Part shown: positions 1 to 64,000 of the stretch, in pieces
Numbering within the stretch: the first letter of the stretch is position 1
Layout of the letters: every line of letters starts with the position of its first letter
NCBI GenBank assembly: GCA_017746715.1
Contig: JAGHZQ010000013.1
Span: 1-64,000, forward strand
DNA length: 64,000 nt
Direction of reading: 5' to 3'
Origin: Cyanobacteria bacterium SBLK
GTDB lineage: Bacteria > Cyanobacteriota > Cyanobacteriia > Cyanobacteriales > Spirulinaceae
Made by a program: the position numbers and the translations under genes
The notes under the pieces: generated by a model
What the model was told of the DNA's origin: nothing
Databases searched by the model: none
The model's input: only the letters and a program-made list of their open reading frames with translations

Positions 1-2015
1 CCCGCGATCGCTGTGAAGTCTCCGCCATTGTATCCGGTCGTCCCCGCTCCCAGAGACAGCGAGATCGAGCCTGTTGCTTCGAGGCGAACATCGCCCCCAT
101 TTCCCGATAGGATTCCGTGGGCGCGGATGCGATCTCCGATATCGATGTCGCCGCCGGCATTGAGGGTAATATCCCCCGCATCGGCTGTTTGTAGGGGGAA
201 GTGGGAGTGAGCGCTGTCCAGCCGTCCCGTGGCGATCGAGTCTGTGGCTGTCAGGTCGATATCGCCGCCGGTCGTCGCGATGTCTCCGATGGACAGGTTT
301 CCGTTCAGCGCTGTTAGGGTGGCGTTGCCTCCGTTGGTGGCGATCGTTGTGGTTGGGAGGAGTATCTCGGAGGCTGAGAGGGTGAGCGAGGAGTTGGTTT
401 GGAGGGAGAGGGGGTGGAGGGATGCGATGCGATCGCCGGCTGAGAGGGTTAGGGCGTTGGCTGCGATCGAGGAGTTGAGGTGTACTGAATCGGGAGCGAG
501 GATGGTCGCCTCTCCATTCACATTGATGTCAGAGTGCAGAAAAACCGAGCCGGTGCCGTCGAGTCCAGCTTGAAGGAGCAGATCGGTAGGTGTGGTGAGC
601 TTCCCGCCGTTGAGTCCCTCCATGACAATTATGTGGTCGAGGGAAATAAGAGTGATTGTCCCGGCTGTGGAGGCTTCGATAATGTCTTGCTGGAAAGCAA
701 AAAACAGCCCTAAAGATTCCCCTATACTCGATTCAATTGTGGAAATCTGAGACGCACTCAAGTCAGTTTCAGTTAGACTACCCGGAGTAACAACGATATC
801 AGCAGGATCGATAGCCCACGTTCCACCCGTACCTCGTGGTGCAGATAAATCGGGGTTTCCCGTAAAAACAAGGTTGTATTTTCCCGAGGTTTCTACCAAA
901 CCCCCAGAGCCAGAGGACGCACCCCCTCGGGCTGAAATAGAAGCGTTGCCCGCATTGGTTGTACGATCACTCCAAATTATTATCGTGCCGCCGTCTCCAT
1001 TCGCAATCGCGTCGGCTCGTATCGTCGAATCTGAGCTAACCGTAGTGTAGTCTGCTGTCGGGAGTTCGCCACCTCCAAGGTAATCACCGCCTATCCAAAT
1101 ATTGCCACCGCCATCGCGTCCCGATGCGTTGAGGTGTCCGTCTACCTCGATCGTGTTGGCTAGTAAGGCAATGTTTCCGCCAATGCCATCAGGATTGCTT
1201 GCGTCAACGTCTCCCGATATCGTTGCGGTTGCGGGTTCTCCCGTTAGGACTTCGGGGATGTGTAGAGGGGAAAAATCGGGAGGAATGCGATCGCTGGGGA
1301 GTTCCAAATTTAGCAAATGACCCGCTTGAGAAATTCGCACCAAACTCGTTCCCGGCACGGCTGAGAGGGTTATGCTGCCTCCGGATGCTTGCAATGCTCC
1401 GGTACTGGTCACGCTGCCACCTAATAAGGTCAAATTAGAAGCGGATAAATTCCCGTGGTTGAGAATGGCGGCGGGTTGAGAGTTATCGAAGGCAAACTGA
1501 AACGGCACGCCTGTCAAATCGGCGTAATTGTTGTTTCCAAACGCATTAAACCAGCGATCGCCCCCAAACCCAATCGCCGTGGCTGTCGTTGCCGTAAAAT
1601 CGCCCGGCACGTTCAAACTCGCATTCGTCCCAAAAACCATCCCCGCCGGATTCATCAAAAAGAGGTTGGAATTTCCCCCCGTCACTTGAATCAAACCGTT
1701 AATAATCGAAGGATCGCCCCCAACAACGCGACCGAAAATATTGTGAATACTAGGAGCCGAGAGGAAATTGGCGATTTGCCCCTCGTTGAGTCCGAATTGT
1801 TCAAAACTGTGAAATAAATTTCCCCCAGAAAGAATGCCGCCACCAATATCAAATTGTTGCCCGTTGGTGTCGATTTCCGTTCCCGTTCCGTTTGCTTCGG
1901 GGACGATTGGGACAGGGACCCCGGCGATCGCAATTGGTGGAGACCACAAAGATAAAGCGAACATTTTGGGAATAAATAGCAAGTTTGATAGAGTTGGATA
2001 GGGGATCGAGTTCAT
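1..2015 (-). CDS. Filamentous haemagglutinin-type exoprotein (TpsA-like), 5' part only
   Basis: This gene starts at the ATG complementary to 2013-2015 and stays open for about 671 codons to the left edge, so its C-terminus is outside the window. The protein opens with a hydrophobic, export-type N-terminus. It then shows the haemagglutination-activity (two-partner secretion) pattern: an asymmetric Gly/Asn-rich beta-helix with FDIGGG, GNLFHSFEQFGL, NIFGRVVGG and the hallmark NPAGMVFG. Repetitive beta strands follow, rich in SGGSITL- and NAGGDIDI-like motifs. Such proteins are normally exported by a TpsB/Omp85 partner, which is not visible here. The many short plus-strand ORFs across this stretch are antisense shadows. 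The family is clear; the adhesin's target is unknown. Confidence 0.9.
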   Translation of the reverse strand, partial: MNSIPYPTLSNLLFIPKMFALSLWSPPIAIAGVPVPIVPEANGTGTEIDTNGQQFDIGGGILSGGNLFHSFEQFGLNEGQIANFLSAPSIHNIFGRVVGGDPSIINGLIQVTGGNSNLFLMNPAGMVFGTNASLNVPGDFTATTATAIGFGGDRWFNAFGNNNYADLTGVPFQFAFDNSQPAAILNHGNLSASNLTLLGGSVTSTGALQASGGSITLSAVPGTSLVRISQAGHLLNLELPSDRIPPDFSPLHIPEVLTGEPATATISGDVDASNPDGIGGNIALLANTIEVDGHLNASGRDGGGNIWIGGDYLGGGELPTADYTTVSSDSTIRADAIANGDGGTIIIWSDRTTNAGNASISARGGASSGSGGLVETSGKYNLVFTGNPDLSAPRGTGGTWAIDPADIVVTPGSLTETDLSASQISTIESSIGESLGLFFAFQQDIIEASTAGTITLISLDHIIVMEGLNGGKLTTPTDLLLQAGLDGTGSVFLHSDINVNGEATILAPDSVHLNSSIAANALTLSAGDRIASLHPLSLQTNSSLTLSASEILLPTTTIATNGGNATLTALNGNLSIGDIATTGGDIDLTATDSIATGRLDSAHSHFPLQTADAGDITLNAGGDIDIGDRIRAHGILSGNGGDVRLEATGSISLSLGAGTTGYNGGDFTAIA

Positions 2016-2046
2016 AACTCAATTATTTTTTTGGGCAAATAGGTAA

Positions 2047-2631
2047 ATGAAACATAGTTTATTGACACTTATTGTAACAGGTTTCTTCTCTCTGGGACTG
2101 CCATTTTTATCCCTAAAATCAGCAAAAGCAATCACTATAAATTTTGGTCATCCAGATGCCGACGAGCTATCAGAAGTAAACGCTTTAGGACTTGACATTT
2201 CAGGATCGGGCAATATTGATTTATCTACTGGACTGGGTATTGACGATTTCTTAGTAGATAATGGAGAGTCGATAACGTTTACCTTTATTAATAGTCTTGC
2301 AAGTTCTGTCGGCACTTTCAGTGCTGTTCTTACATCGGATGGAAATAGCTCAACTATTGGTACTGGAACATTAGAGGGATTTGATGTTGATGGATTTAGC
2401 TTGGGTTCAATTGCTATAGATCCCTTGACCGCAATAATTGATGTGAATGGATTGTTCGGGAATCAATTGCTAAGTAGCATAACCTTTACTTCCGATCTAA
2501 ATGCAGGCAGAAACTTTACACAAATTTCTTACGAACTCGTTTCTGTTGAAACTCCAGAGCCTTCAATTCTTCTCGGTTTGGGAGTAATTGGACTCGCAGG
2601 AATTCGCGGTTTAAAACGCAAGAAAAACTGA
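2047..2631 (+). CDS. PEP-CTERM sorting-domain exported protein
   Basis: This 194-aa protein has a signal peptide (about residues 1-28, ending near AKA) and a beta-rich body of roughly 135 residues with no recognised enzymatic motif. It ends in a classic PEP-CTERM tail: the PEPS tetrapeptide, a hydrophobic helix (ILLGLGVIGLAGI) and a basic end (RGLKRKKN). PEP-CTERM proteins are processed by an exosortase and sorted to the envelope or extracellular matrix; no exosortase lies in the window. It is divergent from the haemagglutinin-like gene, about 30 bp apart, so the two share a promoter region. A strong intrinsic terminator follows. The sorting signal is certain; the function of the body is unknown. 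Confidence 0.9.
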   Translation: MKHSLLTLIVTGFFSLGLPFLSLKSAKAITINFGHPDADELSEVNALGLDISGSGNIDLSTGLGIDDFLVDNGESITFTFINSLASSVGTFSAVLTSDGNSSTIGTGTLEGFDVDGFSLGSIAIDPLTAIIDVNGLFGNQLLSSITFTSDLNAGRNFTQISYELVSVETPEPSILLGLGVIGLAGIRGLKRKKN

Positions 2632-2651
2632 CACAATTTGCATCGCTACTA

Positions 2652-3059
2652 TCAAGAGCGCTTCCCCCGATTGGGCATTGTCGGGGGATTTTTTTTGGGT
2701 GCATTTGCTGTTGGAAAATAGGTGCGAGGGGGCGCATCCATAAAACTAAATAATTGCAACCATGCACCACATATAGCGTATTCATGAAGCTGCAAGTACG
2801 CTATATCTATTATTCTTCCTACGTTTTGGAGGTTGCGATAGGCGATCGCAACCTCCAAAACATCTAATTTAATCGCCTCGGGATGGCGGGTCATCATTTC
2901 GAGGCTGCTTTTAATGTCCCAAGTCTCCTCTACCTCGAGTTGAGCAGTGAGAATCATGAATTCGGCCACAGAAAGCCCCAGAGTTTGAAAGCGATCGCAC
3001 ATCTCGCGATCGGGTTTGTAATTGCTCGAGGCGTTGTAAAGAGTGGGAAATTCGGTCAT
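2652..3059 (-). CDS. Hypothetical protein, doubtful or degenerate
   Basis: This minus-strand frame gives about 135 aa from an ATG at 3059; a GTG at 3113 would add 18 residues. The first ~85 residues read like a real soluble protein (LGLSVAEFMILTAQLEVEET, then an Ile/Leu-rich helix), but I recognise no family. The last ~50 codons run through two perfect inverted repeats and then through the terminator of the convergent PEP-CTERM gene, and the tail is Pro/Lys-rich and unconvincing. It is most likely a small real or decayed gene whose 3' end was replaced by repeats; a chance ORF cannot be excluded. Confidence 0.4.
   Translation of the reverse strand: MTEFPTLYNASSNYKPDREMCDRFQTLGLSVAEFMILTAQLEVEETWDIKSSLEMMTRHPEAIKLDVLEVAIAYRNLQNVGRIIDIAYLQLHEYAICGAWLQLFSFMDAPPRTYFPTANAPKKNPPTMPNRGKRS
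2663..2696 (+). terminator. Rho-independent terminator after the PEP-CTERM gene
   Basis: A perfect 8-bp stem (TCCCCCGA / TCGGGGGA) with a 10-nt loop is followed directly by eight T residues. It lies 32 bp downstream of the PEP-CTERM stop codon and is oriented for plus-strand transcription. Confidence 0.9.
2771..2806. repeat. Perfect 10-bp inverted repeat
   Basis: ATATAGCGTA (2771-2780) is mirrored by TACGCTATAT (2797-2806) around a 16-nt spacer. It falls inside the doubtful minus-strand ORF, so it is either coincidental to coding or a sign that this stretch is really non-coding. Confidence 0.7.
2824..2860. repeat. Perfect 16-bp inverted repeat around a HIP1-like core
   Basis: TTTTGGAGGTTGCGAT (2824-2839) and ATCGCAACCTCCAAAA (2845-2860) pair perfectly over 16 bp with a 5-nt loop. 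The outer A/T ends would give U-tracts on both strands, so it could act as a bidirectional terminator. It overlaps the doubtful ORF at 2652-3059. Confidence 0.75.
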
Positions 3060-3167
3060 TTTTTTGAAGAAGGATGCGGTGTCGCTACAAATAGGGATTG
3101 AGAGTTTTTGCACAACTCCGCATTGTTGGGGTGTGGGTTGGTGGCAGAAGAGGAGTCAAGACGCAAA

Positions 3168-3211
3168 AAGTTCTACCACTGGTTTAATTTTATTTACCAG
3201 TGGTAGAACTT
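3168..3211. repeat. Perfect 16-bp inverted repeat, possible terminator or operator
   Basis: AAGTTCTACCACTGGT (3168-3183) is complementary to ACCAGTGGTAGAACTT (3196-3211) with a 12-nt A/T-rich loop. On the minus strand the second arm runs into a T5 tract (CTTTTTG), as in an intrinsic terminator. On the plus strand it sits just upstream of the structured RNA candidate. No gene nearby explains it. Confidence 0.7.
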
Positions 3212-3242
3212 GGTTTATTATAGAGGGGGAGAAGGATCGGCA

Positions 3243-3448
3243 GTGAAGCGGACGAACCTTCGGGAGAACGCCAATCCTGTGATGCTAGGCAAGTCAGCCT
3301 TGCCCATAATTGAGGTCAGCCGTGGGACGAGTTTCCCCGTAGCGCTTTGAAAATCCACAAGCCGCGACGTAGCGGATGGGTCAAGTATGGGTCAAAAAAA
3401 ACGCCCTGCTGTTAAAGGAAAATAACCGCTTGTAAAGGGGTCTCCCCC
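3243..3448 (+). ncRNA. HEARO / omega-RNA-like structured RNA, orphan copy
   Basis: This ~205-bp stretch has no credible ORF and is packed with local pairings: GGCAAG-TCAGC-CTTGCC (3288-3304), paired segments around CGTGGGACGAG and AATCCACAAG, a CGTAGCGG element, a GTTA...TAAC hairpin near 3410-3425, and a closing GGGG-TCT-CCCC hairpin (3437-3447). It begins with GTGA, and its overall layout matches my memory of the HEARO RNA class (the guide-scaffold RNA of the IscB nuclease of IS200/IS605-like elements), which is frequent in filamentous cyanobacteria. An active element would have iscB directly downstream; here the next ~230 bp hold no such gene. The structured character is seen in the sequence; the class assignment rests on recall and needs an Rfam covariance search. 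Confidence 0.5.
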
Positions 3449-3680
3449 TCTTCTCCTCACACTATCAACACCTCTAATCCAAACCATGACGATGTACCGC
3501 AACACTCGTCTTTCATGGCAGGAGCCTGACGAGGTAAGTCAAACTCAACGGCGAAATTTGTTTTAGTAGTCCTTGAGTTGATGATTCGGGTGCAACTCCC
3601 GACTCTTGCCCCGCAAGATAAAACGCGATCGCACTGCCAAAAGCGATCGCTTTTCCTCAAATAACAAGGAGTAAAAAATT
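3449..3680. other. Non-coding gap between RNA candidate and first island gene
   Basis: No credible ORF is present. A T-arm-like hairpin, TCGGG-TGCAACT-CCCGA, lies at 3586-3602 and is followed by CTCTTGCC, but no matching acceptor or D-arm is found, so I do not call a tRNA. Two HIP1 copies near 3630-3655 flank an AAAAGCGATCGCTTTT palindrome. A good ribosome-binding site (AAGGAG) precedes the next gene. Confidence 0.5.
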
Positions 3681-3914
3681 ATGGTTGATACCGCAGTAAC
3701 CCCCACGACCGACACCCCCACCCCCACGACTGAAGACGAGACATGCGGTGCTCTTCACGATTATTTGCTGGGAGATGACACGTCAGAATATCGTTTGTCG
3801 ATCCAAAGTCGTGACGCTGAAAGTGTTGCGGCTGTCTTGTCTCCGTTTAATGCAGATGGCGAAACCGTTGACGTAATTATCACCCCAGACGGAATCAATA
3901 TCTTGGCCGATTAA
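3681..3914 (+). CDS. Small acidic hypothetical protein
   Basis: This 77-aa protein starts at an ATG with AAGGAG about 8 nt upstream, which supports the start. The N-terminal 20 residues are almost only Thr, Pro and acidic residues. The rest looks like a small alpha/beta fold ending in a VIITPDGINI strand pair. It is acidic and soluble, with no signal peptide or membrane segment. It is the first gene of a run of small plus-strand island genes separated by HIP1 hairpins. I do not recognise a family; it could be a small regulator or an anti-defence-type protein, but nothing in the sequence decides this. Confidence 0.65.
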   Translation: MVDTAVTPTTDTPTPTTEDETCGALHDYLLGDDTSEYRLSIQSRDAESVAAVLSPFNADGETVDVIITPDGINILAD

Positions 3915-3922
3915 ATTGGCCC

Positions 3923-3981
3923 GAGCGATCGCCTGTCGGGTTTGGCAGTGCGATCGCTCCTATCAGTTATCAGTTATCAGT
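3923..3981 (+). repeat. HIP1-pair hairpin plus CAGTTAT tandem tract (leader copy 1)
   Basis: GAGCGATCGC (3923-3932) pairs with GCGATCGCTC (3950-3959), with CTG/CAG extending the stem. Tandem TATCAGT copies follow up to the start codon of the 53-aa gene. About 40 bp of this block recur almost identically at 4147-4187 before the next gene, so the leader looks duplicated. Short dispersed repeats of this type are common in cyanobacterial intergenic DNA. Confidence 0.8.
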
Positions 3982-3982
3982 C

Positions 3983-4144
3983 ATGACAAAAACCAACAGA
4001 TATCGGATCTACCACGGGCAATGCCTTTTGAGATTGTTTGAGTCAGTGGACGAGGCAAAGTCTTGGATTGCTCGATCCTCCTTCCCTGAAGAATACGTTC
4101 TTCAGGATTCTTATACGAACACCTTCTTGTCCTTTCACACTTAA
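3983..4144 (+). CDS. 53-aa hypothetical protein (short gene)
   Basis: An ATG at 3983 opens a 53-codon frame ending in TAA at 4142-4144. The protein begins MTKTNRYRIYHGQCLLRLFE and continues DEAKSWIARSSFPEEY, giving a regular beta-beta-alpha composition with no low-complexity sequence. It lies exactly between two near-identical leader repeats, in the same position relative to copy 1 that the next gene holds relative to copy 2. This makes a real expressed small gene likely. The family is not recognised; the length and the strand-helix pattern would fit a small nucleic-acid-binding or inhibitor protein, which is only a guess. Confidence 0.6.
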   Translation: MTKTNRYRIYHGQCLLRLFESVDEAKSWIARSSFPEEYVLQDSYTNTFLSFHT

Positions 4145-4146
4145 GC

Positions 4147-4215
4147 AGATCGCCTGTCAGGTTTGGCAGTGCGATCGCTCCTTTCAGTCACCAGTCACCA
4201 GTCACCAGTTACAGA
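4147..4215 (+). repeat. HIP1-pair hairpin plus CAGTCAC tandem tract (leader copy 2)
   Basis: This near-copy of the 3923-3965 block differs at only a few positions. Its tandem tract is CAGTCAC (4185-4210) rather than CAGTTAT. It separates the 53-aa gene from the next ORF and would form a stable hairpin in the transcript. Confidence 0.8.
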
Positions 4216-4217
4216 CC

Positions 4218-4580
4218 ATGACAATAGTTGAAATTCCCGTTACAGAACTAGGAAATAAAAAAGGTAAGAAAAAAAAACAAGGACGAAAAATTCAGAAAGA
4301 TTTTTTTCTCAGTCGAGAAAGTAGAGAAAATTTTACTCTCTCGCATATTCCTTCTGGCGCACTGATTTTACATTTTCAGAAAGGGATTGCACAACTTAAT
4401 GATTGCACTCACCAATTTAGCACGCAGGAAATCAAGCAAATTGCAAATCGGATGCGAGAAATTCGGCAATTCTTCCCGCGATCGTGGGAAGAATTGCAAT
4501 CTCTTGATTTCGACTCACCCGAAGCGCTCGCACTGCGAGGGTGCATTACTGGAATACTTTTTCAAGTTGCAGACAGTTAA
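4218..4580 (+). CDS. Hypothetical protein with basic N-terminal tract
   Basis: I take the ATG at 4218 (120 aa) as the start. The longer frame from 4038 would be coded by the upstream repeat and is rejected. The protein has a short beta start (MTIVEIPVTELG) and a highly basic stretch (about residues 13-28, rich in Lys/Gly). A region with a beta-hairpin and a long helix (TQEIKQIANRMREIRQFF) follows, then SWEELQSLDF. The basic patch suggests nucleic-acid contact. There is no known domain that I recognise. It lies in the run of small genes upstream of the PP-loop and primase genes. Confidence 0.6.
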   Translation: MTIVEIPVTELGNKKGKKKKQGRKIQKDFFLSRESRENFTLSHIPSGALILHFQKGIAQLNDCTHQFSTQEIKQIANRMREIRQFFPRSWEELQSLDFDSPEALALRGCITGILFQVADS

Positions 4581-4624
4581 AAGCGACTCATTTTCGACCA
4601 TGTTGATGATATTCCTTTCTAACC

Positions 4625-4834
4625 ATGAAAATCATCATTTCCCTCGTTCTAACCCAAATATTCGGGATGCTGGCAATTATCGCCAAAGCCAACGATAACC
4701 CTGATTTTAACTTCATCATCGCGCTCTTAATTGTGAATTTGATTACGAACGCGATCGCCGCGATTAACCTTTTATTTAAAAGTAATGGCTCAAACAACCT
4801 TGTTCCCCGAACTTGTCCCTCGCGACATTTCTGA
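4625..4834 (+). CDS. Small two-helix membrane protein
   Basis: This 69-aa protein has two predicted membrane helices (about residues 3-22 and 28-48) joined by a short polar loop (KANDNPDFN), with a basic, Ser-rich tail. It overlaps the start of the downstream PP-loop gene by about 50 bp in another frame, so its last ~17 residues are constrained by that gene and the true end of the functional part may be earlier. No Shine-Dalgarno is obvious. Small hydrophobic proteins of this size in phage-like regions include holins and toxins; no specific signature supports either. Confidence 0.45.
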   Translation: MKIIISLVLTQIFGMLAIIAKANDNPDFNFIIALLIVNLITNAIAAINLLFKSNGSNNLVPRTCPSRHF

Positions 4835-5831
4835 AAATATCCCAAGACGAGAAAAAATCAACTTAATGATAGAACGACTTAGAAATTGTTCTATCCCTAA
4901 AAATGCCCCTCTCGTCTTCAGTTTTGGCTGTGGCGTTAACAGCATCGCCTTACTTTGCTGGGCAGTCGCTCATAAAATTAAAATTGATGCGATCTTCTTC
5001 GCTGACACTGGAAACGAAAAGCCACTAACTTACCACTGGCTAGACAAAATCAACCAATGGATCGCCGATAACAACCAAGATTTAACTGCCACAATCCCTC
5101 TGATAGAAACAGTTCGCTATCAACTCAAACCCATAACAAAAAGACGACGAAAAGGGGTCTTGGCAAAATGCAATCCTAAATATTGGAAAAAATGGGATTT
5201 CTTCGTCTTAGAACTTCTCCTCGTTATTTTTCAAGATGCTAGGCAATTTATTCGTTATACAACCCTCGGCGAAAATTGCCTCATTACCGAGACAATGCCA
5301 TCAAAAGCCTACGGTAAAGGTTCGTGTTCGCACAAATGGAAGATAACCCCCATTCATAAGGCGATCGCCCGAAGATTCCCCAACGCCCCCGATATTCGCC
5401 AGTGGATCGGCATTCATGCAGGAGAACCCCAGCGATTATTAATGGCAAACGGCACTCCCAAACCATTAATTGAAGATTTGAACAAAAACCAAAGGTTATT
5501 CGTTGAATATCCTTTGGTTATCAACAACCTTAACCAGCAAGCCTGTCAGCGATTGTGCTTGTCAGTATTCGGAGAGATCCCTCCTAAATCCTCATGCTGG
5601 TTTTGTCCTTCGCAACGGATCGCCGAAGTCCGAGAACTCAAAGAAACTTATCCCGACTTGTTTAAAGCTGGATGCTTTCTTGAAATAAATGCAATGGCAA
5701 ATTTAAAGGAAGGCGGAACGAAAGGACTCGGTAGAAATTTCGCTTGGAACGATATCGATGCCCTTACTCCCCTTGAATTAGCTGCTATTGAAGCCGAGAA
5801 AAGCAATCGTTCTTGTAACTGTCTCGAATAG
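4785..5831 (+). CDS. PAPS-reductase-like PP-loop (N-type ATP pyrophosphatase) protein
   Basis: This 348-aa protein has a PP-loop signature near residues 44-57 (VFSFGCGVNSIALL, the SGGxDS-type loop in variant form). It is followed by FFADTGNEKP, typical of PAPS reductase/DndC-like enzymes, and a late Cys pair in SSCWFCPSQR (about residues 268-275), as in Fe-S or zinc-binding members. Members of this superfamily adenylate and reduce or transfer sulfur in sulfate assimilation, tRNA thiolation or DNA phosphorothioation. No dnd partners lie nearby. The gene sits between small island genes and the primase-helicase, a setting common for phage-borne relatives, so a role in nucleic-acid modification is plausible but inferred. 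Confidence 0.75.
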   Translation: MAQTTLFPELVPRDISENIPRREKINLMIERLRNCSIPKNAPLVFSFGCGVNSIALLCWAVAHKIKIDAIFFADTGNEKPLTYHWLDKINQWIADNNQDLTATIPLIETVRYQLKPITKRRRKGVLAKCNPKYWKKWDFFVLELLLVIFQDARQFIRYTTLGENCLITETMPSKAYGKGSCSHKWKITPIHKAIARRFPNAPDIRQWIGIHAGEPQRLLMANGTPKPLIEDLNKNQRLFVEYPLVINNLNQQACQRLCLSVFGEIPPKSSCWFCPSQRIAEVRELKETYPDLFKAGCFLEINAMANLKEGGTKGLGRNFAWNDIDALTPLELAAIEAEKSNRSCNCLE

Positions 5832-5836
5832 TAAAA

Positions 5837-5871
5837 GCGATCGCGTTTCCGTAGCAGGGAAATGCGATCGC
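5837..5871 (+). terminator. HIP1-arm hairpin between PP-loop gene and primase gene
   Basis: GCGATCGC-g-TTTCC pairs with GGAAA-t-GCGATCGC over about 14 bp (one G.U) around a 7-nt loop. There is no T-tract, so it may attenuate or stabilise transcripts rather than terminate them. It is the same design as the hairpins at 3923 and 4147. Confidence 0.5.
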
Positions 5872-5897
5872 CTGTCCAAATAATTTAACCAAAAACT

Positions 5898-8800
5898 ATG
5901 TTATCAACAGATGTCAAAAATGTTTGTGAAACTTCCTCGATTTTACCACAAACACCCGGAAAAACAAGACTCAAAACCAAACATTTAGAAGAACTTCGCA
6001 ACAGCGCGATCGACGATGAAATCGCTTATCTCAACTTCCAAAGTTTAGACGGAGACGCTCCCTATGACCGTCTTTTTCCTTTCCTTCCCGATAAAGATCG
6101 CCGCAACGACGGAAGAGTCAGAGAAGGCATATTAAAGAACTACCGCCACGTAGAAAATGGAGGATGGTGGGTCAAGTCTTTAGACCCCGAAACCGGAGAG
6201 GAAAAAGAATTCGGACAATTCAAACCCGATACACCGAGAACCAACGAAAAAGGCAAACTAATCAAATACGAAACCCCCCCCAAAAGTACCTCCGAAGCCT
6301 TTTTCTTAGAACCCTCCCGCAAAGCATGGGAAGCGATCGCCAAACGCTATAAAAAGAAATGTCCCGACACAGAACCCACAAATCAATTTTGGCAATGGGT
6401 CAAGCGAGAAAAAATCCCCATCATCCTCACCGAAGGAGCGAAAAAAGCCGCCGCACAATTAAGCGCGGGATACGCAGCGATCGCCCTTGTTGGCGTGTGG
6501 AATGGCTGCCGAAAAGTCACGATTCCCGAATACTTCCCCAATGCCCAAAAAGAAGTAAGCGAAAAAAACGGAGAAACCCGATACTTTATCTTTAAACTAA
6601 TCCCCGACTTAGAGAAATTTGCGGGGAGAACCATTTTCATTACCTTCGATCAAGACAGTGACCCCGACACTCTCACAAAAGTTGCAACCGCCATTAAACG
6701 CACAACCAAACTTTTAGAAGAAGCCGAAAGCAAAGTCAAAATCTCACAATGGGATAGCCGCTTGGGTAAAGGAGCAGATGATGTTATTTTTAACCACGGT
6801 GCTAAAATTTTTCACGAATTTCTCGTAAGTGCAAAGTCAATCAAACGAATTAATTTTGAGAAATTTAACGCTAAAAAGAATGCAGAAAATGAGCTAAAAC
6901 TAGAAAAAATTAAGCCTCATATAGGGTTGAAAGAAGTTAAAATACTCCCTTACCATAAAATGAATTATGTTGAAAAAGCATATATGGATTTATTTGCGGG
7001 TGAATACTGGATAACAATCGACGGACAAATGCACCAATGGAACGGGAAATATTACGAACCTGTTGAAGATGTCGCTATAGAACGAGAGATCGTTTATTGG
7101 CTGAAAGGATACGAAGAACCCATTTATATTAAAGGAGAAATCAGCGATCGTGTTTACCGATATACCAAAAGCCACCACGTCACCGAGATATTGAAATGGG
7201 CAAAACAAAGCACCGGAATCGATCCTAAACTTACCAATCCTAAAGGCTTAAACTTAGCCAATGGAATTCTTAAAATTAAATGGGACAAAGAGCAACTCAA
7301 CTATGAATTAATCCCCCACAATCCACAACAATATTATACCTACTGTTCCGATACCATATTTGACCCAGATGCTCCTACAGAAGATTGTGACAAGTTGCTT
7401 TCTGTCCTCGAACCCGACCAACGAGACATCTTTCTAAAACTAGTAGCCGCTAGCGTTGACCTCCAGACATTACGCGGATTTTCTAAGATTGGACGCATCC
7501 CCGCGGCGCTCTGTATCGGGCAGGGAAGTAACGGAAAAGATAGCTTACGAGAAACCGTGCGCCTACTATTTGGAAATCAAGGCATTGGTTCTTACTCCTT
7601 CACCGACTTTAAACAATACGATCGGGGGACAAAGTTCGAGATTGCTTCCTTAATTAATAATGTGAGACTTTCGTGGAGTGCAGAAAATACCAAGTTCTTA
7701 TCGCTCGATAATTTAATATCTTTGCGAAAAGCAATATCGGGCGAAACCATGACCTCTCGCAGTTTGCATAAGGAAGGGAAGCAGTTTGATTGTAATACCG
7801 TCTTTTTCTTCAATGTTAATGAACTGCCGTTAATTCATGGGGATATGACAGCGATTAAAAGTCGCTATACTATTCTCGAATTTAATAAGACAATTAAGAA
7901 AAATGCCAATCCTAACCGAGGGGAAATTGAAGAAGATCCTCGTTTTAAGCACAATAAGAACTTCATCAAAAATAATATTCTCTCAGCCTTCCTCAATCGC
8001 GTTCTCGATGCTCTGTCCCGATTGACCGAGGAAGGAATAGACACCACTGCCACAGAAGCAGCCTTTGAGGAAGCCAGACGAGAAAATAATCACCTCATTA
8101 CCTTCTGTGATGATATGGGTTTGGTTGAGGCAGAAGGCGTGCAAACCCCCATCAAAGACATTTACGATCGCCTCCTGTGGTGGTACGAGCATGAAAATGG
8201 AGTTCTTTCCTTCCTTGGCGAACGGAAGATATGGGAAGAGCAAACACACCCATTAGATAAAAATATCAAGGCTATTAACCAACTCACCCCGAGGCTCGAA
8301 AAATTATTTCCCCGATCGACCCGAGGGCGATCGGCTTCAGTGCGATATATCGAGGGAATTTCCTTCAATCCCGAAAAGGCGCTCATTTGCGTCACGCCCT
8401 TTCATCAGAAAGCTGAAAACCCAGATAATGGAAGCATTACAGTCAATGACTCAGTGAACAATCATTGCGTCAATAGTTTGTCATCTCCCCCATCCAATGC
8501 GTCATCTATACAAATTTCATCGTCATTGGCAAATGACAACAGCAAATCGCCAATGACGATGGATGACTCACTCATGACGCGCTCTGAAACACTTACATCG
8601 CAAAAGTTTCAGGGAAATAATGACACACTGACGCAAGAGTCAGAGGAAACTGAAAAACTCATCATGCAGCTCGAGCAATACATGAACAGTTGCCAATCGA
8701 TCGCGGAATATGACGAGATGGAGCAACTTCCCTTTTTCTCCCCCGAACTGCATCAGCAAGCATGGCAACGCCTCGATCTCTCGAAAAGGTCGCAAATTCA

Positions 8801-9359
8801 AAAATGGTCAAGCGATCGCGATGTCCAAAAAGAACAGATAACAGCCATTGTTGAAATGTTGAAGGATTGCGAAAACGCGGACATCTACAAAGAGGTCGCA
8901 GGTTTGACGAGTTCTATTCGCGATGCGCTCTTAGACGAAGGGGTCTCTTGCCCTGACCTCTTAGAGGAAGCAATCTCTCGATTGTCCCCAGAACAGCAAC
9001 AAGCGATCGATCGCATTCGCAATTCCCCACCTGCCTCGCCAGATTCTCTCGATACTGATGGACATTTCCAAAAAGGCGATCCGGTTGTCGATCTCACCCA
9101 TCCAAAATGGGGGATAGGAACGATAACGGATATCTCCCCAGAAGACATTAAGGTGCAATTTCCCCGTTATGCCCAACTGCCCATGCAATGCCAGCCGGAC
9201 AATTTAGCCAAGGAAGGCGATCGCGTGTCGTGGCATAAAGGCGATCGCGTTGTCTTTGTCGAGATAGCCAGCTTGCAGCAAGGGCAGCCCGTGGAAGTAA
9301 AAGGAGATAGTCTAATTATGCCCATGCCTGTAAATTTGGAGGAATTGCGATGTTATTAA
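5898..9359 (+). CDS. DUF3854 primase-helicase (phage/plasmid replication protein)
   Basis: This 1153-aa protein has a TOPRIM-like DUF3854 region (about residues 170-330: ILTEGAKKAAAQL, FITFDQDSDP). A D5/P4-type SF3-like helicase follows, with Walker A GQGSNGKDS near 541 and a Walker B/sensor stretch VFFFNVNELP near 635. A winged-helix-like C-terminal domain lies at about 733-830 (FCDDMGL ... NIKAINQL ... RYIEGISF). Then come a Ser/Asn/Asp-rich linker, a helical region and an SH3/KOW-like tail near 1058 (KGDPVVDLTHPKWG). Proteins of this type prime and unwind DNA for phage- or plasmid-type replication. Its 733-830 domain is closely matched by the C-terminus of the BRO-N protein at 13104-13979. 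It is the central replication gene of the island. Confidence 0.85.
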   Translation: MLSTDVKNVCETSSILPQTPGKTRLKTKHLEELRNSAIDDEIAYLNFQSLDGDAPYDRLFPFLPDKDRRNDGRVREGILKNYRHVENGGWWVKSLDPETGEEKEFGQFKPDTPRTNEKGKLIKYETPPKSTSEAFFLEPSRKAWEAIAKRYKKKCPDTEPTNQFWQWVKREKIPIILTEGAKKAAAQLSAGYAAIALVGVWNGCRKVTIPEYFPNAQKEVSEKNGETRYFIFKLIPDLEKFAGRTIFITFDQDSDPDTLTKVATAIKRTTKLLEEAESKVKISQWDSRLGKGADDVIFNHGAKIFHEFLVSAKSIKRINFEKFNAKKNAENELKLEKIKPHIGLKEVKILPYHKMNYVEKAYMDLFAGEYWITIDGQMHQWNGKYYEPVEDVAIEREIVYWLKGYEEPIYIKGEISDRVYRYTKSHHVTEILKWAKQSTGIDPKLTNPKGLNLANGILKIKWDKEQLNYELIPHNPQQYYTYCSDTIFDPDAPTEDCDKLLSVLEPDQRDIFLKLVAASVDLQTLRGFSKIGRIPAALCIGQGSNGKDSLRETVRLLFGNQGIGSYSFTDFKQYDRGTKFEIASLINNVRLSWSAENTKFLSLDNLISLRKAISGETMTSRSLHKEGKQFDCNTVFFFNVNELPLIHGDMTAIKSRYTILEFNKTIKKNANPNRGEIEEDPRFKHNKNFIKNNILSAFLNRVLDALSRLTEEGIDTTATEAAFEEARRENNHLITFCDDMGLVEAEGVQTPIKDIYDRLLWWYEHENGVLSFLGERKIWEEQTHPLDKNIKAINQLTPRLEKLFPRSTRGRSASVRYIEGISFNPEKALICVTPFHQKAENPDNGSITVNDSVNNHCVNSLSSPPSNASSIQISSSLANDNSKSPMTMDDSLMTRSETLTSQKFQGNNDTLTQESEETEKLIMQLEQYMNSCQSIAEYDEMEQLPFFSPELHQQAWQRLDLSKRSQIQKWSSDRDVQKEQITAIVEMLKDCENADIYKEVAGLTSSIRDALLDEGVSCPDLLEEAISRLSPEQQQAIDRIRNSPPASPDSLDTDGHFQKGDPVVDLTHPKWGIGTITDISPEDIKVQFPRYAQLPMQCQPDNLAKEGDRVSWHKGDRVVFVEIASLQQGQPVEVKGDSLIMPMPVNLEELRCY

Positions 9360-9781
9360 AAAGACCCGCAGATTATCCTTATTCCGACATGAGACCAATT
9401 TTTGAGTTAAACAAAATAATTAAATCTCATCAGCAACAAGTTAAGGATTTAGGCGCGACTCAAATCAAGGAACTTATAGAAAGTGAAATTCCCAGCGATC
9501 GCCTTCTCTCTTTGCCCTGTTACGCCTTGTGGTTTAGCGGAGATGTAGAACTACAAAAATGTAACTGTTATATGGTTGTAGGGCGTTTACGGTTTTGGAT
9601 TCACCTGCACGAAAATTTAAGCATTAGTAGTCCTTATATTGTGTGGTGGATTCGATATCGTCACCCCAACGATCCAATCAATAATTATCAGTCAGAATTT
9701 GCCGCACGTCGATATCTTCTTGATACAATCTTGCAAATTTTTGAGCATTATAAGCCTAACGAACTAATCTCTATCCATTAA
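9350..9781 (+). CDS. Hypothetical protein coupled to the primase gene
   Basis: This 143-aa protein starts inside the last codons of the primase-helicase gene (about 10-bp overlap), so translation is probably coupled. GGAGG lies about 8 nt before its ATG. It is a mixed alpha/beta soluble protein. Its conserved-looking features are CNCYMVVGRLRFWIHL and PYIVWWIRYRHP, rich in Trp/Tyr and suggesting a beta-sheet core, followed by an amphipathic C-terminal helix (LLDTILQIFEHYK). I recognise no family. The overlap argues for a role in the same replication module. Confidence 0.65.
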   Translation: MLLKRPADYPYSDMRPIFELNKIIKSHQQQVKDLGATQIKELIESEIPSDRLLSLPCYALWFSGDVELQKCNCYMVVGRLRFWIHLHENLSISSPYIVWWIRYRHPNDPINNYQSEFAARRYLLDTILQIFEHYKPNELISIH

Positions 9782-9783
9782 AA

Positions 9784-9999
9784 ATGGGACATTTTACCTG
9801 TGAACAAAATTTAGCCTTCGATCGCCGCATTAAATTGCGCGATCGTCAGAAAGTGCTGGTTATCCAATTGCAAAAGGCATTTGAGGATTATATGCGTGCT
9901 CCCGATCGCCAGAAAGCAAAAAAGCTCGAGCGACTAATGGAAATTAACGATAATGTTAATTTTCTAATTATTTTCAATACAAAAATTCTTTCAGGTTAA
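9784..9999 (+). CDS. Small helical hypothetical protein
   Basis: This 71-aa protein starts 2 bp after the preceding stop codon. It is mostly one charged helix (KLRDRQKVLVIQLQKAFEDY, then RQKAKKLERLMEIND) with a short hydrophobic end, consistent with a coiled-coil partner protein. Its stop codon touches the stop of the convergent minus-strand gene, so the two transcription units meet here. No known family is recognised. Confidence 0.55.
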   Translation: MGHFTCEQNLAFDRRIKLRDRQKVLVIQLQKAFEDYMRAPDRQKAKKLERLMEINDNVNFLIIFNTKILSG

Positions 10000-10520
10000 T
10001 TATCGCGTTCCACTCGCTCTAATAAAATTTCGCGAATGGATTTTTCGGTATTGAGCAAATCCATAATCGGGGAAGTCTTCAAAAACTGCCGCATCTCTTC
10101 TGAGTTTGTATTTAATAGTGTTTTGTTAAAAAATTTCAAAGATTCGATTACTCCTTGCTGTTGCTTAATAATCAATTTATAATTATTAAGCTCATTAAAA
10201 AACTTTCTGTTTTCAGCGACTAACCTTTTATTTTCTTTTTCTTTTTCCTCACTTGAGGCTTGAAACTCTTCAAGTAAAGAATTATATCCATTAACAATCT
10301 GTCCTTGTCCTTTTTCAATACTTTCTAGTCGTTTTCCTTCTTGCTTCCGCCACCATATCCAGCAAGTTCCCACGCCCGCACCAAATACCCCCAGCACTTC
10401 AATCCATTGCAAAATAGTACCTGGGTTTATCATTTGTAGTAAATAAATTTCCGAAGCACCAAATAATAATAAGACTGAAATGTCTAAGTTTTTTAATATT
10501 TTGCTAAACATTTTAAACAA
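9996..10520 (-). CDS. Membrane-anchored coiled-coil protein (unknown)
   Basis: This 174-aa protein has two hydrophobic segments near the N-terminus (about residues 13-32 and 39-58, ending in WIWW). A long charged coiled coil follows (about 60-130, EEKEKENKRLVAENRKFF), then a helical tail. This is the layout of a membrane-tethered rod, as in spanin-like, phage structural or cell-envelope proteins. It is the last gene of a four-gene minus-strand unit and overlaps the previous gene by 8 bp. Its layout (membrane helices plus coiled coil) is the mirror image of the plus-strand gene at 14971. The function is unknown. Confidence 0.65.
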   Translation of the reverse strand: MFKMFSKILKNLDISVLLLFGASEIYLLQMINPGTILQWIEVLGVFGAGVGTCWIWWRKQEGKRLESIEKGQGQIVNGYNSLLEEFQASSEEKEKENKRLVAENRKFFNELNNYKLIIKQQQGVIESLKFFNKTLLNTNSEEMRQFLKTSPIMDLLNTEKSIREILLERVERDN

Positions 10521-10923
10521 TTAATTCTTCTACTAAAATCGAAAAATTAGGATTGACCGCATCGCGAGGAATCACCTTTAATTCCACCCACTTTTCCATC
10601 TTCTGAATTTGCCAAGGCAGGGCAGGGGATAAGAAAAACCCCGGATTTATCGAGATGAGCGTGGATTGGGGGGGCATATCCGGATAATAGCGCTCCGATC
10701 GCTCCCAAACCTGCCCCCCTTGCCAATTGGGTTCTTGATACCGTAGAGCCACGTAGATAAAGCATCGCAGTTGTTTGGGGGTCACAATGCCACTCACGGT
10801 AAAGCGCAAGGTCGTCCCAATTGTCGGGTAAGAAGCCTTGCGCCATTCCCCTTTCTTGACTTTGACTACACCCAATTGATACCAATTGCCCCAATCATCG
10901 GTTCGAACGTCAGGTGATGGCAT
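10513..10923 (-). CDS. Hypothetical beta-rich protein of the minus-strand cluster
   Basis: This 136-aa protein is rich in aromatic residues and beta strands (NWYQLGVVKVKKGEWRK, LRCFIYVALRYQEPNW, GFFLSPALPW) and has no signal peptide. The pattern suggests a compact beta-sandwich, as in many virion or adhesin accessory proteins, but no family is recognised. Its ATG lies inside the end of the upstream gene (14-bp overlap), and its own end overlaps the downstream membrane protein by 8 bp. Tight translational coupling across the unit implies that these proteins act together. Confidence 0.6.
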   Translation of the reverse strand: MPSPDVRTDDWGNWYQLGVVKVKKGEWRKASYPTIGTTLRFTVSGIVTPKQLRCFIYVALRYQEPNWQGGQVWERSERYYPDMPPQSTLISINPGFFLSPALPWQIQKMEKWVELKVIPRDAVNPNFSILVEELIV

Positions 10924-11137
10924 CTTCTTCTAATTCCCGCGATCGCGCGTCCCACTCCCCACCGCACAAATATTCCCGCGTTTCCGCCACATTCGCCTCT
11001 CGCCCGACACTTTCCCCCGGTGCAAAGAGCAGAGCAGTGGGCAGATATTCGCTCCGAGGGACATTAGGCTGAGGCGGGCGATTGAGTGCCAAAGTTTGGT
11101 AGAAAAATGGATAGTTGTCTGGCGTTAAAATTCGCAT
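10910..11137 (-). CDS. Small hypothetical protein of the minus-strand cluster
   Basis: This 75-aa protein begins MRILTPDNYPFFYQTLALNR and continues with a Pro-rich loop and an acidic end (SRELEEDAIT). It is soluble, with no recognised domain. Its start codon overlaps the stop codon of the 223-aa gene by one base, and its end overlaps the next gene by 14 bp. The position between two overlapping neighbours, rather than any motif, is the evidence that it is a real gene. Confidence 0.55.
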   Translation of the reverse strand: MRILTPDNYPFFYQTLALNRPPQPNVPRSEYLPTALLFAPGESVGREANVAETREYLCGGEWDARSRELEEDAIT

Positions 11138-11808
11138 TACGACACCAAAGTAATAAAATCGATAAGCTCGGTTAGATTTGCACCTTTCATATTCTTTTGA
11201 TTCCAGTCATTTTCGACGGCACTAGCGAGGGAGGAGGGGTCTCCAAAAGTCGAAAAGGTGTCGTCATCAGGATCGGCTGGATCGTTAATATTTCGTTGCA
11301 TTTTTGGAGGCTTCGGAAAAGTGGCACCGAACACCAATAAGTCATTGCTGGTGGCATCTTTTACCCCGATTTGAGTAACATCAACCGTGACCCCTTGTGC
11401 GAGTTTTGCAAATTGCCAAGCATAGTTAATACCATTAATCGTGACGTATACCGTTTTCGATCGCGTTGTTTCCGAAGGTTTGCGCGGGGATTTTCCTGTC
11501 CTAATTTTCCATCCGTCAGCTCTTGCCGCCGCAAGGATGGTTGCGCTATTGCCGCAAAATGTCGATTCGTAACCCGGAGGGTTTGTGTCGTGTTTCTTTG
11601 TCGCTCGAGGAGGCTTTGGAGAATTGGCTCCCCACACCATTCCCAGTAAGTCAGCCTCGCTTAGTGCCGTGACATCTATTAGGTTGATTCCCAGAGTTGA
11701 GAAGGCGGTATCGCGTTCTAGGCGACAGGGAAATCCATATTTGATTAAATCCGTTTTGGCCCGGTAGGGCACCCAAACGGGATCGGATTTGCTGTAATTT
11801 CTTGGCAT
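11137..11808 (-). CDS. Two-repeat hypothetical protein heading the minus-strand cluster
   Basis: This 223-aa protein contains an internal duplication. A ~55-residue unit around DLLGMVWGANSPKPP ... STFCGNSATILAAARADGW recurs as DLLVFGATFPKPP ... STFGDPSSLASAVENDW. Between them lies a short beta region (VYVTINGINYAW). The duplicated (F/W)GAxxPKPP motif is distinctive, but I cannot place it in a family. It is the first gene of the four-gene overlapping minus-strand unit, so its promoter should lie in 11809-11925, shared divergently with the 89-aa plus-strand gene. Confidence 0.65.
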   Translation of the reverse strand: MPRNYSKSDPVWVPYRAKTDLIKYGFPCRLERDTAFSTLGINLIDVTALSEADLLGMVWGANSPKPPRATKKHDTNPPGYESTFCGNSATILAAARADGWKIRTGKSPRKPSETTRSKTVYVTINGINYAWQFAKLAQGVTVDVTQIGVKDATSNDLLVFGATFPKPPKMQRNINDPADPDDDTFSTFGDPSSLASAVENDWNQKNMKGANLTELIDFITLVS

Positions 11809-11925
11809 TGTTGATTTGGGTTAATTCTTCTGCTCTCTGACTGTAGCGATTTGACCACGACATTGCACCTTAACCCCCTTAGAGGAAACTTTAAGTACAT
11901 GGAACGTCAGCGCTAATATATAGCC

Positions 11926-12195
11926 ATGAATTTACTTTGCTATCACAAGCTGGGAACGCACTCCCGTCGCGCTCTGACTCGTCTCTATCGCCCCCGATAC
12001 GCCAAAAAACGGACGAGGCTCGGGAATTCCCGGTATTACTTATACGTTCCCCGAGGGGATTTGCTGGAGCGGTTGGCGAAAGAGTTAAACATGACGAAGC
12101 CTCAAGTCCTCGACCAACTCAAAAAAGAGCGGGTTCACTTGCTCCAGCAAGATTATCCGAGCGATGAGCATTGGAAACCTTGGGACGTTTGCTGA
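11926..12195 (+). CDS. Small basic protein, possible DNA-binding
   Basis: This 89-aa protein is basic at the N-terminus (SRRALTRLYRPRYAKKRTR). Its second half, YYLYVPRGDLLERLAKEL then MTKPQVLDQLKKER, reads as a strand plus two helices of helix-turn-helix or ribbon-helix type. The overlapping ORF at 11937 in another frame is Ser/Pro/Arg-rich and is rejected. CAGCGCTAATATATAG lies just upstream and resembles a half of the TAGCGCTA operator seen at the XRE gene. It is divergent from the minus-strand cluster and is therefore a candidate local regulator. Confidence 0.6.
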   Translation: MNLLCYHKLGTHSRRALTRLYRPRYAKKRTRLGNSRYYLYVPRGDLLERLAKELNMTKPQVLDQLKKERVHLLQQDYPSDEHWKPWDVC

Positions 12196-12251
12196 GGGCG
12201 ATCGCTCTATCAAAGTGTCAAATCTACACTACTGTTCCGACTCTGAAATCC

Positions 12252-12280
12252 TCCGCTCGCGACTTCGTTGAGCGAGCGGA
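12252..12280. terminator. GC-rich hairpin between convergent genes
   Basis: TCCGCTCGC (12252-12260) pairs perfectly with GCGAGCGGA (12272-12280). It lies between the stop codons of the convergent genes ending at 12195 and 12298, a typical place for a two-way terminator, although it lacks strong T-tracts. Confidence 0.55.
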
Positions 12281-12297
12281 TTCCACCGGGAATAGAC

Positions 12298-12600
12298 TCA
12301 ACTATCCTCAATGCTCTCTTTAGATACGACTTTAGAAAAATCGTGGACAGACGTTCTCAAGAAAGATTCTTTCAGGTAATCTAAAGACTCAAACTCAAGA
12401 ACTTCTATCAACTGCTGCAAGAGCTCGTAACCCCCAGACGAAGGGGACAGATGAGCATAGAGCGTGGACAAGAAATCCTTGACAGAGACTCCATTCTCAA
12501 TCATTCCCCACAGACAGAGAGAAGCCATCTCGTTTCGTAACTTCTCCATTTGACCAAGTTTTTGCTCTAAAGCATCGTCAAAATGAACTTTTTTTGTCAT
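12298..12600 (-). CDS. Hypothetical protein divergent from the XRE regulator
   Basis: This 100-aa, largely helical, acidic protein (FDDALEQKLGQMEKLRNEMA, LQQLIEVLEFESLDYLKESF) has AGGAG about 12 nt before its ATG. It is transcribed away from the XRE repressor gene across the ~185-bp region holding the TAGCGCTA palindromes, so it is probably under that repressor. No family is recognised. An antitoxin, anti-repressor or excision-control role would suit the position but is inference. Confidence 0.6.
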   Translation of the reverse strand: MTKKVHFDDALEQKLGQMEKLRNEMASLCLWGMIENGVSVKDFLSTLYAHLSPSSGGYELLQQLIEVLEFESLDYLKESFLRTSVHDFSKVVSKESIEDS

Positions 12601-12708
12601 GATAAATTAGCTCTCCTAGTAGGTTAGTACGCGGGGAGAAGTGGGCGGGGTAAGTGTTCCAGCACTTCCTCGCCTGCGCTTCTTTTTGGGTTTTTGCTGT
12701 GTGATTAT

Positions 12709-12767
12709 ACTAGCGCTAAATTTTAAGCGATGTCAATTATCTAACGTTAAGAAACTAGCGCTATAAT
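12709..12767. promoter_or_regulatory. Palindromic operator cluster and -10 box at XRE gene
   Basis: Three 8-bp palindromes lie in the divergent promoter region: TAGCGCTA at 12711-12718, TAACGTTA at 12742-12749 and TAGCGCTA at 12756-12763. The last overlaps a perfect -10 box (TATAAT, 12762-12767) about 18 bp before the XRE start codon. Two identical full sites plus one related site fit autorepression by the XRE protein and control of the divergent gene. Confidence 0.65.
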
Positions 12768-12785
12768 AATGCTATTAATGAACGC

Positions 12786-13028
12786 ATGGGAGAAATCTAT
12801 TTGTCTAAAGTTGCAGAACTGCGAAAGCAGAAACAGTTAACTCAACGTCAATTAGCTGATTTAGTTGGTGTTGACCCCTCCACTATTCGCAATTGGGAGC
12901 GAGACAGGGGAGGGATAGAGAATTTTGTCAAAGTGGCGAAACTATGCCAAGTGCTAGAGTGCAACCCTTCCGAATTGTACGAAGCCGAAAAAGTGGATTT
13001 GGAAATTAAGGAGACAGACGAGGAGTAA
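12786..13028 (+). CDS. XRE-family helix-turn-helix transcriptional regulator
   Basis: This 80-aa protein contains a Cro/CI-type HTH over about residues 8-65. KVAELRKQKQLTQRQLADLV is followed by GVDPSTIRNWERDRGG (recognition helix) and a third helix region VAKLCQVLECNPSELYE. Its acidic tail is short, so it is a stand-alone DNA-binding domain like small phage and plasmid repressors. The promoter carries palindromic sites overlapping the -10 box, pointing to autoregulation. It sits between the replication gene and the BRO gene, and probably acts as the island's control switch. Confidence 0.85.
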   Translation: MGEIYLSKVAELRKQKQLTQRQLADLVGVDPSTIRNWERDRGGIENFVKVAKLCQVLECNPSELYEAEKVDLEIKETDEE

Positions 13029-13048
13029 CGCGATCGCCAAGCAGAAGA

Positions 13049-13067
13049 CCCTGATTTGAAATCAGGG
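13049..13067. repeat. 9-bp perfect palindrome between XRE and BRO genes
   Basis: CCCTGATTT and AAATCAGGG face each other across one base. There is no T-tract after it, so an operator or a translation-control hairpin upstream of the BRO gene is as likely as a terminator. Confidence 0.55.
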
Positions 13068-13103
13068 TATTTGACAAAACCAAAAATTTATGAGGAATTA
13101 CTG

Positions 13104-13979
13104 ATGAACAATTTATCTGTTTTCAACTTTGAGTCTCACGAGCTTCGTGTGTTGGGAGATGCTGAAAATCCCTTGTTTGTCCTAAAAGATATTTGCAAGT
13201 GCTTGGAGTTAGAAAATGCTGGTCAAGTTGCTTCTCGCCTTGACGAAGACGAATACAAAGTTACTATCATTTCAAGTGATAGTACACAGGAACTTGATAA
13301 AGGTCGTGAAATGATAGTCGTTACAGAACCCGGATTGTATTCGGTCATCCTTGGTTGCCGCAAACCACAGGCTAAACCGTTCAAACGATGGGTGACACAT
13401 GAGGTTTTACCCTCCATCCGCAAAACTGGAAGCTATTCTCGTCATCCCGAAGAAAATCAAGCAACAACCCAAGACCGAGTAAAAACCATTGATGACTTAG
13501 CCAAAGTCGTCAAAATTCTCAAAGAAGCTCAAAAACTCGATCCGACTCGAAAGAAGATGCTCGAGGCGGAAGCATTTTCTATGCTCCATCTCTCTCCTGA
13601 AGACCAAGCGGCTTTACAAGCGGAGGAAGCCCCAGAGCCGATAGAACCCGAAAGGCATCTCACTATCTTTTGCGTTGATGTGGGATTAAAAGAACATCGT
13701 GGCGGACAAGTTGCCATTGGAGAGATTTGGGAGCGTTTAAAGCAATGGTATGTAGAGAAAGGGTTGCTAAAAATTGAAATGGACAAAAACGAGAAGGAAA
13801 AACTCGTTTGGTTGGGAAAAGCCTCTGCTTACGAAGAAAACGTTAAAGCCATTAACCAGTTATCGGCTCGACTCTTAAAAATTTTCCCCAATGCCAAAAA
13901 GAAGCGTAAGAAAAATGGAAATTATTTAGAGGGCATTGTTTTTGAACACGAGAAAGTCCTCTATTTGCCCATTGAATAA
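13104..13979 (+). CDS. BRO-N domain phage antirepressor-like protein with primase-type C-terminus
   Basis: I place the start at the ATG at 13104, which has GAGGAA 8 nt upstream; the TTG at 13056 would add only palindrome-coded residues. The 291-aa protein has an N-terminal BRO-N domain (about residues 1-115: VLGDAENPLFVLKDICKCLE, TEPGLYSVILGCRKPQAKPF, RWVTHEVLPSIRKTGSY) and a helical linker. Its ~100-residue C-terminal domain (FCVDVGL ... WERLKQWY ... NVKAINQLSARLLKIFPN ... YLEGIVFEHEKVL) matches the C-terminal domain of the primase-helicase at 5898-9359. BRO-N proteins bind DNA and often act as antirepressors. The shared domain suggests that both proteins recognise the same DNA or partner. 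Confidence 0.85.
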   Translation: MNNLSVFNFESHELRVLGDAENPLFVLKDICKCLELENAGQVASRLDEDEYKVTIISSDSTQELDKGREMIVVTEPGLYSVILGCRKPQAKPFKRWVTHEVLPSIRKTGSYSRHPEENQATTQDRVKTIDDLAKVVKILKEAQKLDPTRKKMLEAEAFSMLHLSPEDQAALQAEEAPEPIEPERHLTIFCVDVGLKEHRGGQVAIGEIWERLKQWYVEKGLLKIEMDKNEKEKLVWLGKASAYEENVKAINQLSARLLKIFPNAKKKRKKNGNYLEGIVFEHEKVLYLPIE

Positions 13980-14101
13980 TGATAGAACGTGTCCGATTTT
14001 TTGCGTTTAACAACCTTCAAAACCTTACAAGGCAAAGGTTATACGGATACGATTTTTTCCAAATGCGATCGCTAAAATAAAAGCACTTTCAAAATAAAAC
14101 A

Positions 14102-14809
14102 ATGGTCAGCCAACCCTTAGCCCTACCCGATCATACGCAGTTACCCTGCGAAAATGGTATCCCCGTGAAGAATTTCCAAGAACATCCCCAAAGCATCTTA
14201 ATCACCACCTCGATTCGCCCCATTCTCGATCGCATTCACCCCAACGGACAATACGACATCGGGCAAGATAGCGGCATCTACTGGCGCGTGACCAATCCTC
14301 CACTTAATGGCGCGGAAGCTCCTGATTGGTTTTACGTTCCCAACATTCCTCCCACGTTAGACGGGCAAAAGCGCCGTTCCTACGTTCTCTGGCAAGAACG
14401 AGTCCCTCCCGCGATCGTCTTGGAGTTTGTATCGGGGAATGGTGACGAAGAACGCGATCGCTCGCCTGAAACAGGCAAATTCTGGATATACGAAAATCGA
14501 ATACAAGCCGAGTATTACGCGATCTATGAGGTACGACAGGCACGAGTTGAGGTCTATCGCTTGGTACAAGGTCGTTACCAGCTTGTCCCTCCCAACAGTC
14601 GCGGACATTTTCCCATAGATTCATTGGGAGTCGAACTGGGAATTTGGCAGGGAAATTACCAAAATGCCGAATTACCTTGGTTGCGGTGGTGGGATAGTGA
14701 GGGGAATTTGTTGCTGGCTGCTGAAGAACGTGCCGATCTCGCTGAAGGAGAGTTGCAACAATTGCGCGATCGGCTTAGAGCAGCAGGCATCGACCCCAAC
14801 GCCCTTTAG
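14102..14809 (+). CDS. Uma2-family (DUF820) endonuclease-like protein
   Basis: This 235-aa protein has the Uma2/DUF820 restriction-endonuclease-like fold. It shows an early DRIHPNGQYDIGQDSGIYWR region, the PDWFYVPN core, a strand with conserved Glu (PAIVLEFVSG), GKFWIYENRIQAEYYAIYEV, and a C-terminal GNLLLAAEERADLAEGELQ helix tail. Cyanobacterial genomes carry dozens of copies and their biological role is unsettled. It lies between the BRO gene and the virion-like operon and is followed by a strong terminator, so it is a separate transcription unit. A HIP1-rich, A/T-rich stretch precedes the ATG. Confidence 0.85.
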   Translation: MVSQPLALPDHTQLPCENGIPVKNFQEHPQSILITTSIRPILDRIHPNGQYDIGQDSGIYWRVTNPPLNGAEAPDWFYVPNIPPTLDGQKRRSYVLWQERVPPAIVLEFVSGNGDEERDRSPETGKFWIYENRIQAEYYAIYEVRQARVEVYRLVQGRYQLVPPNSRGHFPIDSLGVELGIWQGNYQNAELPWLRWWDSEGNLLLAAEERADLAEGELQQLRDRLRAAGIDPNAL

Positions 14810-14824
14810 CTAAATTGACTTACC

Positions 14825-14855
14825 CCCGCGTAACACCACCAAACGCGGGATTTTT
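14825..14855 (+). terminator. Rho-independent terminator after the Uma2 gene
   Basis: CCCGCGT (14825-14831) pairs with ACGCGGG (14843-14849) across an 11-nt loop and is followed by ATTTTT. It closes the unit ending at 14809 and isolates the virion-like operon that begins at 14971. Confidence 0.88.
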
Positions 14856-14970
14856 CATGCTCATTGCCAAAGTGTTATTTCTACGCTATGATTTATAGAA
14901 CTAGCGTTCCTTCTTACTTTTTCTTTTAAAAAGTGAGAAAATATTCCTACTTTACAGGAAGGAAATTCTC

Positions 14971-15357
14971 ATGGCAAAAGGCAAAGATAACCCAGAACTC
15001 CAACGGCTGCGCTATCAAGCTCAACTCAAACAGCAAATCAAGAAATTACAAGAAGACAATCAAGCATTGAAGAGAGATAATGATTTGCTCAATGAGAAAA
15101 TTATTAAATTGCAACAAGAACAAAACAATTTAATCGATCGTCTTGCAAAAAAAGCTGTAGAGAACAAACAGCTTTTAGAGACAGGAAATAGCTATTCTTA
15201 TGATATCGTAATCCCCTTTGCTGTACTCGCGGCAATTATTTATTTTATGTATAGTATTTCTGTTTCTTTGTCAAAAGCTATTGCTTTTCTTCTACTTGTT
15301 ATAGTTATAATAATGGGTTTTTATATTTACAAAATGAAAAAACAACAACAAAAATAA
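14971..15357 (+). CDS. Coiled-coil membrane protein, first gene of the virion-like operon
   Basis: This 128-aa protein is a long polar coiled coil (about residues 8-70, LKQQIKKLQEDNQALKRDND) followed by two adjacent membrane helices (about 77-95 and 100-121) and a Lys/Gln tail. AGGAAGGAAA upstream of the ATG is a strong ribosome-binding site. The gene heads a run of closely spaced genes up to 22025. Its coiled-coil-plus-membrane layout resembles the minus-strand gene at 9996 with the order reversed, so the two might form an envelope-spanning pair; that is inference. Confidence 0.7.
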   Translation: MAKGKDNPELQRLRYQAQLKQQIKKLQEDNQALKRDNDLLNEKIIKLQQEQNNLIDRLAKKAVENKQLLETGNSYSYDIVIPFAVLAAIIYFMYSISVSLSKAIAFLLLVIVIIMGFYIYKMKKQQQK

Positions 15358-15360
15358 ATT

Positions 15361-17025
15361 ATGGCTTGTACCGCTATTGATAAAAATCTACTAAAACAAG
15401 AACAAGAAGAGTTACTAGCAGTCATTAACGCAAATATTCCACAGATAGAGCAAAGCGATCGCTGGGATGTTAGCGGAAAAATTGACTGGAATGAAACGGG
15501 GCAGCAAGCGACACCTTTTGGTGTATTTATCGCCACATGGGGAGGAGTGGGGCTAGAATCTGGACGTGATGACACCAAAATAATAGAAGCTCTAGAAAAA
15601 ATTAGCGACCGAATTCAAACAACAATTACTCGAATTACTGGTAATTCTGTTAATTGTCCCGCTAAAAAAAACGAATCATTGCTTTGCTTTAATAGCTTTT
15701 TTCTTCAAGAAACTGTAACTTTTCTTAGGGAATATCGAATTTTTATAGAAGAATTAGCAGCCCATGATGTTTGGAAAAGGCTATACGGACAAGAATCATT
15801 TAATATTATATGGATAAAATTACCTCAAGGATTTATTGAAGAAGTAGCAAGATTAAAAGAAAAGCTGAGAAATTTAACCGACAGTATTAGGGTTAGAATA
15901 GGAACTTTAATCAACAAAGGAAATAATTGTGAAGGAGACTCACCACCCGAGGAAGAACCCCCACCCGAAAGTGACGAAGCATGCGAAAAAATCGCCAACG
16001 CCCTAGAAAAACTCGCCGATAAAGACTTTAGCTGTTTAAAAGAAGAAGAATTTCTCGACGGAGTAAACCATCTCGCATCCCTCAACCTCGAAAACGCAGA
16101 AGAAATCGGAGAACTCAAAGCCGAAATAACAAGCCTAAAAGAAGACATCGCCGCCATCAAAAAAGCCGTAGGCGTGGACGATTTACCCCTAACAACTTTT
16201 GAATGTATCACCGACGAAAATTGCAAACCCATCGTTCTCGAATCAATCCCAGCAATACAAGCATGGTCGATCCAACAACTCGACGCACTCATCGGTAAAT
16301 TCCCCCTCAAAATCACAATCAAAGACACCGAACTCGACGAAAAAGGCGACCAATCCATCGAACTCGAATGGCAAAATTTAGCAGAACTTTTAGCCGACTT
16401 AACCGGCTTAATATACGTCACAGAAACCCAAGTCGATGCAACCTTTAACGCCACCATGCGAAACCTCATGGAAACTGCCAGTACCAAGAAAATGATGGTT
16501 AAACAAGACGCTTGCATGAGTACCCTTTGCGCGTGGATCGGGCATCCCACCACCCAGAAGAAAATCAAAATACCCTCAACCTTTAACCCCTTCGTCAAAA
16601 AAACCGCCGACATCCTAAAATCGACATTGATCGAAATGGTTGTAGATGTCCCCAGCGAAGAAGATAGCGGAAATTTTCAGCACGTCATCGGACACATCTT
16701 AAACATCGACCAAATTTGCCAAAGATTCGTACATCGCGGCAATCCGCAAGACCTCAAAGGCAGCGCGATGAACCTCCTCACTCAAATGTTACCCAAAAAA
16801 GATCGCCCACAAAACGACGGCGACGGTGACGACGATCCTCCCTTACAAGACGACGGCGACGATCGCCGAGGCTTCGACGAATTCATGCTACTCGTTCAAG
16901 ATGGCTTTATCGCAGAACCCGGCATGAAAGACACCATTAACCCCTACGGGCGTAAATTCGATCGCCGCGCTCGCATCACAGAAGTTGGCATCGACGGAGA
17001 ATCACGGGAGGACATTACAGAATAA
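15361..17025 (+). CDS. Large hypothetical protein A of the virion-like operon
   Basis: This 554-aa, acidic, largely helical protein starts 3 bp after the preceding gene. Residues 200-230 form a Pro/Glu linker (SPPEEEPPPESDEACEK), which divides an N-terminal helical domain from a central coiled coil (ENAEEIGELKAEITSLKED) and a C-terminal domain. The latter includes KKMMVKQDACMSTLCAWIGH and an acidic low-complexity segment (about 480-500). Its tail reads FDRRARITEVGIDGESREDI. It has no signal peptide or membrane helix. The stop codon overlaps the next ATG by one base, so proteins A and B are probably made in equal amounts. No family is recognised. Confidence 0.7.
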   Translation: MACTAIDKNLLKQEQEELLAVINANIPQIEQSDRWDVSGKIDWNETGQQATPFGVFIATWGGVGLESGRDDTKIIEALEKISDRIQTTITRITGNSVNCPAKKNESLLCFNSFFLQETVTFLREYRIFIEELAAHDVWKRLYGQESFNIIWIKLPQGFIEEVARLKEKLRNLTDSIRVRIGTLINKGNNCEGDSPPEEEPPPESDEACEKIANALEKLADKDFSCLKEEEFLDGVNHLASLNLENAEEIGELKAEITSLKEDIAAIKKAVGVDDLPLTTFECITDENCKPIVLESIPAIQAWSIQQLDALIGKFPLKITIKDTELDEKGDQSIELEWQNLAELLADLTGLIYVTETQVDATFNATMRNLMETASTKKMMVKQDACMSTLCAWIGHPTTQKKIKIPSTFNPFVKKTADILKSTLIEMVVDVPSEEDSGNFQHVIGHILNIDQICQRFVHRGNPQDLKGSAMNLLTQMLPKKDRPQNDGDGDDDPPLQDDGDDRRGFDEFMLLVQDGFIAEPGMKDTINPYGRKFDRRARITEVGIDGESREDITE

Positions 17026-18698
17026 TGGGATTATCGCTTACATTTGACGACCTCATCTCTCACGAAGTCCGATCCGCGATCGGGGAAAGAGTCATCGGTT
17101 CGCCAGAAGAACCCCTCGACGATGGAAACATCGATTGGCTGCCCGACTGGATCGAAGGACCCTTAAAAGGAGGCATCCAATGGGTACGGAATACCTTTGG
17201 CGGTTTCGTCGGCTTCGTTTGGAACAAACTTAAAGGTTTAGCCAGTCGTATCGGAGAATTTACCGCCGCCGAAGCATGGGGGGCATTCGTTGGCTTTAAA
17301 GAATTTATCCTTAACTTTAACTTCACTCAAAGCGACGAAGCGATCGACCAGACAACCGAACAGTTAATGCAAACCATCGCCGCCCAACTCGGTTCTACAG
17401 TCGGATGTTTAGCCGGGCAAGTCGTAGGCGGCGGATTATTTGCTCTTGGCTATGTCGCCACATCCAAACTGATCCAGCTTGACCCCATTGCCATCAAAAA
17501 AGGGCTAAAGCGTCAGGGTAAGGCTCTCGTTGGTCAAATCATGGATGACCTCGCTACAAACCTTGGAGCACTTGCCCGTACTGTCGCCATCCAAGGCACT
17601 CAAGCCTTACTTTTGCAAGCATACAAACACGGACGTAACTTCGCGGTGTGGGCATATCACAAACTCAAAGGCGTGCCAGATGAAGAAATCGAAAAAATCA
17701 AAGAAAGCCTGTACGGTCCCGGCGCTCAGCCGTTTATTATCAATGAAAAAGTCGAAGATAGTATTGCTAACATTGATAACAAACTGGTTCGAACTTTTGC
17801 TGAAAACGCATGGGACGAATTTAATGAATGTTTTAATGAGATTGGCTTTGTGCTTGCAGATGCAACAGACAAAGCTGAAGAGCAAGAAGATATGCAGGAA
17901 GCCGTCCTCGGTGTGGAACGCACCATAGCCCTCACCCCCGATCGCACCGCTCCAGAGGAAACTCTCGTGCTTGCTGGCAATGAGGAATCGCTCAAAACGC
18001 AAGCCACGACTGTAATGGCAGTTCACCAACTCCTCGAAAATCGCGATTTGCATCGGCTGCACGATCGCAGAAAAGCCAACGAACTCCCCGCCAAACCGCC
18101 AAAATCCACACTAACCCTGAAAATTCAGTATTACCCCTTGCCAGACAAACCGTTCTCTCGCACCAGATGGGAAACGGAGGGAAAAGACGAAAACTTGTGG
18201 ACAGAACCCGATATCAAAATCCCCTTCGTAGATCCAAGCAAACTCACATGGGCAAAAATTAAGCGGTTAGCAGGTGGAACCGTCGGCTTTAACTTTGGGA
18301 AATATGCAGCACGCGGAAAACTCGGAGGAAGACCCATCACCGTATTTGGCGCAACCGAAGCCGATGCAGTAAACTGGCTCGAATCATTGGCGGAACTTTC
18401 CGAAGCCGAACTAACTGGACTCTACTCTGGTGGCAGGCGCAGAAAAACCCCCAATCCTCGCGACAACGCTTTCGATGAGCAATATAAAACCGTAAGAGTG
18501 TATCCCGCGTTCGCCACCATTACCGCCCAACGCCTGACACCCGGAAAAGGACGAGCCAGCTTACAAGGAGAATTCAGCTTGTACCAGCAAGCGATCGATT
18601 TGTGGACACCTGACGAGCCACTGTTCACCAAGGAAAAACTTGATGATGCCAAGAGGTATCATACGCCTCTGTCTCAGTTGGGGATAGGTTTCACATAA
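17025..18698 (+). CDS. Large hypothetical protein B of the virion-like operon
   Basis: This 557-aa protein overlaps protein A by one base. An N-terminal Trp-rich amphipathic region (GIQWVRNTFGGFVGFVWNKL) and a Gly/Ala-rich hydrophobic stretch (about residues 127-155, AGQVVGGGLFALGYVA) suggest membrane interaction. A helical middle (about 165-330) is followed by a beta-rich C-terminal part. That part includes STLTLKIQYYPLP and GRPITVFGATEADAVNWLESL, then a short RVYPAFATITAQRLTPGKG strand region. The overall form, membrane-active N-terminus and beta C-terminus, resembles tape-measure or pore-forming proteins in outline only. No family is recognised. Confidence 0.7.
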   Translation: MGLSLTFDDLISHEVRSAIGERVIGSPEEPLDDGNIDWLPDWIEGPLKGGIQWVRNTFGGFVGFVWNKLKGLASRIGEFTAAEAWGAFVGFKEFILNFNFTQSDEAIDQTTEQLMQTIAAQLGSTVGCLAGQVVGGGLFALGYVATSKLIQLDPIAIKKGLKRQGKALVGQIMDDLATNLGALARTVAIQGTQALLLQAYKHGRNFAVWAYHKLKGVPDEEIEKIKESLYGPGAQPFIINEKVEDSIANIDNKLVRTFAENAWDEFNECFNEIGFVLADATDKAEEQEDMQEAVLGVERTIALTPDRTAPEETLVLAGNEESLKTQATTVMAVHQLLENRDLHRLHDRRKANELPAKPPKSTLTLKIQYYPLPDKPFSRTRWETEGKDENLWTEPDIKIPFVDPSKLTWAKIKRLAGGTVGFNFGKYAARGKLGGRPITVFGATEADAVNWLESLAELSEAELTGLYSGGRRRKTPNPRDNAFDEQYKTVRVYPAFATITAQRLTPGKGRASLQGEFSLYQQAIDLWTPDEPLFTKEKLDDAKRYHTPLSQLGIGFT

Positions 18699-18774
18699 TT
18701 TTGTGTTGTGCCACCAAATCAGAAAATTGGTAGTACAATGGGTCATAGCGTAACAACAACACTCAGATAATCTC

Positions 18775-19092
18775 ATGGCACAAATAAAAGGAACTGACAA
18801 CACAGCAAAAGAAGCTGTAGACGCTTTGCTCGCCGATATCGAACGAATCCGACAACTTTCTTTCAAATACGGCGGAAAATTGCGAGGAAACGCCAAAGCC
18901 AAAGGGGAAATGCCGCAAATTGTGACTCAATTTGCGGCTCAAATTAGTAACACCACGGGGGAAATTAGCCTAGCTGTAGGACTTACGATTCCTTGCATTC
19001 GAACTCCCAACGGAGAAGGCTATCTAACCAGTCCCGATCTAGAGTTTGATGATGCTCCCGCTCCCGCTCCCGCTCCCGCTCCTAATCCATAA
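18775..19092 (+). CDS. Small hypothetical protein with (PA)n tail
   Basis: This 105-aa protein has a helical first half (AKEAVDALLADIERIRQLSF), a short beta region (TGEISLAVGLTIPCIRTPNG) and a Pro-Ala repeat tail. The tail is encoded by five tandem GCTCCC hexamers (about 19051-19080), a site prone to slippage. There are 76 bp of non-coding DNA before it, with TACAAT near 18733 as a possible -10 box. A weak hairpin (AGGGTAGAA/TTCTGCCCT, 19101-19120) followed by TTT lies after its stop. It may therefore have its own promoter and partial termination. The function is unknown. Confidence 0.6.
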   Translation: MAQIKGTDNTAKEAVDALLADIERIRQLSFKYGGKLRGNAKAKGEMPQIVTQFAAQISNTTGEISLAVGLTIPCIRTPNGEGYLTSPDLEFDDAPAPAPAPAPNP

Positions 19093-19128
19093 AATACTTT
19101 AGGGTAGAATTTTCTGCCCTTTTAAAAA

Positions 19129-19506
19129 GTGCAACGCGTCCAAAAACTCGACGAGGGAAAATTCAAAATTTGGTGGGATGAAAAGCCTAGAGAAAGTTTA
19201 ACTCTTGACTTCAACCCCATCATCGAATATTTCAACCTAACCGGAGAATTTTGCTTGCTCCACTGGCAAGCCCGACCCCGAGGACTGAGAAGATGGGGAA
19301 TATACGACAGTGCCAGCGATAACTATTACCCCTTCGATAGCGCTCGCTTTTCCCGTTCCTCCCTCATTGGTCAAACCCTCCAAATCAACGAGAACCAACA
19401 TAAAACTGTCCCCACCGCAGTCCTCTTATTTGAGGGCAAACTAATCGTCAAGCCCCTTGACAAAATTAAAATTGTAAAAGAATGGATAAAACCGGACAAA
19501 TCTTAG
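19129..19506 (+). CDS. Hypothetical protein of the virion-like operon
   Basis: This 125-aa protein starts at a GTG (19129). It is beta-rich with many aromatics (FKIWWDEKPRESLTLDFNP, EFCLLHWQARPRGLRRWGIY, NYYPFDSARF). It ends in a TAVLLFEGKLIVKPL strand pair and a basic helix. The pattern fits a small beta-sandwich or baseplate/receptor-binding accessory protein, but no family is recognised. It overlaps the next gene by 25 bp, which implies coupled translation with the virion-domain protein. The start codon is the least certain part. Confidence 0.55.
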   Translation: MQRVQKLDEGKFKIWWDEKPRESLTLDFNPIIEYFNLTGEFCLLHWQARPRGLRRWGIYDSASDNYYPFDSARFSRSSLIGQTLQINENQHKTVPTAVLLFEGKLIVKPLDKIKIVKEWIKPDKS

Positions 19507-20237
19507 CCGAACTCACCCCCGTTCACGGCATAGGAATCGTGACATTGTATCGGGGCGATCTCGACCATCAAACCGCTTTTAAAAATTATGCCTTTTCCGG
19601 ACAAATTACGAATCTTAGACTAAACGCTCGTATTCAAAATTCCTCTCCCTCTGGAGACTTCCCACCACAATTTTATGATAATTACTCCCGTTATCAAGGT
19701 GTCCCCACAATTCAAAACTTACTTGGCGAGTCTAATCATCTCATAATTCTTTTGCAGCAAGGGGACTTTCTCCCATGGATAGAAATCGGGAAAATTCCTC
19801 TAATTAATAATAGTAATACAGAATATTCTTTAATAGACTTACTTTATTTTTATCCCTTAGATTTTTTTCACAGTCGAGCTAGTATAGGTGTTAAAGTTAC
19901 AAAAAATTTATTACATGAGGATAAACTCACATTTTGGGGGGGCTATCAAGAACAATATACACCCAACAACCAAAACAATTTTTCTTTTGTCAATTCGATA
20001 AACATTATGGATACCCCAAAAATCATTTTACAGCCTAACGAAAACAGAAAAAATCTTGTTATTTTTAATTCGGGAGAAAAAACAGTTTATATCGCTCTTA
20101 ATGCAAACGCGACGACAAACAATTATAGTTATATCCTCCCACCTAATTTTACCCACGAAATCAAATACTCTGGAATAGTGAGCGCAATTTGCAAACCTGC
20201 CGAATTGACATCTCTGCAAATCACAGAAATTTTATAA
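19482..20237 (+). CDS. Virion-like protein with C-terminal phage beta domain
   Basis: This 251-aa protein has an N-terminal beta-rich portion (VHGIGIVTLYRGDL, AFKNYAFSGQITNLRL). The last ~75 residues read IILQPNENRKNLVIFNSGEK, VYIALN, a strand with SYILPPNFTHEIKY, GIVSAI and SLQITEIL. This NxNRKxLxIFN ... VYIxLG ... YxxxLxPxxxYE ... GxIxxI ... VTEx pattern is the small beta domain found at the end of many tailed-phage virion proteins. I recognise it from pattern, not from a search. It is the clearest structural-protein signature in the operon and the main reason for calling the module virion-like. The start overlaps the previous gene. Confidence 0.65.
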   Translation: MDKTGQILAELTPVHGIGIVTLYRGDLDHQTAFKNYAFSGQITNLRLNARIQNSSPSGDFPPQFYDNYSRYQGVPTIQNLLGESNHLIILLQQGDFLPWIEIGKIPLINNSNTEYSLIDLLYFYPLDFFHSRASIGVKVTKNLLHEDKLTFWGGYQEQYTPNNQNNFSFVNSINIMDTPKIILQPNENRKNLVIFNSGEKTVYIALNANATTNNYSYILPPNFTHEIKYSGIVSAICKPAELTSLQITEIL

Positions 20238-20238
20238 A

Positions 20239-21363
20239 ATGCCCTTAAACCTCAAACATCCCTGCTGCCAACCGCAAGAAGAAACTGACCTAAGAACGGG
20301 TGCAGTGACGAAAAGCGATCGCCCTCATGGCTGGATAGCGAGAGCAAAATGGCGTGGGCGTTCTTCAGAATACCGAATTTATACCCCAGAAAGTTACACT
20401 GAATACAAATGGAAAAACAACTTACCCCAGCATATTGCAGGATATTCAGAGAATTTGTATTTTTATGGCAGCAAAACAACCATTAAATGTGTATGTGATA
20501 TCGCAACCTATGAAACTCATCGAGGAGATTTATTTCCTTATATTCAATATATTGAAGCAATAACTATTGCAGGAACAATAGACACTCAAAAAAATATTCA
20601 CAATACGACAACAGGCAAAACATTGTGGGGATTAAGACCTACAAAAGATCCTGAAGAAGACGATATTAACACTCCTGACGGAATCATAGAAAATATTGTC
20701 TTGGACTTACTAGAAGAACCCGACGAACCTTATGGAAAACTAAAAGCCTACAGAGGTCCCCGCAAAGCCTTTGAATGGTGGGAGGTTCGACAAAGACATC
20801 TAGATCGATACTTTGAAAACTCTACCGGTGTTCCTTTTGGCGCTTATGATGCTGAAGGAAATCCTACGACTTGTGACGCTTTGGGAGTCCCGTACTGGCT
20901 CAAAGGAGACCCGGAAAACTCGAAAACCATTCACGGTATTTATATCTGCAAAGGACAATCTGAAACGCAGGAAATTCAAAAAGGTAGCCCGAGCGATATG
21001 GGCATTCGTATCGCCAGAAGAGATGCGGATGCTTATAATTGCGGCGATTTATGGAAAGGTAAACAAGCCTTTTATAATCTTTGTTCCTTAAAATTAGTTC
21101 CTGAAATTATTGAGAAATGCCATGATTTAAGAGAGACCTCTCGCGATATTGAATGGGAATGGAAGCAACGCGCTCCTAAACTGCATGAGACAACTGTTAA
21201 TGCTTTGGTTGGAGAGAGAGAAACAGAAAAGCGCGATCGCATTCTCAGCCGTCCAATCGAATTTGAATTTGGCAGCATTGAAGAGATAGAATTTATCTAT
21301 TGTAACTGCTGTGATTGCTGTGCCATCGGGCAAACCGTTTTAGATTTATTTGAAGGGATTTAA
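20239..21363 (+). CDS. Cys-rich hypothetical protein of the virion-like operon
   Basis: This 374-aa protein begins one base after the previous stop codon. Cysteines cluster at both ends (KHPCCQPQEE near the N-terminus; YCNCCDCCAIG near the C-terminus), suggesting metal binding or disulfide clamping. Between them lie beta-rich segments (GWIARAKWRGRSSEYRIYTP, LFPYIQYIEAITIAGT), a loop with KAYRGPRKAFEWWEVRQRHL and a helical region. Its stop overlaps the next ATG by one base. The length, position between two virion-like genes and Cys distribution suggest a tail-tip or fibre component. No family is recognised and the role is inferred. Confidence 0.6.
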   Translation: MPLNLKHPCCQPQEETDLRTGAVTKSDRPHGWIARAKWRGRSSEYRIYTPESYTEYKWKNNLPQHIAGYSENLYFYGSKTTIKCVCDIATYETHRGDLFPYIQYIEAITIAGTIDTQKNIHNTTTGKTLWGLRPTKDPEEDDINTPDGIIENIVLDLLEEPDEPYGKLKAYRGPRKAFEWWEVRQRHLDRYFENSTGVPFGAYDAEGNPTTCDALGVPYWLKGDPENSKTIHGIYICKGQSETQEIQKGSPSDMGIRIARRDADAYNCGDLWKGKQAFYNLCSLKLVPEIIEKCHDLRETSRDIEWEWKQRAPKLHETTVNALVGERETEKRDRILSRPIEFEFGSIEEIEFIYCNCCDCCAIGQTVLDLFEGI

Positions 21364-22025
21364 TGATGCAATTTTATAATTTGAACGATACTAGACAAAT
21401 TATTCAGGAGGAAGTTAATAGGGAAATGTCCGATCTCGCCTCGCCTTTAGATGTCGGCGATGTTATCTACTCCCTGAGCGAAAAGCTCCCCAACACTCCG
21501 ATTATCTCTCGCAAACGCTTCCTTTGGATAAGACTCGATCTTTTTGCCGGAACCATTGGAAGTCAGCAATCTCTCGCCGACTTGAGAGACGATCTCCTAG
21601 AACTTTTCTATTTTCATCTGGGCGGCACTGCCAGCGAATGGGAGCAGGGGCAGGCTCTCCCTATTGCCGATTATCGCGGACGCGCTTTAAGAATTGCTGG
21701 AAAAGGGAAAGATTTGGATCATCATCTCCTTGGTTCTTTGGCGGGGAAAGAACGCCATCGGTTGACAATTGCCGAGATACCCTATCACAAGCACGGTGGA
21801 GGAAATCACGCTCATTTGCAAAGGTCGAAAGTAACTCCCAACAAACACGCTGTAGATAACGGCGATCTGCCAAAAATAATGTTCCATGAAGACATGGGGG
21901 GAGTGAACGTTGGGACTCACGAATCGGGTCCTATCATCTTGGGAGAAGGTGGAAATATGTTTCATCCTACCCTCGGACCCTCAGCTTATCTGGCAGCGAT
22001 TGCTTTTCTAGGGGTGAGAGAATAA
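21363..22025 (+). CDS. Tail-collar-like protein, last gene of the operon
   Basis: This 220-aa protein's second half resembles the phage tail-collar domain. It has LPIADYRGRALRIAGKG, the ERHRLTIAEIPYHKHGGGNH strand-loop with clustered His (tail-fibre tip type, HxHGG), and an end HPTLGPSAYLAAIAFLGVRE corresponding to the usual 'PPYLALNYII' finish. The N-terminal half is helical. Collar-type tips of phage fibres often bind metal ions through such His loops. It overlaps the previous gene by one base and ends 17 bp before the tRNA-Thr fragment, so the element's edge lies directly behind it. Confidence 0.7.
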   Translation: MMQFYNLNDTRQIIQEEVNREMSDLASPLDVGDVIYSLSEKLPNTPIISRKRFLWIRLDLFAGTIGSQQSLADLRDDLLELFYFHLGGTASEWEQGQALPIADYRGRALRIAGKGKDLDHHLLGSLAGKERHRLTIAEIPYHKHGGGNHAHLQRSKVTPNKHAVDNGDLPKIMFHEDMGGVNVGTHESGPIILGEGGNMFHPTLGPSAYLAAIAFLGVRE

Positions 22026-22042
22026 AAAATTGTTTTGTAAGT

Positions 22043-22086
22043 CCTTGGTAAGGGTGAGGTCACGAGTTCAATCCTCGTCGAGGGCT
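22043..22086 (+). other. 3' half of tRNA-Thr(GGT): probable attachment-site remnant
   Basis: The segment reads as the last 44 nt of a tRNA-Thr. It runs from the anticodon loop (TTGGTAA, anticodon GGT at 22047-22049) through the 3' anticodon strand (GGGTG), a normal variable loop, a perfect T-arm (ACGAG-TTCAATC-CTCGT) and the acceptor end CGAGGGCT. The 5' half is absent: the bases upstream do not pair with GGGTG or with the acceptor strand. Such a half gene, cut at the anticodon loop, is the usual footprint of tRNA-targeted integration. Confidence 0.8.
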
Positions 22087-22298
22087 TTTCAGATATAGTA
22101 AGACTTTTAGCGTTTTTTGTACTGCTTGAACCAACTGTTCGAAAATTCATCAAAAAACTGGGTCTCAAGCACCGCCTTTAGCTTTGCTGTGGGCTACTTT
22201 GCAACTTTTTACCCCTGCTAGCTACACGTGAGTAACGTTGAAAAACGCCAGATTGAGTAACACGCTGAAAGCATTGATTTATTAGGTTTCTAGAATGA
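22087..22298. other. Intergenic gap between tRNA fragment and tRNA-Val
   Basis: No ORF or strong hairpin stands out in these ~210 bp. The region is A/T-rich with TGCTAGCTACACGTGAGTAACG-type sequence near 22220. It could hold the promoter side of nothing obvious, since tRNA-Val reads toward it. Confidence 0.4.
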
Positions 22299-22370
<72 letters not shown>

Positions 22371-22455
22371 GAATCCGCTCGGCATTAAATTTTTGAAGTC
22401 GGTTTATAATTGTAACGCGTTTTTTGTAGAAATAGGCATCCCGAGGGAATAACCC

Positions 22456-22911
22456 GTGCATCCAGTCTTTATGTATGGCTCGAACCTCCATCCCCTGCGC
22501 TTGCAAAGTCGCGCCCCTTCTTGGGACGGGAACTATACACGAGCCTTTTTAAGCGATCGCGAACTGCGTTTTAACAAGCGATCGCGCAAATATATTGTCG
22601 CAGCCAATATCATCCCCCACCCCACTCGTCGGGTCTGGGGAATCATCGTCAACTTAAACTCAGACGATTTACAAGCCATGGATGGCTATGAAGGCTGTCC
22701 GACGAATTACAATCGCATTTGGGCATCCCCTTGTTTGGAAGGAGGCGAGATTGTCAAAACCCATACCTATCAAGCACATCCCGACACGATTTTAGAAGGC
22801 AAGCACCCCACTCCCAATTATTTGCAGTACGTACTTGAAGGAGCGCGTCTCTGCGGCTTGCCCGAGGATTATATCAACGCGATCGCCCGCTCGGGACGAG
22901 CCAAAAGTTGA
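22456..22911 (+). CDS. Gamma-glutamylcyclotransferase-like (GGCT/AIG2-fold) protein
   Basis: This 151-aa protein starts at GTG 22456, giving MHPVFMYGSNLHP at the N-terminus. The YGSNL motif is the substrate-binding signature of the GGCT/AIG2 fold. It continues with RRVWGIIVNLNSDDLQAMDG, where a Glu/Asp-rich helix follows the strand as in the family, and a YxxHPDTILEGKHPTPNYL stretch near the end. Family members cyclise gamma-glutamyl compounds (glutathione turnover), though many bacterial members have untested substrates. It stands 63 bp before the CsaB-like gene on the same strand, so they may be co-transcribed. Confidence 0.8.
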   Translation: MHPVFMYGSNLHPLRLQSRAPSWDGNYTRAFLSDRELRFNKRSRKYIVAANIIPHPTRRVWGIIVNLNSDDLQAMDGYEGCPTNYNRIWASPCLEGGEIVKTHTYQAHPDTILEGKHPTPNYLQYVLEGARLCGLPEDYINAIARSGRAKS

Positions 22912-22974
22912 GATTTTCTCGTTTCCTGCAAAAAATGATAAGTTTATTAATAATCTTCAATTTAAGGTTTGTTT

Positions 22975-24027
22975 ATGGGAACGACTCGGGCGATATTATG
23001 CGGTTATTATGGCAAAGGCAATGGTGGAGATGAAGCCCTGCTCGCAACGCTTTTGCAAATGCTGCCCGAGTCGGTAACCCCCATCGTTCTTTCTGGCAAC
23101 CCCCAGCAAACCTATCGACGCTACGGTGTAGAAAGTTGCGATCGCTTCTCTGCCTTTCACATCCTCGGTGCGATGAAAAAATCCGATTATTTTATTTGGG
23201 GCGGGGGGAGTTTAATGCAGGATGTCACCAGTTTGACCAGTCCTTTCTACTATGGGGGCTTAATGGCACTGGCGCAAAAACAGGGTTTAAAAACCATTGC
23301 TTGGGCGCAGGGGCTCGGACCCCTCAAGCGCCCTGTCACGCAGTGGTTAACCCGACAAGTCCTTTCTTATTGTAAAGCCGTTAGCATTCGCGATCGTGCC
23401 TCGGCAAAATTATTAGCAGACTGGCAGATTAAAAACTTATTATCTCCCGATCCGGTTTGGGCATTAAAAGCTAAAACTTATTCCGGTTTGGGAGATTTAC
23501 ATGCCCCTCGCGTTGCTGTCATTTTACGCCCTCATCCCCAACTCACCCCTCAACGCTTGCATTGCTTGACAAGCGCCTTGATTTCTTTTCAAAAAGCAAC
23601 AGAAGCAACGATTTTACTCGTTCCTTTTCAACCCGTGCGAGATTTAAAAATTGCCGAAGCGATCGCGGCAAAACTCCCCCGTGTTTCCCGGATTATTACC
23701 CTTGACGATCCGAGGGAATTAAAAGGATTATTTCAAGGCATAGAAATGACGATCGCCATGCGCCTGCATGGTTTAATTATGGCTTCTTCCGAACGATGTC
23801 GCTGTTTTGCTCTCAGCTACGATCCCAAGGTTAGCCAACTCATGGCAGAGATCGACATCCCCGGTTGGGAATTAGAAAATATTCCCGACGACCCAAATCT
23901 TATTTGTCGGGTTTGGTTGGATTATTTTGCAAATGGAATCGCTTTAAATCTCGCACAAGTTGAATCTTTCAGCGATCGCGCCAAGCTGCATGGAGAAATG
24001 TTACGGCACGCGATTGTTACGCCGTGA
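22975..24027 (+). CDS. csaB: CsaB-like polysaccharide pyruvyltransferase
   Basis: I use the ATG at 22975 (350 aa), with AAGG upstream; a TTG six bases earlier is less likely. The protein opens with ILCGYYGKGNGGDEALLATL, the N-terminal signature of the pyruvyltransferase/CsaB family. It continues with WGGGSLMQDVTS, a TIAWAQGLGPL strand-loop, AVSIRDRASAKLLADW and a C-terminal TIAMRLHGLIMASS motif, all typical. CsaB transfers pyruvate to secondary cell-wall or exopolysaccharide sugars, which can anchor S-layer proteins. In cyanobacteria this gene is conserved and usually annotated as csaB. Full length, no defects. Confidence 0.88.
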   Translation: MGTTRAILCGYYGKGNGGDEALLATLLQMLPESVTPIVLSGNPQQTYRRYGVESCDRFSAFHILGAMKKSDYFIWGGGSLMQDVTSLTSPFYYGGLMALAQKQGLKTIAWAQGLGPLKRPVTQWLTRQVLSYCKAVSIRDRASAKLLADWQIKNLLSPDPVWALKAKTYSGLGDLHAPRVAVILRPHPQLTPQRLHCLTSALISFQKATEATILLVPFQPVRDLKIAEAIAAKLPRVSRIITLDDPRELKGLFQGIEMTIAMRLHGLIMASSERCRCFALSYDPKVSQLMAEIDIPGWELENIPDDPNLICRVWLDYFANGIALNLAQVESFSDRAKLHGEMLRHAIVTP

Positions 24028-24146
24028 TTTACTGGCGATCGGATTATTTTATTTTTCTTAAAATTCTTATTTTTGTAAAAGTACATACATTTTTTATCTT
24101 TGTTTAATAGCAAAGATAACATACCAACCTTTCTCCCTGAAAAATA

Positions 24147-24542
24147 ATGACTTTACTTTGGAGTAACTCCTTAAAAATTGGCATTCCGGAAATTGACAAG
24201 CAACACCAACAGTTAATCGAGCAAATGGGACGCTTGTATAGTGCTATTCAAAAAGATCGAGGAGAAAACGAAATCAAAGAAATCTTGAGGTTCTTAAATC
24301 AATATGTTATCGAACATTTTGGCTATGAAGAATCTTGTATGTTAAGATATCAATGTCCCGTAGCACAAAAAAATAGCACCAAGCACAAGGAATTTAAAGC
24401 AAATTTAAGGGCAATTGAGGAAGAATTTAAAACAAAAGGAGCAAGTGAAAATCTAGCCATTGAAATCAATAAAAATCTCCTTGAATGGTTTGCCAACCAT
24501 ATCAAGAGTATTGATGTTTCTCTAAAATCTTGTATGAGTTGA
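24147..24542 (+). CDS. Bacteriohemerythrin-like protein lacking one iron-ligand His
   Basis: This 131-aa protein has the hemerythrin four-helix pattern: His20 (DKQHQQL), His57 and Glu61 (EHFGYEE), His80 (KHKEF), His118 (ANHIKSID) and Asp123. The family's HxxxH pair in helix C is here N76xxxH80, so one of the seven usual di-iron ligands is Asn. Normal members bind O2 or sense oxygen at a di-iron site. With this change the site may be altered or mono-metal. The rest of the domain is full length, without an attached signalling domain, and it stands alone between an A/T-rich gap and an intron remnant. Confidence 0.85.
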   Translation: MTLLWSNSLKIGIPEIDKQHQQLIEQMGRLYSAIQKDRGENEIKEILRFLNQYVIEHFGYEESCMLRYQCPVAQKNSTKHKEFKANLRAIEEEFKTKGASENLAIEINKNLLEWFANHIKSIDVSLKSCMS

Positions 24543-24544
24543 TC

Positions 24545-24790
24545 CGAGGGATCGAAATTTGCTTGACGCGGGCGATGTAAATTATCTTTGTCTTCTCAGC
24601 ACTGATTTCTAGCCCTCTTTGAGATAGCCATTGCTCGATCTCGATAAGCACGCTTTCTCAGGATTCCTTGTTTAACGTATGTTTCTAACCCGTGTAGCCC
24701 GATATTAGCAAGTAACGGGCTTATTGCACTACTTTGGGGAGTACCTGTCTCGGTTGAGTTGTGTTTTTCTCTAATGACCAGTTCAGGTCG
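24545..24790 (-). pseudogene. Degenerate group II intron reverse transcriptase / maturase fragment
   Basis: The reverse strand from about 24745 encodes GTPQSSAISPLLANIGLHGL, the group II RT signature GTPQGGxxSPLLANI in slightly decayed form (GG to SS). Further on, in another frame, come a WLSQRGLEISAEKTKIIYI stretch, which matches the RT 'LSxEKTxI' motif. Between them the catalytic YADD region is missing, and there is a stop codon after ISKRARNQC. The fragment is therefore internally deleted and frameshifted. It fills most of the 334-bp gap between the hemerythrin and glycosyltransferase genes. No intact intron RNA domains were identified. Confidence 0.75.
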
Positions 24791-24876
24791 CGCATGTTCT
24801 CTCCCGTTAACCTTTCAGGTCTAACGGGAACTTAGGAACAATATTATCGCAATCGATGGTTATTTTTTCAAATCGT

Positions 24877-26355
24877 TTATTTCTGCTCTTTATTCCGAAG
24901 TAGAAAAATGCTAAAGCCATCAATTTTTTTATGTTCTTCAATCGTGAATTTTTCTTGCAGTGATGGCAAAAGAGGTTTAGAGTCTCTACTATAAATCAGC
25001 CAAAATTCCGAGTTGGAACTAGGGATAGAATCGACCCAAGCTGTTAATTCTTTACGATCTCTGGTTTTACTGGGCAAGTCTAGAGAATAAATCGAAAAAT
25101 CCCGATCGCAATAGTGGGTAAAAGGCAGCGTCATCTTATGGAGAATCGACCAAACCAGAAACTCTCCTTTTTGGCGATCGCGACAGACATAATGAGCCAC
25201 TGCGCGATAGCGATCGGAAGCACGAATATATCTAGATTTTGTCGTGTAATATTTGAATAAACCCGCTCCAGATGCCAGAAGATAGAGACTCAATATTATA
25301 ATTGCTACGATGCGGAATCGTTTCCACAATTCGATTAATCCAAGAGATAACAAAATTGTCAAGTAGGGCAAACTGGACAAAATATATCGACTAATCCAAA
25401 CCGAATAAAAGACGTGGGAAAAAACAAAAACAATCAAAATCGGAAGCAAAGCCCAAACCGCGATCGAAATAACATATTTTTGATGCTTGCCCTGCCATAA
25501 AGCAAAAGCTAAAACGGTTAAGATCGTTAAAATCATCAATTGTAGAAAAATAGCTAATAATTTTGGTGAAGGAACGTGAGCATAGACGAAAAAAATTCTA
25601 ATTTGCCTTAAAACATGAGAAATTCCCGGAATGGGAGGGGTTAATTTATGAGCGCCCGAAGACTGATAAACCGAGATAGCAACAGGTAGGATTGCTACAG
25701 TAATTAGAAAATAATCCAGTAAAAAAACAGAGATATTTCGCCATGTAAATTTTGTTTTCCGCGCGATAAAAATGACAGTATCAAGAAAAAAATCCGAAAC
25801 AATAAAGACAAAATTAAGAGGAGTTGTAAAAGCAGCAAGAACTCTAGCAACGATCCAAACAGAGCGATTCAGATATTGCTGACTTGAATTCAAGCGATAT
25901 TTATACTTGCAAAAATAAAGCGAACCAACAATGCCAAAAAACAAACTTACAATATAGTAGCGAACCTCTTGTGCGTGGTTGATAAACAGTGGCGATATAC
26001 TCAGGAAAAAAGAAGAGAGCAGGGCTGTTTCACGATCGAAAAGTTGCTTGGCAAGTCGATAAATTCCATAAACGCTTGCTAAGGCAAAAAGAACCGACAG
26101 ACTTCTCAACCAAACATCGTGTTTAGATAAAAGCATCCAAGGATTGAGCAAGACATAATACAAAAGCCTTCCTTTATTGAAACCCAGATCGATTGAATCT
26201 CGAATACTGATAAATTCGTCAATCCATAAACCCCGATAATTAATTCTCCAAAAACATAAAAAAGTGGAAAAAATAAGAATTGCGAATATGGGAAAATTCT
26301 TAGATTTTGCTCGAGACAATAACTGGGAAACAATGCCTGTAATGTTTGTACTCAT
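24877..26355 (-). CDS. GT39-type membrane glycosyltransferase
   Basis: This 492-aa protein has about 10-12 membrane helices. A first helix near residues 20-40 is followed by an external loop with RGLWIDEFISIRDS, the Asp-Glu motif typical of the ArnT/PMT (GT39-like) superfamily. A polar C-terminal domain of about 130 residues faces the outside. Such enzymes transfer sugars from polyprenyl-phosphate donors to lipids or proteins at the external side of the membrane. The divergent flippase-like and GT2 genes at 26576-28535 would make the polyprenyl donor, so these three form a likely functional set. The acceptor is unknown. Confidence 0.8.
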   Translation of the reverse strand: MSTNITGIVSQLLSRAKSKNFPIFAILIFSTFLCFWRINYRGLWIDEFISIRDSIDLGFNKGRLLYYVLLNPWMLLSKHDVWLRSLSVLFALASVYGIYRLAKQLFDRETALLSSFFLSISPLFINHAQEVRYYIVSLFFGIVGSLYFCKYKYRLNSSQQYLNRSVWIVARVLAAFTTPLNFVFIVSDFFLDTVIFIARKTKFTWRNISVFLLDYFLITVAILPVAISVYQSSGAHKLTPPIPGISHVLRQIRIFFVYAHVPSPKLLAIFLQLMILTILTVLAFALWQGKHQKYVISIAVWALLPILIVFVFSHVFYSVWISRYILSSLPYLTILLSLGLIELWKRFRIVAIIILSLYLLASGAGLFKYYTTKSRYIRASDRYRAVAHYVCRDRQKGEFLVWSILHKMTLPFTHYCDRDFSIYSLDLPSKTRDRKELTAWVDSIPSSNSEFWLIYSRDSKPLLPSLQEKFTIEEHKKIDGFSIFLLRNKEQK

Positions 26356-26546
26356 ACCATAGAAGAGAGTTTCGCTATCGAGATTATGGCACGAGATCGC
26401 TTCTTTTGGGATGTCAGACGATTCAATTCATTCGTACCGTTCAAAAGTAAGAGGAGATGGTATAGTTTTGCCTTATGATAGATGCAGACGAGGGACAACT
26501 CGAACAAAACCAGTCCATAACGTTCTTGTGCTGCTCCTCATACCGC

Positions 26547-26590
26547 GATGGAATTTTCTCTGATGAAATTTTCTGATGAAATTTTCTCTA
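26547..26590 (+). repeat. Three imperfect direct repeats over the start of the flippase-like gene
   Basis: Three copies of GATG(G/A)AATTTTCT(CT) lie side by side and bring three ATG codons. Those at 26548 and 26563 open a 20-codon frame that overlaps the real start at 26576 out of frame, a possible short leader peptide. Confidence 0.6.
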
Positions 26591-27475
26591 AAGTCTGTTA
26601 TTGCTGCTAGCAAACCCGTTTTACGTTGGGTTATCTTTGGTGGGATTTGTTTTTTTGTCGTTCGGACTTTACAAGCTCACTGGCAGCAGGTCATGGCAAC
26701 GACCCCAGAAAATATACATTGGGGATATCTGGCGATCGCACTTTTGGTCACGTTGCTGGCGCATTGTTGGACGGGATGGGTTTGGGGGGGAATTCTCTCG
26801 TTTTTAGCGCATCCCGTCCCACCTCGATGGAGTATTCGCGTTTATTTAATCACCAATATCGCCAAATATATTCCCGGTAATATTTGGCATTTCTACGGAC
26901 GCATTCGCGCTGCTCAAGAGAAAGCAATTCCCGTGGCGATCGCCACCGTTAGCATTCTTCTCGAACCCTTACTCATGGCCGCTTCCGCCATTGTCTGGGC
27001 ATTATTCAGCTATCCTCAGTTTAATCCGGGCTGGCAAATTCTAGTTTTATGTGGGGTATTAATTGGAGTCCATCCTGTCTTTCTCAATCCGGCCTTAGCA
27101 GTTGTGGCAAAACTGAAAGGAAAAGGCAAAAAAATGACAGCGGAAAAATCACAATTGCGGGTGCGTCATTATCCCTTTTTTCCCCTACTGGGAGAGTTTA
27201 TTTTTTTAGGTTTGCGCGGCGGCGGTTTTTTAATGGTCGTCCTTGCCCTCTATCCTTTAGAATTTGGACAACTCCCTCGCCTATTCGGTGCATTTATCAT
27301 TGCTTGGTTATTGGGCATGGTCGTACCCGGAGCGCCTGGGGGAATTGGGGTTTTTGAAGGTACGGCGATCGCTTTGTTACAAGGAGAGTACATCGTCGCG
27401 ATCGCCCTCTATCGTTTGATCGGAACCCTTGCCGAGGCAGTCGGTGCTGCAATTGCCTTTTTCAGCAAAAAGTAA
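26576..27475 (+). CDS. Flippase-like / lysylphosphatidylglycerol-synthase-type membrane protein
   Basis: This 299-aa polytopic protein (about 7-8 helices) belongs to the LPG_synthase_TM / UPF0104 (AglD-like) family. Diagnostic stretches are YLITNIAKYIPGNIWHFYGR (about residues 90-110) and VVPGAPGGIGVFEG (about 242-256), with the C-terminal helices after them. Members are thought to act on lipid-linked sugars. The next gene is a GT2 polyprenyl-phosphate sugar transferase 40 bp downstream. The ATG at 26576 is preceded by two out-of-frame ATGs in a direct repeat, so start choice rests on the MKFSLKS frame and its continuation. Confidence 0.82.
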   Translation: MKFSLKSVIAASKPVLRWVIFGGICFFVVRTLQAHWQQVMATTPENIHWGYLAIALLVTLLAHCWTGWVWGGILSFLAHPVPPRWSIRVYLITNIAKYIPGNIWHFYGRIRAAQEKAIPVAIATVSILLEPLLMAASAIVWALFSYPQFNPGWQILVLCGVLIGVHPVFLNPALAVVAKLKGKGKKMTAEKSQLRVRHYPFFPLLGEFIFLGLRGGGFLMVVLALYPLEFGQLPRLFGAFIIAWLLGMVVPGAPGGIGVFEGTAIALLQGEYIVAIALYRLIGTLAEAVGAAIAFFSKK

Positions 27476-27515
27476 ATCGCGATCGCTCAATCCTTAGCCA
27501 ATCTTTTAGCAATCC

Positions 27516-28535
27516 ATGAAAAATCAGCCCCTATCCACAACCCGCGAGGCAACTCCTTTAGATGTGTCGATCGCCATTCCTATTTATAACGAGGAAGAAA
27601 GTTTGCCGGAGTTAATTGCAGCCATTCATAACAGCTTGCAAGAAACCGAGTTGCGTTATGAAATTCTCTGCGTTGACGATGGTTCGACGGATAGATCGGC
27701 ACAATTGCTGAAGGAATTGGCCGAGAAAGACCCCCTTTTGCGAGGGATTTTATTGCGGCGAAATTACGGGCAGACTCCGGCAATGGCCGCCGGATTCGAT
27801 CATGCCCGAGGGCGAGCGATCGTGACTTTAGACGGGGATTTACAGAACGATCCCGCAGATATTCCCATGTTGTTAAACAAGTTAGATGAGGGTTACGACT
27901 TGGTGAGCGGTTGGCGCAAAAATCGCCAGGATCATGCTGTCACGCGCCTATTGCCCTCAAAAATTGCCAATTGGTTAATCGGTCGCATTACTGGGGTTAA
28001 AGTTCACGATTACGGCTGTTCTTTGAAAGCATATCGCTCGGAAATCGTAGCGGATATGAATTTATATGGAGAATTACATCGTTTCTTGCCTGCCTTAGCC
28101 TACATTGAAGGGGCCAGAATTACCGAGTTACCCGTGCGCCATCACGCCCGCAAATACGGACGCAGCAAGTACGGTTTGGGACGAACGATCCGGGTGGTTT
28201 TGGATTTACTGACCGTGTTTTTTATGCGGAAATTCCTCACCCGTCCCATGCACGTTTTTGGGGTAGTTGGCGTGACTTGCATGGTTTTGGGTATCGTTTT
28301 GGGGGGCTACTTAACCTTTCTTAAATGGGGATTGGGACAGCAAATTGGCGATCGCCCCCTCCTCGTTCTCGTAGCAATTTTAATTTTAACGGGAGTACAG
28401 TTATTTAGTTTTGGCTTATTGGGTGAATTATTAATGCGAACTTATCACGAATCCCAAGGCCGGCCGATTTATCGCGTGCGAGAAATCTGTTCGAGTAATG
28501 GCGATCGCCCAACCCGAGAAAACGGAGAAAAATAG
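27516..28535 (+). CDS. GT2 polyprenyl-phosphate glycosyltransferase (DPM1/GtrB-like)
   Basis: This 339-aa protein has a GT-A catalytic domain at about residues 14-230, with SIAIPIYNEEESLPELIAAI, ILCVDDGSTDRS and TLDGDLQNDPADIP (DxD-like metal site), then an RKYGRSKYGLGRTIR motif. Two membrane helices (about 245-267 and 283-306) form the GtrB-type anchor. It transfers a hexose from a nucleotide sugar to polyprenyl phosphate on the cytoplasmic face. It follows the flippase-like gene and sits opposite a GT39 enzyme, giving a complete make-flip-transfer set. Similar genes occur widely in cyanobacteria. Confidence 0.88.
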   Translation: MKNQPLSTTREATPLDVSIAIPIYNEEESLPELIAAIHNSLQETELRYEILCVDDGSTDRSAQLLKELAEKDPLLRGILLRRNYGQTPAMAAGFDHARGRAIVTLDGDLQNDPADIPMLLNKLDEGYDLVSGWRKNRQDHAVTRLLPSKIANWLIGRITGVKVHDYGCSLKAYRSEIVADMNLYGELHRFLPALAYIEGARITELPVRHHARKYGRSKYGLGRTIRVVLDLLTVFFMRKFLTRPMHVFGVVGVTCMVLGIVLGGYLTFLKWGLGQQIGDRPLLVLVAILILTGVQLFSFGLLGELLMRTYHESQGRPIYRVREICSSNGDRPTRENGEK

Positions 28536-28614
28536 GTTCGGATTGAGAGCGATCGCCCAGATTTGCGATACAATATAGTTCAAAAGAATTGCAACGCTAA
28601 GTTTTTTCTGAATT

Positions 28615-29400
28615 ATGACTGGAGTTCTCGTTCCCTCTGGGGTTGCCAAGTTAAACTATCGGGTAAGTTGGGACGAATTACCCGAGGATTTTCCCTTACC
28701 CGACGATCCCGTGGAAAGTACCGCTCAACCACTTTTAGCCGCCGCTTTACGAGAAAGTTTAGAACTGGTTGGATTTTTGACCCCCGATAAATTAGTTGCC
28801 TCTAATTTGGGCATTTGTGCCACGGTGAACAAAAAATACGTCGTGAAAGCACCAGACTGGCTCTATGTCGCCAACGTTCTCCCCCCAGACCCTCAGCAAA
28901 CTTCTCGTCGCAGTTACACCCCGCGCACTCAGGGGGATATTCCGGCGATCGTCATGGAATTTCTCTCGGAAACGGAAGGGGGAGAATATTCAGCACGTCC
29001 TCATTATCCCTACGGAAAATTATGGTTTTACGAGCGCATTTTAGAGGTTCCAATTTACGTTATTTTTGAACCGGAAGAAGGAACATTAGAAGTTCGACAA
29101 TTAGTGAATGGCGTTTATCAAATGCAAACAGCCGACGATCGCGATCGCTATTGGCTCGCGCCTTTAAATTTGTATCTTGGCATTTGGCAAGGGACAAAAG
29201 CCGATCGCGATGGGTATTGGTTGCGCTTCTGGGATGAAAATGGCAATTTATTATTGTGGGGAGCAGAACAAATCGAACAAGAACGCCAACGGACAGAACA
29301 AGAACGACAGCGAGCAGAACAAGAACGACAGCGAGCAGAACAACTTGCCGCTTATTTGCGATCGCAGGGGCTAGATCCCGATAATTTGCCCCAGTCATAA
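28615..29400 (+). CDS. Uma2-family (DUF820) protein with tandem QERQRAE tail
   Basis: This 261-aa protein has a Uma2 nuclease-like domain over about residues 30-215 (APDWLYVANVLPPDP, DIPAIVMEFLSETEGGEYS, GKLWFYERILEVPIYVIFEP, LNLYLGIWQG). A charged helix follows, made of three 7-residue repeats of EQERQRA. The tail is encoded by a 21-bp tandem repeat at 29274-29336, a slippage-prone site that can vary among strains. Such tails are common in cyanobacterial Uma2 proteins and probably form coiled coils for pairing. Its biological role is unknown, as for the other Uma2 copies here. Confidence 0.88.
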   Translation: MTGVLVPSGVAKLNYRVSWDELPEDFPLPDDPVESTAQPLLAAALRESLELVGFLTPDKLVASNLGICATVNKKYVVKAPDWLYVANVLPPDPQQTSRRSYTPRTQGDIPAIVMEFLSETEGGEYSARPHYPYGKLWFYERILEVPIYVIFEPEEGTLEVRQLVNGVYQMQTADDRDRYWLAPLNLYLGIWQGTKADRDGYWLRFWDENGNLLLWGAEQIEQERQRTEQERQRAEQERQRAEQLAAYLRSQGLDPDNLPQS

Positions 29401-29451
29401 CCCTTCATTTTGAGCGAGGATCGAGTATTCTGAAGAAAAACGAGAAATTCC

Positions 29452-30426
29452 ATGCTCGCCGTTTCTTCCCCCAACGCGATCGCCACTGCCGACGAACTCC
29501 TAGAAGCCTTTGCCGACTTCCTGAATATTGATGTCAGTGCGGGAGATGCGGCAAATGATACCCTCAACACCTATCGCCGACAGGTGCAATATTTTGTCAA
29601 GTGGTGCGATCGCAACAAAATCGCCCCCGCAGAAGCGACGAAGGAAGATATCAAGCGTTATCGTCATTGGCTAGTAAATACGCGACACCTGAAACCGGCA
29701 ACGGTTGCATTGAAACTTTCCGTCGTGCGTCGTTTTTACCAAGCTGCCTTAGAGCGGGGTTTAATTGCTTTTAATCCGGCTTTGGGGGTCAAACCGCCGC
29801 GAGAAAAGCGAGATCCGGCAGAACGCATTACCTATCTCGAAAAGCCGGAAGTGGAACAACTTTTACAAACCATTGGCGAAGATGGTTCGCTTAAATCCTT
29901 GCGAGATAAGTCGTTGTTGGCAATTATGGCGATGGAGGGACCCCGCACGGTGGAATTGCACCGCGCCAATATCGCCGATGTGGTCAAACAGGGTCAAAAT
30001 ATTGGCATTCGAGTAGAAGGAAAGCGCAACATTCGCATCGTTCCCCTCATTCCGGCGATCGCTCAGTTATTATTCGACTATCTCGAAGCCCGAAAGGAAG
30101 CAGGAGAACGCCTCAAAGCCTCTTCGCCCCTGTTTATTGCAGTGGGCAACCGGGCGGGGGGACAGCGCATTTCTCGGCGGGGTATTCGTCTCATTGTCGA
30201 TCGCTATCTCCAACAAGCCGCTCTCAAACATACCCCTGGACGCACTATTTCCGCTCACAGTTTGCGTCACACGGCGGGAACTTTAGCATTAAGATCCGGG
30301 GCGGAGTTGCGACAGGTGCAAGATTTATTGGGACACGCGGATCCCAGAACAACCTGTATTTACGCCCACGTTGCCGATCGCTGGGAAAATAACCCCGCTT
30401 TGAAATTGGGTATCGATTTGAGTTGA
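29452..30426 (+). CDS. Tyrosine recombinase / integrase (XerC/D-like)
   Basis: This 324-aa protein has an N-terminal SAM-like core-binding domain (about residues 10-110, [37 protein letters not shown]). The catalytic domain shows Arg in [12 protein letters not shown], the HxxR box in [19 protein letters not shown], His in [16 protein letters not shown] and the nucleophile Tyr in the same segment, followed by VADRW. All five catalytic residues appear present. No attachment site or element boundary is visible around it, and the island's tRNA-Thr footprint is 7.4 kb away with housekeeping-type genes in between. I therefore treat it as a stand-alone Xer-like gene. Confidence 0.85.
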
Positions 30427-30524
30427 TGAAGGGCGATCGGCACGAAGAACCAGAGAATCGATACAATCAAGAAATATCCCTTTTCTCAAACTTCCTGCTT
30501 TAGCGATCGGAACTGATAACTGAA

Positions 30525-31253
30525 ATGACTCTCGCACCCCTAAAAACCCCCATCATTTACCCCGAACCGGACGGCGAACCTATGGCAGAAAGCGACCCCG
30601 CACGCGACTACTTAGTGTATGGCGTTGAAAGCCTCAAATTCTACTTTCGAGAGCGAGAAGATGTTTATGTATCGGGCAATCTTTGGATTTCTTACGAACG
30701 AGGCGTTCCCGATGCCGCCGTTAGTCCAGATGTTTTTGTCGTCTTTGGGGTAGGGAACCGACCGCGAAGGAGTTTCCGGGTTTGGGAAGAAGGGGGAAGG
30801 ACTCCCGACTGGGTACTCGAGGTGACATCTGCCAAAACTTGGAAGAAAGACGAGGAACAAAAGCCGACAATCTACGCGCAATTGGGTGTCTCGGAATACT
30901 TCCAATACGATCCCACTGGGGACTATCTCGATCCTTCCTTAAAGGGTCAGCATTTGGTTAATGGGATTTATCAACTTCTGACCCCAAACACGTTAGAAGA
31001 TGGATCGCGATCTCTCTATTCTGAGGTTCTAGGTTTATATCTCCGATTGCTCCCTAACGGTCAACTCCGATTTTTCAATCCTCAAACGGGGGAATATTTG
31101 AGAAATTTTGATGAAAGCGAACAACGAGCCAACCAGCAACAACAACGAGCCGAACAAGCCGAAACAGCATTACAGGAAACACAAACAGCATTACAGCAAT
31201 TGCGCGATCGCCTCGTTGCAATGGGTTTAGACCCCGATAACCTTCCCTCCTAA
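30525..31253 (+). CDS. Uma2-family (DUF820) protein
   Basis: This 242-aa protein has the Uma2 domain from about residue 10 to 180: IYPEPDGEPMAESDPARDYL, PDVFVVFGVGNRPRRSFRVW, GRTPDWVLEVTSAKTWKKDE (Glu and Lys of the nuclease core) and KPTIYAQLGVSEYFQYDP. The C-terminal third is a Gln/Glu-rich helix (ANQQQQRAEQAETALQETQT) ending LVAMGLDPDNLPS, an ending almost shared with the 28615 copy (LRSQGLDPDNLPQS). This points to recent family expansion. Role unknown. Confidence 0.88.
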   Translation: MTLAPLKTPIIYPEPDGEPMAESDPARDYLVYGVESLKFYFREREDVYVSGNLWISYERGVPDAAVSPDVFVVFGVGNRPRRSFRVWEEGGRTPDWVLEVTSAKTWKKDEEQKPTIYAQLGVSEYFQYDPTGDYLDPSLKGQHLVNGIYQLLTPNTLEDGSRSLYSEVLGLYLRLLPNGQLRFFNPQTGEYLRNFDESEQRANQQQQRAEQAETALQETQTALQQLRDRLVAMGLDPDNLPS

Positions 31254-31312
31254 AGTGTAAGGGAAGGTAGCAGACGACCTGTTTGCTGAAATGTTCGATC
31301 GCTTGGATAATG

Positions 31313-31595
31313 GTTCGCGAACGATGGTTATACTTCTATCACTAATACTGTTTGGAGTATTATATACATTTTTCCTACTCTTGAAGGTAAACCTTTACCA
31401 GAAGGAAGTATAGTACGATTTTTATTTTCAGCCTCAAGACGTTTAGATACTTCTAATGAAATCTTATTAGACATAACAAATAGGCTTGAAGAAGAAAAAA
31501 ATATTAATGATAAGATAAAGCTGCGTAATGTTATTTTTGAAGTAAGAGGATACGATCGCATTGCTAAAAAATCAGGGCAGGCGATCGCTCTTTAA
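31313..31595 (+). pseudogene. Degenerate ORF fragment between two Uma2 genes
   Basis: A plus-strand frame of about 85 codons reads as sensible protein (LEGKPLPEGSIVRFLFSASR, DTSNEILLDITNRLEEEKN, LRNVIFEVRGYDRIAKKSGQ) and ends in TAA at 31593-31595. It has no start codon, and a stop lies shortly upstream in frame, so it seems to be the 3' part of a lost gene. It overlaps the last codons of the convergent Uma2 gene. I cannot name the parent family. The antisense 77-aa ORF here is its shadow. Confidence 0.4.
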
Positions 31596-32375
31596 TTGCT
31601 GGAGTTGAGCGCGTAATTTTTGCAGTTCGGACTCAGCGCGATCGGCTCTTTGTTTTTCGAGTTCTTTTTCTTGTCGCTCTCTTTCTTTTTCCTCCCGTTC
31701 GCGATCGCGTTCGTTTTCGGCTACAATTGCTCTTTGTTTTTCTCGCTCTTTTGCCAATCGTTCGCGATCGCGTTGTTCTACAATCTCTACATAAGAAGAA
31801 AAACGCTCTCCATTGGGACGAAATAAAGCGAAATCCCCTCCCGCACTGCTAAATCTGACCCCCAAACGCGGACTCGTCCAACCTTCCATCGAGGATATCT
31901 CTTCCAATTTCTCCCCACGTCTCAACCATCCTTGCAGCCGATTCTTTTTCGGATCGTACAAATAATATTCCTCTACTCCATAAGTTTGATAGAACTTAAG
32001 TTTATCCTCCATCTCTTTCCGTTTGTTACTTTTCGAGAGAATTTCAAACGCAACTTGAGGCGCAATATTCTCCTCTTCCCATTGTTTGTAAGAACGTCTA
32101 TCGCCTTTCGGTCGTCCGATAACGACCATGACATCAGGAGCTTGTTGAGGGACTTTTTCCTTATCGCGAACTTGTTGGGGAGACAGTTTCACCGGATACC
32201 AAAGCAAATCCCCTGCCACAAAGACATCCTCGCGGTCTTGAAAAAGAGCATCCAAGCCTCCCTGAATGGTGGTAATGAGTCGAAATTGAATGGTATTGTC
32301 AGCCAAGGGTTTACCGTCGCTTTCCGGATAAAGAAATTCGTCTTCGAGAGAGGGGGGAGAAAGTTGTTGTACCAT
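31572..32375 (-). CDS. Uma2-family (DUF820) protein with long charged coiled-coil tail
   Basis: I start at the ATG at 32375 (MVQQLSPPSLEDEFLYPESD), 267 aa; a 13-codon longer form is possible but would begin in the spacer. The Uma2 core includes YPESDGKPLADNTIQFRLI, APDVMVVIGRPKGDRRSYKQ, APQVAFEILSKSNKRKEMED and KFYQTYGVEEYYLYDP. The last ~75 residues are a highly charged coiled coil (REREEKERERQEKELEKQRA). It lies immediately downstream of the truncated K+ channel gene on the same strand. Confidence 0.85.
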   Translation of the reverse strand: MVQQLSPPSLEDEFLYPESDGKPLADNTIQFRLITTIQGGLDALFQDREDVFVAGDLLWYPVKLSPQQVRDKEKVPQQAPDVMVVIGRPKGDRRSYKQWEEENIAPQVAFEILSKSNKRKEMEDKLKFYQTYGVEEYYLYDPKKNRLQGWLRRGEKLEEISSMEGWTSPRLGVRFSSAGGDFALFRPNGERFSSYVEIVEQRDRERLAKEREKQRAIVAENERDREREEKERERQEKELEKQRADRAESELQKLRAQLQQLKSDRLP

Positions 32376-32413
32376 TGCCTCAAAGAAAAAGAGAGTCAAT
32401 ACGTTTGACCCCA

Positions 32414-32749
32414 TTATAAAGAATGAAACGGTTTTTCGATATTGTCATTTTTGCGCTGGCGATCGAAAGCGCGATTGATTTCCCCTTCAGTTAGCATCTG
32501 AATAAAACTCCCCACAATATAGACGGCGGAAGATGTCCCCGCTAGAATCACAAAAATTGTAAAAATTCGTTCGGCAGGCGATCGCAAGGGTCGAACTTCG
32601 CCATATCCCACCCCAAAAATGGTAATGATGACCATATATAGCGATTCAAGAATCGTCCAGCCAAAAATAATGTAGCCGATAATACCAAAAATAATCGTAA
32701 TGCTAAAAAATATGCTACCAATTAAAATTCGCTTGAAAGATTCTGGCAT
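32414..32749 (-). CDS. Two-helix K+ channel pore protein lacking the RCK domain
   Basis: This 111-aa protein is a minimal ion-channel pore domain: helix 1 (about residues 8-30), pore loop TIFGVGYGEVRPL (about 44-56) with the K+ selectivity filter GVGYG, and helix 2 (about 62-85). Full-length cyanobacterial relatives continue after EGEINRA into a regulatory TrkA-N/RCK domain; here the reading frame stops ~20 residues later. It is either a naturally short pore unit or a truncated gene, with Uma2 DNA following at once. Another K+ channel gene lies 27 bp upstream. Confidence 0.78.
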   Translation of the reverse strand: MPESFKRILIGSIFFSITIIFGIIGYIIFGWTILESLYMVIITIFGVGYGEVRPLRSPAERIFTIFVILAGTSSAVYIVGSFIQMLTEGEINRAFDRQRKNDNIEKPFHSL

Positions 32750-32775
32750 GAGTTCGCATTAATGCGGGCTTTATT

Positions 32776-33666
32776 CTAAGAATAAGGAATAACATCGTGA
32801 AAAGCCATATAATTAATTTTGCGATCGCCATTCGGTAGCATTTGAATCACATCAACAAAACGCATATCCCACAAAATATCGCGATTCATATACATATGAC
32901 GGGAATGAACGGTTTGACTGAGGGTTTCATCTAACCCGGTTAAGGTAACGATAATTGCGGCTTCTAGTTCTATCAAATCTTCAGAAGTTAAACCATATAA
33001 CGGACTATCTTCGGTAATGGGGTGCATTATCATCCAACTTAAGGAAAAAACAGGCGTATTCGAACGAATTAACTTCAGATCCCGCAAGCGGCGAATGCTA
33101 TGACCTTCAGGGGTTGTTTCCGGCATTAACAACGTAACGTTAATCTGTGCTTCCAGAATTAAATTGTTTCTTTTATTGGCAGAACGAAACATCAAAGTTG
33201 GAACGCGATTGTAAGGACAAATAACTGCCACATTGCTAAATAAAACTCGCGCGCTAGGAACGGAAAAACGAGCAAACATCAATCCCGTTGCCATTGCGAC
33301 TCCCAGCAAACCGATAAAGACCTCCACAACCACTAAAAAATTACTATAAGCTGTCGTCGGATACATAGCACCGTAACCGATAGTTGCCATGGTTTGCACG
33401 CTAAAGAAAAAAGCATCGCTAAAGGATCCGGGTTCGGCATTGGCAATACAATCACCACCGATAACATAGGCAAAAGCAAAGAAAATATTGAGAATAATAT
33501 ATCCTAAACTAATCGAACCAATGAGTTTTCCCCAAGACACGGTAAACAAGAGATGATAAAAATCTTGCCAATGAAAAGATTCAATTCCATGTCGAATAAA
33601 TTTGATGCCACCCATACCCACTACAGACACTTGCGGTATTTTTCGTTTTGTTTTAGAAGATTTCAT
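32776..33666 (-). CDS. KirBac-type inward-rectifier K+ channel
   Basis: This 296-aa protein has an N-terminal slide-helix region and TM1 (about 48-70). Its pore helix and filter are SVQTMATIGYGAMYP (filter TIGYG near residues 95-99), followed by TM2 (about 106-128). An immunoglobulin-like cytoplasmic Kir domain of ~160 residues comes next (ARVLFSNVAVICPYNRVPTL, PVFSLSWMIMHPITEDSPLY, GLDETLSQTVHSRHMY, YMAFHDVIPY). These are the features of the bacterial Kir family. It precedes the short K+ channel by 27 bp, so the pair may be co-transcribed and supply K+ transport or sensing together. Confidence 0.9.
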   Translation of the reverse strand: MKSSKTKRKIPQVSVVGMGGIKFIRHGIESFHWQDFYHLLFTVSWGKLIGSISLGYIILNIFFAFAYVIGGDCIANAEPGSFSDAFFFSVQTMATIGYGAMYPTTAYSNFLVVVEVFIGLLGVAMATGLMFARFSVPSARVLFSNVAVICPYNRVPTLMFRSANKRNNLILEAQINVTLLMPETTPEGHSIRRLRDLKLIRSNTPVFSLSWMIMHPITEDSPLYGLTSEDLIELEAAIIVTLTGLDETLSQTVHSRHMYMNRDILWDMRFVDVIQMLPNGDRKINYMAFHDVIPYS

Positions 33667-33700
33667 AGGCAGTGCGATCGCAAAACAATATTAACTTAAA

Positions 33701-34894
33701 TTAATTTAAATGAGTTGTTTGAGGATTAATTTGCCGATAAAAAATTGGTTTGCCATCTTGGATGCGAACAATTGTTGCACTTTTTAGAGGATCTCCCATT
33801 CCTTGAAAAGAAATTGTACCGCTAACACCTTGAAAATCTTGAATTTGCAATAAACCTTGACGAATGGACTCGGGATCGGTTCGTTCTTGAAAGCGAATGG
33901 CTTCAAAGAGCAAATGTGCGGCATCATAAGCTAGAGCGGCTCCATTATCGGGAAAGTAGCCGTATTCTCGGGAAAAGGTTTTCTGAAACGCGACTGCTTT
34001 GGAATTATTGGGATTGGGATACCAAAGCGTACTGTAAAAACTGCCTTCCGCATTAATATATTCTCGATAGGTCAGATCGTCCCAAGTATCTCCACCGATC
34101 GCGATCGCGGTAATTCCCAAGTCTCGTGCTTGTTCGATCTGCTTGCTTAATTCATGCTGGTAATTGGGTAAAAATAAAACATCGGGAGACAAAGCGCGAA
34201 TTTGCTTTAATTGTTCGCGAAAATCTCGGTTGCGATCGGTGGTATAAATTTGCGAACTGACAATTTTACCGCCTATTTTTTCAAATTCTCGAGCGAAGGT
34301 TTCGGCGAGTCCTTTATTATAGGCACTCGCTGCATCATAAAGAATTGCACCCCGACTTGCTCCTAATTCTTGACGGGAAAATCGAGCCATAATTTTCCCT
34401 TGAAAATCATCGATAAAACCGGCACGAAAAATATATTTTTTTCCCGCAGTTGTTTTAGGGTGGGTTGAAGTCGTGCTGATGACGGGAATGGGTATGGTTT
34501 CGGCAAAATTAGCAACGGGAATGGCAATTCGACTGATGGGAATACCAATAATACCGACAACTTCTTGATGATAAACCAGTTGGCGAATTGCCTTCAGTGC
34601 GGTATCGGGATCGTCGCGATCGTCTTCGATCGATAAAACAGTTTGATTCGCTTTGCCGTCAACCCTTAATCCACCTTCGGCATTTACTTCCTCGATCGCG
34701 AGCTGCATGCCGTTAATAGCGGTTTGTCCGTTAGTTTTTGCGAGTTCTCCCGTTAAGGGAACGATCGCTCCAATACGAATGGTTGTTTCCCGGTGGCGAT
34801 CGCTTTGATGGCAGGCAACTGCCATGAAGGTTACAGTCACTCCCATCAGTCTGAAGAGCAAAAAAAGTAAAGGATTGCTGGATTTAACGTCCAT
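33701..34894 (-). CDS. Branched-chain amino-acid-type substrate-binding lipoprotein
   Basis: This 397-aa protein has a lipoprotein signal (membrane segment ending VAC, Cys near residue 28). A periplasmic-binding-protein type 1 fold follows: IRIGAIVPLTGELAKTNGQT, AINGMQLAIEEVNAEGG, VGIIGIPISRIAIPVANFAE, VISTTSTHPKT and a C-terminal GALAYDAAHLLFEAIRF region. It belongs to the LivK/Peripla_BP_6 group, which captures amino acids or small amides for ABC importers. No permease or ATPase lies next to it. Because it sits 35 bp before the KirBac gene on the same strand, a link between ligand binding and K+ channels is worth noting. Confidence 0.85.
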   Translation of the reverse strand: MDVKSSNPLLFLLFRLMGVTVTFMAVACHQSDRHRETTIRIGAIVPLTGELAKTNGQTAINGMQLAIEEVNAEGGLRVDGKANQTVLSIEDDRDDPDTALKAIRQLVYHQEVVGIIGIPISRIAIPVANFAETIPIPVISTTSTHPKTTAGKKYIFRAGFIDDFQGKIMARFSRQELGASRGAILYDAASAYNKGLAETFAREFEKIGGKIVSSQIYTTDRNRDFREQLKQIRALSPDVLFLPNYQHELSKQIEQARDLGITAIAIGGDTWDDLTYREYINAEGSFYSTLWYPNPNNSKAVAFQKTFSREYGYFPDNGAALAYDAAHLLFEAIRFQERTDPESIRQGLLQIQDFQGVSGTISFQGMGDPLKSATIVRIQDGKPIFYRQINPQTTHLN

Positions 34895-34960
34895 GGGAGA
34901 GTTCGCGCGCGATCGCCTAGAAAAGCCAAACCAATATTGATGTCCCTCGATCGAGAGAAA

Positions 34961-35305
34961 TCATTCCCATTCTAATTCCAAAGCAGGCATTAAGCGCTGT
35001 AAATTTTTTAACGATTTTCCTTGCCAAGGAACATTTTTTGAACCTTGCACGGTCATGGCAATTTCTTTATTTTTCCGAACTTCAATGGTAAATTTCGACA
35101 AAACATTAATCCCCGAACTATTGAGAAATTTTAACTCTCTTAAATTCAAAGTAATATGGGACGGTTTTTTCTCTGCAATTTCATGTAAGAGCTGAACGAT
35201 CGGTCTGTATTCATCCATGCCGCTTAAACGCAAAGAGCCTTGAAAGCGAATAGTTTTCGTTGCATCATCGTAGTTGATTTCATAGGTTTCAGTTTTGATT
35301 TCCAT
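34961..35305 (-). CDS. slr1659-like STAS-type protein
   Basis: This 114-aa protein has a beta-rich STAS-like fold. It begins MEIKTETYEINYDDATKTIR and includes SHITLNLRELKFLNSSGINV, where the conserved Ser-Ser near residues 68-69 marks the usual phosphorylation position of anti-anti-sigma (STAS) proteins. The family is the cyanobacterial slr1659 group. It lies 49 bp downstream of the slr1658-like kinase-fold gene, and the pair is conserved in cyanobacteria. It probably acts as its partner in a partner-switching circuit. Confidence 0.8.
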   Translation of the reverse strand: MEIKTETYEINYDDATKTIRFQGSLRLSGMDEYRPIVQLLHEIAEKKPSHITLNLRELKFLNSSGINVLSKFTIEVRKNKEIAMTVQGSKNVPWQGKSLKNLQRLMPALELEWE

Positions 35306-35353
35306 GCCTCAATATTCCTTGCTTCAAGATGAGTAATCGATTATTGTCAATGT

Positions 35354-35935
35354 TTAAATATTTAATTGAACCATGGTTGTAACCACGATCGTTGCAGGCT
35401 CTTTTTTCATGGTTTCAAATTTCCAGCCTAATTTTGCCCCGTAGTCCTCAATCATGGTAAGATATCCCAGTCGTGATGACGTTCCATTTTCCTCAAGTGC
35501 ATTTTTTTCGAGTTGATCGATTAACATTTCTTGGGTATCTACAGTAGTTAGTTTTTCGACATAGTTTTGAAAATCTTTTACAGACTCGGTTGCAATGCTA
35601 TTAGTAATGCGAAAAATCAAGCGATCGCTTTGCAGTTGCAAGGAAAGACCGATTGGATGATTCGTGCGATCGTCATTAAATTTCATTGCATTTTCTAACA
35701 GTTCGTTAGCGATATAACTGACTGCACCTTTAATTTCTTTTTGCTTGTATTGAGTGTGAGGATCGTCCTCTCGAGCGGGAAAAAAGGTTGTCAGATAATC
35801 AGCTAAAAAATCTGCCGATAACCCATTATTTCGCCAGCGTTGTTGTAAAGGGACGGAACTTGGAGAAAAACCCAAAATGAGATATTCTGGACTTTCAGGT
35901 AGGTTTTCGATAAAATTGCCGAAAATTTTTATCAT
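35354..35935 (-). CDS. slr1658-like (DUF6272) ATP-binding protein
   Basis: I start at the ATG at 35935 (MIKIFGNFIENLPESPEYL), 193 aa; the upstream extension to 36007 is basic and Pro-rich and unlikely to be translated. The protein contains an HATPase-like N-box (SYIANELLENAMKFNDDRTN) and a DRLIFRITNS strand. It lacks the DHp histidine-kinase part, as in the slr1658 group. Paired with the slr1659-like STAS protein at 34961, it likely works as a switch-protein kinase. Two genes in one minus-strand unit. Confidence 0.78.
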   Translation of the reverse strand: MIKIFGNFIENLPESPEYLILGFSPSSVPLQQRWRNNGLSADFLADYLTTFFPAREDDPHTQYKQKEIKGAVSYIANELLENAMKFNDDRTNHPIGLSLQLQSDRLIFRITNSIATESVKDFQNYVEKLTTVDTQEMLIDQLEKNALEENGTSSRLGYLTMIEDYGAKLGWKFETMKKEPATIVVTTMVQLNI

Positions 35936-36151
35936 ATTCTTATCGTTCCTTTTCTCGTTTTTTGGCTTCTGATACCACGGCCCGAGTGTAAAGGATGGAT
36001 AAAGCATAAGTTTTGATTCATAATACTTTGGGAGGAATTGCCCCTTACATTCATGGGATTAACAGAACGAGATGCACCTTACAATTGTTTCTTCTCGACT
36101 GTCGCGGGACAATCCGGTCAAATTCAGGTGCGATCCTGCTGAGGTTGCCTA

Positions 36152-36177
36152 CTCCCTTCGGGAACGCTAACGCGAAC
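36152..36177. repeat. CTCCCTTCGGGAACGC-type dispersed repeat
   Basis: CTCCCTTCGGGAACGCTAAC at this position belongs to a short repeat type scattered in filamentous cyanobacteria. It lies in the non-coding gap between the slr1658-like and DUF1823 genes and has a self-complementary CCCTTCGGG core. Confidence 0.55.
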
Positions 36178-36202
36178 AACCCCTATCTGGGGAAATTTCC
36201 CA

Positions 36203-36589
36203 CTACGATCGTCGCTCGATGGCAATACCGTGAGTTTTCATATAGTTTAACAGCCAATTCGCCATGGTTGCGCGCCGGGCTTGGCGCGGGGTGAATTCTC
36301 CAATTTTATATCCTTTAAATCCGAGTGCTTCTTTTAGGAGTTGTTTATTTTCTTTGGGAATCGATCGGGTTAACTTCATTGTAGGAGGGCGATAGGCAAT
36401 AAAATCGGGCGGCTGGGGATACTCTCCTCGCCATTCCTCCGAAACTCCATCGTTATCCCATTCTCGGGTTGACGCATTGTAGCAGTAACCGAGATAATGC
36501 CAAACTAATTGATTGACGGTATCGTCTTCAGTTTCTTCATTGAGTATCGACCAGATGGTATCGGTATTTAATAGAGGAAGATCGACCAT
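36203..36589 (-). CDS. DUF1823-family protein
   Basis: This 128-aa protein matches the cyanobacterial/plastid DUF1823 family by pattern: LPLLNTDTIWSILNEETEDD near the start, then VNQLVWHYLGYCYNASTREW, the PQPPDFIAYRPPTMKLTRSI Pro-rich turn, and a basic C-terminal helix (FTPRQARRATMANWLLNYMK). The family is widespread in oxygenic phototrophs and of unknown function. The gene is complete. A plus-strand ORF over the same DNA (36013-36294) is a shadow. Confidence 0.8.
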   Translation of the reverse strand: MVDLPLLNTDTIWSILNEETEDDTVNQLVWHYLGYCYNASTREWDNDGVSEEWRGEYPQPPDFIAYRPPTMKLTRSIPKENKQLLKEALGFKGYKIGEFTPRQARRATMANWLLNYMKTHGIAIERRS

Positions 36590-36706
36590 GATACAAAAAT
36601 TGTAAGATATGTTGTTTTTTAATGTCGATCGAAAGCGATCGCGCTGCCAAAAGACAAATACAAGGACGAGAAAAATATGAATTGTTTACTATCATAATCG
36701 ATCCCA

Positions 36707-37630
36707 ATGCAACTCTTCCCCAAAACCCCTAAATTTTGGCAAATCGCATTAATTTTAGGTATTGGCGTGTTTTCTATTTCCACCGCCGCAATTTTTGTTC
36801 GTTTGGCTTTAGAGGTAACGGAGGTGCAAGGAACGGGTTTCAGCCTTTTTCTGGCTGCTTCTCGCCTGATAATTTCAGCAGGAATAATTTGTCCGAATTG
36901 GTGCGGAATTCGACAAACTCCTGCTTCTCCCAAGGCTCTGTATTATGCGGGAATGGCAGGATTATTTTTAGCCCTGCATTTTGCGGTTTGGATTTCCTCT
37001 CTTTCTTTCACTTCTATTGTTGCAGCAACCACTTTAGTCACGACCAATCCGATTTGGATCGCTTTATTATCTCAATTCTGGCTGAAAGAAAAATTAAAAA
37101 AAATTACTATTATTAGCATTTTTATTGCTCTTTTGGGAGGGATTGCGATCGCATTGGGAGGTTCTCATAATGAGAGTATGGGATCTCAACCTTTACTGGG
37201 CAATCTTTTAGCTTTAATCGGAGCTTGGTTGGCCAGTTTGTATTTACTATTCGGACGAGAGGCACAGCGTCAGGGTTTGAGTACGGGTCATTATATTGCT
37301 ATTGCTTATACTGTTGCGGCAATCTTGCTTTTTCCTTTTCCTTTTTTCTTTGGTTTTGGCTATTTCGGCTATTCTAGTTCAGTTTATATTTATGTTCTCG
37401 GTCTAGCGTTATTTTCTCAAGTTATCGGACATACTACAATTAATTGGGCCGTGGGTTGGATTTCTCCAGTTTTGGTTTCGCTGGCAATTTTATTTGAACC
37501 CATTGGATCGAGTATTTTAGGTTATTTTCTCTTTGAAGAACGACCGAGTTTTATGGCAATGATGGGTGCATTAACTATTTTATTCGGGGTTGCGATCGCT
37601 ATTTTAGGAGAAAGACAAAAATCATCCTAA
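36707..37630 (+). CDS. EamA/DMT-family transporter
   Basis: This 307-aa protein has ten predicted membrane helices arranged as two EamA repeats, each beginning with a conserved helix (GVFSISTAAIFVRLALEV; LLGNLLALIGAWLASLYLLF). Typical family stretches are TSIVAATTLVTTNPIWIALL and VGWISPVLVSLAILFEPIGS with the EPIGSSILGYFLFEE end. Members export or take up metabolites such as amino acids or nucleosides. No substrate is evident from neighbours. It has a strong promoter-free upstream region and ends 7 bp before the convergent GT39 gene. Confidence 0.88.
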   Translation: MQLFPKTPKFWQIALILGIGVFSISTAAIFVRLALEVTEVQGTGFSLFLAASRLIISAGIICPNWCGIRQTPASPKALYYAGMAGLFLALHFAVWISSLSFTSIVAATTLVTTNPIWIALLSQFWLKEKLKKITIISIFIALLGGIAIALGGSHNESMGSQPLLGNLLALIGAWLASLYLLFGREAQRQGLSTGHYIAIAYTVAAILLFPFPFFFGFGYFGYSSSVYIYVLGLALFSQVIGHTTINWAVGWISPVLVSLAILFEPIGSSILGYFLFEERPSFMAMMGALTILFGVAIAILGERQKSS

Positions 37631-37636
37631 CATCAT

Positions 37637-39157
37637 CTATTCTAGTAAGCGAACGAGATAAAGATAATATCTTTCATTATAGATATAACTATCGGTAAAT
37701 TCTGCGATTGCTTCAATCTGCAAATCTTCTGGAAATCCATCGAGTTCGTAATTGAGAATTAATAATATTTGCGATTGTCCTTCGTTTAATAGTTTTTTGA
37801 CTTGGCTTAATACTTCTTCGCGATCGACATCAATTCTCCGAGAGTTATAAAGGACAAAACTACCCATCTCTTTCGATTCTGGATAGTAGATTTGACGATT
37901 GAGATAACCGCTAATAGGTGTCATGACACTATCTTGACTGCCAACAATGAATAAATCGTCCAAAGCATTGTTTTTGATATAGTTTGCTGTCTCTCGACTT
38001 GCAGAATAGGGGACGATAATATTACGAGTCAATGCAACAATTCCAGCAATGAATTGAGCGGATAATATAAAAGTTAAAACATTTTTTTTATAGCGATCGA
38101 CCCATGCGATCGCTTTAGAGAAAATATGGTTGGGTTGAGATGAATAATAGGAAGAAATCCAAACAGAAAGAATCAAAATGACATAAAAATTTCCATAATG
38201 TCGCGGCGAACCTAAAACTTTAGTATAGGTAAAAAAAAGTAATTCCATTGTGCCTAATACATAGATGAATAAGGGGATTGGCTTTTTCAGAAAACTCAAA
38301 ATAAAAAATAGCAAGATTCCGAGAGAAATAATCGCATATAAAGTTACATCCCAAAAACTACTATCCCGAGGAACGAGAATCAAAATATAACTATTCCAAA
38401 TTCTCGCCAAAACCTTCATTAAATGATGTAAATCCCAAAATGTATCCCATTTAATCAAACCGCCTTTGAGTTCGCTATCTTGAGGAGGAATGAGGAGAAA
38501 TAAGGCAGTCAAGAATCCCAATCCATAAATAGCCATGCTACTCGCGATCGCTAGAAGTTTTAGCCTTTTTTCAAATAAAATCAAGTCAAGAAATAAAGCA
38601 CAAAAGAGAACAAAAGCAATTAAAAGTCCATAAGCATTTGCATTAGTCATTAAGACCAAACATACAATTGGAGCAATAAGGTTTTTATCGCGATTTTTGA
38701 AAAATACACAAAACAGAAATGAAAAAAGAATATAAAGAGAATAGTTACGACTAATAATTGAATATTCATAGAGTGGTAAATAACCAAAAGAAAATAATAT
38801 TTTTTGCAAGCGTGATAAAGGAGAAAAGAAGAGAATTATTGTAATAATACTTATGGCGATCGCTAGATGAAAAAACTGCATTACTATCGGATTATCGGTA
38901 AAATAATGAAGCAAGCTCAAACATAAATACCAAAGAGCGGGATGCCCTTCATATTTAATGTTGTGTAATAGTTCTAATAGGGAAGAACTATCGCGAACAA
39001 TTGCCCAAACATTTAACTCATCTCGCCACATCGAATGATTGAGCAAGCCGATTAAACTAATAATCGAAAATAGAGAAATTATTGTTATATTAAAATAAAA
39101 GGGGCGAGGGTAAAACTTCAAAAACATCGCTCTAAAGGACTTAAGAGAGTAGTGCAT
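37637..39157 (-). CDS. GT39/ArnT-like membrane glycosyltransferase
   Basis: This 506-aa protein has about 11-12 membrane helices and the superfamily's Asp-containing external loop near the N-terminus (SMWRDELNVWAIVRDSSS). It then has GHPALWYLCLSLLHYFTDNP, and a ~110-residue soluble C-terminal domain. Enzymes of this fold use polyprenyl-phosphate sugars to glycosylate outside targets. It is divergent, ~70 bp away from another GT39 enzyme (39228). The window thus contains three GT39-type genes plus one donor-making GT2, an unusual density. Confidence 0.75.
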   Translation of the reverse strand: MHYSLKSFRAMFLKFYPRPFYFNITIISLFSIISLIGLLNHSMWRDELNVWAIVRDSSSLLELLHNIKYEGHPALWYLCLSLLHYFTDNPIVMQFFHLAIAISIITIILFFSPLSRLQKILFSFGYLPLYEYSIISRNYSLYILFSFLFCVFFKNRDKNLIAPIVCLVLMTNANAYGLLIAFVLFCALFLDLILFEKRLKLLAIASSMAIYGLGFLTALFLLIPPQDSELKGGLIKWDTFWDLHHLMKVLARIWNSYILILVPRDSSFWDVTLYAIISLGILLFFILSFLKKPIPLFIYVLGTMELLFFTYTKVLGSPRHYGNFYVILILSVWISSYYSSQPNHIFSKAIAWVDRYKKNVLTFILSAQFIAGIVALTRNIIVPYSASRETANYIKNNALDDLFIVGSQDSVMTPISGYLNRQIYYPESKEMGSFVLYNSRRIDVDREEVLSQVKKLLNEGQSQILLILNYELDGFPEDLQIEAIAEFTDSYIYNERYYLYLVRLLE

Positions 39158-39227
39158 CGAATGATAAAATCTATAACTGAAAAAGCGATCGTCTTAATTT
39201 TGAACCTGTCTCTGCTATTCTGTCAAT

Positions 39228-40790
39228 ATGAAAAAAATATTTCGTTTCTCCTCAAAAATTGCTTGGACGGATTCGCAATGGCTGTTATTCTTCTTGCTAG
39301 CTGCTCTTTTTCTCTGGATGCTGGGATTGGGAAATGTTCCTTTGAGAGATTGGGATGAAGGATCCCACGCGATCGTTGCCCGAGAAGTCTATCGTCAAGG
39401 AAATTGGCTGCATTTGACTTACTTTGACATTCCCTATTTTATTAAACCTCCTTTGGTTTATTGGCTGATTGCCTTGAGTTACCACTTGTTGGGAGGAGTT
39501 GGAGAATTTAGCAGTCGTTTTAATCTGGCTTTAATAACAGCCTGTGGCGTACCTTTGCTCTATTCTTTGGGGAGAGAACTCTTCTCGCGAAAATTAGATG
39601 CTATTTTTGCAGCATCTGTTTATTTAACCCTACTTCCCGTCCTTCGTCACGGACGTTTGGTGATGCTAGATGGAATTATCAATACTTTTTTTATTATTTT
39701 ATTGCTCTGTTTGTTAAAAGAAAGAAAAAAACAAATTTGGGGAATAGGGATTGGTATTTGTTTGGGATTAATAGCCCTAACCAAAGGAATTCTAGTGCTG
39801 GCACTCTGGGCGATCGCAGGGGTATTTGTTCTCGTCACTCGTCAATGGAAGTTATTTATTAATCCTTTTGCTTGGTTGGGATTGGGTTTGGGGATAGCGA
39901 TCGTCATTCCTTGGTTTTGGGTGCAATGGCAAACTCACGGAGATTTTTTCATCGAACTCTATTTTAATTCTCAGAGTTTGGATCGGCTTTCTCAAGCAGT
40001 TGAAGGAAATACTGGTGCACCTTGGTATTATCTTCTCGAGTTAGTTAAATATAGCCTGCCTTGGTTACTGTTTTTACCGGGAGGGTTATTTTTAGCGTGG
40101 AAACAAAGAGGAAAAACTTGGAGCAGTTTAGTTCTCGTCGGAACAATTTTGTTTTTGGGAACGATTTCTCTCATGCAAACTAAACTTCCTTGGTATATTA
40201 TGCCCTATTATCCTTTTTTTGCGTTAACTGTGGGTGCATATTTAGCATATTTATGGCAGAAAAAATATAGATATTCTTATATTTTTATAGGATTATTTAC
40301 CTTATTAACATCGATCGCTTGCGGAGGATGTATTTATTTTATTGTCACCTATCATCCTTTTATTTTAATTGTGATGGGTTTTCTGATGATAGGAACGATG
40401 GGATTGACAACTTGGAAACTGTGGAAGCAGGATCGCCACTTTATTCCTATTCTATTTATCGGACTTTATTTGAGTTTATCATTATTAATGCTATCTCCTG
40501 CTTGGTTATGGGAATTAAACGAACAATATCCCGTTCTCAAAGTTGCCGCGATCGCTAAGGCGCATACTCCCGAAAAAACAACAATTTACACCTCCTTTCC
40601 CGATTATCGTCCCAGCTTGGATTTTTACAGCGATCGCCTTGTGATTTCCACTCCTCCCAATACCTTAAGACAGTTGTGGGAAGAAGGAAAATATTTATTA
40701 TTGGATCGACAAAGTTTTGAGGCTCTACAATTGCCAGAAAATGCTATTCTGGGAAGAGCAGAAAATTTTGTTTTGGTTCGCGATCGCTAA
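39228..40790 (+). CDS. GT39-family (ArnT-like) glycosyltransferase
   Basis: This 520-aa protein is a typical ArnT/GT39 enzyme: WDEGSHAIVAREVYRQG with the catalytic-type Asp-Glu, then YFDIPYFIKPPLVYWLIALS (the PPL.YW signature), TKGILVLALWAIAG and a C-terminal soluble domain after the last helix (about residue 420). It would transfer a sugar from a polyprenyl carrier to a lipid or protein. An ATG at 39228 with AATATG upstream fits; a short ORF from 39152 in another frame is a shadow. It is divergent from the GT39-like gene at 37637. Confidence 0.88.
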   Translation: MKKIFRFSSKIAWTDSQWLLFFLLAALFLWMLGLGNVPLRDWDEGSHAIVAREVYRQGNWLHLTYFDIPYFIKPPLVYWLIALSYHLLGGVGEFSSRFNLALITACGVPLLYSLGRELFSRKLDAIFAASVYLTLLPVLRHGRLVMLDGIINTFFIILLLCLLKERKKQIWGIGIGICLGLIALTKGILVLALWAIAGVFVLVTRQWKLFINPFAWLGLGLGIAIVIPWFWVQWQTHGDFFIELYFNSQSLDRLSQAVEGNTGAPWYYLLELVKYSLPWLLFLPGGLFLAWKQRGKTWSSLVLVGTILFLGTISLMQTKLPWYIMPYYPFFALTVGAYLAYLWQKKYRYSYIFIGLFTLLTSIACGGCIYFIVTYHPFILIVMGFLMIGTMGLTTWKLWKQDRHFIPILFIGLYLSLSLLMLSPAWLWELNEQYPVLKVAAIAKAHTPEKTTIYTSFPDYRPSLDFYSDRLVISTPPNTLRQLWEEGKYLLLDRQSFEALQLPENAILGRAENFVLVRDR

Positions 40791-40795
40791 TAATA

Positions 40796-41407
40796 TTATC
40801 TCTTCATAATTCCTAGAATTGAAGAGAATAGGCTCTCTAGATCCCCTGGAACTTTAAATAAATCGATATCTTGAGTAATACACTTTTTCTGGCGATCGAG
40901 CTGACCAAATTGCCACACTTCACCAATCGTTACTGCTCCATACAGGATATTATGGCGATCGTCCCACTCCGATAAGGCAATTAATTCAACTGCCAATTGA
41001 GTAAACCCTCGTAAAATATTATCGTGTTTGGCTTCAATCACCAAAAAATTATTATTCGCTCGCAAAAGATAGTCTAGCGTTCCTTTCAACCATTGATTGA
41101 CGGCTAAAGGATATTCAATTTTTAGCTGACATTGACAAAATGCGGCAATTTCTAACAGAATAGGAGCAACTAAAGTTTCTCTGCGTGCGGTTTCGCTTGT
41201 TAAAGTCACAACAGGAAGCGTGCGATCGATTCTTTGACGCAATTCGGCAAGATTATCGGGAAGTTTTGCCGTTTGAGGCAAAGATAATCGAGTTCGCTGA
41301 AATCGATAACCAAATTCTGCTAAAATATCTTCAGGATCGTAGGATAATTCAAAATAAGAGCGAAATGTATACGAAGAATCTTGATTTAAGATGTTCAAGT
41401 TGGACAT
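40796..41407 (-). CDS. PD-(D/E)xK nuclease-like protein
   Basis: This 203-aa protein has the core of a PD-(D/E)xK nuclease-type fold: SETARRETLVAPILLEIAAF followed by the catalytic-type strands LKGTLDYLLRANN (Asp) and FLVIEAKHDNILRGFTQLAV (Glu-x-Lys). Related cyanobacterial proteins are usually annotated as hypothetical. It could cut or bind DNA; no methylase or partner is nearby, so a stand-alone restriction-like role is unproven. It lies 5 bp after the convergent GT39 gene. Confidence 0.7.
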   Translation of the reverse strand: MSNLNILNQDSSYTFRSYFELSYDPEDILAEFGYRFQRTRLSLPQTAKLPDNLAELRQRIDRTLPVVTLTSETARRETLVAPILLEIAAFCQCQLKIEYPLAVNQWLKGTLDYLLRANNNFLVIEAKHDNILRGFTQLAVELIALSEWDDRHNILYGAVTIGEVWQFGQLDRQKKCITQDIDLFKVPGDLESLFSSILGIMKR

Positions 41408-41443
41408 TTTCGATCTCCAAAATCGATATAAATAATCTGTAAC

Positions 41444-41491
41444 AAATTTTTAGATAAATTTTTAGATAAATTTTTAGATAAATTTTTAGAT
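41444..41491 (+). repeat. 12-bp tandem repeat, four copies
   Basis: AAATTTTTAGAT occurs four times head-to-tail directly upstream of the methyltransferase gene (ATG at 41512). It lies in the shared upstream region of the divergent nuclease-like gene. The copies are identical, implying recent slippage, and the A/T-rich array could influence promoter strength. On the minus strand it would read NLSK repeats, which I reject as coding. Confidence 0.85.
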
Positions 41492-41511
41492 AAGGTTATT
41501 CGTGCTTTTTT

Positions 41512-42723
41512 ATGTCTGTTTCTAGCTTTCCAAATTCCAGTTTTCCCAATTCTAATTTCCTTCTCGAAATTATCCGCGATCGCATTATCAACTCCCCTCA
41601 GCAACGCATCACTTTTGCAGAATATATGAATCTAGTTTTATATCATTCTCTTTACGGTTATTATACCATTGAAAAACCCAAAATTGGCGATCGCGGTGAT
41701 TTTTTTACTTCTTCTTCTCTCAGTGCGGATTTTGCAGAATTACTCGCAGAACAATTCATTCAAACTTGGAAAATACTGGGTTCTCCGAAACCTTTTGCTT
41801 TGGTAGAAATGGGAGCCGGAGAAGGCATTTTTGCTTTTGATGTTTTATCTTATCTCTCCTCACACTATCCCGATTGTTTTGCCGCTCTTCAATACAAAAT
41901 TATCGAACAGTCTCCCAGTTTTATCGATCGCCAAAAAGAAAAGTTACAAAAATTCATTGACAGCGATCGCAAAGTCTGCTGGCAATTCTGGGAAGAGATT
42001 GAAAATAACTCGCAAATTGGTTGTTTTTTCGCTAACGAATTAGTGGATGCTTTTCCCATCCATCGCGTGATTCTCAAAGAGGGCAAGTTACAAGAAATTT
42101 ATATTACATGGCATGAAGGCAAATTAACCGAAGCGATCGCGGAAATTTCCCAACCTAAACTCCAAGAATATTTTGATTTAATCGAGATCGATTTATTAAC
42201 GGAGGCATATCCGGAAGGCTATCAAACAGAAGTTAATTTAGCTGCCTTAGAATGGATCGAACGAGTGAGCCAGAAACTCAAACAGGGGTATTTATTCACC
42301 ATTGATTATGGATATGCCGCACAGCGTTATTATAACCCACAACGCTACCGAGGAACGCTAAAATGTTACTATCAACATCGCCATCATGACGATCCTTATG
42401 TTAATTTAGGCTATCAAGATATTACCGCTCATGTAAACTTTACAGCCTTAGAACGTCAAGGGGAATCTTCTGGATTGCAAAGCGTTGGTTTTACGCAACA
42501 GGGTTTATTTTTAATGGCATTGGGATTAGGCGATCGCCTCTCCGAACTCTCTACAGGAAAATTGAAGATAACAGAAGTGATTAAGCGTCGAGAGGTGTTG
42601 CATCAACTCATCGATCCCGCAGGTTTGGGTAAATTTGGCGTACTCATTCAAAGTAAAGGTTTAAATTCCGATCGAGAACGAGAACAATTAAAAGGTTTAA
42701 CAACACCTTCAAGATTTTCTTGA
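41512..42723 (+). CDS. MidA/NDUFAF7-like class I SAM-dependent methyltransferase
   Basis: This 403-aa protein matches the MidA/NDUFAF7 family: FAEYMNLVLYHSLYGYYTIE at the N-terminus, GDFFTSSSLSADFAELLAEQ, the SAM site FALVEMGAGEGIFAFDVLSY (GxGxG-type), then NELVDAFPIHRVILKEGKLQ and GYLFTIDYGYAAQRYYNPQR. Mitochondrial NDUFAF7 methylates an Arg of complex I; bacterial substrates are not established. In cyanobacteria an NDH-1 link is tempting but unproven. It is complete, with an N-terminal Ser/Asn/Pro tract before the domain. Confidence 0.88.
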   Translation: MSVSSFPNSSFPNSNFLLEIIRDRIINSPQQRITFAEYMNLVLYHSLYGYYTIEKPKIGDRGDFFTSSSLSADFAELLAEQFIQTWKILGSPKPFALVEMGAGEGIFAFDVLSYLSSHYPDCFAALQYKIIEQSPSFIDRQKEKLQKFIDSDRKVCWQFWEEIENNSQIGCFFANELVDAFPIHRVILKEGKLQEIYITWHEGKLTEAIAEISQPKLQEYFDLIEIDLLTEAYPEGYQTEVNLAALEWIERVSQKLKQGYLFTIDYGYAAQRYYNPQRYRGTLKCYYQHRHHDDPYVNLGYQDITAHVNFTALERQGESSGLQSVGFTQQGLFLMALGLGDRLSELSTGKLKITEVIKRREVLHQLIDPAGLGKFGVLIQSKGLNSDREREQLKGLTTPSRFS

Positions 42724-42733
42724 TCTCGTATTG

Positions 42734-43840
42734 TTAAGATTTTTGCGGGAGATCGACAGTAAAAGCTGTCCCTTCGCCAAGGGTAGATTGGACGGAAATT
42801 GTCCCTTGGTGTGCTTCAATAATACGGAGAGAAAGATGCAATCCCAAACCGCTACCCGATCGCTTATGTTTTCCCTGACGAAAAGGTTGAAAAAGATAGT
42901 CGATATCTTGGGAAGGAATTCCTTGTCCTGTATCTAGAACTTCGATTTTAACCCGTTCCGATTGTATGGCTAACTTGACTTCAATCGTGCCTTTATCTGT
43001 AAATTTAATGGCGTTGCCGATTAAATTGGTAAAAACTCGACGCAATTCAATGCGATCGCCCATCACAATTGCTTTTCGATCGTTACTTTGAAAAGAAAGC
43101 GAGAGTCCCTTCGCTACCGCTAAAGGACTCAATTCTTCCACCACTTCAACAATTGATTCTCCCGGATTTAAAGGGGAAAAAATCAGCGTTTTTCGCCCTG
43201 CTTCGTAGCGATAAACTTCTAACAAAGTATTGACCATTTCTAACAAATTGCGATTGCTGCGTGCCATCACGGAAAGGACTTCTGACATGGCATCGGAAAG
43301 CTCTCCTAATGCCCCTGCTTCTAACAATTCCAGCATGCGATCGGCAGCAATGAGGGGGGTTCTGAGATCGTGAGTCAAACGGGAGACAAAATCTTCCCTC
43401 TGACGGGCGATCGCATCTCGTTCGTCTACGCTGTGTTTGAGACGCAATAGCGATCGCACTCGGGCGAGTAATTCGTCCACTTCGACGGGTTTGCGGATAA
43501 AATCGTCGGCACCGCTATCCAAACCTTTAACGACACTGGCTCCGTCGTAAGCAGTAATCAAAAGAATGGGAATATAAGGCAGTGCGGGATTTTTGCGAAT
43601 AGTTCGCGTCACTTCTAACCCATCCATCCCCGGCATCATGACATCGAGGAGAACCAGATGGGGGGGGGATTTTTCAATGTAAGCGATCGCCTCTCGACCG
43701 TTTTCGACCAAAATACTTTCATAACCTTCCTCTGCTAAAATACTTTGCACCAGAAACAAATTATCTGGCGAATCATCCACCACGAGGATGCGATTATTTT
43801 CTGGCGGGCGATCGAAGAAATAGGTGCGATCTAATGTCAT
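42734..43840 (-). CDS. Response regulator-histidine kinase hybrid (REC-HisKA-HATPase)
   Basis: This 368-aa protein has a receiver domain first (about residues 16-130; RILVVDDSPDN, phospho-acceptor Asp66 in HLVLLDVMMPGMDG). A HisKA helix pair follows with the phospho-His in FVSRLTHDLRTPLIA (about 152-160), then an HATPase domain (NLIGNAIKFTDKGT; LDTGQGIP; GSGLGLHLSL). It has no sensor or membrane segment, so its input is presumably phosphorylation of the REC by another kinase. Its partners are not in the window. It ends 11 bp from the convergent methyltransferase gene. Confidence 0.9.
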   Translation of the reverse strand: MTLDRTYFFDRPPENNRILVVDDSPDNLFLVQSILAEEGYESILVENGREAIAYIEKSPPHLVLLDVMMPGMDGLEVTRTIRKNPALPYIPILLITAYDGASVVKGLDSGADDFIRKPVEVDELLARVRSLLRLKHSVDERDAIARQREDFVSRLTHDLRTPLIAADRMLELLEAGALGELSDAMSEVLSVMARSNRNLLEMVNTLLEVYRYEAGRKTLIFSPLNPGESIVEVVEELSPLAVAKGLSLSFQSNDRKAIVMGDRIELRRVFTNLIGNAIKFTDKGTIEVKLAIQSERVKIEVLDTGQGIPSQDIDYLFQPFRQGKHKRSGSGLGLHLSLRIIEAHQGTISVQSTLGEGTAFTVDLPQKS

Positions 43841-43878
43841 TCCACCAATTCAGAAATTTTCTCGGGCTTGTTTGAATT

Positions 43879-44085
43879 CTAATGCCGTTGGGCATCGTAT
43901 AAATTGGACAATTTTTGGCGAATATGCTCCCCTTTGCCACCTAAACCCTGATAAATGCGCTTCTGCACCGAAAACCCGAAGCGTCCCTTGCTGTAATGGA
44001 TCCAGAGTTGGTCGATCTCCCGCAAATCTTCACAGGGAAAATTATCGATACTTTGGACATTCAACAAACCTTTATCAACTATCAA
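43879..44085 (-). pseudogene. C-terminal GUN4-domain fragment
   Basis: The frame contains FPCEDLREIDQLWIHYSKGR and FGFSVQKRIYQGLGGKG, the hallmark second half of GUN4 domains. The first half and the end after LGG are missing or diverged (IRQKLSNLYDAQRH is not GUN4-like). No ATG precedes it; a TTG or the repeat upstream is the only start. GUN4 domains bind tetrapyrroles and stimulate Mg-chelatase, but this ~40-residue remnant cannot. It is a relic of a GUN4-containing gene, probably a kinase-GUN4 fusion. Confidence 0.7.
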
Positions 44086-44088
44086 TTA

Positions 44089-44685
44089 TCAACTATCAAT
44101 GCTATCTGGGGATTGAGGAAATATTGTTGACAAATCGAGTAGGAGATCGGGAAAAGAAGGTAAAGCAACGGTTTCATTGGGGAGAAAAATGCGCCGCGAT
44201 CGGTAACTAAATTCTCCCGTTTGATTTTGATAGGGTTCGCTGTAAACTTCTAAATAATTATCGACTAAATTAACAATCCAATAGTCTGCAATCCCGTCTT
44301 CGGCATAAAGAGATAGCTTGGTTTCGCGATCGTATTTGAGGGTTGTTTCCGAAATTTCAATCAGCAAAATAATGTCTTGTGGATAAGGGTGCGAATCTAA
44401 ATATTCATTTTGACGTGCTTTGAGAATTGCCACATCAGGTAAAGGTTCGCTATCGCTAGGTAAAATAACAGGTTCTTGTCCTCGCACGATCGCTTGCTCT
44501 CCTAACATCAGGATAAGTCTTTTGACCAATCGCGAGTTAGCGACGGAATGGGGCGGTTTTTTGTTAGGCATTTGAATAATTTCACCTCGAATTAACTCAA
44601 GGCGATCGCTTTCTGCAAAAAAACCCAAGTCTCCCAATCGGTGATAATCGTCAATTGTAAAACGCTTGCGTGTTACTTCTAACAT
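44089..44685 (-). CDS. Uma2-family (DUF820) protein
   Basis: I start at the ATG at 44685, which has AAAGGAG 8 nt upstream (198 aa); the ORF to 44766 would add a poor 27-residue extension. The Uma2 core is plain: FTIDDYHRLGDLGFF, DRLELIRGEIIQMPNKKPPH (N-terminal strand with Glu), PLPDVAILKARQNEY, PQDIILLIEISETTLKYDRE (Glu-x-Ser... Lys) and KLSLYAEDGIADYWIVNLVD. A short ATTATCAACTATC-type repeat overlaps its 3' end. Role unknown. Confidence 0.88.
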   Translation of the reverse strand: MLEVTRKRFTIDDYHRLGDLGFFAESDRLELIRGEIIQMPNKKPPHSVANSRLVKRLILMLGEQAIVRGQEPVILPSDSEPLPDVAILKARQNEYLDSHPYPQDIILLIEISETTLKYDRETKLSLYAEDGIADYWIVNLVDNYLEVYSEPYQNQTGEFSYRSRRIFLPNETVALPSFPDLLLDLSTIFPQSPDSIDS

Positions 44686-44884
44686 GAACGCATCTCCTTT
44701 TCTCTTCCTTTGATTATATCTCGATTCGTCCAATCGATCCCAGCATGGGAAGGACATTGCAGGCAACGTCCCTACAGGTTTTCAGGCGATTCTTAAATAT
44801 AGTCTGCGGTAACTGGATTTGGGATCGTTTTGCCATTGGCTTAACCCAATGGCAAAATAAAAAAAAAGATAAAGAATATAGCGA

Positions 44885-45670
44885 ATGTTACAACTCACCT
44901 ATCTAGATAACAACTCTTGGTGCATCGATTTCGGAGAGAGTCGCATTCTCCTCGATCCGTGGCTGGTAGACGATTTAGTATTTGGCAATCTTGCGTGGCT
45001 GTTTAAAGGGACTCGTCGCGTCCCCAAATCCATTCCCGATAAGGTAGATCTGATTCTCTTATCCCAAGGTTTGGAAGATCACGCCCATCCGCAAACCTTA
45101 AAAAAATTGGATCGAAACATTCCCGTTGTCGGTTCTCCCAATGCCACTAAAGTGGTGCAAAATTTGAGTTACGATCGCGTCACTTCTCTCAAACATGGGG
45201 AGCGTTTTACGCTCAATCATCACGTAGAAATTATTGCGGTTCCGGGTTCTCCCATCGGTCCTTTTTTAGTCGAAAACGGATACATTCTTAGAGACAAAAA
45301 TACGGGAACGAGTCTTTATTACGAACCCCACGGCTATCATTCTCCTCAACTGAAAGAATTGTCTCCCATTGATGTCATTATTACGCCCATTATAACGATT
45401 AGCTTGCCTTTATTGGGATGTATTATTCAAGGACGAGAAACGGCTATTGAAGTGGCGCGATCGCTTCAACCCCAAGTGATGTTGCCGACAGCAGCCGGAG
45501 GAGATGTTGATTTTCACGGTTTATTAACGGCTATTTTGCGATCTCGCGGGAGTTTGGAGGAATTTCAAAAATTGTTAGAAAAGTATAATTTAGAGACTCG
45601 CATTATCGATCCCAAACCGGGGGAACGTTATAAAATTCCCCTACAACCGCGAACGATTGATACGTTCTAG
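44885..45670 (+). CDS. MBL-fold (metallo-beta-lactamase-like) hydrolase
   Basis: This 261-aa protein has the MBL-fold start LTYLDNNSWCIDFGESRILL and DPWLVDDLVF. The usual HxHxDH box is represented by LLSQGLEDHAHPQTLKKL, typical of a cyanobacteria/plant branch where SQGLxDHAHPxTL replaces the box. Later motifs are AVPGSPIGPF and PTAAGGDVDFHGLLTAIL (His). Members of the UlaG-type superfamily hydrolyse diverse bonds; no substrate is known for this branch. A clean, complete gene with AGCGA before the ATG. Confidence 0.82.
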   Translation: MLQLTYLDNNSWCIDFGESRILLDPWLVDDLVFGNLAWLFKGTRRVPKSIPDKVDLILLSQGLEDHAHPQTLKKLDRNIPVVGSPNATKVVQNLSYDRVTSLKHGERFTLNHHVEIIAVPGSPIGPFLVENGYILRDKNTGTSLYYEPHGYHSPQLKELSPIDVIITPIITISLPLLGCIIQGRETAIEVARSLQPQVMLPTAAGGDVDFHGLLTAILRSRGSLEEFQKLLEKYNLETRIIDPKPGERYKIPLQPRTIDTF

Positions 45671-45696
45671 GTTGAAAACCATTAATATTTTAATTC

Positions 45697-45822
45697 TCAT
45701 TCTCCAAGTTTTCTAATATTTGCCTCAAATTCCTGCCAGTTCACATCGGGAATGGTGAGCAGACTACCGAGTGCAAGCTGCATTTTACTAACGGGTTTGA
45801 CGATTGGCGCGATCGCATTCAT
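45697..45822 (-). pseudogene. N-terminal Uma2-like remnant (41 codons)
   Basis: An ATG at 45822 starts a 41-codon frame, MNAIAPIVKPVSKMQLALGS then LLTIPDVNWQEFEANIRKLG, that matches the beginning of Uma2/DUF820 proteins of the 'LTxxDVxWxxFExLLxELG' type and then stops. The rest of the domain is absent. It is most likely a truncated Uma2 gene, although a real short peptide is possible. Confidence 0.45.
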
Positions 45823-45891
45823 GAGAAAAGTCAAAGAGCTCCCCAGTTTACTTGCAAACTCAGTCTAACATGAAAGGGGATCAAAATATAA

Positions 45892-48882
45892 TTAAATCTG
45901 GCGATTCTTTGATCCGTGGAGACATTTTTGACAACCATTTAACGAGGAATTGCTCTCTTGTTTTCCCCGTCCTTGACGAACGGGAATTTCAATAATAAAG
46001 GTCGTTCCTTCCCCAGGAGAAGAAGTACAGCGTAAATGTCCTCCGTGTTTTTCCACGACAATTTGATGGCTGATAGAAAGACCCAAACCCGTTCCTTTAC
46101 CTACTGCTTTTGTAGTAAAAAAGGCATCAAATAATTTTGTTTGAATGGATTCTGGAATTCCCAGGCCATTATCCGAGATCGAGATCGCAATCCAATCTTC
46201 TCCAATCGCTTGAGTTTGAATGATAATGCAGTGAAGATTCTCGGCAATTTCCTGATAAGAACGATGGCGATCGCTTTCTTCAAAAACATCGATCGCGTTA
46301 GCCAAAATATTCATAAAGACTTGATTTAATGGTCCGGCATAACATTCAATAAGAGGTAATTGTTCGTATTCTCGAATGACTTGAATTGCCGGACGTTCTG
46401 AATTGGCTTTGAGGCGATTACCTAAAATCATCACTGTACTGTCAATACCTTCGTGAATATTGACTCGCTTGCACTCGGATTCATCAACGCGAGAAAAGAC
46501 GCGCAAGGAGAGTACAATTTGACGAATGCGATCGGTTCCCACTTTCATAGAATTCAACAATTTAGGTAAATCTTTATTGATAAAATCAAAATCGATTTCT
46601 GTTTCTATCTCCTCAATGCGTTCTGTTTTTTGAGGAAATTCTGTCTCGTACATTTCGAGCAATTGAAAGAGATCCGCGACGTAATTTTCGGCATGACCGA
46701 CATTGCCATGAATAAAATTGACGGGATTATTAATCTCATGGGCTACTCCGGCAACTAATTGTCCCAAGCTCGACATTTTTTCTGTTTGCACCAGTTGCGT
46801 TTGTGCCTGTTGCAAAGTTTGTAAGGTTTGAGATAATTCCGCCGTTCTTTGTTCGACTCGAATTTCTAATTCGCGTGTTAATTCTTGGAGAGCAGTCTGG
46901 GTGTGCTGTCGTTCTTGAATTTCCCCTTGCAATTGTAAATTTTGCTTATCCAACTCTTCTTCTACTAATTCGCGACTTTCTTCACTCAAAACAAACCACC
47001 AAGAGGCTATTCCGCATAAAACGAGAACGATCGTATAAAGAGCTAAAAATAAATCGAAAATAATGTCGATCTCGCCAGATGATAAATGGAAATATTCCCG
47101 CGTACCAAAATAGAAAGCCAAGCTAAAAACCGCGCTAATGGTTCCGGATAACAGCAAAAATGCCCCTAAAAAGCGGGCAATTCTCATCTTGAGTTGAGGA
47201 GAAAATTGGTTTTGCCATACTTCCCAAATTGGGAGATCGATCGAATTTGCGATCGCTTCGGTTTTGCAGCGATCGTGACAATGTGCCTCTAAAGAACAAC
47301 ACAAAGAGCAAATATAACCGCCATAAACGGGACAATGAGCGGTATCGGCAGCTTCGTACTCTCGTTCGCAGACCGAACAAGCGATCGAGGAAAAACTTAA
47401 ATTGACGGTTTGACGAAGAGGGTTTTCTCGCGCGATGTAATACTTTCCTCGGGTTAACCACGCAATGATAGGTGACAGAACAAAAGCAATACCTAATGCT
47501 AGAAATGGCGCGTAGGCTTGCGGATATGCGCCAAAGACCCCCACAAAAGCCAAAATTGAAATTAATGACGCGATCGCCATCGAACCAAAGCCCACGGGAT
47601 TGATATTGTATAGGTAGGCGCGCTTAAATTCGATGTAAGACGGACTGAGTTTTAAGGGTTTATTAATAACCAAATCAGCAACAAGAGCGCCAATCCAAGC
47701 GATCGCTACATTAGAATACAATCCCAAGACTGCTTGTAGGGTTTCAAAAACCCCCAACTCCATCAACAAAAGCGCGATCGCGATATTAAATACCAACCAA
47801 ACCACTCGCCCTGGATGAGAATGGGTTAAACGGGAGAAAAAATTCGACCAAGCTAACGATCCTGCGTAAGCGTTAGTCACATTAATTTTAATCTGAGAAA
47901 TGATAACAAATACAGTCCCTACTGCCAAAATAACCGCCGGATTGGCAAACATATCAGCAAATCCTGCTAGATACATTTGCACGGGTTCTTTGGCATCGCT
48001 AATACTGACTCCATGCGCGATCGCCAGAGAAGCTAAAAACGATCCGCCTAATTGTTTGATAATCCCTAAAACAATCCAGCCCGGCCCTGCTACAATCACA
48101 GCCAACCACCATTGAATGCGATTGTTTTGTGTTTCTTCCGGTAAAAAACGCAAATAATCGACTTGTTCTCCCAATTGAGCAATCAAAGAAAAAGCAACTG
48201 TTGCCGCCGCACCAAATAATAATGGATTCAGATCGGAACTGCGGGAAATATTCCCAACAAAATGCAGCCAATAATTGAAAGATTCTGGTTCTTTGTGCAA
48301 AACAAAACAATAGGGTAGGATCGTTAAAACCAACCAAATAGGTTGCGTCCACAACTGCAATTGATTGATTAAAGTCACTCCGTAAAAAACTAAGGGGATA
48401 ATGATGACAGAACAAATAATATAGCCGAAAGATAATGGTAAATGAAAATATAACTTCAAAGCCTGCGCCATAATTGCCGCTTCGAGGGCAAAGAAAATGA
48501 AAGTAAATGACGCATAAATTAAAGACGTAATCGTCGAACCAATATAACCAAATCCCGCTCCCCTCGTTAGCAAATCTATATCAATATTATATTTTGCTGC
48601 ATAATAGGTAATGGGCAGTCCCGCCAAAAAAATAATTGCGCCAACGACTAAAATTGCCCAGAACGCATTAGCAAACCCATAACTGATAATTAGAGAAGCT
48701 CCGATCGCTTCGAGTGCCAAAAAAGAAATGCCACCGAGAGCAGTATTCGCAACCAGAAACTCAGACCATTTCCGAAAAGATTTGGGAGCATAACGGAGAG
48801 AATAATCTTCTAAAGTTTCATTCGCAACCCAAGTATTATACTCTCGTCGCTCTTTAATAATACGCTTGCCGATCGCAGTCAT
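45892..48882 (-). CDS. NCS1 permease-histidine kinase fusion with Cys-rich linker
   Basis: This 996-aa protein begins with a ~460-residue NCS1-type (cytosine/purine/allantoin/thiamine) permease (EYNTWVANETLEDYSLRYAP, GGISFLALEAIGASLIISYG, GAGFGYIGSTITSLIYASFT) of about 12 helices. Next comes a Cys-rich stretch (about 495-540, CSVCEREY ... CPVYGGYICSLCCSLEAHCH) and two further membrane helices. A coiled coil leads to HisKA with phospho-His in LVAGVAHEINNPVNFIHGNV (about 715) and HATPase (ILANAIDVFEE; DNGLGIPESIQ; GTGLGLSISHQI). The permease part likely senses or moves a nucleobase-like compound and signals through the kinase; the response regulator is not in the window. Fusion architecture of this kind is known in cyanobacteria and rare elsewhere. 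Confidence 0.9.
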   Translation of the reverse strand: MTAIGKRIIKERREYNTWVANETLEDYSLRYAPKSFRKWSEFLVANTALGGISFLALEAIGASLIISYGFANAFWAILVVGAIIFLAGLPITYYAAKYNIDIDLLTRGAGFGYIGSTITSLIYASFTFIFFALEAAIMAQALKLYFHLPLSFGYIICSVIIIPLVFYGVTLINQLQLWTQPIWLVLTILPYCFVLHKEPESFNYWLHFVGNISRSSDLNPLLFGAAATVAFSLIAQLGEQVDYLRFLPEETQNNRIQWWLAVIVAGPGWIVLGIIKQLGGSFLASLAIAHGVSISDAKEPVQMYLAGFADMFANPAVILAVGTVFVIISQIKINVTNAYAGSLAWSNFFSRLTHSHPGRVVWLVFNIAIALLLMELGVFETLQAVLGLYSNVAIAWIGALVADLVINKPLKLSPSYIEFKRAYLYNINPVGFGSMAIASLISILAFVGVFGAYPQAYAPFLALGIAFVLSPIIAWLTRGKYYIARENPLRQTVNLSFSSIACSVCEREYEAADTAHCPVYGGYICSLCCSLEAHCHDRCKTEAIANSIDLPIWEVWQNQFSPQLKMRIARFLGAFLLLSGTISAVFSLAFYFGTREYFHLSSGEIDIIFDLFLALYTIVLVLCGIASWWFVLSEESRELVEEELDKQNLQLQGEIQERQHTQTALQELTRELEIRVEQRTAELSQTLQTLQQAQTQLVQTEKMSSLGQLVAGVAHEINNPVNFIHGNVGHAENYVADLFQLLEMYETEFPQKTERIEEIETEIDFDFINKDLPKLLNSMKVGTDRIRQIVLSLRVFSRVDESECKRVNIHEGIDSTVMILGNRLKANSERPAIQVIREYEQLPLIECYAGPLNQVFMNILANAIDVFEESDRHRSYQEIAENLHCIIIQTQAIGEDWIAISISDNGLGIPESIQTKLFDAFFTTKAVGKGTGLGLSISHQIVVEKHGGHLRCTSSPGEGTTFIIEIPVRQGRGKQESNSSLNGCQKCLHGSKNRQI

Positions 48883-49254
48883 AGTTTTATTTGCAGTAAA
48901 AGGATTAACAATATTTTGCGCTCTTGTTTCCGTGTATTTACTGAGGTTATCTCCTGTATTTTTTGATATAGAATAAATTTTCTTCTCAGGAATTTTTTTC
49001 TACATTTTAAAGCAAGAGATGCCCCAATTATTTAAAATGATTGTTCAGATATTAACACGATCTGAATAAATTTTTCAAAAAAACGCGATCGCCGTTTTTC
49101 AGACCTCAGTCAAAATACAAAAAAAAGAACAATAAAGATATTTATAAACTTTCCCAAATTGACAGTTAACGATCGCTTCTCATAGTGCCAAAGGATGAAT
49201 TAATCGAGACTGGTATAGTAAGAGAACGCGATCGCCTACCCTCAACAAACGACG
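48883..49254. promoter_or_regulatory. Divergent promoter region of the NCS1-kinase and copper ATPase genes
   Basis: This 372-bp A/T-rich gap has no credible ORF. TTCAGAT (49044-49050) and ATCTGAA (49060-49066) form a perfect 7-bp inverted repeat with a 9-nt spacer, a plausible operator. A HIP1-centred AAAAACG...CGTTTTT palindrome lies at about 49076-49099. No promoter can be assigned with certainty. Confidence 0.45.
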
Positions 49255-51678
49255 ATGCTCATGACTCAATCCTTGCCAACGCCAACCGCGCGCGCAACAG
49301 CAACCCTCGATGTTGGCGGCATGAAGTGTGCCGGCTGCGTTAAAGCCGTAGAACGGCAACTCCAGCAAAATAATGGTGTTGTTGCGGCTTCTGTAAATCT
49401 CGTTGCCGCCGTTGCCGTCATCGAATACGAAACTACCGAAGTTAACCCCGATACTCTCGCCGAAAAACTCACTGCCCGAGGGTTTCCCAGTCAACCTCGC
49501 AGTTTGGAGTCGCAAACGAGCAGTGCTCCTACTCTTGCCGATCGCCGCCGAATCGAAGAAAAAAAGCAATGGTGGCAACTGGCAATCGCATCGGCTTTGC
49601 TGTTCTTGTCGGGTCTCGGTCACTGGCATCATTTAGGCGGGCCGGAAATTCCCCTATTGAGTGATGTGTGGTTTCATTGGGGTTTGGCAACCCTCGCCCT
49701 CTTCATTCCGGGGCGAGAGTTAATCATTGATGGCCTGCGGGGGTTGCGCTACGGTATCCCCAACATGAACACCCTCGTAGGCTTGGGGACATTAAGCGCT
49801 TATTTCACCAGTTTGGCAGCCTTGCTGCTGCCGCAATTGGGATGGGAATGTTTTTTTGAAGAACCCGTCATGCTCTTGGGATTCATTTTTTTAGGCAGAA
49901 CCCTCGAAGGACGAGCACGAGGAAAAGCCAGTGCCGCAATGGAAAAATTAATTGCCTTGCAACCTCCCATCGCTCGTTTATTGGGGGAGACTCGGGAGGG
50001 AGAAGATGCCGGTATTGAAATTCCCGTAGAACTCATTCGCGTGGGAGAATGGGTGCGCGTCTTACCCGGGGAAAAAATTCCCGTGGATGGGGAAATTGCC
50101 ATGGGGAAAACCACGGTAGACGAATCGATGCTGACGGGAGAATTCACCCCCGTTACCAAAGCTCTCGGCGATCGCGTGGCTGCCGGAACTTTCAATCAAT
50201 CCGGCGCGATCGTGGTTAAAGTGCTCGAGGAGTCCCACAATACCCTCTTAGCTCGTATTGTCGCCGCCGTAGAAGATGCACAAACCCGCAAAGCCCCCAT
50301 GCAAAAACTGGCGGATACCGTAGCGGGATATTTTGCGTATGGGGTCATGACTATCGCCACCCTTGTTTTTCTCTTTTGGTATTTTCTCGGCATCCATCTG
50401 TGGCCGCAAGTTTTAATGCCCGTAATGGGAGAAATCACCCATGGGATGGTAGCCGAAACCTCCCCCTTATTGCTGAGCCTAAAACTCGCGATCGCCGTCC
50501 TCGTTGTCTCCTGTCCTTGCGCCCTCGGTTTGGCAACTCCCACCGCCATTCTCGTCGGCACGGGAATCGGAGCCGAGCGAGGAATCCTCATTAAAGGCGG
50601 AGATATTTTAGAGCGCGTTCATCGCCTTGGTATCATTGTTTTTGATAAAACCGGAACCCTAACCCGAGGAGAACCCGTTTTAACCGACTGGCAAGCAACC
50701 CCCCCCCAAGAGAGAGAGAGCAAAAGCGAGGCGACTAACACTTCGACAAAGCTCAGTGCACGCAACCAACTCCTGCAAATCGCCGCAACAGTCGAAAGCG
50801 GCAGCAACCATCCCCTCGGAACGGCGATCGCCCTAGAAGCCCAACGCCAAGAATTAACGCTCCTTCCCGCCACGGATTTTCACACGGAACCCGGTTTGGG
50901 AGTGCGTGCCACCGTCACGAGCGATCGCCCCCTTAACGTTTGTTTGGGGAATGGCGATTGGCTGGCCGAAAATGGGATTGTCCTCTCGGAGACCGTTTGC
51001 GAGGAAAGCGATCGCCAAGCCCAAGCCGGAAAAACCCTCGTTTACATTGCCATTGACGGCGAACTTGCCGGTTGGTTTGCCTTCTTTGATGCTTTGCGCT
51101 CCGATGCCAAGGAAACCATCGCGCGCTTGCAAGCCATGGGCTTAGAAACGATTCTCGCCACCGGCGATCGCCCAGAGGTGGCCGAAGCCATCGCCCGAGA
51201 ATTGGGAATCGATCGCTGCGTCCCCCGAGTTCGCCCCGAGCAAAAAGCACAACTCATTCAAACTTTACAACAACAGCCCCACACCCTCGTTGCCATGGTA
51301 GGAGACGGGATTAACGATGCCCCTGCCCTTGCCTGCGCCGATGTGGGCATTTCCCTGCAAGGCAGTACCGATATTGCCCTAGAGACTGCTGGAATCGTTC
51401 TTCTGGCCCCCTCCAAAGGGACGTTGGCAGAACCCACTCTCGCCAGCGCGATCGCAGCCATTCAATTGAGTCGGGCCACCTTTGGGAAAATTCGTCAAAA
51501 TCTCTTTTGGGCTTTGGGTTATAATAGTATCTCCATTCCCATTGCTGCTGGCGTGCTGTTGCCGAGTTGGGGAATTGTCCTCAACCCGGCTGTTGCTGCT
51601 GCGTTTATGGCATTTAGTTCCGTAGCAGTCGTCACCAACTCGCTATTATTGCGATATCAATTGAGAATGTCGCGATAA
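49255..51678 (+). CDS. ctaA: Copper-type P1B-ATPase, CtaA-like
   Basis: This 807-aa protein has an N-terminal heavy-metal-associated domain (GMKCAGC near residue 22), eight predicted membrane helices, the actuator TGE loop (near 293), CPC metal site [11 protein letters not shown] (near 418), phosphorylation loop [12 protein letters not shown] (near 463), and GDGIND (near 683). These define a copper-transporting P1B-ATPase, and the [12 protein letters not shown] N-terminus is the form seen in cyanobacterial CtaA, which loads copper for thylakoid and plasma-membrane proteins. PacS-type export is the alternative. The N-domain carries an unusual Ser/Thr-rich insertion near 490-505 encoded by a dispersed-repeat motif (50741-50766). 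Confidence 0.85.
50741..50766 (+). repeat. CTTCGACAAAGCTCAG dispersed repeat inside ctaA
   Basis: CTTCGACAAAGCTCAGTGCA resembles the dispersed repeat at 54556 and 63106. Here it is translated in frame ([10 protein letters not shown]) in the N-domain loop of the copper ATPase after the DKTGT loop, where an insertion would be tolerated. Confidence 0.6.
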
Positions 51679-51852
51679 TGTAGTTTCTCGGGAAAGCAAT
51701 GCAGTCGGTTAAAATAAAAATCCATATCCATATTTCCCGAGAGAAAATTTCTAGGAACGAAATTTCCCAAACCGATTTTACTTTCTCTCGATCGCTTTCC
51801 TTTAATTCACTGTAATTCAGAAGACTTTTACTCGAGACCTTATTGATTGCTA

Positions 51853-52281
51853 ATGGCTGCAAAAACGGCAAGAACTCATCAAGAACACATTCTAATCGTT
51901 GAAGATGAAGACGGCAGACGCTCTCTCCCCCTGCTAGAAGCATCTTACTCCCTCGGTCGAGAGGAAACTTGCGATATCCATCTCAAATCACCTTTTGTGT
52001 CCCGCCATCATGCGATGCTCTATCGAAAGTTGCGAGAAGATGGTACCTCTTATTATCGTATTGTGGATGGAGACGATCGCGGTCGTCCGAGTTCTAACGG
52101 TCTAGTTGTCAATGGTCATAAAAAACTCGAACGCGATTTAGAACATAATGACGAACTGGTATTTGGTAACGGAGTTTTTGCAATTTATCAAGCGCGTCAA
52201 CGCGTCATTCCCGACACGAGTTCTTCAGAAGATCCTTACGATATTACACTGATCGATCCGGCCATGATGATGGATGATTAA
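51853..52281 (+). CDS. FHA-domain protein
   Basis: I start at the ATG at 51853 (142 aa); a TTG two codons upstream is less likely. The protein has the FHA phosphothreonine-binding signature: LPLLEASYSLGREETCDIHL (GR), FVSRHHAMLYRKLRED (SxxH), SSNGLVVNGHK (NG) and the last strand LEHNDELVFGNGVFAIYQ. The tail is acidic (DTSSSEDPYDITLIDPAMMM). FHA proteins bind phospho-Thr of partners in signalling. No Ser/Thr kinase is nearby in this window. Confidence 0.88.
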   Translation: MAAKTARTHQEHILIVEDEDGRRSLPLLEASYSLGREETCDIHLKSPFVSRHHAMLYRKLREDGTSYYRIVDGDDRGRPSSNGLVVNGHKKLERDLEHNDELVFGNGVFAIYQARQRVIPDTSSSEDPYDITLIDPAMMMDD

Positions 52282-52361
52282 ATGCTCCATCAGTAAAAAG
52301 CTCGGCAAAAGATTAATAAAAAGATTCATATTTTATTAAACTGATTTGAGTTAGACTAATT

Positions 52362-52688
52362 TTAAGAGACTCGGGTTGTTTCTTGAATGGCCTGTTTTAC
52401 CGTATCGAATACTTGGCGGCAATGGTTATTATCTTGGAGGGGTAACTCTTCATTTTTAATAACGCAATTCATGCGTACTCCTTCAGAGCTAATGGGTTGC
52501 TTGTCAACAAGCGCTTCAACGGTTACTAGTTTAGAAAATGAAACTCGTCCCGGAATTTCCCGACCCATCAAATAGTCGTGAGTATCGTAAATAATTTCAA
52601 AATTGCAAGCACGCAGAATTTCACCAAGAACCGGAAAGAACTGGTCGAGAGGTAGGGGGACGTTGAAAGAGTAAGAATAACGAGCCAT
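52362..52688 (-). CDS. Conserved cyanobacterial hypothetical protein
   Basis: This protein starts at the ATG at 52688 (108 aa; four codons inside the longer ORF). It begins ARYSYSFNVPLPLDQFFPVL and continues ILRACNFEIIYDTHDYLMGR and RVSFSKLVTVEALVDKQPIS, a single alpha/beta domain. The C-terminal end is a helix with RQVFDTVKQAIQETT. I believe it is conserved in cyanobacteria but cannot name a family. It is transcribed divergently from the tmk gene and convergent with the FHA gene. Confidence 0.7.
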   Translation of the reverse strand: MARYSYSFNVPLPLDQFFPVLGEILRACNFEIIYDTHDYLMGREIPGRVSFSKLVTVEALVDKQPISSEGVRMNCVIKNEELPLQDNNHCRQVFDTVKQAIQETTRVS

Positions 52689-52831
52689 ATCAAAGTTCAC
52701 CCAATCTGGACAGTGGTTTTGACACTCTTATGATATCGAATGATATTGAGATGAGAGAGTCATAATCTTTAATTCAGTGCTTTTTTCTGTTGTTCCTGCC
52801 TTTGCTCCGGACTCTCCACCGCTAATGTCAG

Positions 52832-52891
52832 TGCCAATCCCAAAATCATCATGCCAATCCCAAAATCATCATGCCAATCCCAAAATCATCA
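52832..52891 (+). repeat. 20-bp tandem repeat, three copies
   Basis: TGCCAATCCCAAAATCATCA is present three times without change just upstream of tmk (start 52918). It explains the spurious N-terminal extension of the tmk frame (PKSSCQSQNHHANPKI) and probably arose by slippage. Confidence 0.88.
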
Positions 52892-52917
52892 CGATCGCAA
52901 AAATTAACAGAAGAATA

Positions 52918-53568
52918 ATGACGGGAATATTAATTGCCTTTGAGGGTGTTGAAGGAGCGGGAAAAAGCACGCAAATCGAGCGATCTCGAGATTGGTTAGA
53001 GGGTTATTGTGCGGGTAAGATTCCTATTGTCGTGACTCGCGAACCGGGAGGGACCCTGTTGGGACAGGAGTTGCGCCGACTTTTATTAGAGACTGCCAAT
53101 CCGACGGTGACAACAGAACTGTTATTATATGCTGCCGATCGCGCCCAGCACGTGGAAGAGATGCTCGAACCCGAGTTAGAAAAAGGGGCAATTATTTTGT
53201 GCGATCGCTATACCGACTCTACCATTGCTTACCAAGGTTTTGGTAGGGGGTTAGACTTAGAATTAATTCGCACCCTCAATCAAATTGCCACGAGAGGCTT
53301 GGAAAGTCACTTAACCCTCTGGTTGGACATTGAGGTAGAAATCGGCTTAAAACGGGCAAGAGCGCGAGGAAAACAGAGCGATCGCATGGAGCGAAGCACT
53401 CCAGACTTTCATCGGCGCGTTCGTCGGGGATTCAGCCAATTAGCCGCCCAAAATCCCCACCGCATCATTCGAATCGATGCCGCGCCAAACCCAGCAATCG
53501 TTCAAGCAAAAATTCAAAAAATTTTAAAGAAATTTTTATCCAGTCGCCAATTGGGTAATGGATCGTAA
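52918..53568 (+). CDS. tmk: Thymidylate kinase
   Basis: I use the ATG at 52918 (216 aa), because the 47-codon extension to 52777 is coded by a tandem repeat. MTGILIAFEGVEGAGKSTQI contains the P-loop (GVEGAGKST). TREPGGTLLGQELRRLL (DR(Y/H)/REPGGT motif), CDRYTDSTIAYQGFGRGL and a lid Arg stretch (RARARGKQSDRMER) follow. It phosphorylates dTMP to dTDP. It is followed 24 bp later by holB, a common pairing in cyanobacteria. Confidence 0.93.
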   Translation: MTGILIAFEGVEGAGKSTQIERSRDWLEGYCAGKIPIVVTREPGGTLLGQELRRLLLETANPTVTTELLLYAADRAQHVEEMLEPELEKGAIILCDRYTDSTIAYQGFGRGLDLELIRTLNQIATRGLESHLTLWLDIEVEIGLKRARARGKQSDRMERSTPDFHRRVRRGFSQLAAQNPHRIIRIDAAPNPAIVQAKIQKILKKFLSSRQLGNGS

Positions 53569-53592
53569 GTTGTTCTTAATTCTTAATTCTTC

Positions 53593-54534
53593 ATGTCTTT
53601 TGCTAATTTAATAGGACAGCAACAAGCGATCGCCCTGCTCGATCGCGCCATTGTTAAAGATAAAATTGCACCCGCTTATTTATTTGCAGGAACGGCAGGG
53701 GTAGGAAAGCGCCTTGCTGCTTTAGCATTTAGCGAACTGCTCCTCTCTCAGCATCGGCCCGAGTCCCAACATTCTCTCATCCGTCAAAAAATTCAGGCCA
53801 AAAATCACCCAGATTTTTTTTGGGTACAACCCACTTACCAGCATCAAGGACAACTGCTCACAGAGCAAGAAGCTGCCGAGTCCGGACTCAAACGCCGATC
53901 GCCCCCGCAAATTCGCGTCGAGCAAATTCGCGCGATCTCGGAATTCTTGGCGCGTCCTCCCCTAGAAGCAGCGCGATCGGTTGTCGTTTTAGAAGATGCT
54001 CAAACCATGGCCGAAAGTGCAGCCAATGCCTTGCTCAAGACCTTAGAAGAACCCGGACGAGCAACGATTATCCTGATTGTCCCCAGTGGAGATTCCTTGC
54101 TATCCACCTTGGTTTCTCGCTGTCAGCGCATTCCCTTTTATCGCTTATCTCGAGAGCAAGTCGAACAGATATGCCGCGATCGCGGACGAGACGAGATTTT
54201 GGACGATCCGATCGTGCTGAATATTGCCCAAGGCAGTCCGGGAGAAGCGATCGCCGCATGGGAGCAAGTGCAACAAATTCCCTCGGATTTATTAAAAAAA
54301 CTCGCGGAATTCCCCAAAGCCCCCCAAAATGCCCTAGAACTTGCCAAAGAAGTCGATAAACTAGATACCAAAGCACAATTGTGGGTACTTGACTACTTAC
54401 AATATTGCTACTGGCAAAAACATCAAAAGCGATCGCTACTCGAACAACTCGAACAAGCCAAAAAATATCTCTTAGCCTATGGTCAGCCTCGCTTAGTTTG
54501 GGAATGCTTGTTACTTTCTTTTATGGGTTGTTAA
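53593..54534 (+). CDS. holB: DNA polymerase III delta' subunit
   Basis: This 313-aa protein starts FANLIGQQQAIALLDRAIVK and contains a Walker A-like AGTAGVGKRLAALAF. Further parts are RSVVVLEDAQTMAESAANAL (Walker B / arm), LLKTLEEPGRATIILIVPSG (sensor 1, EEP) and STLVSRCQRIPFYRLSREQ (SRC motif). This is the clamp-loader delta' family, here in a single-copy cyanobacterial form. It helps load the beta clamp at replication forks. It lies 24 bp after tmk, likely one operon. Confidence 0.9.
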   Translation: MSFANLIGQQQAIALLDRAIVKDKIAPAYLFAGTAGVGKRLAALAFSELLLSQHRPESQHSLIRQKIQAKNHPDFFWVQPTYQHQGQLLTEQEAAESGLKRRSPPQIRVEQIRAISEFLARPPLEAARSVVVLEDAQTMAESAANALLKTLEEPGRATIILIVPSGDSLLSTLVSRCQRIPFYRLSREQVEQICRDRGRDEILDDPIVLNIAQGSPGEAIAAWEQVQQIPSDLLKKLAEFPKAPQNALELAKEVDKLDTKAQLWVLDYLQYCYWQKHQKRSLLEQLEQAKKYLLAYGQPRLVWECLLLSFMGC

Positions 54535-54555
54535 TGATTAGTTTTTGGCACTGTG

Positions 54556-54586
54556 CTTCGACAGGCTCAGCAGCCACAAGGTCGAA
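54556..54586. repeat. CTTCGACAGGCTCAG dispersed palindrome (copy 1)
   Basis: CTTCGAC (54556-54562) pairs with GTCGAA (54581-54586) around an AGGCTCAGCAGCCACAAG loop. A near-identical copy lies at 63106-63139, and two in-gene relatives lie at 50741 and 59782. Confidence 0.8.
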
Positions 54587-54605
54587 ATCTTAGTCGCAAG
54601 GTTAG

Positions 54606-55526
54606 TTGTTTGAAATTTTTTACTCTTTAGCCTTTACGCTTTATATGAATCCTATATTTTTAGAATCTTTAAAAATAGAACGGTTGACGGTTGAGGTGGA
54701 GAATTTATCTTCTTCTTTACAAGGAACAAAAGTAATACATTTGTCTGATTTTCATTATGATGGCAAACGATTATCGGAATCTCTCCTTGCTGAAGTTATC
54801 GATCTTAGCAATCAAGAAAATCCAGATTTAATCTTGCTCACTGGAGACTACGTAACCGACGATCCGACGCCCATTCATGGTTTGGCTTTACGCCTAAAAA
54901 AAATCAAAAGTCGTTTTGGCATTTTTGCTTCCTTGGGAAACCACGACAATTATTTACCTCATTCGCGGCAAATCATTACTCGTGCTTTGCAAAACATTAA
55001 TATTAGGGTTCTTTGGAATGAAATTGATTTTCTAATGGGTCGGGAACTGGCAATTATTGGCTTTGCCGATCTCTGGTCGGAAGAATTCGCTCCCCATTTT
55101 GTTTTCCCAAAAATTGCACCACAGGTTCCCAGAATTGTTCTATCCCATAATCCGGATACCGCAGAATTACTGAAGAAATGGCGCGTCGATCTTCAATTAT
55201 CGGGACATACTCACGGGGGACAGATTGTTATTCCTCCAATTGGAGTTTTTCAAAATCTGCTCGAACCCCTCCGTCAAACAATTCCTCGTTTTTTTCATCC
55301 CTATATTCCAGTTTTACGAGAATGTGCTAGAGTTGTCAGGCATTGGGAATGGGCAAGCGGCTATTACCAAGTCGGTCAAAATAAACTCTATGTCAATCGC
55401 GGTTTGGGAAGCTATTTTCCGGGACGTTTCTATTGTCCTCCCGAACTAACAGTAATTACCCTAGTAAAGAGTAAACCCACCCTCAGCCCAGACCTACCCT
55501 CCACCCCTCCCAAGCGGGTAAACTAA
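54606..55526 (+). CDS. Metallophosphoesterase
   Basis: The frame starts at TTG 54606 or at the ATG at 54645 (293-306 aa). It has the calcineurin-like motifs: VIHLSDFHYDGKRL (DxH), LLTGDYVTDDP (GD), SLGNHDNYLPHS (GNHD) and LSGHTHGGQIVIPP (GHTHGG). The N-terminal 13 residues between the two starts are hydrophobic (FEIFYSLAFTLY), fitting a membrane anchor as in YaeI-like proteins, which favours the longer start. Target phosphoesters are not known. A dispersed-repeat palindrome precedes the gene. Confidence 0.88.
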   Translation: MFEIFYSLAFTLYMNPIFLESLKIERLTVEVENLSSSLQGTKVIHLSDFHYDGKRLSESLLAEVIDLSNQENPDLILLTGDYVTDDPTPIHGLALRLKKIKSRFGIFASLGNHDNYLPHSRQIITRALQNINIRVLWNEIDFLMGRELAIIGFADLWSEEFAPHFVFPKIAPQVPRIVLSHNPDTAELLKKWRVDLQLSGHTHGGQIVIPPIGVFQNLLEPLRQTIPRFFHPYIPVLRECARVVRHWEWASGYYQVGQNKLYVNRGLGSYFPGRFYCPPELTVITLVKSKPTLSPDLPSTPPKRVN

Positions 55527-55614
55527 GAAAGGAGAGCAAGAAGAGAAAAACCAAAAATGGCTTGACTGAGCGCTCGCCGAACGTCCAATAATTCATCACA
55601 AATAACCAATAACA

Positions 55615-56736
55615 ATGTTTGATTTTCTTCGTTCCGATCTTGCCAATCTCAAATCCTATACCTCTCATCTAGAAAGCAAGACTTTGCTCAATCTCGATCG
55701 CTTGGATACTAATGAAAGTCCCTACGATTTTCCCTCGGAATTGAAAGTAGAATTGGCGCGGGCTTATCAAAATCGTTTGGTAACAAATCGCTATCCCGAT
55801 GGCAGTCATGAGGAACTCAAAGATGCGATCGCAAAATATGTGAGTCAGTCTACCAGAGGACGGAAAATAACGGCCGCTAATATTAGCATTGGTAACGGCT
55901 CTGACGAACTCATTCGCTCCTTATTAATTGCGACTTGCTTAAATCAAGAAGGAGCCATTTTAATTGCCAATCCAACATTTTCTATGTATTCTGTTTTGGC
56001 ACAAACTCTAGGCATTCCTTGCACGATCGCCGAGCGTTTGCCAGATACTTTCGAGATCGATTTAGAAAGTGCAAAAAAAGCGATCGCTACCTCTCAAAAT
56101 CCCCCCATTCGCGTTATTTTTATCGTGCATCCCAACTCTCCCACGGCCAATACTTTAACGGATCGAGAAATAGAGTGGTTGAAGAGCATTCCCCAAGAAA
56201 TTTTAGTGGTTATTGACGAAGCCTACTTCGAGTTTTCGCAAACTTCTTTGGTCGAGGAACTGCCGCAGCATGCCAATTGGACGATCCTGCGAACCTTTTC
56301 TAAAGCCTTTCGTTTGGCAGCTCTGCGAGTCGGATATGCGATCGCCCATCCGGAAATTGTCGAGACCCTAGAAAAAGTGCGCCTGCCTTACAATCTTTCT
56401 AGTTTCTCTTTAATAGCGGCTCGCATGGCAATGGAACGGAGAGAAATACTGTTGAGTTCGATCCCGCAACTGCTAGCCGAACGCGATCGCCTTTTAGAGG
56501 AATTGGCGAAAATGCCCCAACTCAAAATTTGGCCGAGTCGAGCGAACTTTGTTTATATCAGTTCGACCCGTTCCGACACTGAAGATAAAGGCATGCGATC
56601 GCTAGCAGAACACCTCAAAGACAGAGGAACTCTCGTGCGTTATACCGGAGAAGGATTGCGAATCACCGTAGGCACAACCGGGGAAAACCAACATACTTTA
56701 GAACGCCTGCACGAAATCGTAACGGGTAACTGGTGA
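55615..56736 (+). CDS. hisC: Histidinol-phosphate aminotransferase
   Basis: This 373-aa class I/II PLP aminotransferase shows [20 protein letters not shown] (substrate binding), [39 protein letters not shown], a [15 protein letters not shown] loop and PLP Lys in [18 protein letters not shown] (near residue 231), with HPNSPTAN upstream. This is the HisC pattern. It converts histidinol phosphate and 2-oxoglutarate in histidine synthesis, and family members can act on other aromatic substrates. The gene ends in a shared hairpin with the convergent gene downstream. Confidence 0.9.
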
Positions 56737-56757
56737 CTGAAAACTACCAGTCACCAG
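56730..56757. terminator. Bidirectional hairpin made of CAGTCACCAG repeat
   Basis: CTGGTGACTG (56730-56739) and CAGTCACCAG (56748-56757) pair perfectly over 10 bp with an 8-nt loop. Both the hisC stop codon and the stop of the convergent gene lie within it. It may end both transcripts and shows the same repeat unit as 4185-4210. Confidence 0.6.
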
Positions 56758-57199
56758 CATGGCGAACTTCCGTTACGGTCTTGGGAAGAACGCCAACCAA
56801 ACGAGCGATCGCTTCATCGGGAATTTGAGTTACGGTTTCGGGATCGAACCAATTTTCAAATTGGGTGAGAATCTGTTTGACGCGATTGTAAGGATCGCTA
56901 TGGGTAGTCGTTCGATTAAAAAGGACGATCCACTGTCGCCGCATTAAAATTGCACGCTGGCGATCGCCCTCATTTTGAGGGGGAGAGATAGACCAATTCC
57001 CAACCGGGACTAAGCCAACGGCATCGGGATCGATAATACTGCCAACGAGAGCGCCGGGTCCGGCAAATTCAGCATGGTGGGGCTTATAAATAATCAGACC
57101 GTTTCGGCGACGACTGCTCACAATTAAAAATTTTTGTTCTTGAAGATCGGCGAGAACGCGATCGAGATCGTTATTGAAATCAGAAGAATGAGAAGTCAT
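56744..57199 (-). CDS. Hypothetical protein, cyanobacterial type
   Basis: I start at the ATG at 57199 (151 aa). The protein reads FNNDLDRVLADLQEQKFLIV, then SSRRRNGLIIYKPHHAEFAG and GSIIDPDAVGLVPVGNWSIS, giving a mixed alpha/beta domain. A helix with YNRVKQILTQFENWFDPETV and a C-terminal VTEVRHAGDW tail follow. No known motif is found. Its last codons lie in the CAGTCACCAG hairpin shared with hisC. Probably a conserved cyanobacterial family; function unknown. Confidence 0.65.
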   Translation of the reverse strand: MTSHSSDFNNDLDRVLADLQEQKFLIVSSRRRNGLIIYKPHHAEFAGPGALVGSIIDPDAVGLVPVGNWSISPPQNEGDRQRAILMRRQWIVLFNRTTTHSDPYNRVKQILTQFENWFDPETVTQIPDEAIARLVGVLPKTVTEVRHAGDW

Positions 57200-57352
57200 T
57201 TCAATGAACAATGATCAATAGGTCGATTGGATATGCTGAATTATGGGCAACGGGAAGCTGGTAATTATGGAGATTTTTCTAACAATGCAATAAATTCCCC
57301 TTTAAAGTCTAGCAATTTTCTTGAAAGGGAGAGAAATCAATCAACGCGTTGG

Positions 57353-58084
57353 TTAATCGGCAACCAAAGATTTCCGCAATAACAAACATTTTCGGCGCGA
57401 CCACAACCAAGGACTTTGATGGGGTTCAACGCGATCGAGGTTGTAATTGAGACTAAGATATAATTGCTTGGCTCGTTCGTTACGCTCCAAAACGTGCAGA
57501 TAAATTTCTTGATAGCCCCATTGGAGTGCTAAGGGTTCGCAACTCAATAGTAATTTTCGAGCAATTCCTTGCCGTCGATAGATTGGACTCACGGCTAAAT
57601 TAGAAATATAAAGGTACTCGCGGGGATATCTGCCATGATTTCCGAAGCGATCTCTATCTGGCAATTGCTCCGAGTGGGACTCGTCCCTTAGCAAGTTAGC
57701 TGGATTATCCAGGGTTGGATTATTTCTCGATCGCAAAGCAATCTCGACTATACCCGCAACTTCCTTTTTGGAAGGAATTGCCTGCCGCGTTTTGGGGGAT
57801 CGGGGCGCATCAACTATGGAGATCGCGGTCAAGCAACTATAATAGGGAGCGCCAGAGCGCAAGCGAACGCGCAAATCTTCAGAGATTCCCAAGCGCAAAA
57901 GCGGATAAAGCAAAAACATTAAGCCCTGACGAGAGTAAAAACTATTTGCTAAAACGGCAGACAAATCGTTTAAATCTCCCATGCGAGCCGTCCGAATTTC
58001 TAAGCGAGCGGCTGAATGGGAAAGTTGAGAAAAGGGCAATCGAGGTTGAGTCCCTCCTCGATAAGAATTGGATAGTGAAACCAA
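57353..58084 (-). CDS. GNAT-family N-acetyltransferase
   Basis: This frame (243 aa) starts at TTG 58084, without a clear upstream ATG; the first in-frame Met is near residue 35. The acetyltransferase part includes LEIRTARMGDLNDLSAVLAN, an EYLYISNLAVSPIYRRQGIA region with the acetyl-CoA loop (RRQGIARKLL), and YLHVLERNERAKQLYLSLNY. An insertion of polar residues at about 120-150 lengthens the middle of the fold. The substrate is unknown. The gene is isolated, with a ~500-bp gap upstream. Confidence 0.8.
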   Translation of the reverse strand: MVSLSNSYRGGTQPRLPFSQLSHSAARLEIRTARMGDLNDLSAVLANSFYSRQGLMFLLYPLLRLGISEDLRVRLRSGAPYYSCLTAISIVDAPRSPKTRQAIPSKKEVAGIVEIALRSRNNPTLDNPANLLRDESHSEQLPDRDRFGNHGRYPREYLYISNLAVSPIYRRQGIARKLLLSCEPLALQWGYQEIYLHVLERNERAKQLYLSLNYNLDRVEPHQSPWLWSRRKCLLLRKSLVAD

Positions 58085-58584
58085 AGCAATCTCAATAATG
58101 TCGCAATGTTTATTTGGATAGCGAGAGAAACCAACAATCTGATGAGAGAGAAATTAACCCGCGCAATTCGAGGGATATTCTCGCCTCAATTTAAATTTTA
58201 CCCGCAAATTTTCTCAAAAAATATAATTTTAACGTCGGGGTATTGAATCAAAAGAATGGGAACGTCAATACTAAATTGCCGACAATTTCTAGGAAAGATA
58301 GTATTGTTAAGAAAGTCATCTGCATTAACCGTGCTGCCCAACACCCCTCACAAGGCAATCGGGGTGTGGAAGCGACCCCAATTCCAACCTTGGCAATCTC
58401 TTTATTGGAGGAAGTTCATCATAATATCTAGAAATTGGCACGAGAAATGGGTTGGGGAAACCCGCCGAAGGAAACTCGGTAAATTTTCCATCCTTTCTCG
58501 GATGCGATCGCTTTGGCGCAGGCAATACGTCCCAACGGGGGGCAAACTCTACCCAACGGGGGGCAAACTCTAGGAGAGCGGTGA
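58085..58584. other. Gap upstream of the CyaC-like gene with a 21-bp tandem repeat
   Basis: No convincing gene is present in these 500 bp; the small ORFs seen here are Pro/Arg/Ser-rich and are rejected. CCCAACGGGGGGCAAACTCTA is repeated twice (about 58531-58572) just before the ATG at 58585, and a GAGAGCGG element lies before the start. ACACCCC/GGGGTGT (58341-58367) forms a small hairpin. Confidence 0.45.
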
Positions 58585-61500
58585 ATGACGAGCAAACAAG
58601 CACGACGGAAAAAACCAAAAATTCTGGTCGTTGATGACGAACCGGATAATCTCGACCTGCTCTACCGTACCTTTTATCGCGAGTACAAAGTACTCAAAGC
58701 GGAAAGCGGGCCGGTGGGTTTGGAGATTTTGGCGCAAACCCCGGACGTTACCGTTATTATCTCCGATCAGCGCATGCCGATCATGAGCGGTACGGAATTT
58801 CTTAGTTTGGCTGCCGTACAATTTCCCGATATCGTTCGCATTATTCTCACGGGCTATACGGATGTTGAAGATTTGGTCGAAGCCATTAATAGCGGGAAAG
58901 TGTTTAAATACGTCACCAAACCTTGGGATGCCGAAGAACTCAAGGAGGTTGTCAGTCAAGCCCTCGATACCCACAATGCGTTAAAGATCAGCACCAAGCA
59001 ACTCTATAGCTCTCTCAAGCGGGAAACACTGCTCAATACCGTTACCAATACGATTCGCAATGCTCAATACGATCGCGGTGGGGAATCGCTCCTCAAAGAA
59101 GTATTGCAGACGATTGTCGATACCGTGGGGCAAACCCTAGCTGTAGATTTGTGCATTTTGCGAACGTTTGACGAGAACGACACACTCGAAGAAGGGGCTT
59201 TTGTCCATCAACAATCGGAGGGAGCGATCGCCCCCCGAGAAACGTTAGAACTGACGATTTGGGAAACGCGAGAGGTGCGGGCGATTGAAGATATTGAAAC
59301 GGCAGAATTTCTTCAAGGAGACAGTCCGGGAACGGCAGAACGAATTAAAGCCTTTAAATTGGCCGATATTCGTTCGACATTAATGATTCCTCTCATCAGT
59401 CAAGGAAATTTAACGGCAATCATGGCACTGCACTACTGCGGCGAACAATATTTTTGGGAAGAAGATGACATTCAATTGGCTGCGATGGTGGCCGATCAGG
59501 CCGCATTAGCCATTTCCCAAGCGCAGTCTTACGAACGGGTGCGAGATTTGGCCAAACGACAGGCACTGGTCAACACGATCGCTAAGGGCATTCGCTCTTC
59601 CCTCGATCCCCAAGAAATTTTTATGGCTGTCACCCAACAGTTGGGAAGTACCCTCGAGGTGGATGGCTGTGCCCTATCTTTATGGACGGAGGAAGATGAA
59701 TTTGTCAAATGCGTGGGATTATACGATCGCGCTTTGGCCTCCGTCGAAACCGAAGCGGATCCCGCTTTGCCAGTCACCAGCGATGCGCTGAGCTTGTCGA
59801 AGCGTCACCAATCACCAGTTACCAATAATTCCCAATCTCCACGTTCTTCTTTACCTCAGTCTGTCGCTCCGATTTCGGGCAATCCAGTTTTGCAAGAGCT
59901 ATTGAAAACGCGAGAACCGGTGGTGGTGATGGATATGGAGGAAAATCTCGCCGACGATCGAAAAGTCGATTTGCCTTTGCGATCGCCGGCTCGCGCCTTG
60001 TTGGTCGTGCCGTTGTTGGTCGATAATCAAATTATCGGCAGTATTAGCTTGCGACAAAGCAGCAAACCCCGTCGCTGGTCCGGTGCCGATATCGAACTGG
60101 CCCAAGCAGTGGCTTCTCAAGCGGCGATCGCGGTGCAACAGTCGCGCCTCTTCCAGCAAACCCGCCAGCAAGCGGAACGCCTCATGGAAGTCGATCGGCA
60201 AAAAACCGAGTTTTTTCAGAATATTTCCCACGAATTTCGCACGCCTTTGACCTTGATGATAGGTCCGTTGGAGTCCGCGATCGATCGCCAAGAGAGCCTG
60301 CCGTTCGATCGCGCTCAAATCGCCCTGCGAAATTCTCGCCGCCTCCTGCGCTTGGTCAACCAACTCCTCGATTTGCAGCGTTTGGATGCCGGACGAATGC
60401 AGCCTAATTTTCGCCCCTGCGATTTGGCAGAATTTACCTTGCAAATCGTGGAAACGTTTCGCCCGTATTGCCAGCGCAAAGGATTAGAGTTGGAAACCCA
60501 CCTCGAGCCGACGAATTTAATTTACTTGGATGGAGAAAAATTTGACAAGGTGCTTTACAATCTCCTCTCCAATGCCATGAAGTTTACCGATGCAGGGGGA
60601 AAAATTACCATTGCTCTGAAATCTACCGACAATCGTATTTGCTTGCAGGTCAGGGATACGGGGATCGGGATTTCTGCATCTCAACTCGCTCACCTGTTCG
60701 AGCGCTTCCGACAGGCAGAGGGATCGGTGAATCGGTCTTATGAAGGGACGGGATTGGGTTTGGCTTTAGTGAAAGAAATTGTCGAACTCCACGGGGGAGA
60801 AGTTTCTGTAAGTTCCGTCAAGCGCGGGGAAGAGGGAGAAGGAGAAATTGCCGGAACGATGTTTACGATTTTGCTCTATGAGGGAATGGATCATTTGCCC
60901 TCGGATTTGGTCATCGATATGCCCTTAGAAATTCAGTCGGCGCGATCGGCGGTGGAATTGGCGGATTTGGAAGCGGAGTTGCTCGAAGCGGAAGAAACGC
61001 GAGCGATTGAGAAAATCGCTCCCCTCGAAGTTCCCCAAAATACCGAGAATCTCTATCTAGATTTTCAACCGAGCGATCGCTTGGTGCTGGTGGTGGATGA
61101 CAATCCGGATTTACGCAGTTATGTTTCTTCGGTCTTGCGATCGCAAGGGTATCGGGTTTGTACGGCACGCAACGGTGCGGAGGGGTATCGCATAGCCGAA
61201 GAAAACCGCCCGCAGTTGATTGTCAGCGATGTGATGATGCCCAAAGTATCCGGGTTGGATTTGCTGAAAATGGTGCGAAATAATGAAGAATTAAGGGGAA
61301 CGCCCATTATTTTACTGACGGCAAAAGCCGATGAGAGCAGTCGCCTCGCCGGGACGGAACAGGGCGCCGATGCCTATCTTGCCAAACCCTTCAACGATCG
61401 CGAACTCCTCGCCAGCACCCGTAATTTACTCTCATTAAAAGCAAATGAGGAACGGGTCAAGCAGTTAAATACTTATTTGACAGAAGCCGTCTTACAGCGC

Positions 61501-62139
61501 TTTTTGCCCCCGGAAATGGTGGAGAAAGCGGCCAAAGGCGACATGAAGCTCGATTTGGAGCCGGAACCGCGCTTGGTGACGATTCTCTTTAGCGATATCG
61601 TTGGATTTACTCGTTTGTCCAATCGCTTGCAGGCCCAAGGAATTGCGCGCATTTTAAATGAATACCTCCAAACCATGACCGAGGTGGTCTTCGAGTATGG
61701 CGGCACGGTGGATAAGTTTATGGGAGATGCCATCATCGCCCTGTTTGGCGCGCCTCAAGATTGTTCTCCCGAAGAACAGGTCAGGCGATCGGTGACGACG
61801 GCAAAGGAAATGTATCGGGTGTTGGATACCCTCAACGATCGCTGGCAGAAGCAAGGGATTGTCGGCATCAATGACGTTCCCCTCGTCCAATTTCGCTGCG
61901 GCATTCACCAAGGTCGAGCCGTGGTCGGAATGTTTGGCAGCGAGCATCGTTCCGACTATACCGCGATCGGTCCGCCGGTGAATATTGCCTCTCGCCTCCA
62001 AGAAGCCGCCCAACCCGGAAGAATTTTAGTCTCGACCACAGTTGCCGATTATTTACCCCCCGATGAGAAGGAGGAATTTAAACCATTGAAGTTAAAAGGC
62101 ATCGACCACGATGTTTTAACTTATTTTGTGAATACTTAA
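58585..62139 (+). CDS. cyaC: CyaC-like multidomain adenylate cyclase (REC-GAF-GAF-HK-REC-cyclase)
   Basis: This 1184-aa protein has: REC1 (about 12-130, phospho-Asp near 61), two GAF-like domains (about 165-330 and 335-520), HisKA with FFQNISHEFRTPLTL (His near 549), HATPase (VLYNLLSNAMKFTDAG, GTGLGLALVKEI), REC2 (about 830-950, Asp in LIVSDVMMPKVSG) and a class III cyclase domain (FSDIVGFTRLSNRL, VDKFMGDAIIALFG, NIASRLQEAA). The cyclase metal Asp pair and the transition-state Asn/Arg are present. This is the arrangement of Spirulina/Anabaena CyaC, where light-linked input activates cAMP synthesis. Between the GAF domains lies a Ser-rich linker containing a dispersed repeat (59782-59805). Confidence 0.88.
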   Translation: MTSKQARRKKPKILVVDDEPDNLDLLYRTFYREYKVLKAESGPVGLEILAQTPDVTVIISDQRMPIMSGTEFLSLAAVQFPDIVRIILTGYTDVEDLVEAINSGKVFKYVTKPWDAEELKEVVSQALDTHNALKISTKQLYSSLKRETLLNTVTNTIRNAQYDRGGESLLKEVLQTIVDTVGQTLAVDLCILRTFDENDTLEEGAFVHQQSEGAIAPRETLELTIWETREVRAIEDIETAEFLQGDSPGTAERIKAFKLADIRSTLMIPLISQGNLTAIMALHYCGEQYFWEEDDIQLAAMVADQAALAISQAQSYERVRDLAKRQALVNTIAKGIRSSLDPQEIFMAVTQQLGSTLEVDGCALSLWTEEDEFVKCVGLYDRALASVETEADPALPVTSDALSLSKRHQSPVTNNSQSPRSSLPQSVAPISGNPVLQELLKTREPVVVMDMEENLADDRKVDLPLRSPARALLVVPLLVDNQIIGSISLRQSSKPRRWSGADIELAQAVASQAAIAVQQSRLFQQTRQQAERLMEVDRQKTEFFQNISHEFRTPLTLMIGPLESAIDRQESLPFDRAQIALRNSRRLLRLVNQLLDLQRLDAGRMQPNFRPCDLAEFTLQIVETFRPYCQRKGLELETHLEPTNLIYLDGEKFDKVLYNLLSNAMKFTDAGGKITIALKSTDNRICLQVRDTGIGISASQLAHLFERFRQAEGSVNRSYEGTGLGLALVKEIVELHGGEVSVSSVKRGEEGEGEIAGTMFTILLYEGMDHLPSDLVIDMPLEIQSARSAVELADLEAELLEAEETRAIEKIAPLEVPQNTENLYLDFQPSDRLVLVVDDNPDLRSYVSSVLRSQGYRVCTARNGAEGYRIAEENRPQLIVSDVMMPKVSGLDLLKMVRNNEELRGTPIILLTAKADESSRLAGTEQGADAYLAKPFNDRELLASTRNLLSLKANEERVKQLNTYLTEAVLQRFLPPEMVEKAAKGDMKLDLEPEPRLVTILFSDIVGFTRLSNRLQAQGIARILNEYLQTMTEVVFEYGGTVDKFMGDAIIALFGAPQDCSPEEQVRRSVTTAKEMYRVLDTLNDRWQKQGIVGINDVPLVQFRCGIHQGRAVVGMFGSEHRSDYTAIGPPVNIASRLQEAAQPGRILVSTTVADYLPPDEKEEFKPLKLKGIDHDVLTYFVNT
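59782..59805 (-). repeat. CTTCGACAAGCTCAG dispersed repeat inside the cyclase gene
   Basis: Read on the minus strand, this matches the CTTCGACAAGCTCAG repeat family, here in the opposite orientation to the copy in ctaA. It is translated in frame (DALSLSKRHQ) inside a Ser-rich inter-GAF linker and is flanked by CAGTCACCAG/AATCACCAGT units. Confidence 0.65.
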
Positions 62140-62448
62140 CGATTGAGTCGCACGAATAATTTCTACGCTCCGATATTCATTTGAAGTAGAAAGTCATCGC
62201 CACGAACAATGTCTCGCCAATGAGGAGTTGAAGAAGGAGGGAAGGCGGGCGGAGAGAGCGGAAGCACGAAACCTGATTTTTTAGTTAGGTATCGATTTCT
62301 TCCCAGTTTTACACTCGCTATTCCCAGATTGTCTATTTTACTCTCTGAGTAAGACCTGCGGGGAAAATATGAAGTAATATAAATGAAGCGATCGAAAAAT
62401 AAATTTTGATGATAGTCTCACTCTTGAAATGTCTAAGAATTTACAACC
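62140..62448. other. Gap between the cyclase gene and the VOC gene; no gene seen
   Basis: These ~309 bp are A/T-rich in their second half and hold no ORF of note. GAGGAGTTGAAGAAGGAGGG and similar purine runs occur near 62220. The promoter of the VOC gene presumably lies in 62340-62445 but no clear boxes are visible. Confidence 0.4.
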
Positions 62449-62934
62449 ATGAAAAATATTTTTCAAAAGTCGGTTATTGCAGTTTTCGCAATACTACTTG
62501 GCACTTTCGCTTTGCTCTTGCCCGGATTCACATCGGATGCCCTAGCTGGACTCGGTGGAATGCCGACAGAGGGTTGGGTCGTGAAATTCAATGTCAGTAA
62601 TTTGGAAGAAAGTGTGGCATGGTACGAGGAGAAATTGGACATGATGAGAAATACGGAATTTGATACTCCTGTATGGACGCAAGTTTTCTATCCAGACGTA
62701 CCCAACACGCAAATCGGACTGTTTGAGAGCTTTCCCGATGGCTCTGGTGCAGCAACAGCAACAATTGTCGTGCCCGATATCGAGTATGGTGTCTCCTTGT
62801 TGCAAAAGCGAGGAGTTTATATAACCCCTCCTTGTGATGCAGACAAAGGTGTTGCTTTATCTTTCTTCCAAGATCCCGACGGAAACGGATTGGCTTTACG
62901 CCAAAACTATTCCCGTCCCTATCCTTCTTGCTAA
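62449..62934 (+). CDS. Secreted VOC-fold (glyoxalase-like) protein
   Basis: This 161-aa protein has a signal peptide (MKNIFQKSVIAVFAILLGTF, cleavage near ALAG), then one VOC module: EGWVVKFNVSNLEESVAWYE (first strand-helix), TQIGLFESFPDG, TATIVVPDIEYGVSLLQKRG and FFQDPDGNGLALRQNYSRP (second half, DPDGNGL as in VOC proteins). VOC proteins are metal-dependent enzymes or binders; export to the periplasm is uncommon in this family and notable. The product is a single module, half of a typical dimeric VOC unit. Substrate unknown. Confidence 0.82.
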   Translation: MKNIFQKSVIAVFAILLGTFALLLPGFTSDALAGLGGMPTEGWVVKFNVSNLEESVAWYEEKLDMMRNTEFDTPVWTQVFYPDVPNTQIGLFESFPDGSGAATATIVVPDIEYGVSLLQKRGVYITPPCDADKGVALSFFQDPDGNGLALRQNYSRPYPSC

Positions 62935-62965
62935 GCTCGGTTGAAGGCACGAGGAATATTAAGCG

Positions 62966-62998
62966 GATCGCTCCTCTGCTTCTTTTGGAGGAGCGATC
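62966..62998. terminator. 11-bp hairpin after the VOC gene
   Basis: GATCGCTCCTC (62966-62976) pairs with GAGGAGCGATC (62988-62998). The loop contains CTTCTTTTG. No T-tract follows, so it is a hairpin of possible terminator or stabiliser function built on a HIP1 half. Confidence 0.5.
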
Positions 62999-63105
62999 GC
63001 TAAATTAGACAATCATCTTGTTAGCTATTTTCGTGCTAGGTCTAAAATATTTGTGGCAACTGTTTCCGAAACAGGCATTTAATTCATATTTGTTGCCTGC
63101 ACTGT

Positions 63106-63139
63106 ACTTCGACAGGCTCAGCAGCCGCGCAGTCGAAGT
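63106..63139. repeat. ACTTCGACAGGCTCAG dispersed palindrome (copy 2)
   Basis: ACTTCGAC (63106-63113) and GTCGAAGT (63132-63139) pair perfectly around AGGCTCAGCAGCCGCGCA. It shares the left half and AGGCTCAGCAGCC core with the 54556-54586 copy, so the two are the same dispersed element. Confidence 0.8.
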
Positions 63140-63156
63140 GTTGGTTATTTGCTATA

Positions 63157-64000
63157 TTAGAAATTAGAGATCAAAACTTCGGAAATTTCTCCTCGACTGT
63201 CTCCTTTTGAATTAATATTGCGTTTGGCTTTGACTCGCTTAATTGTGTAATCGGCATCATACAGATCGTCAAAAAAAGAACGATCGCGATCGCCATTTTG
63301 AACATCCGAATTACTGAGGAGGAAATGACCTCCTTTTTGGCTTACTCTATCGCAAAAGTCTTTGAGTCGCAACTGATCGCGATCGCCAAAATTTTCTTTA
63401 CTGTAAGCAGTAAAAGCAGAGGTTGGATTGAGGGGTTTATAGGGCGGATCTAAATAAAATAACGTATTTTTACCAGCAAAGTCTAAAGTTTTAGCAAAAT
63501 CACCCTGTAAAATATCAACATTTTTCAAGCATTGATGAACGGCACAAATATTATCACGATCGCAAATTTTTGGTTTTTTATGTTTTCCAAAAGGAACATT
63601 AAATACTCCTTTTTGATTGACTCGATACAAACCATTAAAACAAGTGCGATTGAGAAAAATGAGAAGTGTTGTTTTGACAATTCGATCTGTTACATTTGTT
63701 TGATTAAACTCTACCCGCTTTTTGAGGTAAAAATTTTTTTTCTGAGTATCGGTATGAAGATTATAATATTCTTGTTCGATGATTGCCAGTGAATTAATTA
63801 ACGCTTCATGTTCTTCTTTAATTGTACAATAAGATTGAACGAGATCGCTATTAATATCATTAATAATTGCTTTTTCTAAATTAGAAAAATGGTTGAGAAT
63901 GTAAAAAAGAAATGCCCCTCCTCCGATAAATGGTTCGATATAAACAAAGGAGCGATCGCGATCGAACTTCCGCAAAACCACCGCTTGAATTTCAGAAATA
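63157..64000 (-). CDS. D12-class DNA adenine methyltransferase, 5' end outside window
   Basis: The minus-strand frame is open to the right edge, so the N-terminus is missing (a typical KxxGGK start is expected just beyond). Visible features are VYIEPFIGGGAFLFYILNHF (SAM-binding), DINSDLVQSYCTIKEEHEAL, FLNRTCFNGLYRVNQKGVFN (NPNGxYR-type region), and the catalytic LFYLDPPYKPLNPTSAF (DPPY). The C-terminal HFLLSNSDVQNGDRDRSFFD follows. This is the Dam/D12 family, which methylates the N6 of adenine, often GATC or related sites. In a HIP1-rich genome (GCGATCGC contains GATC) this is interesting. No restriction partner is visible. Confidence 0.85.
   Translation of the reverse strand, partial: ISEIQAVVLRKFDRDRSFVYIEPFIGGGAFLFYILNHFSNLEKAIINDINSDLVQSYCTIKEEHEALINSLAIIEQEYYNLHTDTQKKNFYLKKRVEFNQTNVTDRIVKTTLLIFLNRTCFNGLYRVNQKGVFNVPFGKHKKPKICDRDNICAVHQCLKNVDILQGDFAKTLDFAGKNTLFYLDPPYKPLNPTSAFTAYSKENFGDRDQLRLKDFCDRVSQKGGHFLLSNSDVQNGDRDRSFFDDLYDADYTIKRVKAKRNINSKGDSRGEISEVLISNF

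Follow-up and report, generated by a model that had tools for sequence, protein, structure and literature searches.

Charybdis elements, in the description given by Kirchberger and Luque (PMC12324425), resemble the elements analysed here in being circular and integrating, in encoding a receptor-binding-like structural module and a candidate coat protein of a new fold, and in having no hallmark virus or plasmid protein mentioned in that account. Compared by description, they differ in their size (~4.6 kb), their marine origin and their putative Poseidoniales archaea hosts, whereas the present elements measure 12.5-34 kb, reside in cyanobacteria and have an integrase of their own, a replication helicase and tRNA sites. 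The pR1SE-like plasmids, as presented in PMC10818511, are similar in being plasmid-like replicons with a conserved structural set of mostly unknown fold and no virus capsid, and a HerA/VirB4-like ATPase is reported for them and is found in some members here. Again by description, these plasmids differ in their haloarchaeal hosts and in a core of S8 peptidase, WD40 and S-layer-like proteins, not noticed here, whereas the cyanobacterial elements possess phage-type fibres and a tyrosine integrase.

In cyanobacteria, tycheposons and other marine satellites are described as mobile elements with tyrosine recombinases, and tRNA sites are described for picocyanobacterial elements related to tycheposons (PMC11389934, PMC10187409); going by these descriptions, the present elements are set apart by a conserved P554-P557-P223 core and by fibre genes. 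CyRepA plasmids (pCC5.2, pSYSA), according to PMC10079941, are also free circles in cyanobacteria with a DUF3854 Rep, but with a C-terminal DEXDc domain where the Rep studied here has D5_N. Temperate tailed phages and phage-plasmids share an integrase, an XRE repressor, a BRO antirepressor and fibre and minor-tail-type proteins with the present elements; they differ from the elements tested, which gave no Terminase_6N, Phage_capsid or Phage_portal match.

The window, i.e. the whole 64,000-nucleotide stretch of the Cyanobacteria bacterium SBLK genome that was analysed, is likely to hold the larger part of a DNA element of 34 kb that is integrated in a tRNA gene. On balance, this element is probably a tRNA-integrated member of a so far undescribed cyanobacterial family that spreads in self-encoded particles unlike known capsids.

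Integration site and extent of the element

The attR site (22043..22087, plus strand) was identified as a 45-bp repeat of the tRNA-Thr(GGT) 3' half and is identical to L012:11802-11846 (minus strand) on contig C92; a genome search found this att pair in just two places. Contig C92 carries the intact tRNA-Thr (11803-11874) and a tyrosine integrase (10545-11705), which is separated from the tRNA gene by 97 bp and shares 26% identity over its full length with the integrase of one relative. The end of C92 corresponds to the first 61 bases of the window. Since this 61-bp overlap sits in a repeat that also occurs in contig C110, we infer the join between C92 and the window rather than read it directly, and the att pair, present at only two places in the genome, supports it. 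The integrated element would thus comprise positions 1..22087 of the window and a remaining ~11.8 kb on C92 (L012:1-11846, with the integrase, an ASCH protein, small genes and the intact tRNA-Thr) that joins the left end of the window. With the intact tRNA-Thr and the integrase on the abutting contig, its length is put at ~33.9 kb (33,872 bp from att to att, a value that rests on the inferred join inside the repeat). The features of a tRNA-integrated element are found here, namely direct repeats of the tRNA 3' part at both ends, in this case on two contigs, and an integrase inside the element beside the tRNA.

The original prediction had delimited an island at 3243-22086 without integrase, and had proposed to look for an intact tRNA-Thr and an integrase beyond the left end of the window. 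Both were found, on C92. The right limit coincides with the tRNA-Thr 3' half, whereas the left limit at 3243 does not hold, as the element continues into C92; on this att evidence, 3243-22086 was rejected as the whole element. The absence of an integrase is accurate for the window but not for the element. A tRNA-Val at 22299-22370 was rejected as integration target, as it lies outside attR.

Gene content and conserved core

Two genes at the left of the window are likely to be cargo: (i) the N-terminal part of a protein (3..2015, minus strand) that crosses the contig junction and continues at L012:3-1970, and whose domains we take to be haemagglutinin-type/CHAT-like, and (ii) a secreted protein (2047..2631, plus strand) with what is presumably a PEP-CTERM-like sorting motif. 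The Pfam scans of the window covered the genes other than the cargo genes at 3-3113. The cargo genes are followed by a replication and control side, which the original prediction had described correctly, each of its four named genes being matched by Pfam or PHROG. Indeed, the plus strand encodes a PP-loop/PAPS-reductase-like protein (4785..5831; PHROG 424, E 2e-30, with Pfam below cut-off), a CyRepA-like replication protein with DUF3854 and D5_N primase-helicase domains (5898..9359; E 1.9e-37 and 3.3e-9), an XRE/Cro-type regulator (12786..13028; HTH_3, E 8.6e-12) and a BRO-N antirepressor (13056..13979; E 9.4e-21), whose final 100 residues are similar (41%) to positions 732-829 of the replication protein. 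DUF3854 proteins are described as serving as plasmid Rep (PMC10079941). A Uma2 endonuclease-like gene (14102..14809, plus strand), with relatives at 14 other places in the genome, is likely to be a passenger.

The other side of the predicted gene list was also recovered, namely a coiled-coil protein with two predicted membrane spans (14971..15357), two large unmatched proteins, a Cys-rich protein and a tail-collar-like protein, all on the plus strand. The two large proteins, P554 (15361..17025) and P557 (17025..18698), had no significant Pfam or PHROG match. The stop of P554 overlaps the start of P557, and P554 lies directly upstream of P557 in 35/42 loci, with a median gap of -1. The N-terminal half of P554 is variable and its C-terminal half better conserved, and the model of P557 shows long helices between 99 and 234 and a C-terminal domain of good model quality. 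P557 is a candidate membrane-active or DNA-delivery protein; a hydrophobic segment exceeds the threshold in 5/7 elements but falls below it in the P557 of the window and of the Tolypothrix plasmid, which weakens the membrane-active reading.

On the minus strand, P223 (11137..11808), a basic protein with an internal duplication, is a candidate coat or genome-binding particle protein. Its model (pLDDT 95.1, pTM 0.89) had no significant fold match in PDB or BFVD. A pI of at least 9.5 was computed for 21/31 P223 proteins and for 6/6 members of an alternative family, c15, compared with 14.5% of 242 other proteins of the same size. P223 is absent by BLAST clustering in 12/42 loci, including L079, where it is present just past the stretch analysed, with an internal stop. 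Neither c15 nor the protein that replaces P223 in L106 shows a sequence relation to P223. P223 is directly followed by a small protein of acidic pI, P83 (10910..11137, minus strand; cluster 6, 16/42 loci), and then by a protein of the P136 family (10513..10923, minus strand), which is 28% identical to the member in L051 (87 columns, E 2e-5) and has the same place in the gene order. The protein downstream of P136 (9996..10520, minus strand), coiled-coil-like by eye, has no similarity to the small membrane protein of the Tolypothrix plasmid. A very basic small protein, P89 (11926..12195, plus strand; cluster 7), was also found in 16/42 loci. As judged from sequence comparison, the core conserved across cyanobacteria consists of P554, P557, P223, P83 and P136; the P554-P557 pair is near-constant and is mostly accompanied by P223 or another basic protein of ~200 aa and by changeable phage-type fibre genes.

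Fibre-like genes were found as predicted at the right end of the window, but the idea that only a fibre or injection-like part had been kept is too narrow, given this core. The genes at this end (plus strand) encode a beta-domain protein (19482..20237; cluster 4), tied by BLAST clustering to proteins at 26 other loci, a Cys-rich 374-aa protein without family (20239..21363), and a tail-fibre/collar-like protein (21363..22025; PHROG 8763 'tail protein', E 1.4e-11), which is likely to be a receptor-binding tip. Since the gene clusters were built by single-linkage BLAST, the 'beta' cluster may mix families. Element and neighbour proteins in the family matched tail protein, minor tail, tail fibre, baseplate-connector, head-decoration and virion-structural PHROGs. 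Furthermore, in the element of genome G173 an M15-peptidase-like gene lies next to one for a small membrane protein; an M15-type motif occurs in 2/42 loci, and lysis-type pairs in few loci.

Mobility and distribution of the family

Free circular forms were seen in relatives, the copy in the window being known as integrated. In genome G303, a contig of 18,288 bp is 100% identical to a chromosomal copy flanked by 50-bp repeats of the tRNA-Cys(gca) 3' half and is circularly permuted relative to it. In genome G173, two units of 15,374 bp lie in tandem, with three repeats of 57 bp corresponding to the tRNA-Leu(taa) 3' end. Three more contigs have identical ends and represent circles of 12,548, 19,288 and 18,176 bp, and the Tolypothrix plasmid NZ_CP064893.1 is circular (20,757 bp); circle status was examined for 20 contigs or records, some as partial sequence. 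PHROG 1 (integrase) was matched by 6/149 element proteins. Replication genes vary, some relatives having other helicases (AAA_25 type). Translocase-like ATPases were found only in L011, L106 and L053, with HerA/FtsK-like types in some members, so that no shared packaging motor is known.

P557 was found in 60/388 genomes of the class (41/160 genera) and P223, by profile search, in 50/388 genomes. In an analysis that used an earlier set of 75 P557 places, not the set behind 60/388, 55/66 P223 places had a P557 place no more than 12 kb away, and 43 genomes had both proteins, 13 only P557, 7 only P223 and 325 neither. Of these 75 places, 40, mostly better-scoring ones, make up the set of 42 loci together with the window and the Tolypothrix plasmid; the candidate neighbours numbered 266, and the scan covered 149 of the 150 that were listed. 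A search of IMG/VR with exact peptide seeds (one of P554 and three of P557, from relatives) and one P223 profile found no relative; contig L083, a 55.5-kb tailed-phage-like sequence with a 56-residue match to P223 at 31%, was rejected, the match being taken as chance. No CRISPR-spacer-like match was found to window positions 9000-22092 within the same genome, nor, across 96 genomes, to a part of the G303 element.

Candidate particle genes and possible lifestyles

No capsid, portal or terminase was detected by Pfam and PHROG among the window proteins scanned, as the original prediction had noted. Across 37 genomes or records, Terminase_6N (PF03237) matched at 15 places in eight of them, always off the contig of the element except in G088, where it lies 0.8 Mb away. 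Other terminase families were absent from the best 25 of 105 and the best 25 of 127 PHROG families, and the full PHROG listing for the ten proteins of the 12.5-kb circle held no terminase family. The HK97 capsid family (PF05065) was matched in 0/37 genomes or records, although capsid families differ widely, and the models of P223 and P557 had no HK97-fold capsid match. The portal family (PF04860) was matched in 1/37, on contig C2 of G173, the element being on C1. No gene of the element's own for redirecting the packaging of a helper was recognised among the best PHROG and Pfam families listed. Since bounded or circular relatives also lack known capsid and packaging genes, this absence is a trait of the family. 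The proposal of a phage-plasmid remnant accordingly finds no support, the precisely bounded or circular relatives (12.5-20.8 kb) having the same core and likewise no such known genes; a tailed prophage remnant was rejected on the same ground. The conserved core, the integrase, the tRNA site and these relatives favour another option of the prediction, a new kind of element.

Phage satellites of a new group, self-replicating and self-integrating but packaged in the capsids of unrelated helpers, with P554, P557, P223 and the fibres rebuilding or retargeting the helper particle, would account for relatives of 12.5-20.8 kb with an integrase, a tRNA site, phage-type fibres and no recognised capsid or packaging genes, and cyanobacterial satellites, the tycheposons, are described (PMC11389934, PMC10187409). 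We nevertheless regard this reading as unlikely: 28/36 element-bearing genomes, including G303 with its free and integrated forms together, have no Terminase_6N match and none has an HK97-capsid match, although helpers may be elsewhere or of other families; neither a terminase small subunit nor a capsid-size gene was recognised among the families listed; and the core seems to us larger than an accessory retargeting kit requires. Improbable to a greater degree is a self-transmitting vesicle plasmid, similar in principle to pR1SE, in which P557 and small membrane proteins load DNA and the fibres target the vesicles. Several small membrane proteins, the hydrophobic segment in most P557 proteins examined and the lack of a recognised capsid or constant packaging ATPase are in line with it, as are, with respect to the plasmids described in PMC10818511, the HerA/FtsK-like ATPase of some members and the two unequally conserved halves of P554, which recall ORF6. 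However, inspection by eye shows no obvious export signal in the core proteins, P223 and c15 are basic and look cytosolic, and the phage-type fibre modules, together with the M15 peptidase that some members carry, suggest release in the manner of a phage.

Less probable still is an integrative plasmid with a module of benefit to the host, for example a tailocin-like weapon or an apparatus for contact or adhesion. The elements are represented here by genes, and the Tolypothrix record is typed as a non-mobilizable plasmid, which would be compatible with it; but no sheath, tube, secretion-channel or relaxase family was present among the best 25 of 105 PHROG and the best 25 of 38 Pfam families for the 149 element proteins, and precise circularisation and a wide, patchy spread point to a selfish element.

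The best reading is that of autonomous temperate virus-like elements with exchangeable phage-type fibres and putative particles whose proteins resemble no known virus. In such an element, the integrase would excise and insert the DNA, the DUF3854/D5 protein, or a helicase of another type in relatives, would replicate the circle, and the XRE regulator and BRO antirepressor could form a switch between quiet and active states. The basic P223, with its acidic partner P83, could coat or condense DNA, P554 and P557 may form the delivery end, with P557 membrane-active, and the fibre proteins may determine host choice. A more specific version, which we put forward tentatively as a possibility, is a new cyanobacterial lineage of temperate DNA viruses that is neither HK97-fold nor jelly-roll: a basic protein whose fold has no match (P223 or one of its replacements) would coat the DNA with the help of an acidic assembly partner, no dedicated packaging motor would be involved, and P554-P557 would be a delivery tip bearing swapped fibre modules of tailed phages.

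If the particle reading is true, ~15% of the sampled cyanobacterial genomes (the 60 with P557) carry a virus-like element that would go unnoticed in virus searches relying on terminase, portal and capsid genes, and structural work could begin on a coat-protein candidate whose fold has no match. Even as satellites or vesicle plasmids, these elements would still serve widely as site-specific carriers of gene flow among cyanobacteria. Members are found in named strains, i.e. Tolypothrix PCC 7601 and Leptolyngbya strains, so that the particle question is directly testable.

Gene content and integration site

All the genes named in the original prediction, which placed a replicon-like island at 3243..22086, are present in the window. 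Indeed, the element encodes a PP-loop protein (4785-5831), a DUF3854/D5_N protein of 1153 aa (5898-9359), an XRE regulator (12786-13028), a BRO-N antirepressor (13056-13979), a coiled-coil membrane protein (14971-15357), two large proteins without significant family match, P554 (15361-17025) and P557 (17025-18698), a beta-domain protein (19482-20237), a Cys-rich protein (20239-21363) and a tail-fibre/collar-like protein (21363-22025; PHROG 8763, E 1.4e-11). Three further genes, P136 (10513-10923), P83 (10910-11137) and P223 (11137-11808), are encoded on the minus strand and turn out to belong to the family's core. Over its C-terminal ~100 residues, the BRO antirepressor shares 41% identity with residues 732-829 of Rep, the replication protein (E 1e-19); judged from sequence, the regulator has a domain in common with Rep and could perhaps compete for Rep's DNA site. 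A Uma2-type gene (14102-14809), whose relatives (67-79% DNA identity) occupy 14 further sites in the genome, is a member of a dispersed family and likely a passenger in the element. A stretch of 60 bp (12244-12303) recurs with 82% identity on contigs C112 and C14. Near the predicted left limit (3168-3211, 3927-3983, 4148-4204) lie a perfect inverted repeat of 16 bp and a pair of 57-nt direct repeats that are 89% alike and rich in GCGATCGC.

At the right end, the 45 bp at 22043-22087 exactly repeat the 3' half of a tRNA-Thr(GGT) gene, with one further match in the 7.44-Mb assembly, on contig C92 (fetched as L012), which would abut the left end of the window. An intact tRNA-Thr and an integrase were to be sought beyond that end, and both are found on C92: the tRNA-Thr at L012:11803-11874 (ARAGORN) and, 97 bp from it, the integrase gene (L012:10545-11705), whose product shares 26% identity over its length with a relative's integrase. 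On sequence grounds, the att sites are oriented as in an insertion that targeted the tRNA-Thr 3' half. C92 and the start of the window's contig (C25) overlap by 61 bp at their ends, one reading frame continues across, and the element so joined measures 33,872 bp. We infer this join, because the 61-bp overlap belongs to a repeat also present on contig C110, which is identical to C25 over 119 bp and to C92 over 98 bp.

In the junction region (window 3-2015 and L012:3-3730), the gene spanning the junction, which we take to be a large haemagglutinin/CHAT-like gene with a second CHAT-like gene nearby, contains a repeat also found in C110 and C50; together with its neighbours it is probably cargo, and it could be defence-related. 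Furthermore, the 188-aa product of L012:7140-7706 is predicted to contain membrane spans, lacks a Walker A motif and at its end resembles, by eye, the FtsK/HerA-like ATPase of a Tolypothrix plasmid; it is possibly an ATPase that has lost its core.

Distribution and composition of the family

The window's P557 matches a circular Tolypothrix PCC 7601 plasmid of 20,757 bp, the sole match among 72,556 plasmids and also the only one obtained with a relative's P557; 50,697 phage records gave no match to the window's P223 or to a relative's P557. Within the class, the window's P557 was found in 56 of 388 genomes, a P557 profile in 60 (41 of 160 genera) and, in an independent search, a P223 profile in 50. 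Both proteins occur in 43 genomes, P557 only in 13, P223 only in 7 and neither in 325; 55 of the 66 P223-profile places lie at most 12 kb from a place matched by the window's P557. Named hosts (10 loci) include Leptolyngbya, Limnothrix, Stenomitos and cf. Phormidesmis.

Proteins were clustered over 42 loci (40 fetched P557 loci, the window and the Tolypothrix plasmid). P554 is present in 40 and directly upstream of P557 in 35, with a median gap of -1 base; the two reading frames overlap further in L071 and L078, P557 is near a contig end in L059 and L077, and P554 is nearby, separated from P557 or inverted, in L011, L060 and L062. Less constant are P223 (30 loci), the beta domain (27), the integrase (19), XRE (17), and P83, the element protein P89 and any of three replication clusters (16 each). 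The protein cluster c15 replaces P223 at six loci, at five of them with c21 replacing P83; c15 and c21 have no sequence relation to P223 and P83. Neither P223 nor c15 is found at six loci, including the short contigs L047, L053 and L066; in L079, another of the six, the P223 gene lies just outside the fetched stretch and contains a stop. In genome G259 (L077:7879-9155), P223 genes form a tandem pair in a single element.

Integration at tRNA genes and free circles in relatives

Relatives integrate at tRNA 3' halves and also occur in a free circular state. In G303, the 18,288-bp contig C5 matches, at 100% identity, a chromosomal copy lying between 50-bp direct repeats that correspond to the 3' half of tRNA-Cys. 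This contig is circularly permuted (its ends meet inside the chromosomal copy, with one base shared) and carries the 50-bp core once; it is therefore a circle or a head-to-tail multimer of the excised element. Several relatives (e.g. G344, G148, G269) have the 50-bp site as sole match, resembling an empty site. G173 carries two 15,374-bp units head-to-tail at tRNA-Leu, with three identical 57-bp repeats. Three further contigs have identical ends (127 bp in L049 and L104, 64 bp in L106), giving circles of 12,548, 19,288 and 18,176 bp, respectively.

Packaging genes and possible modes of transfer

In total, 149 proteins from relatives' elements and the C92 part were scanned. They match integrases, regulators, helicase-primases, FHA proteins, an M15 peptidase and collagen-like repeats, as well as minor-tail, tail-fibre, baseplate-connector, head-decoration and virion-structural families. 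Terminase, portal and capsid are absent from the best 25 of 105 PHROG and 25 of 38 Pfam families, where single matches could hide, from the 10 proteins of a 12.5-kb circle, listed in full, and from the best 25 of 127 families among 149 neighbours of P557. A piece may be missing from some elements, since these sit on short contigs. A Walker A scan of seven elements revealed, beyond replication helicases and one chance integrase match, an ATPase in L011 and L106 only (a protein related to that of L011 occurs in L053), and no packaging motor common to them. Of 37 genomes and records searched directly (36 genomes plus the plasmid), 8 contain Terminase_6N, off the element's contig or 0.8 Mb away (G088), one contains a portal, away from the element, and none an HK97 capsid.

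The strongest rival reading, a satellite packaged in a helper's capsids, accounts for both the absent packaging genes and the element size; however, a Terminase_6N match is missing from 28 of the 36 host genomes and an HK97 match from all 36, although helpers may come from outside the genome or be of other families. A plasmid-vesicle system which, by analogy, would resemble pR1SE (as far as described in part of PMC10818511) ranks next, and a plasmid-borne apparatus serving the host is least likely.

XRE and BRO/Ant proteins govern phage-type switches. DUF3854 proteins are described, in part of PMC10079941, as replication proteins of cyanobacterial plasmids. In an element with its own putative particle, P223-type proteins would coat DNA, P554-P557 would form a delivery end with P557 membrane-active, and exchangeable fibres would bind the host; where an M15 peptidase is encoded beside a small membrane protein, as in a few members, it would open the cell. 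A hydrophobic segment is absent from some P557 proteins.

The literature search returned no description of a P554/P557/P223 element family; the nearest published idea, the Charybdis elements, differs in size, host and genes to judge by part of its description (PMC12324425). The core proteins match no Pfam or PHROG family beyond weak rows and nothing significantly in the PDB, and P223 and P557 have no convincing BFVD model. The family's particle is putative, and its genes for integration and replication belong to known types. A small FHA-domain protein is encoded in several elements (L049, L050, L094 and L104); in L049, L094 and L104 it carries a membrane span at its C terminus.
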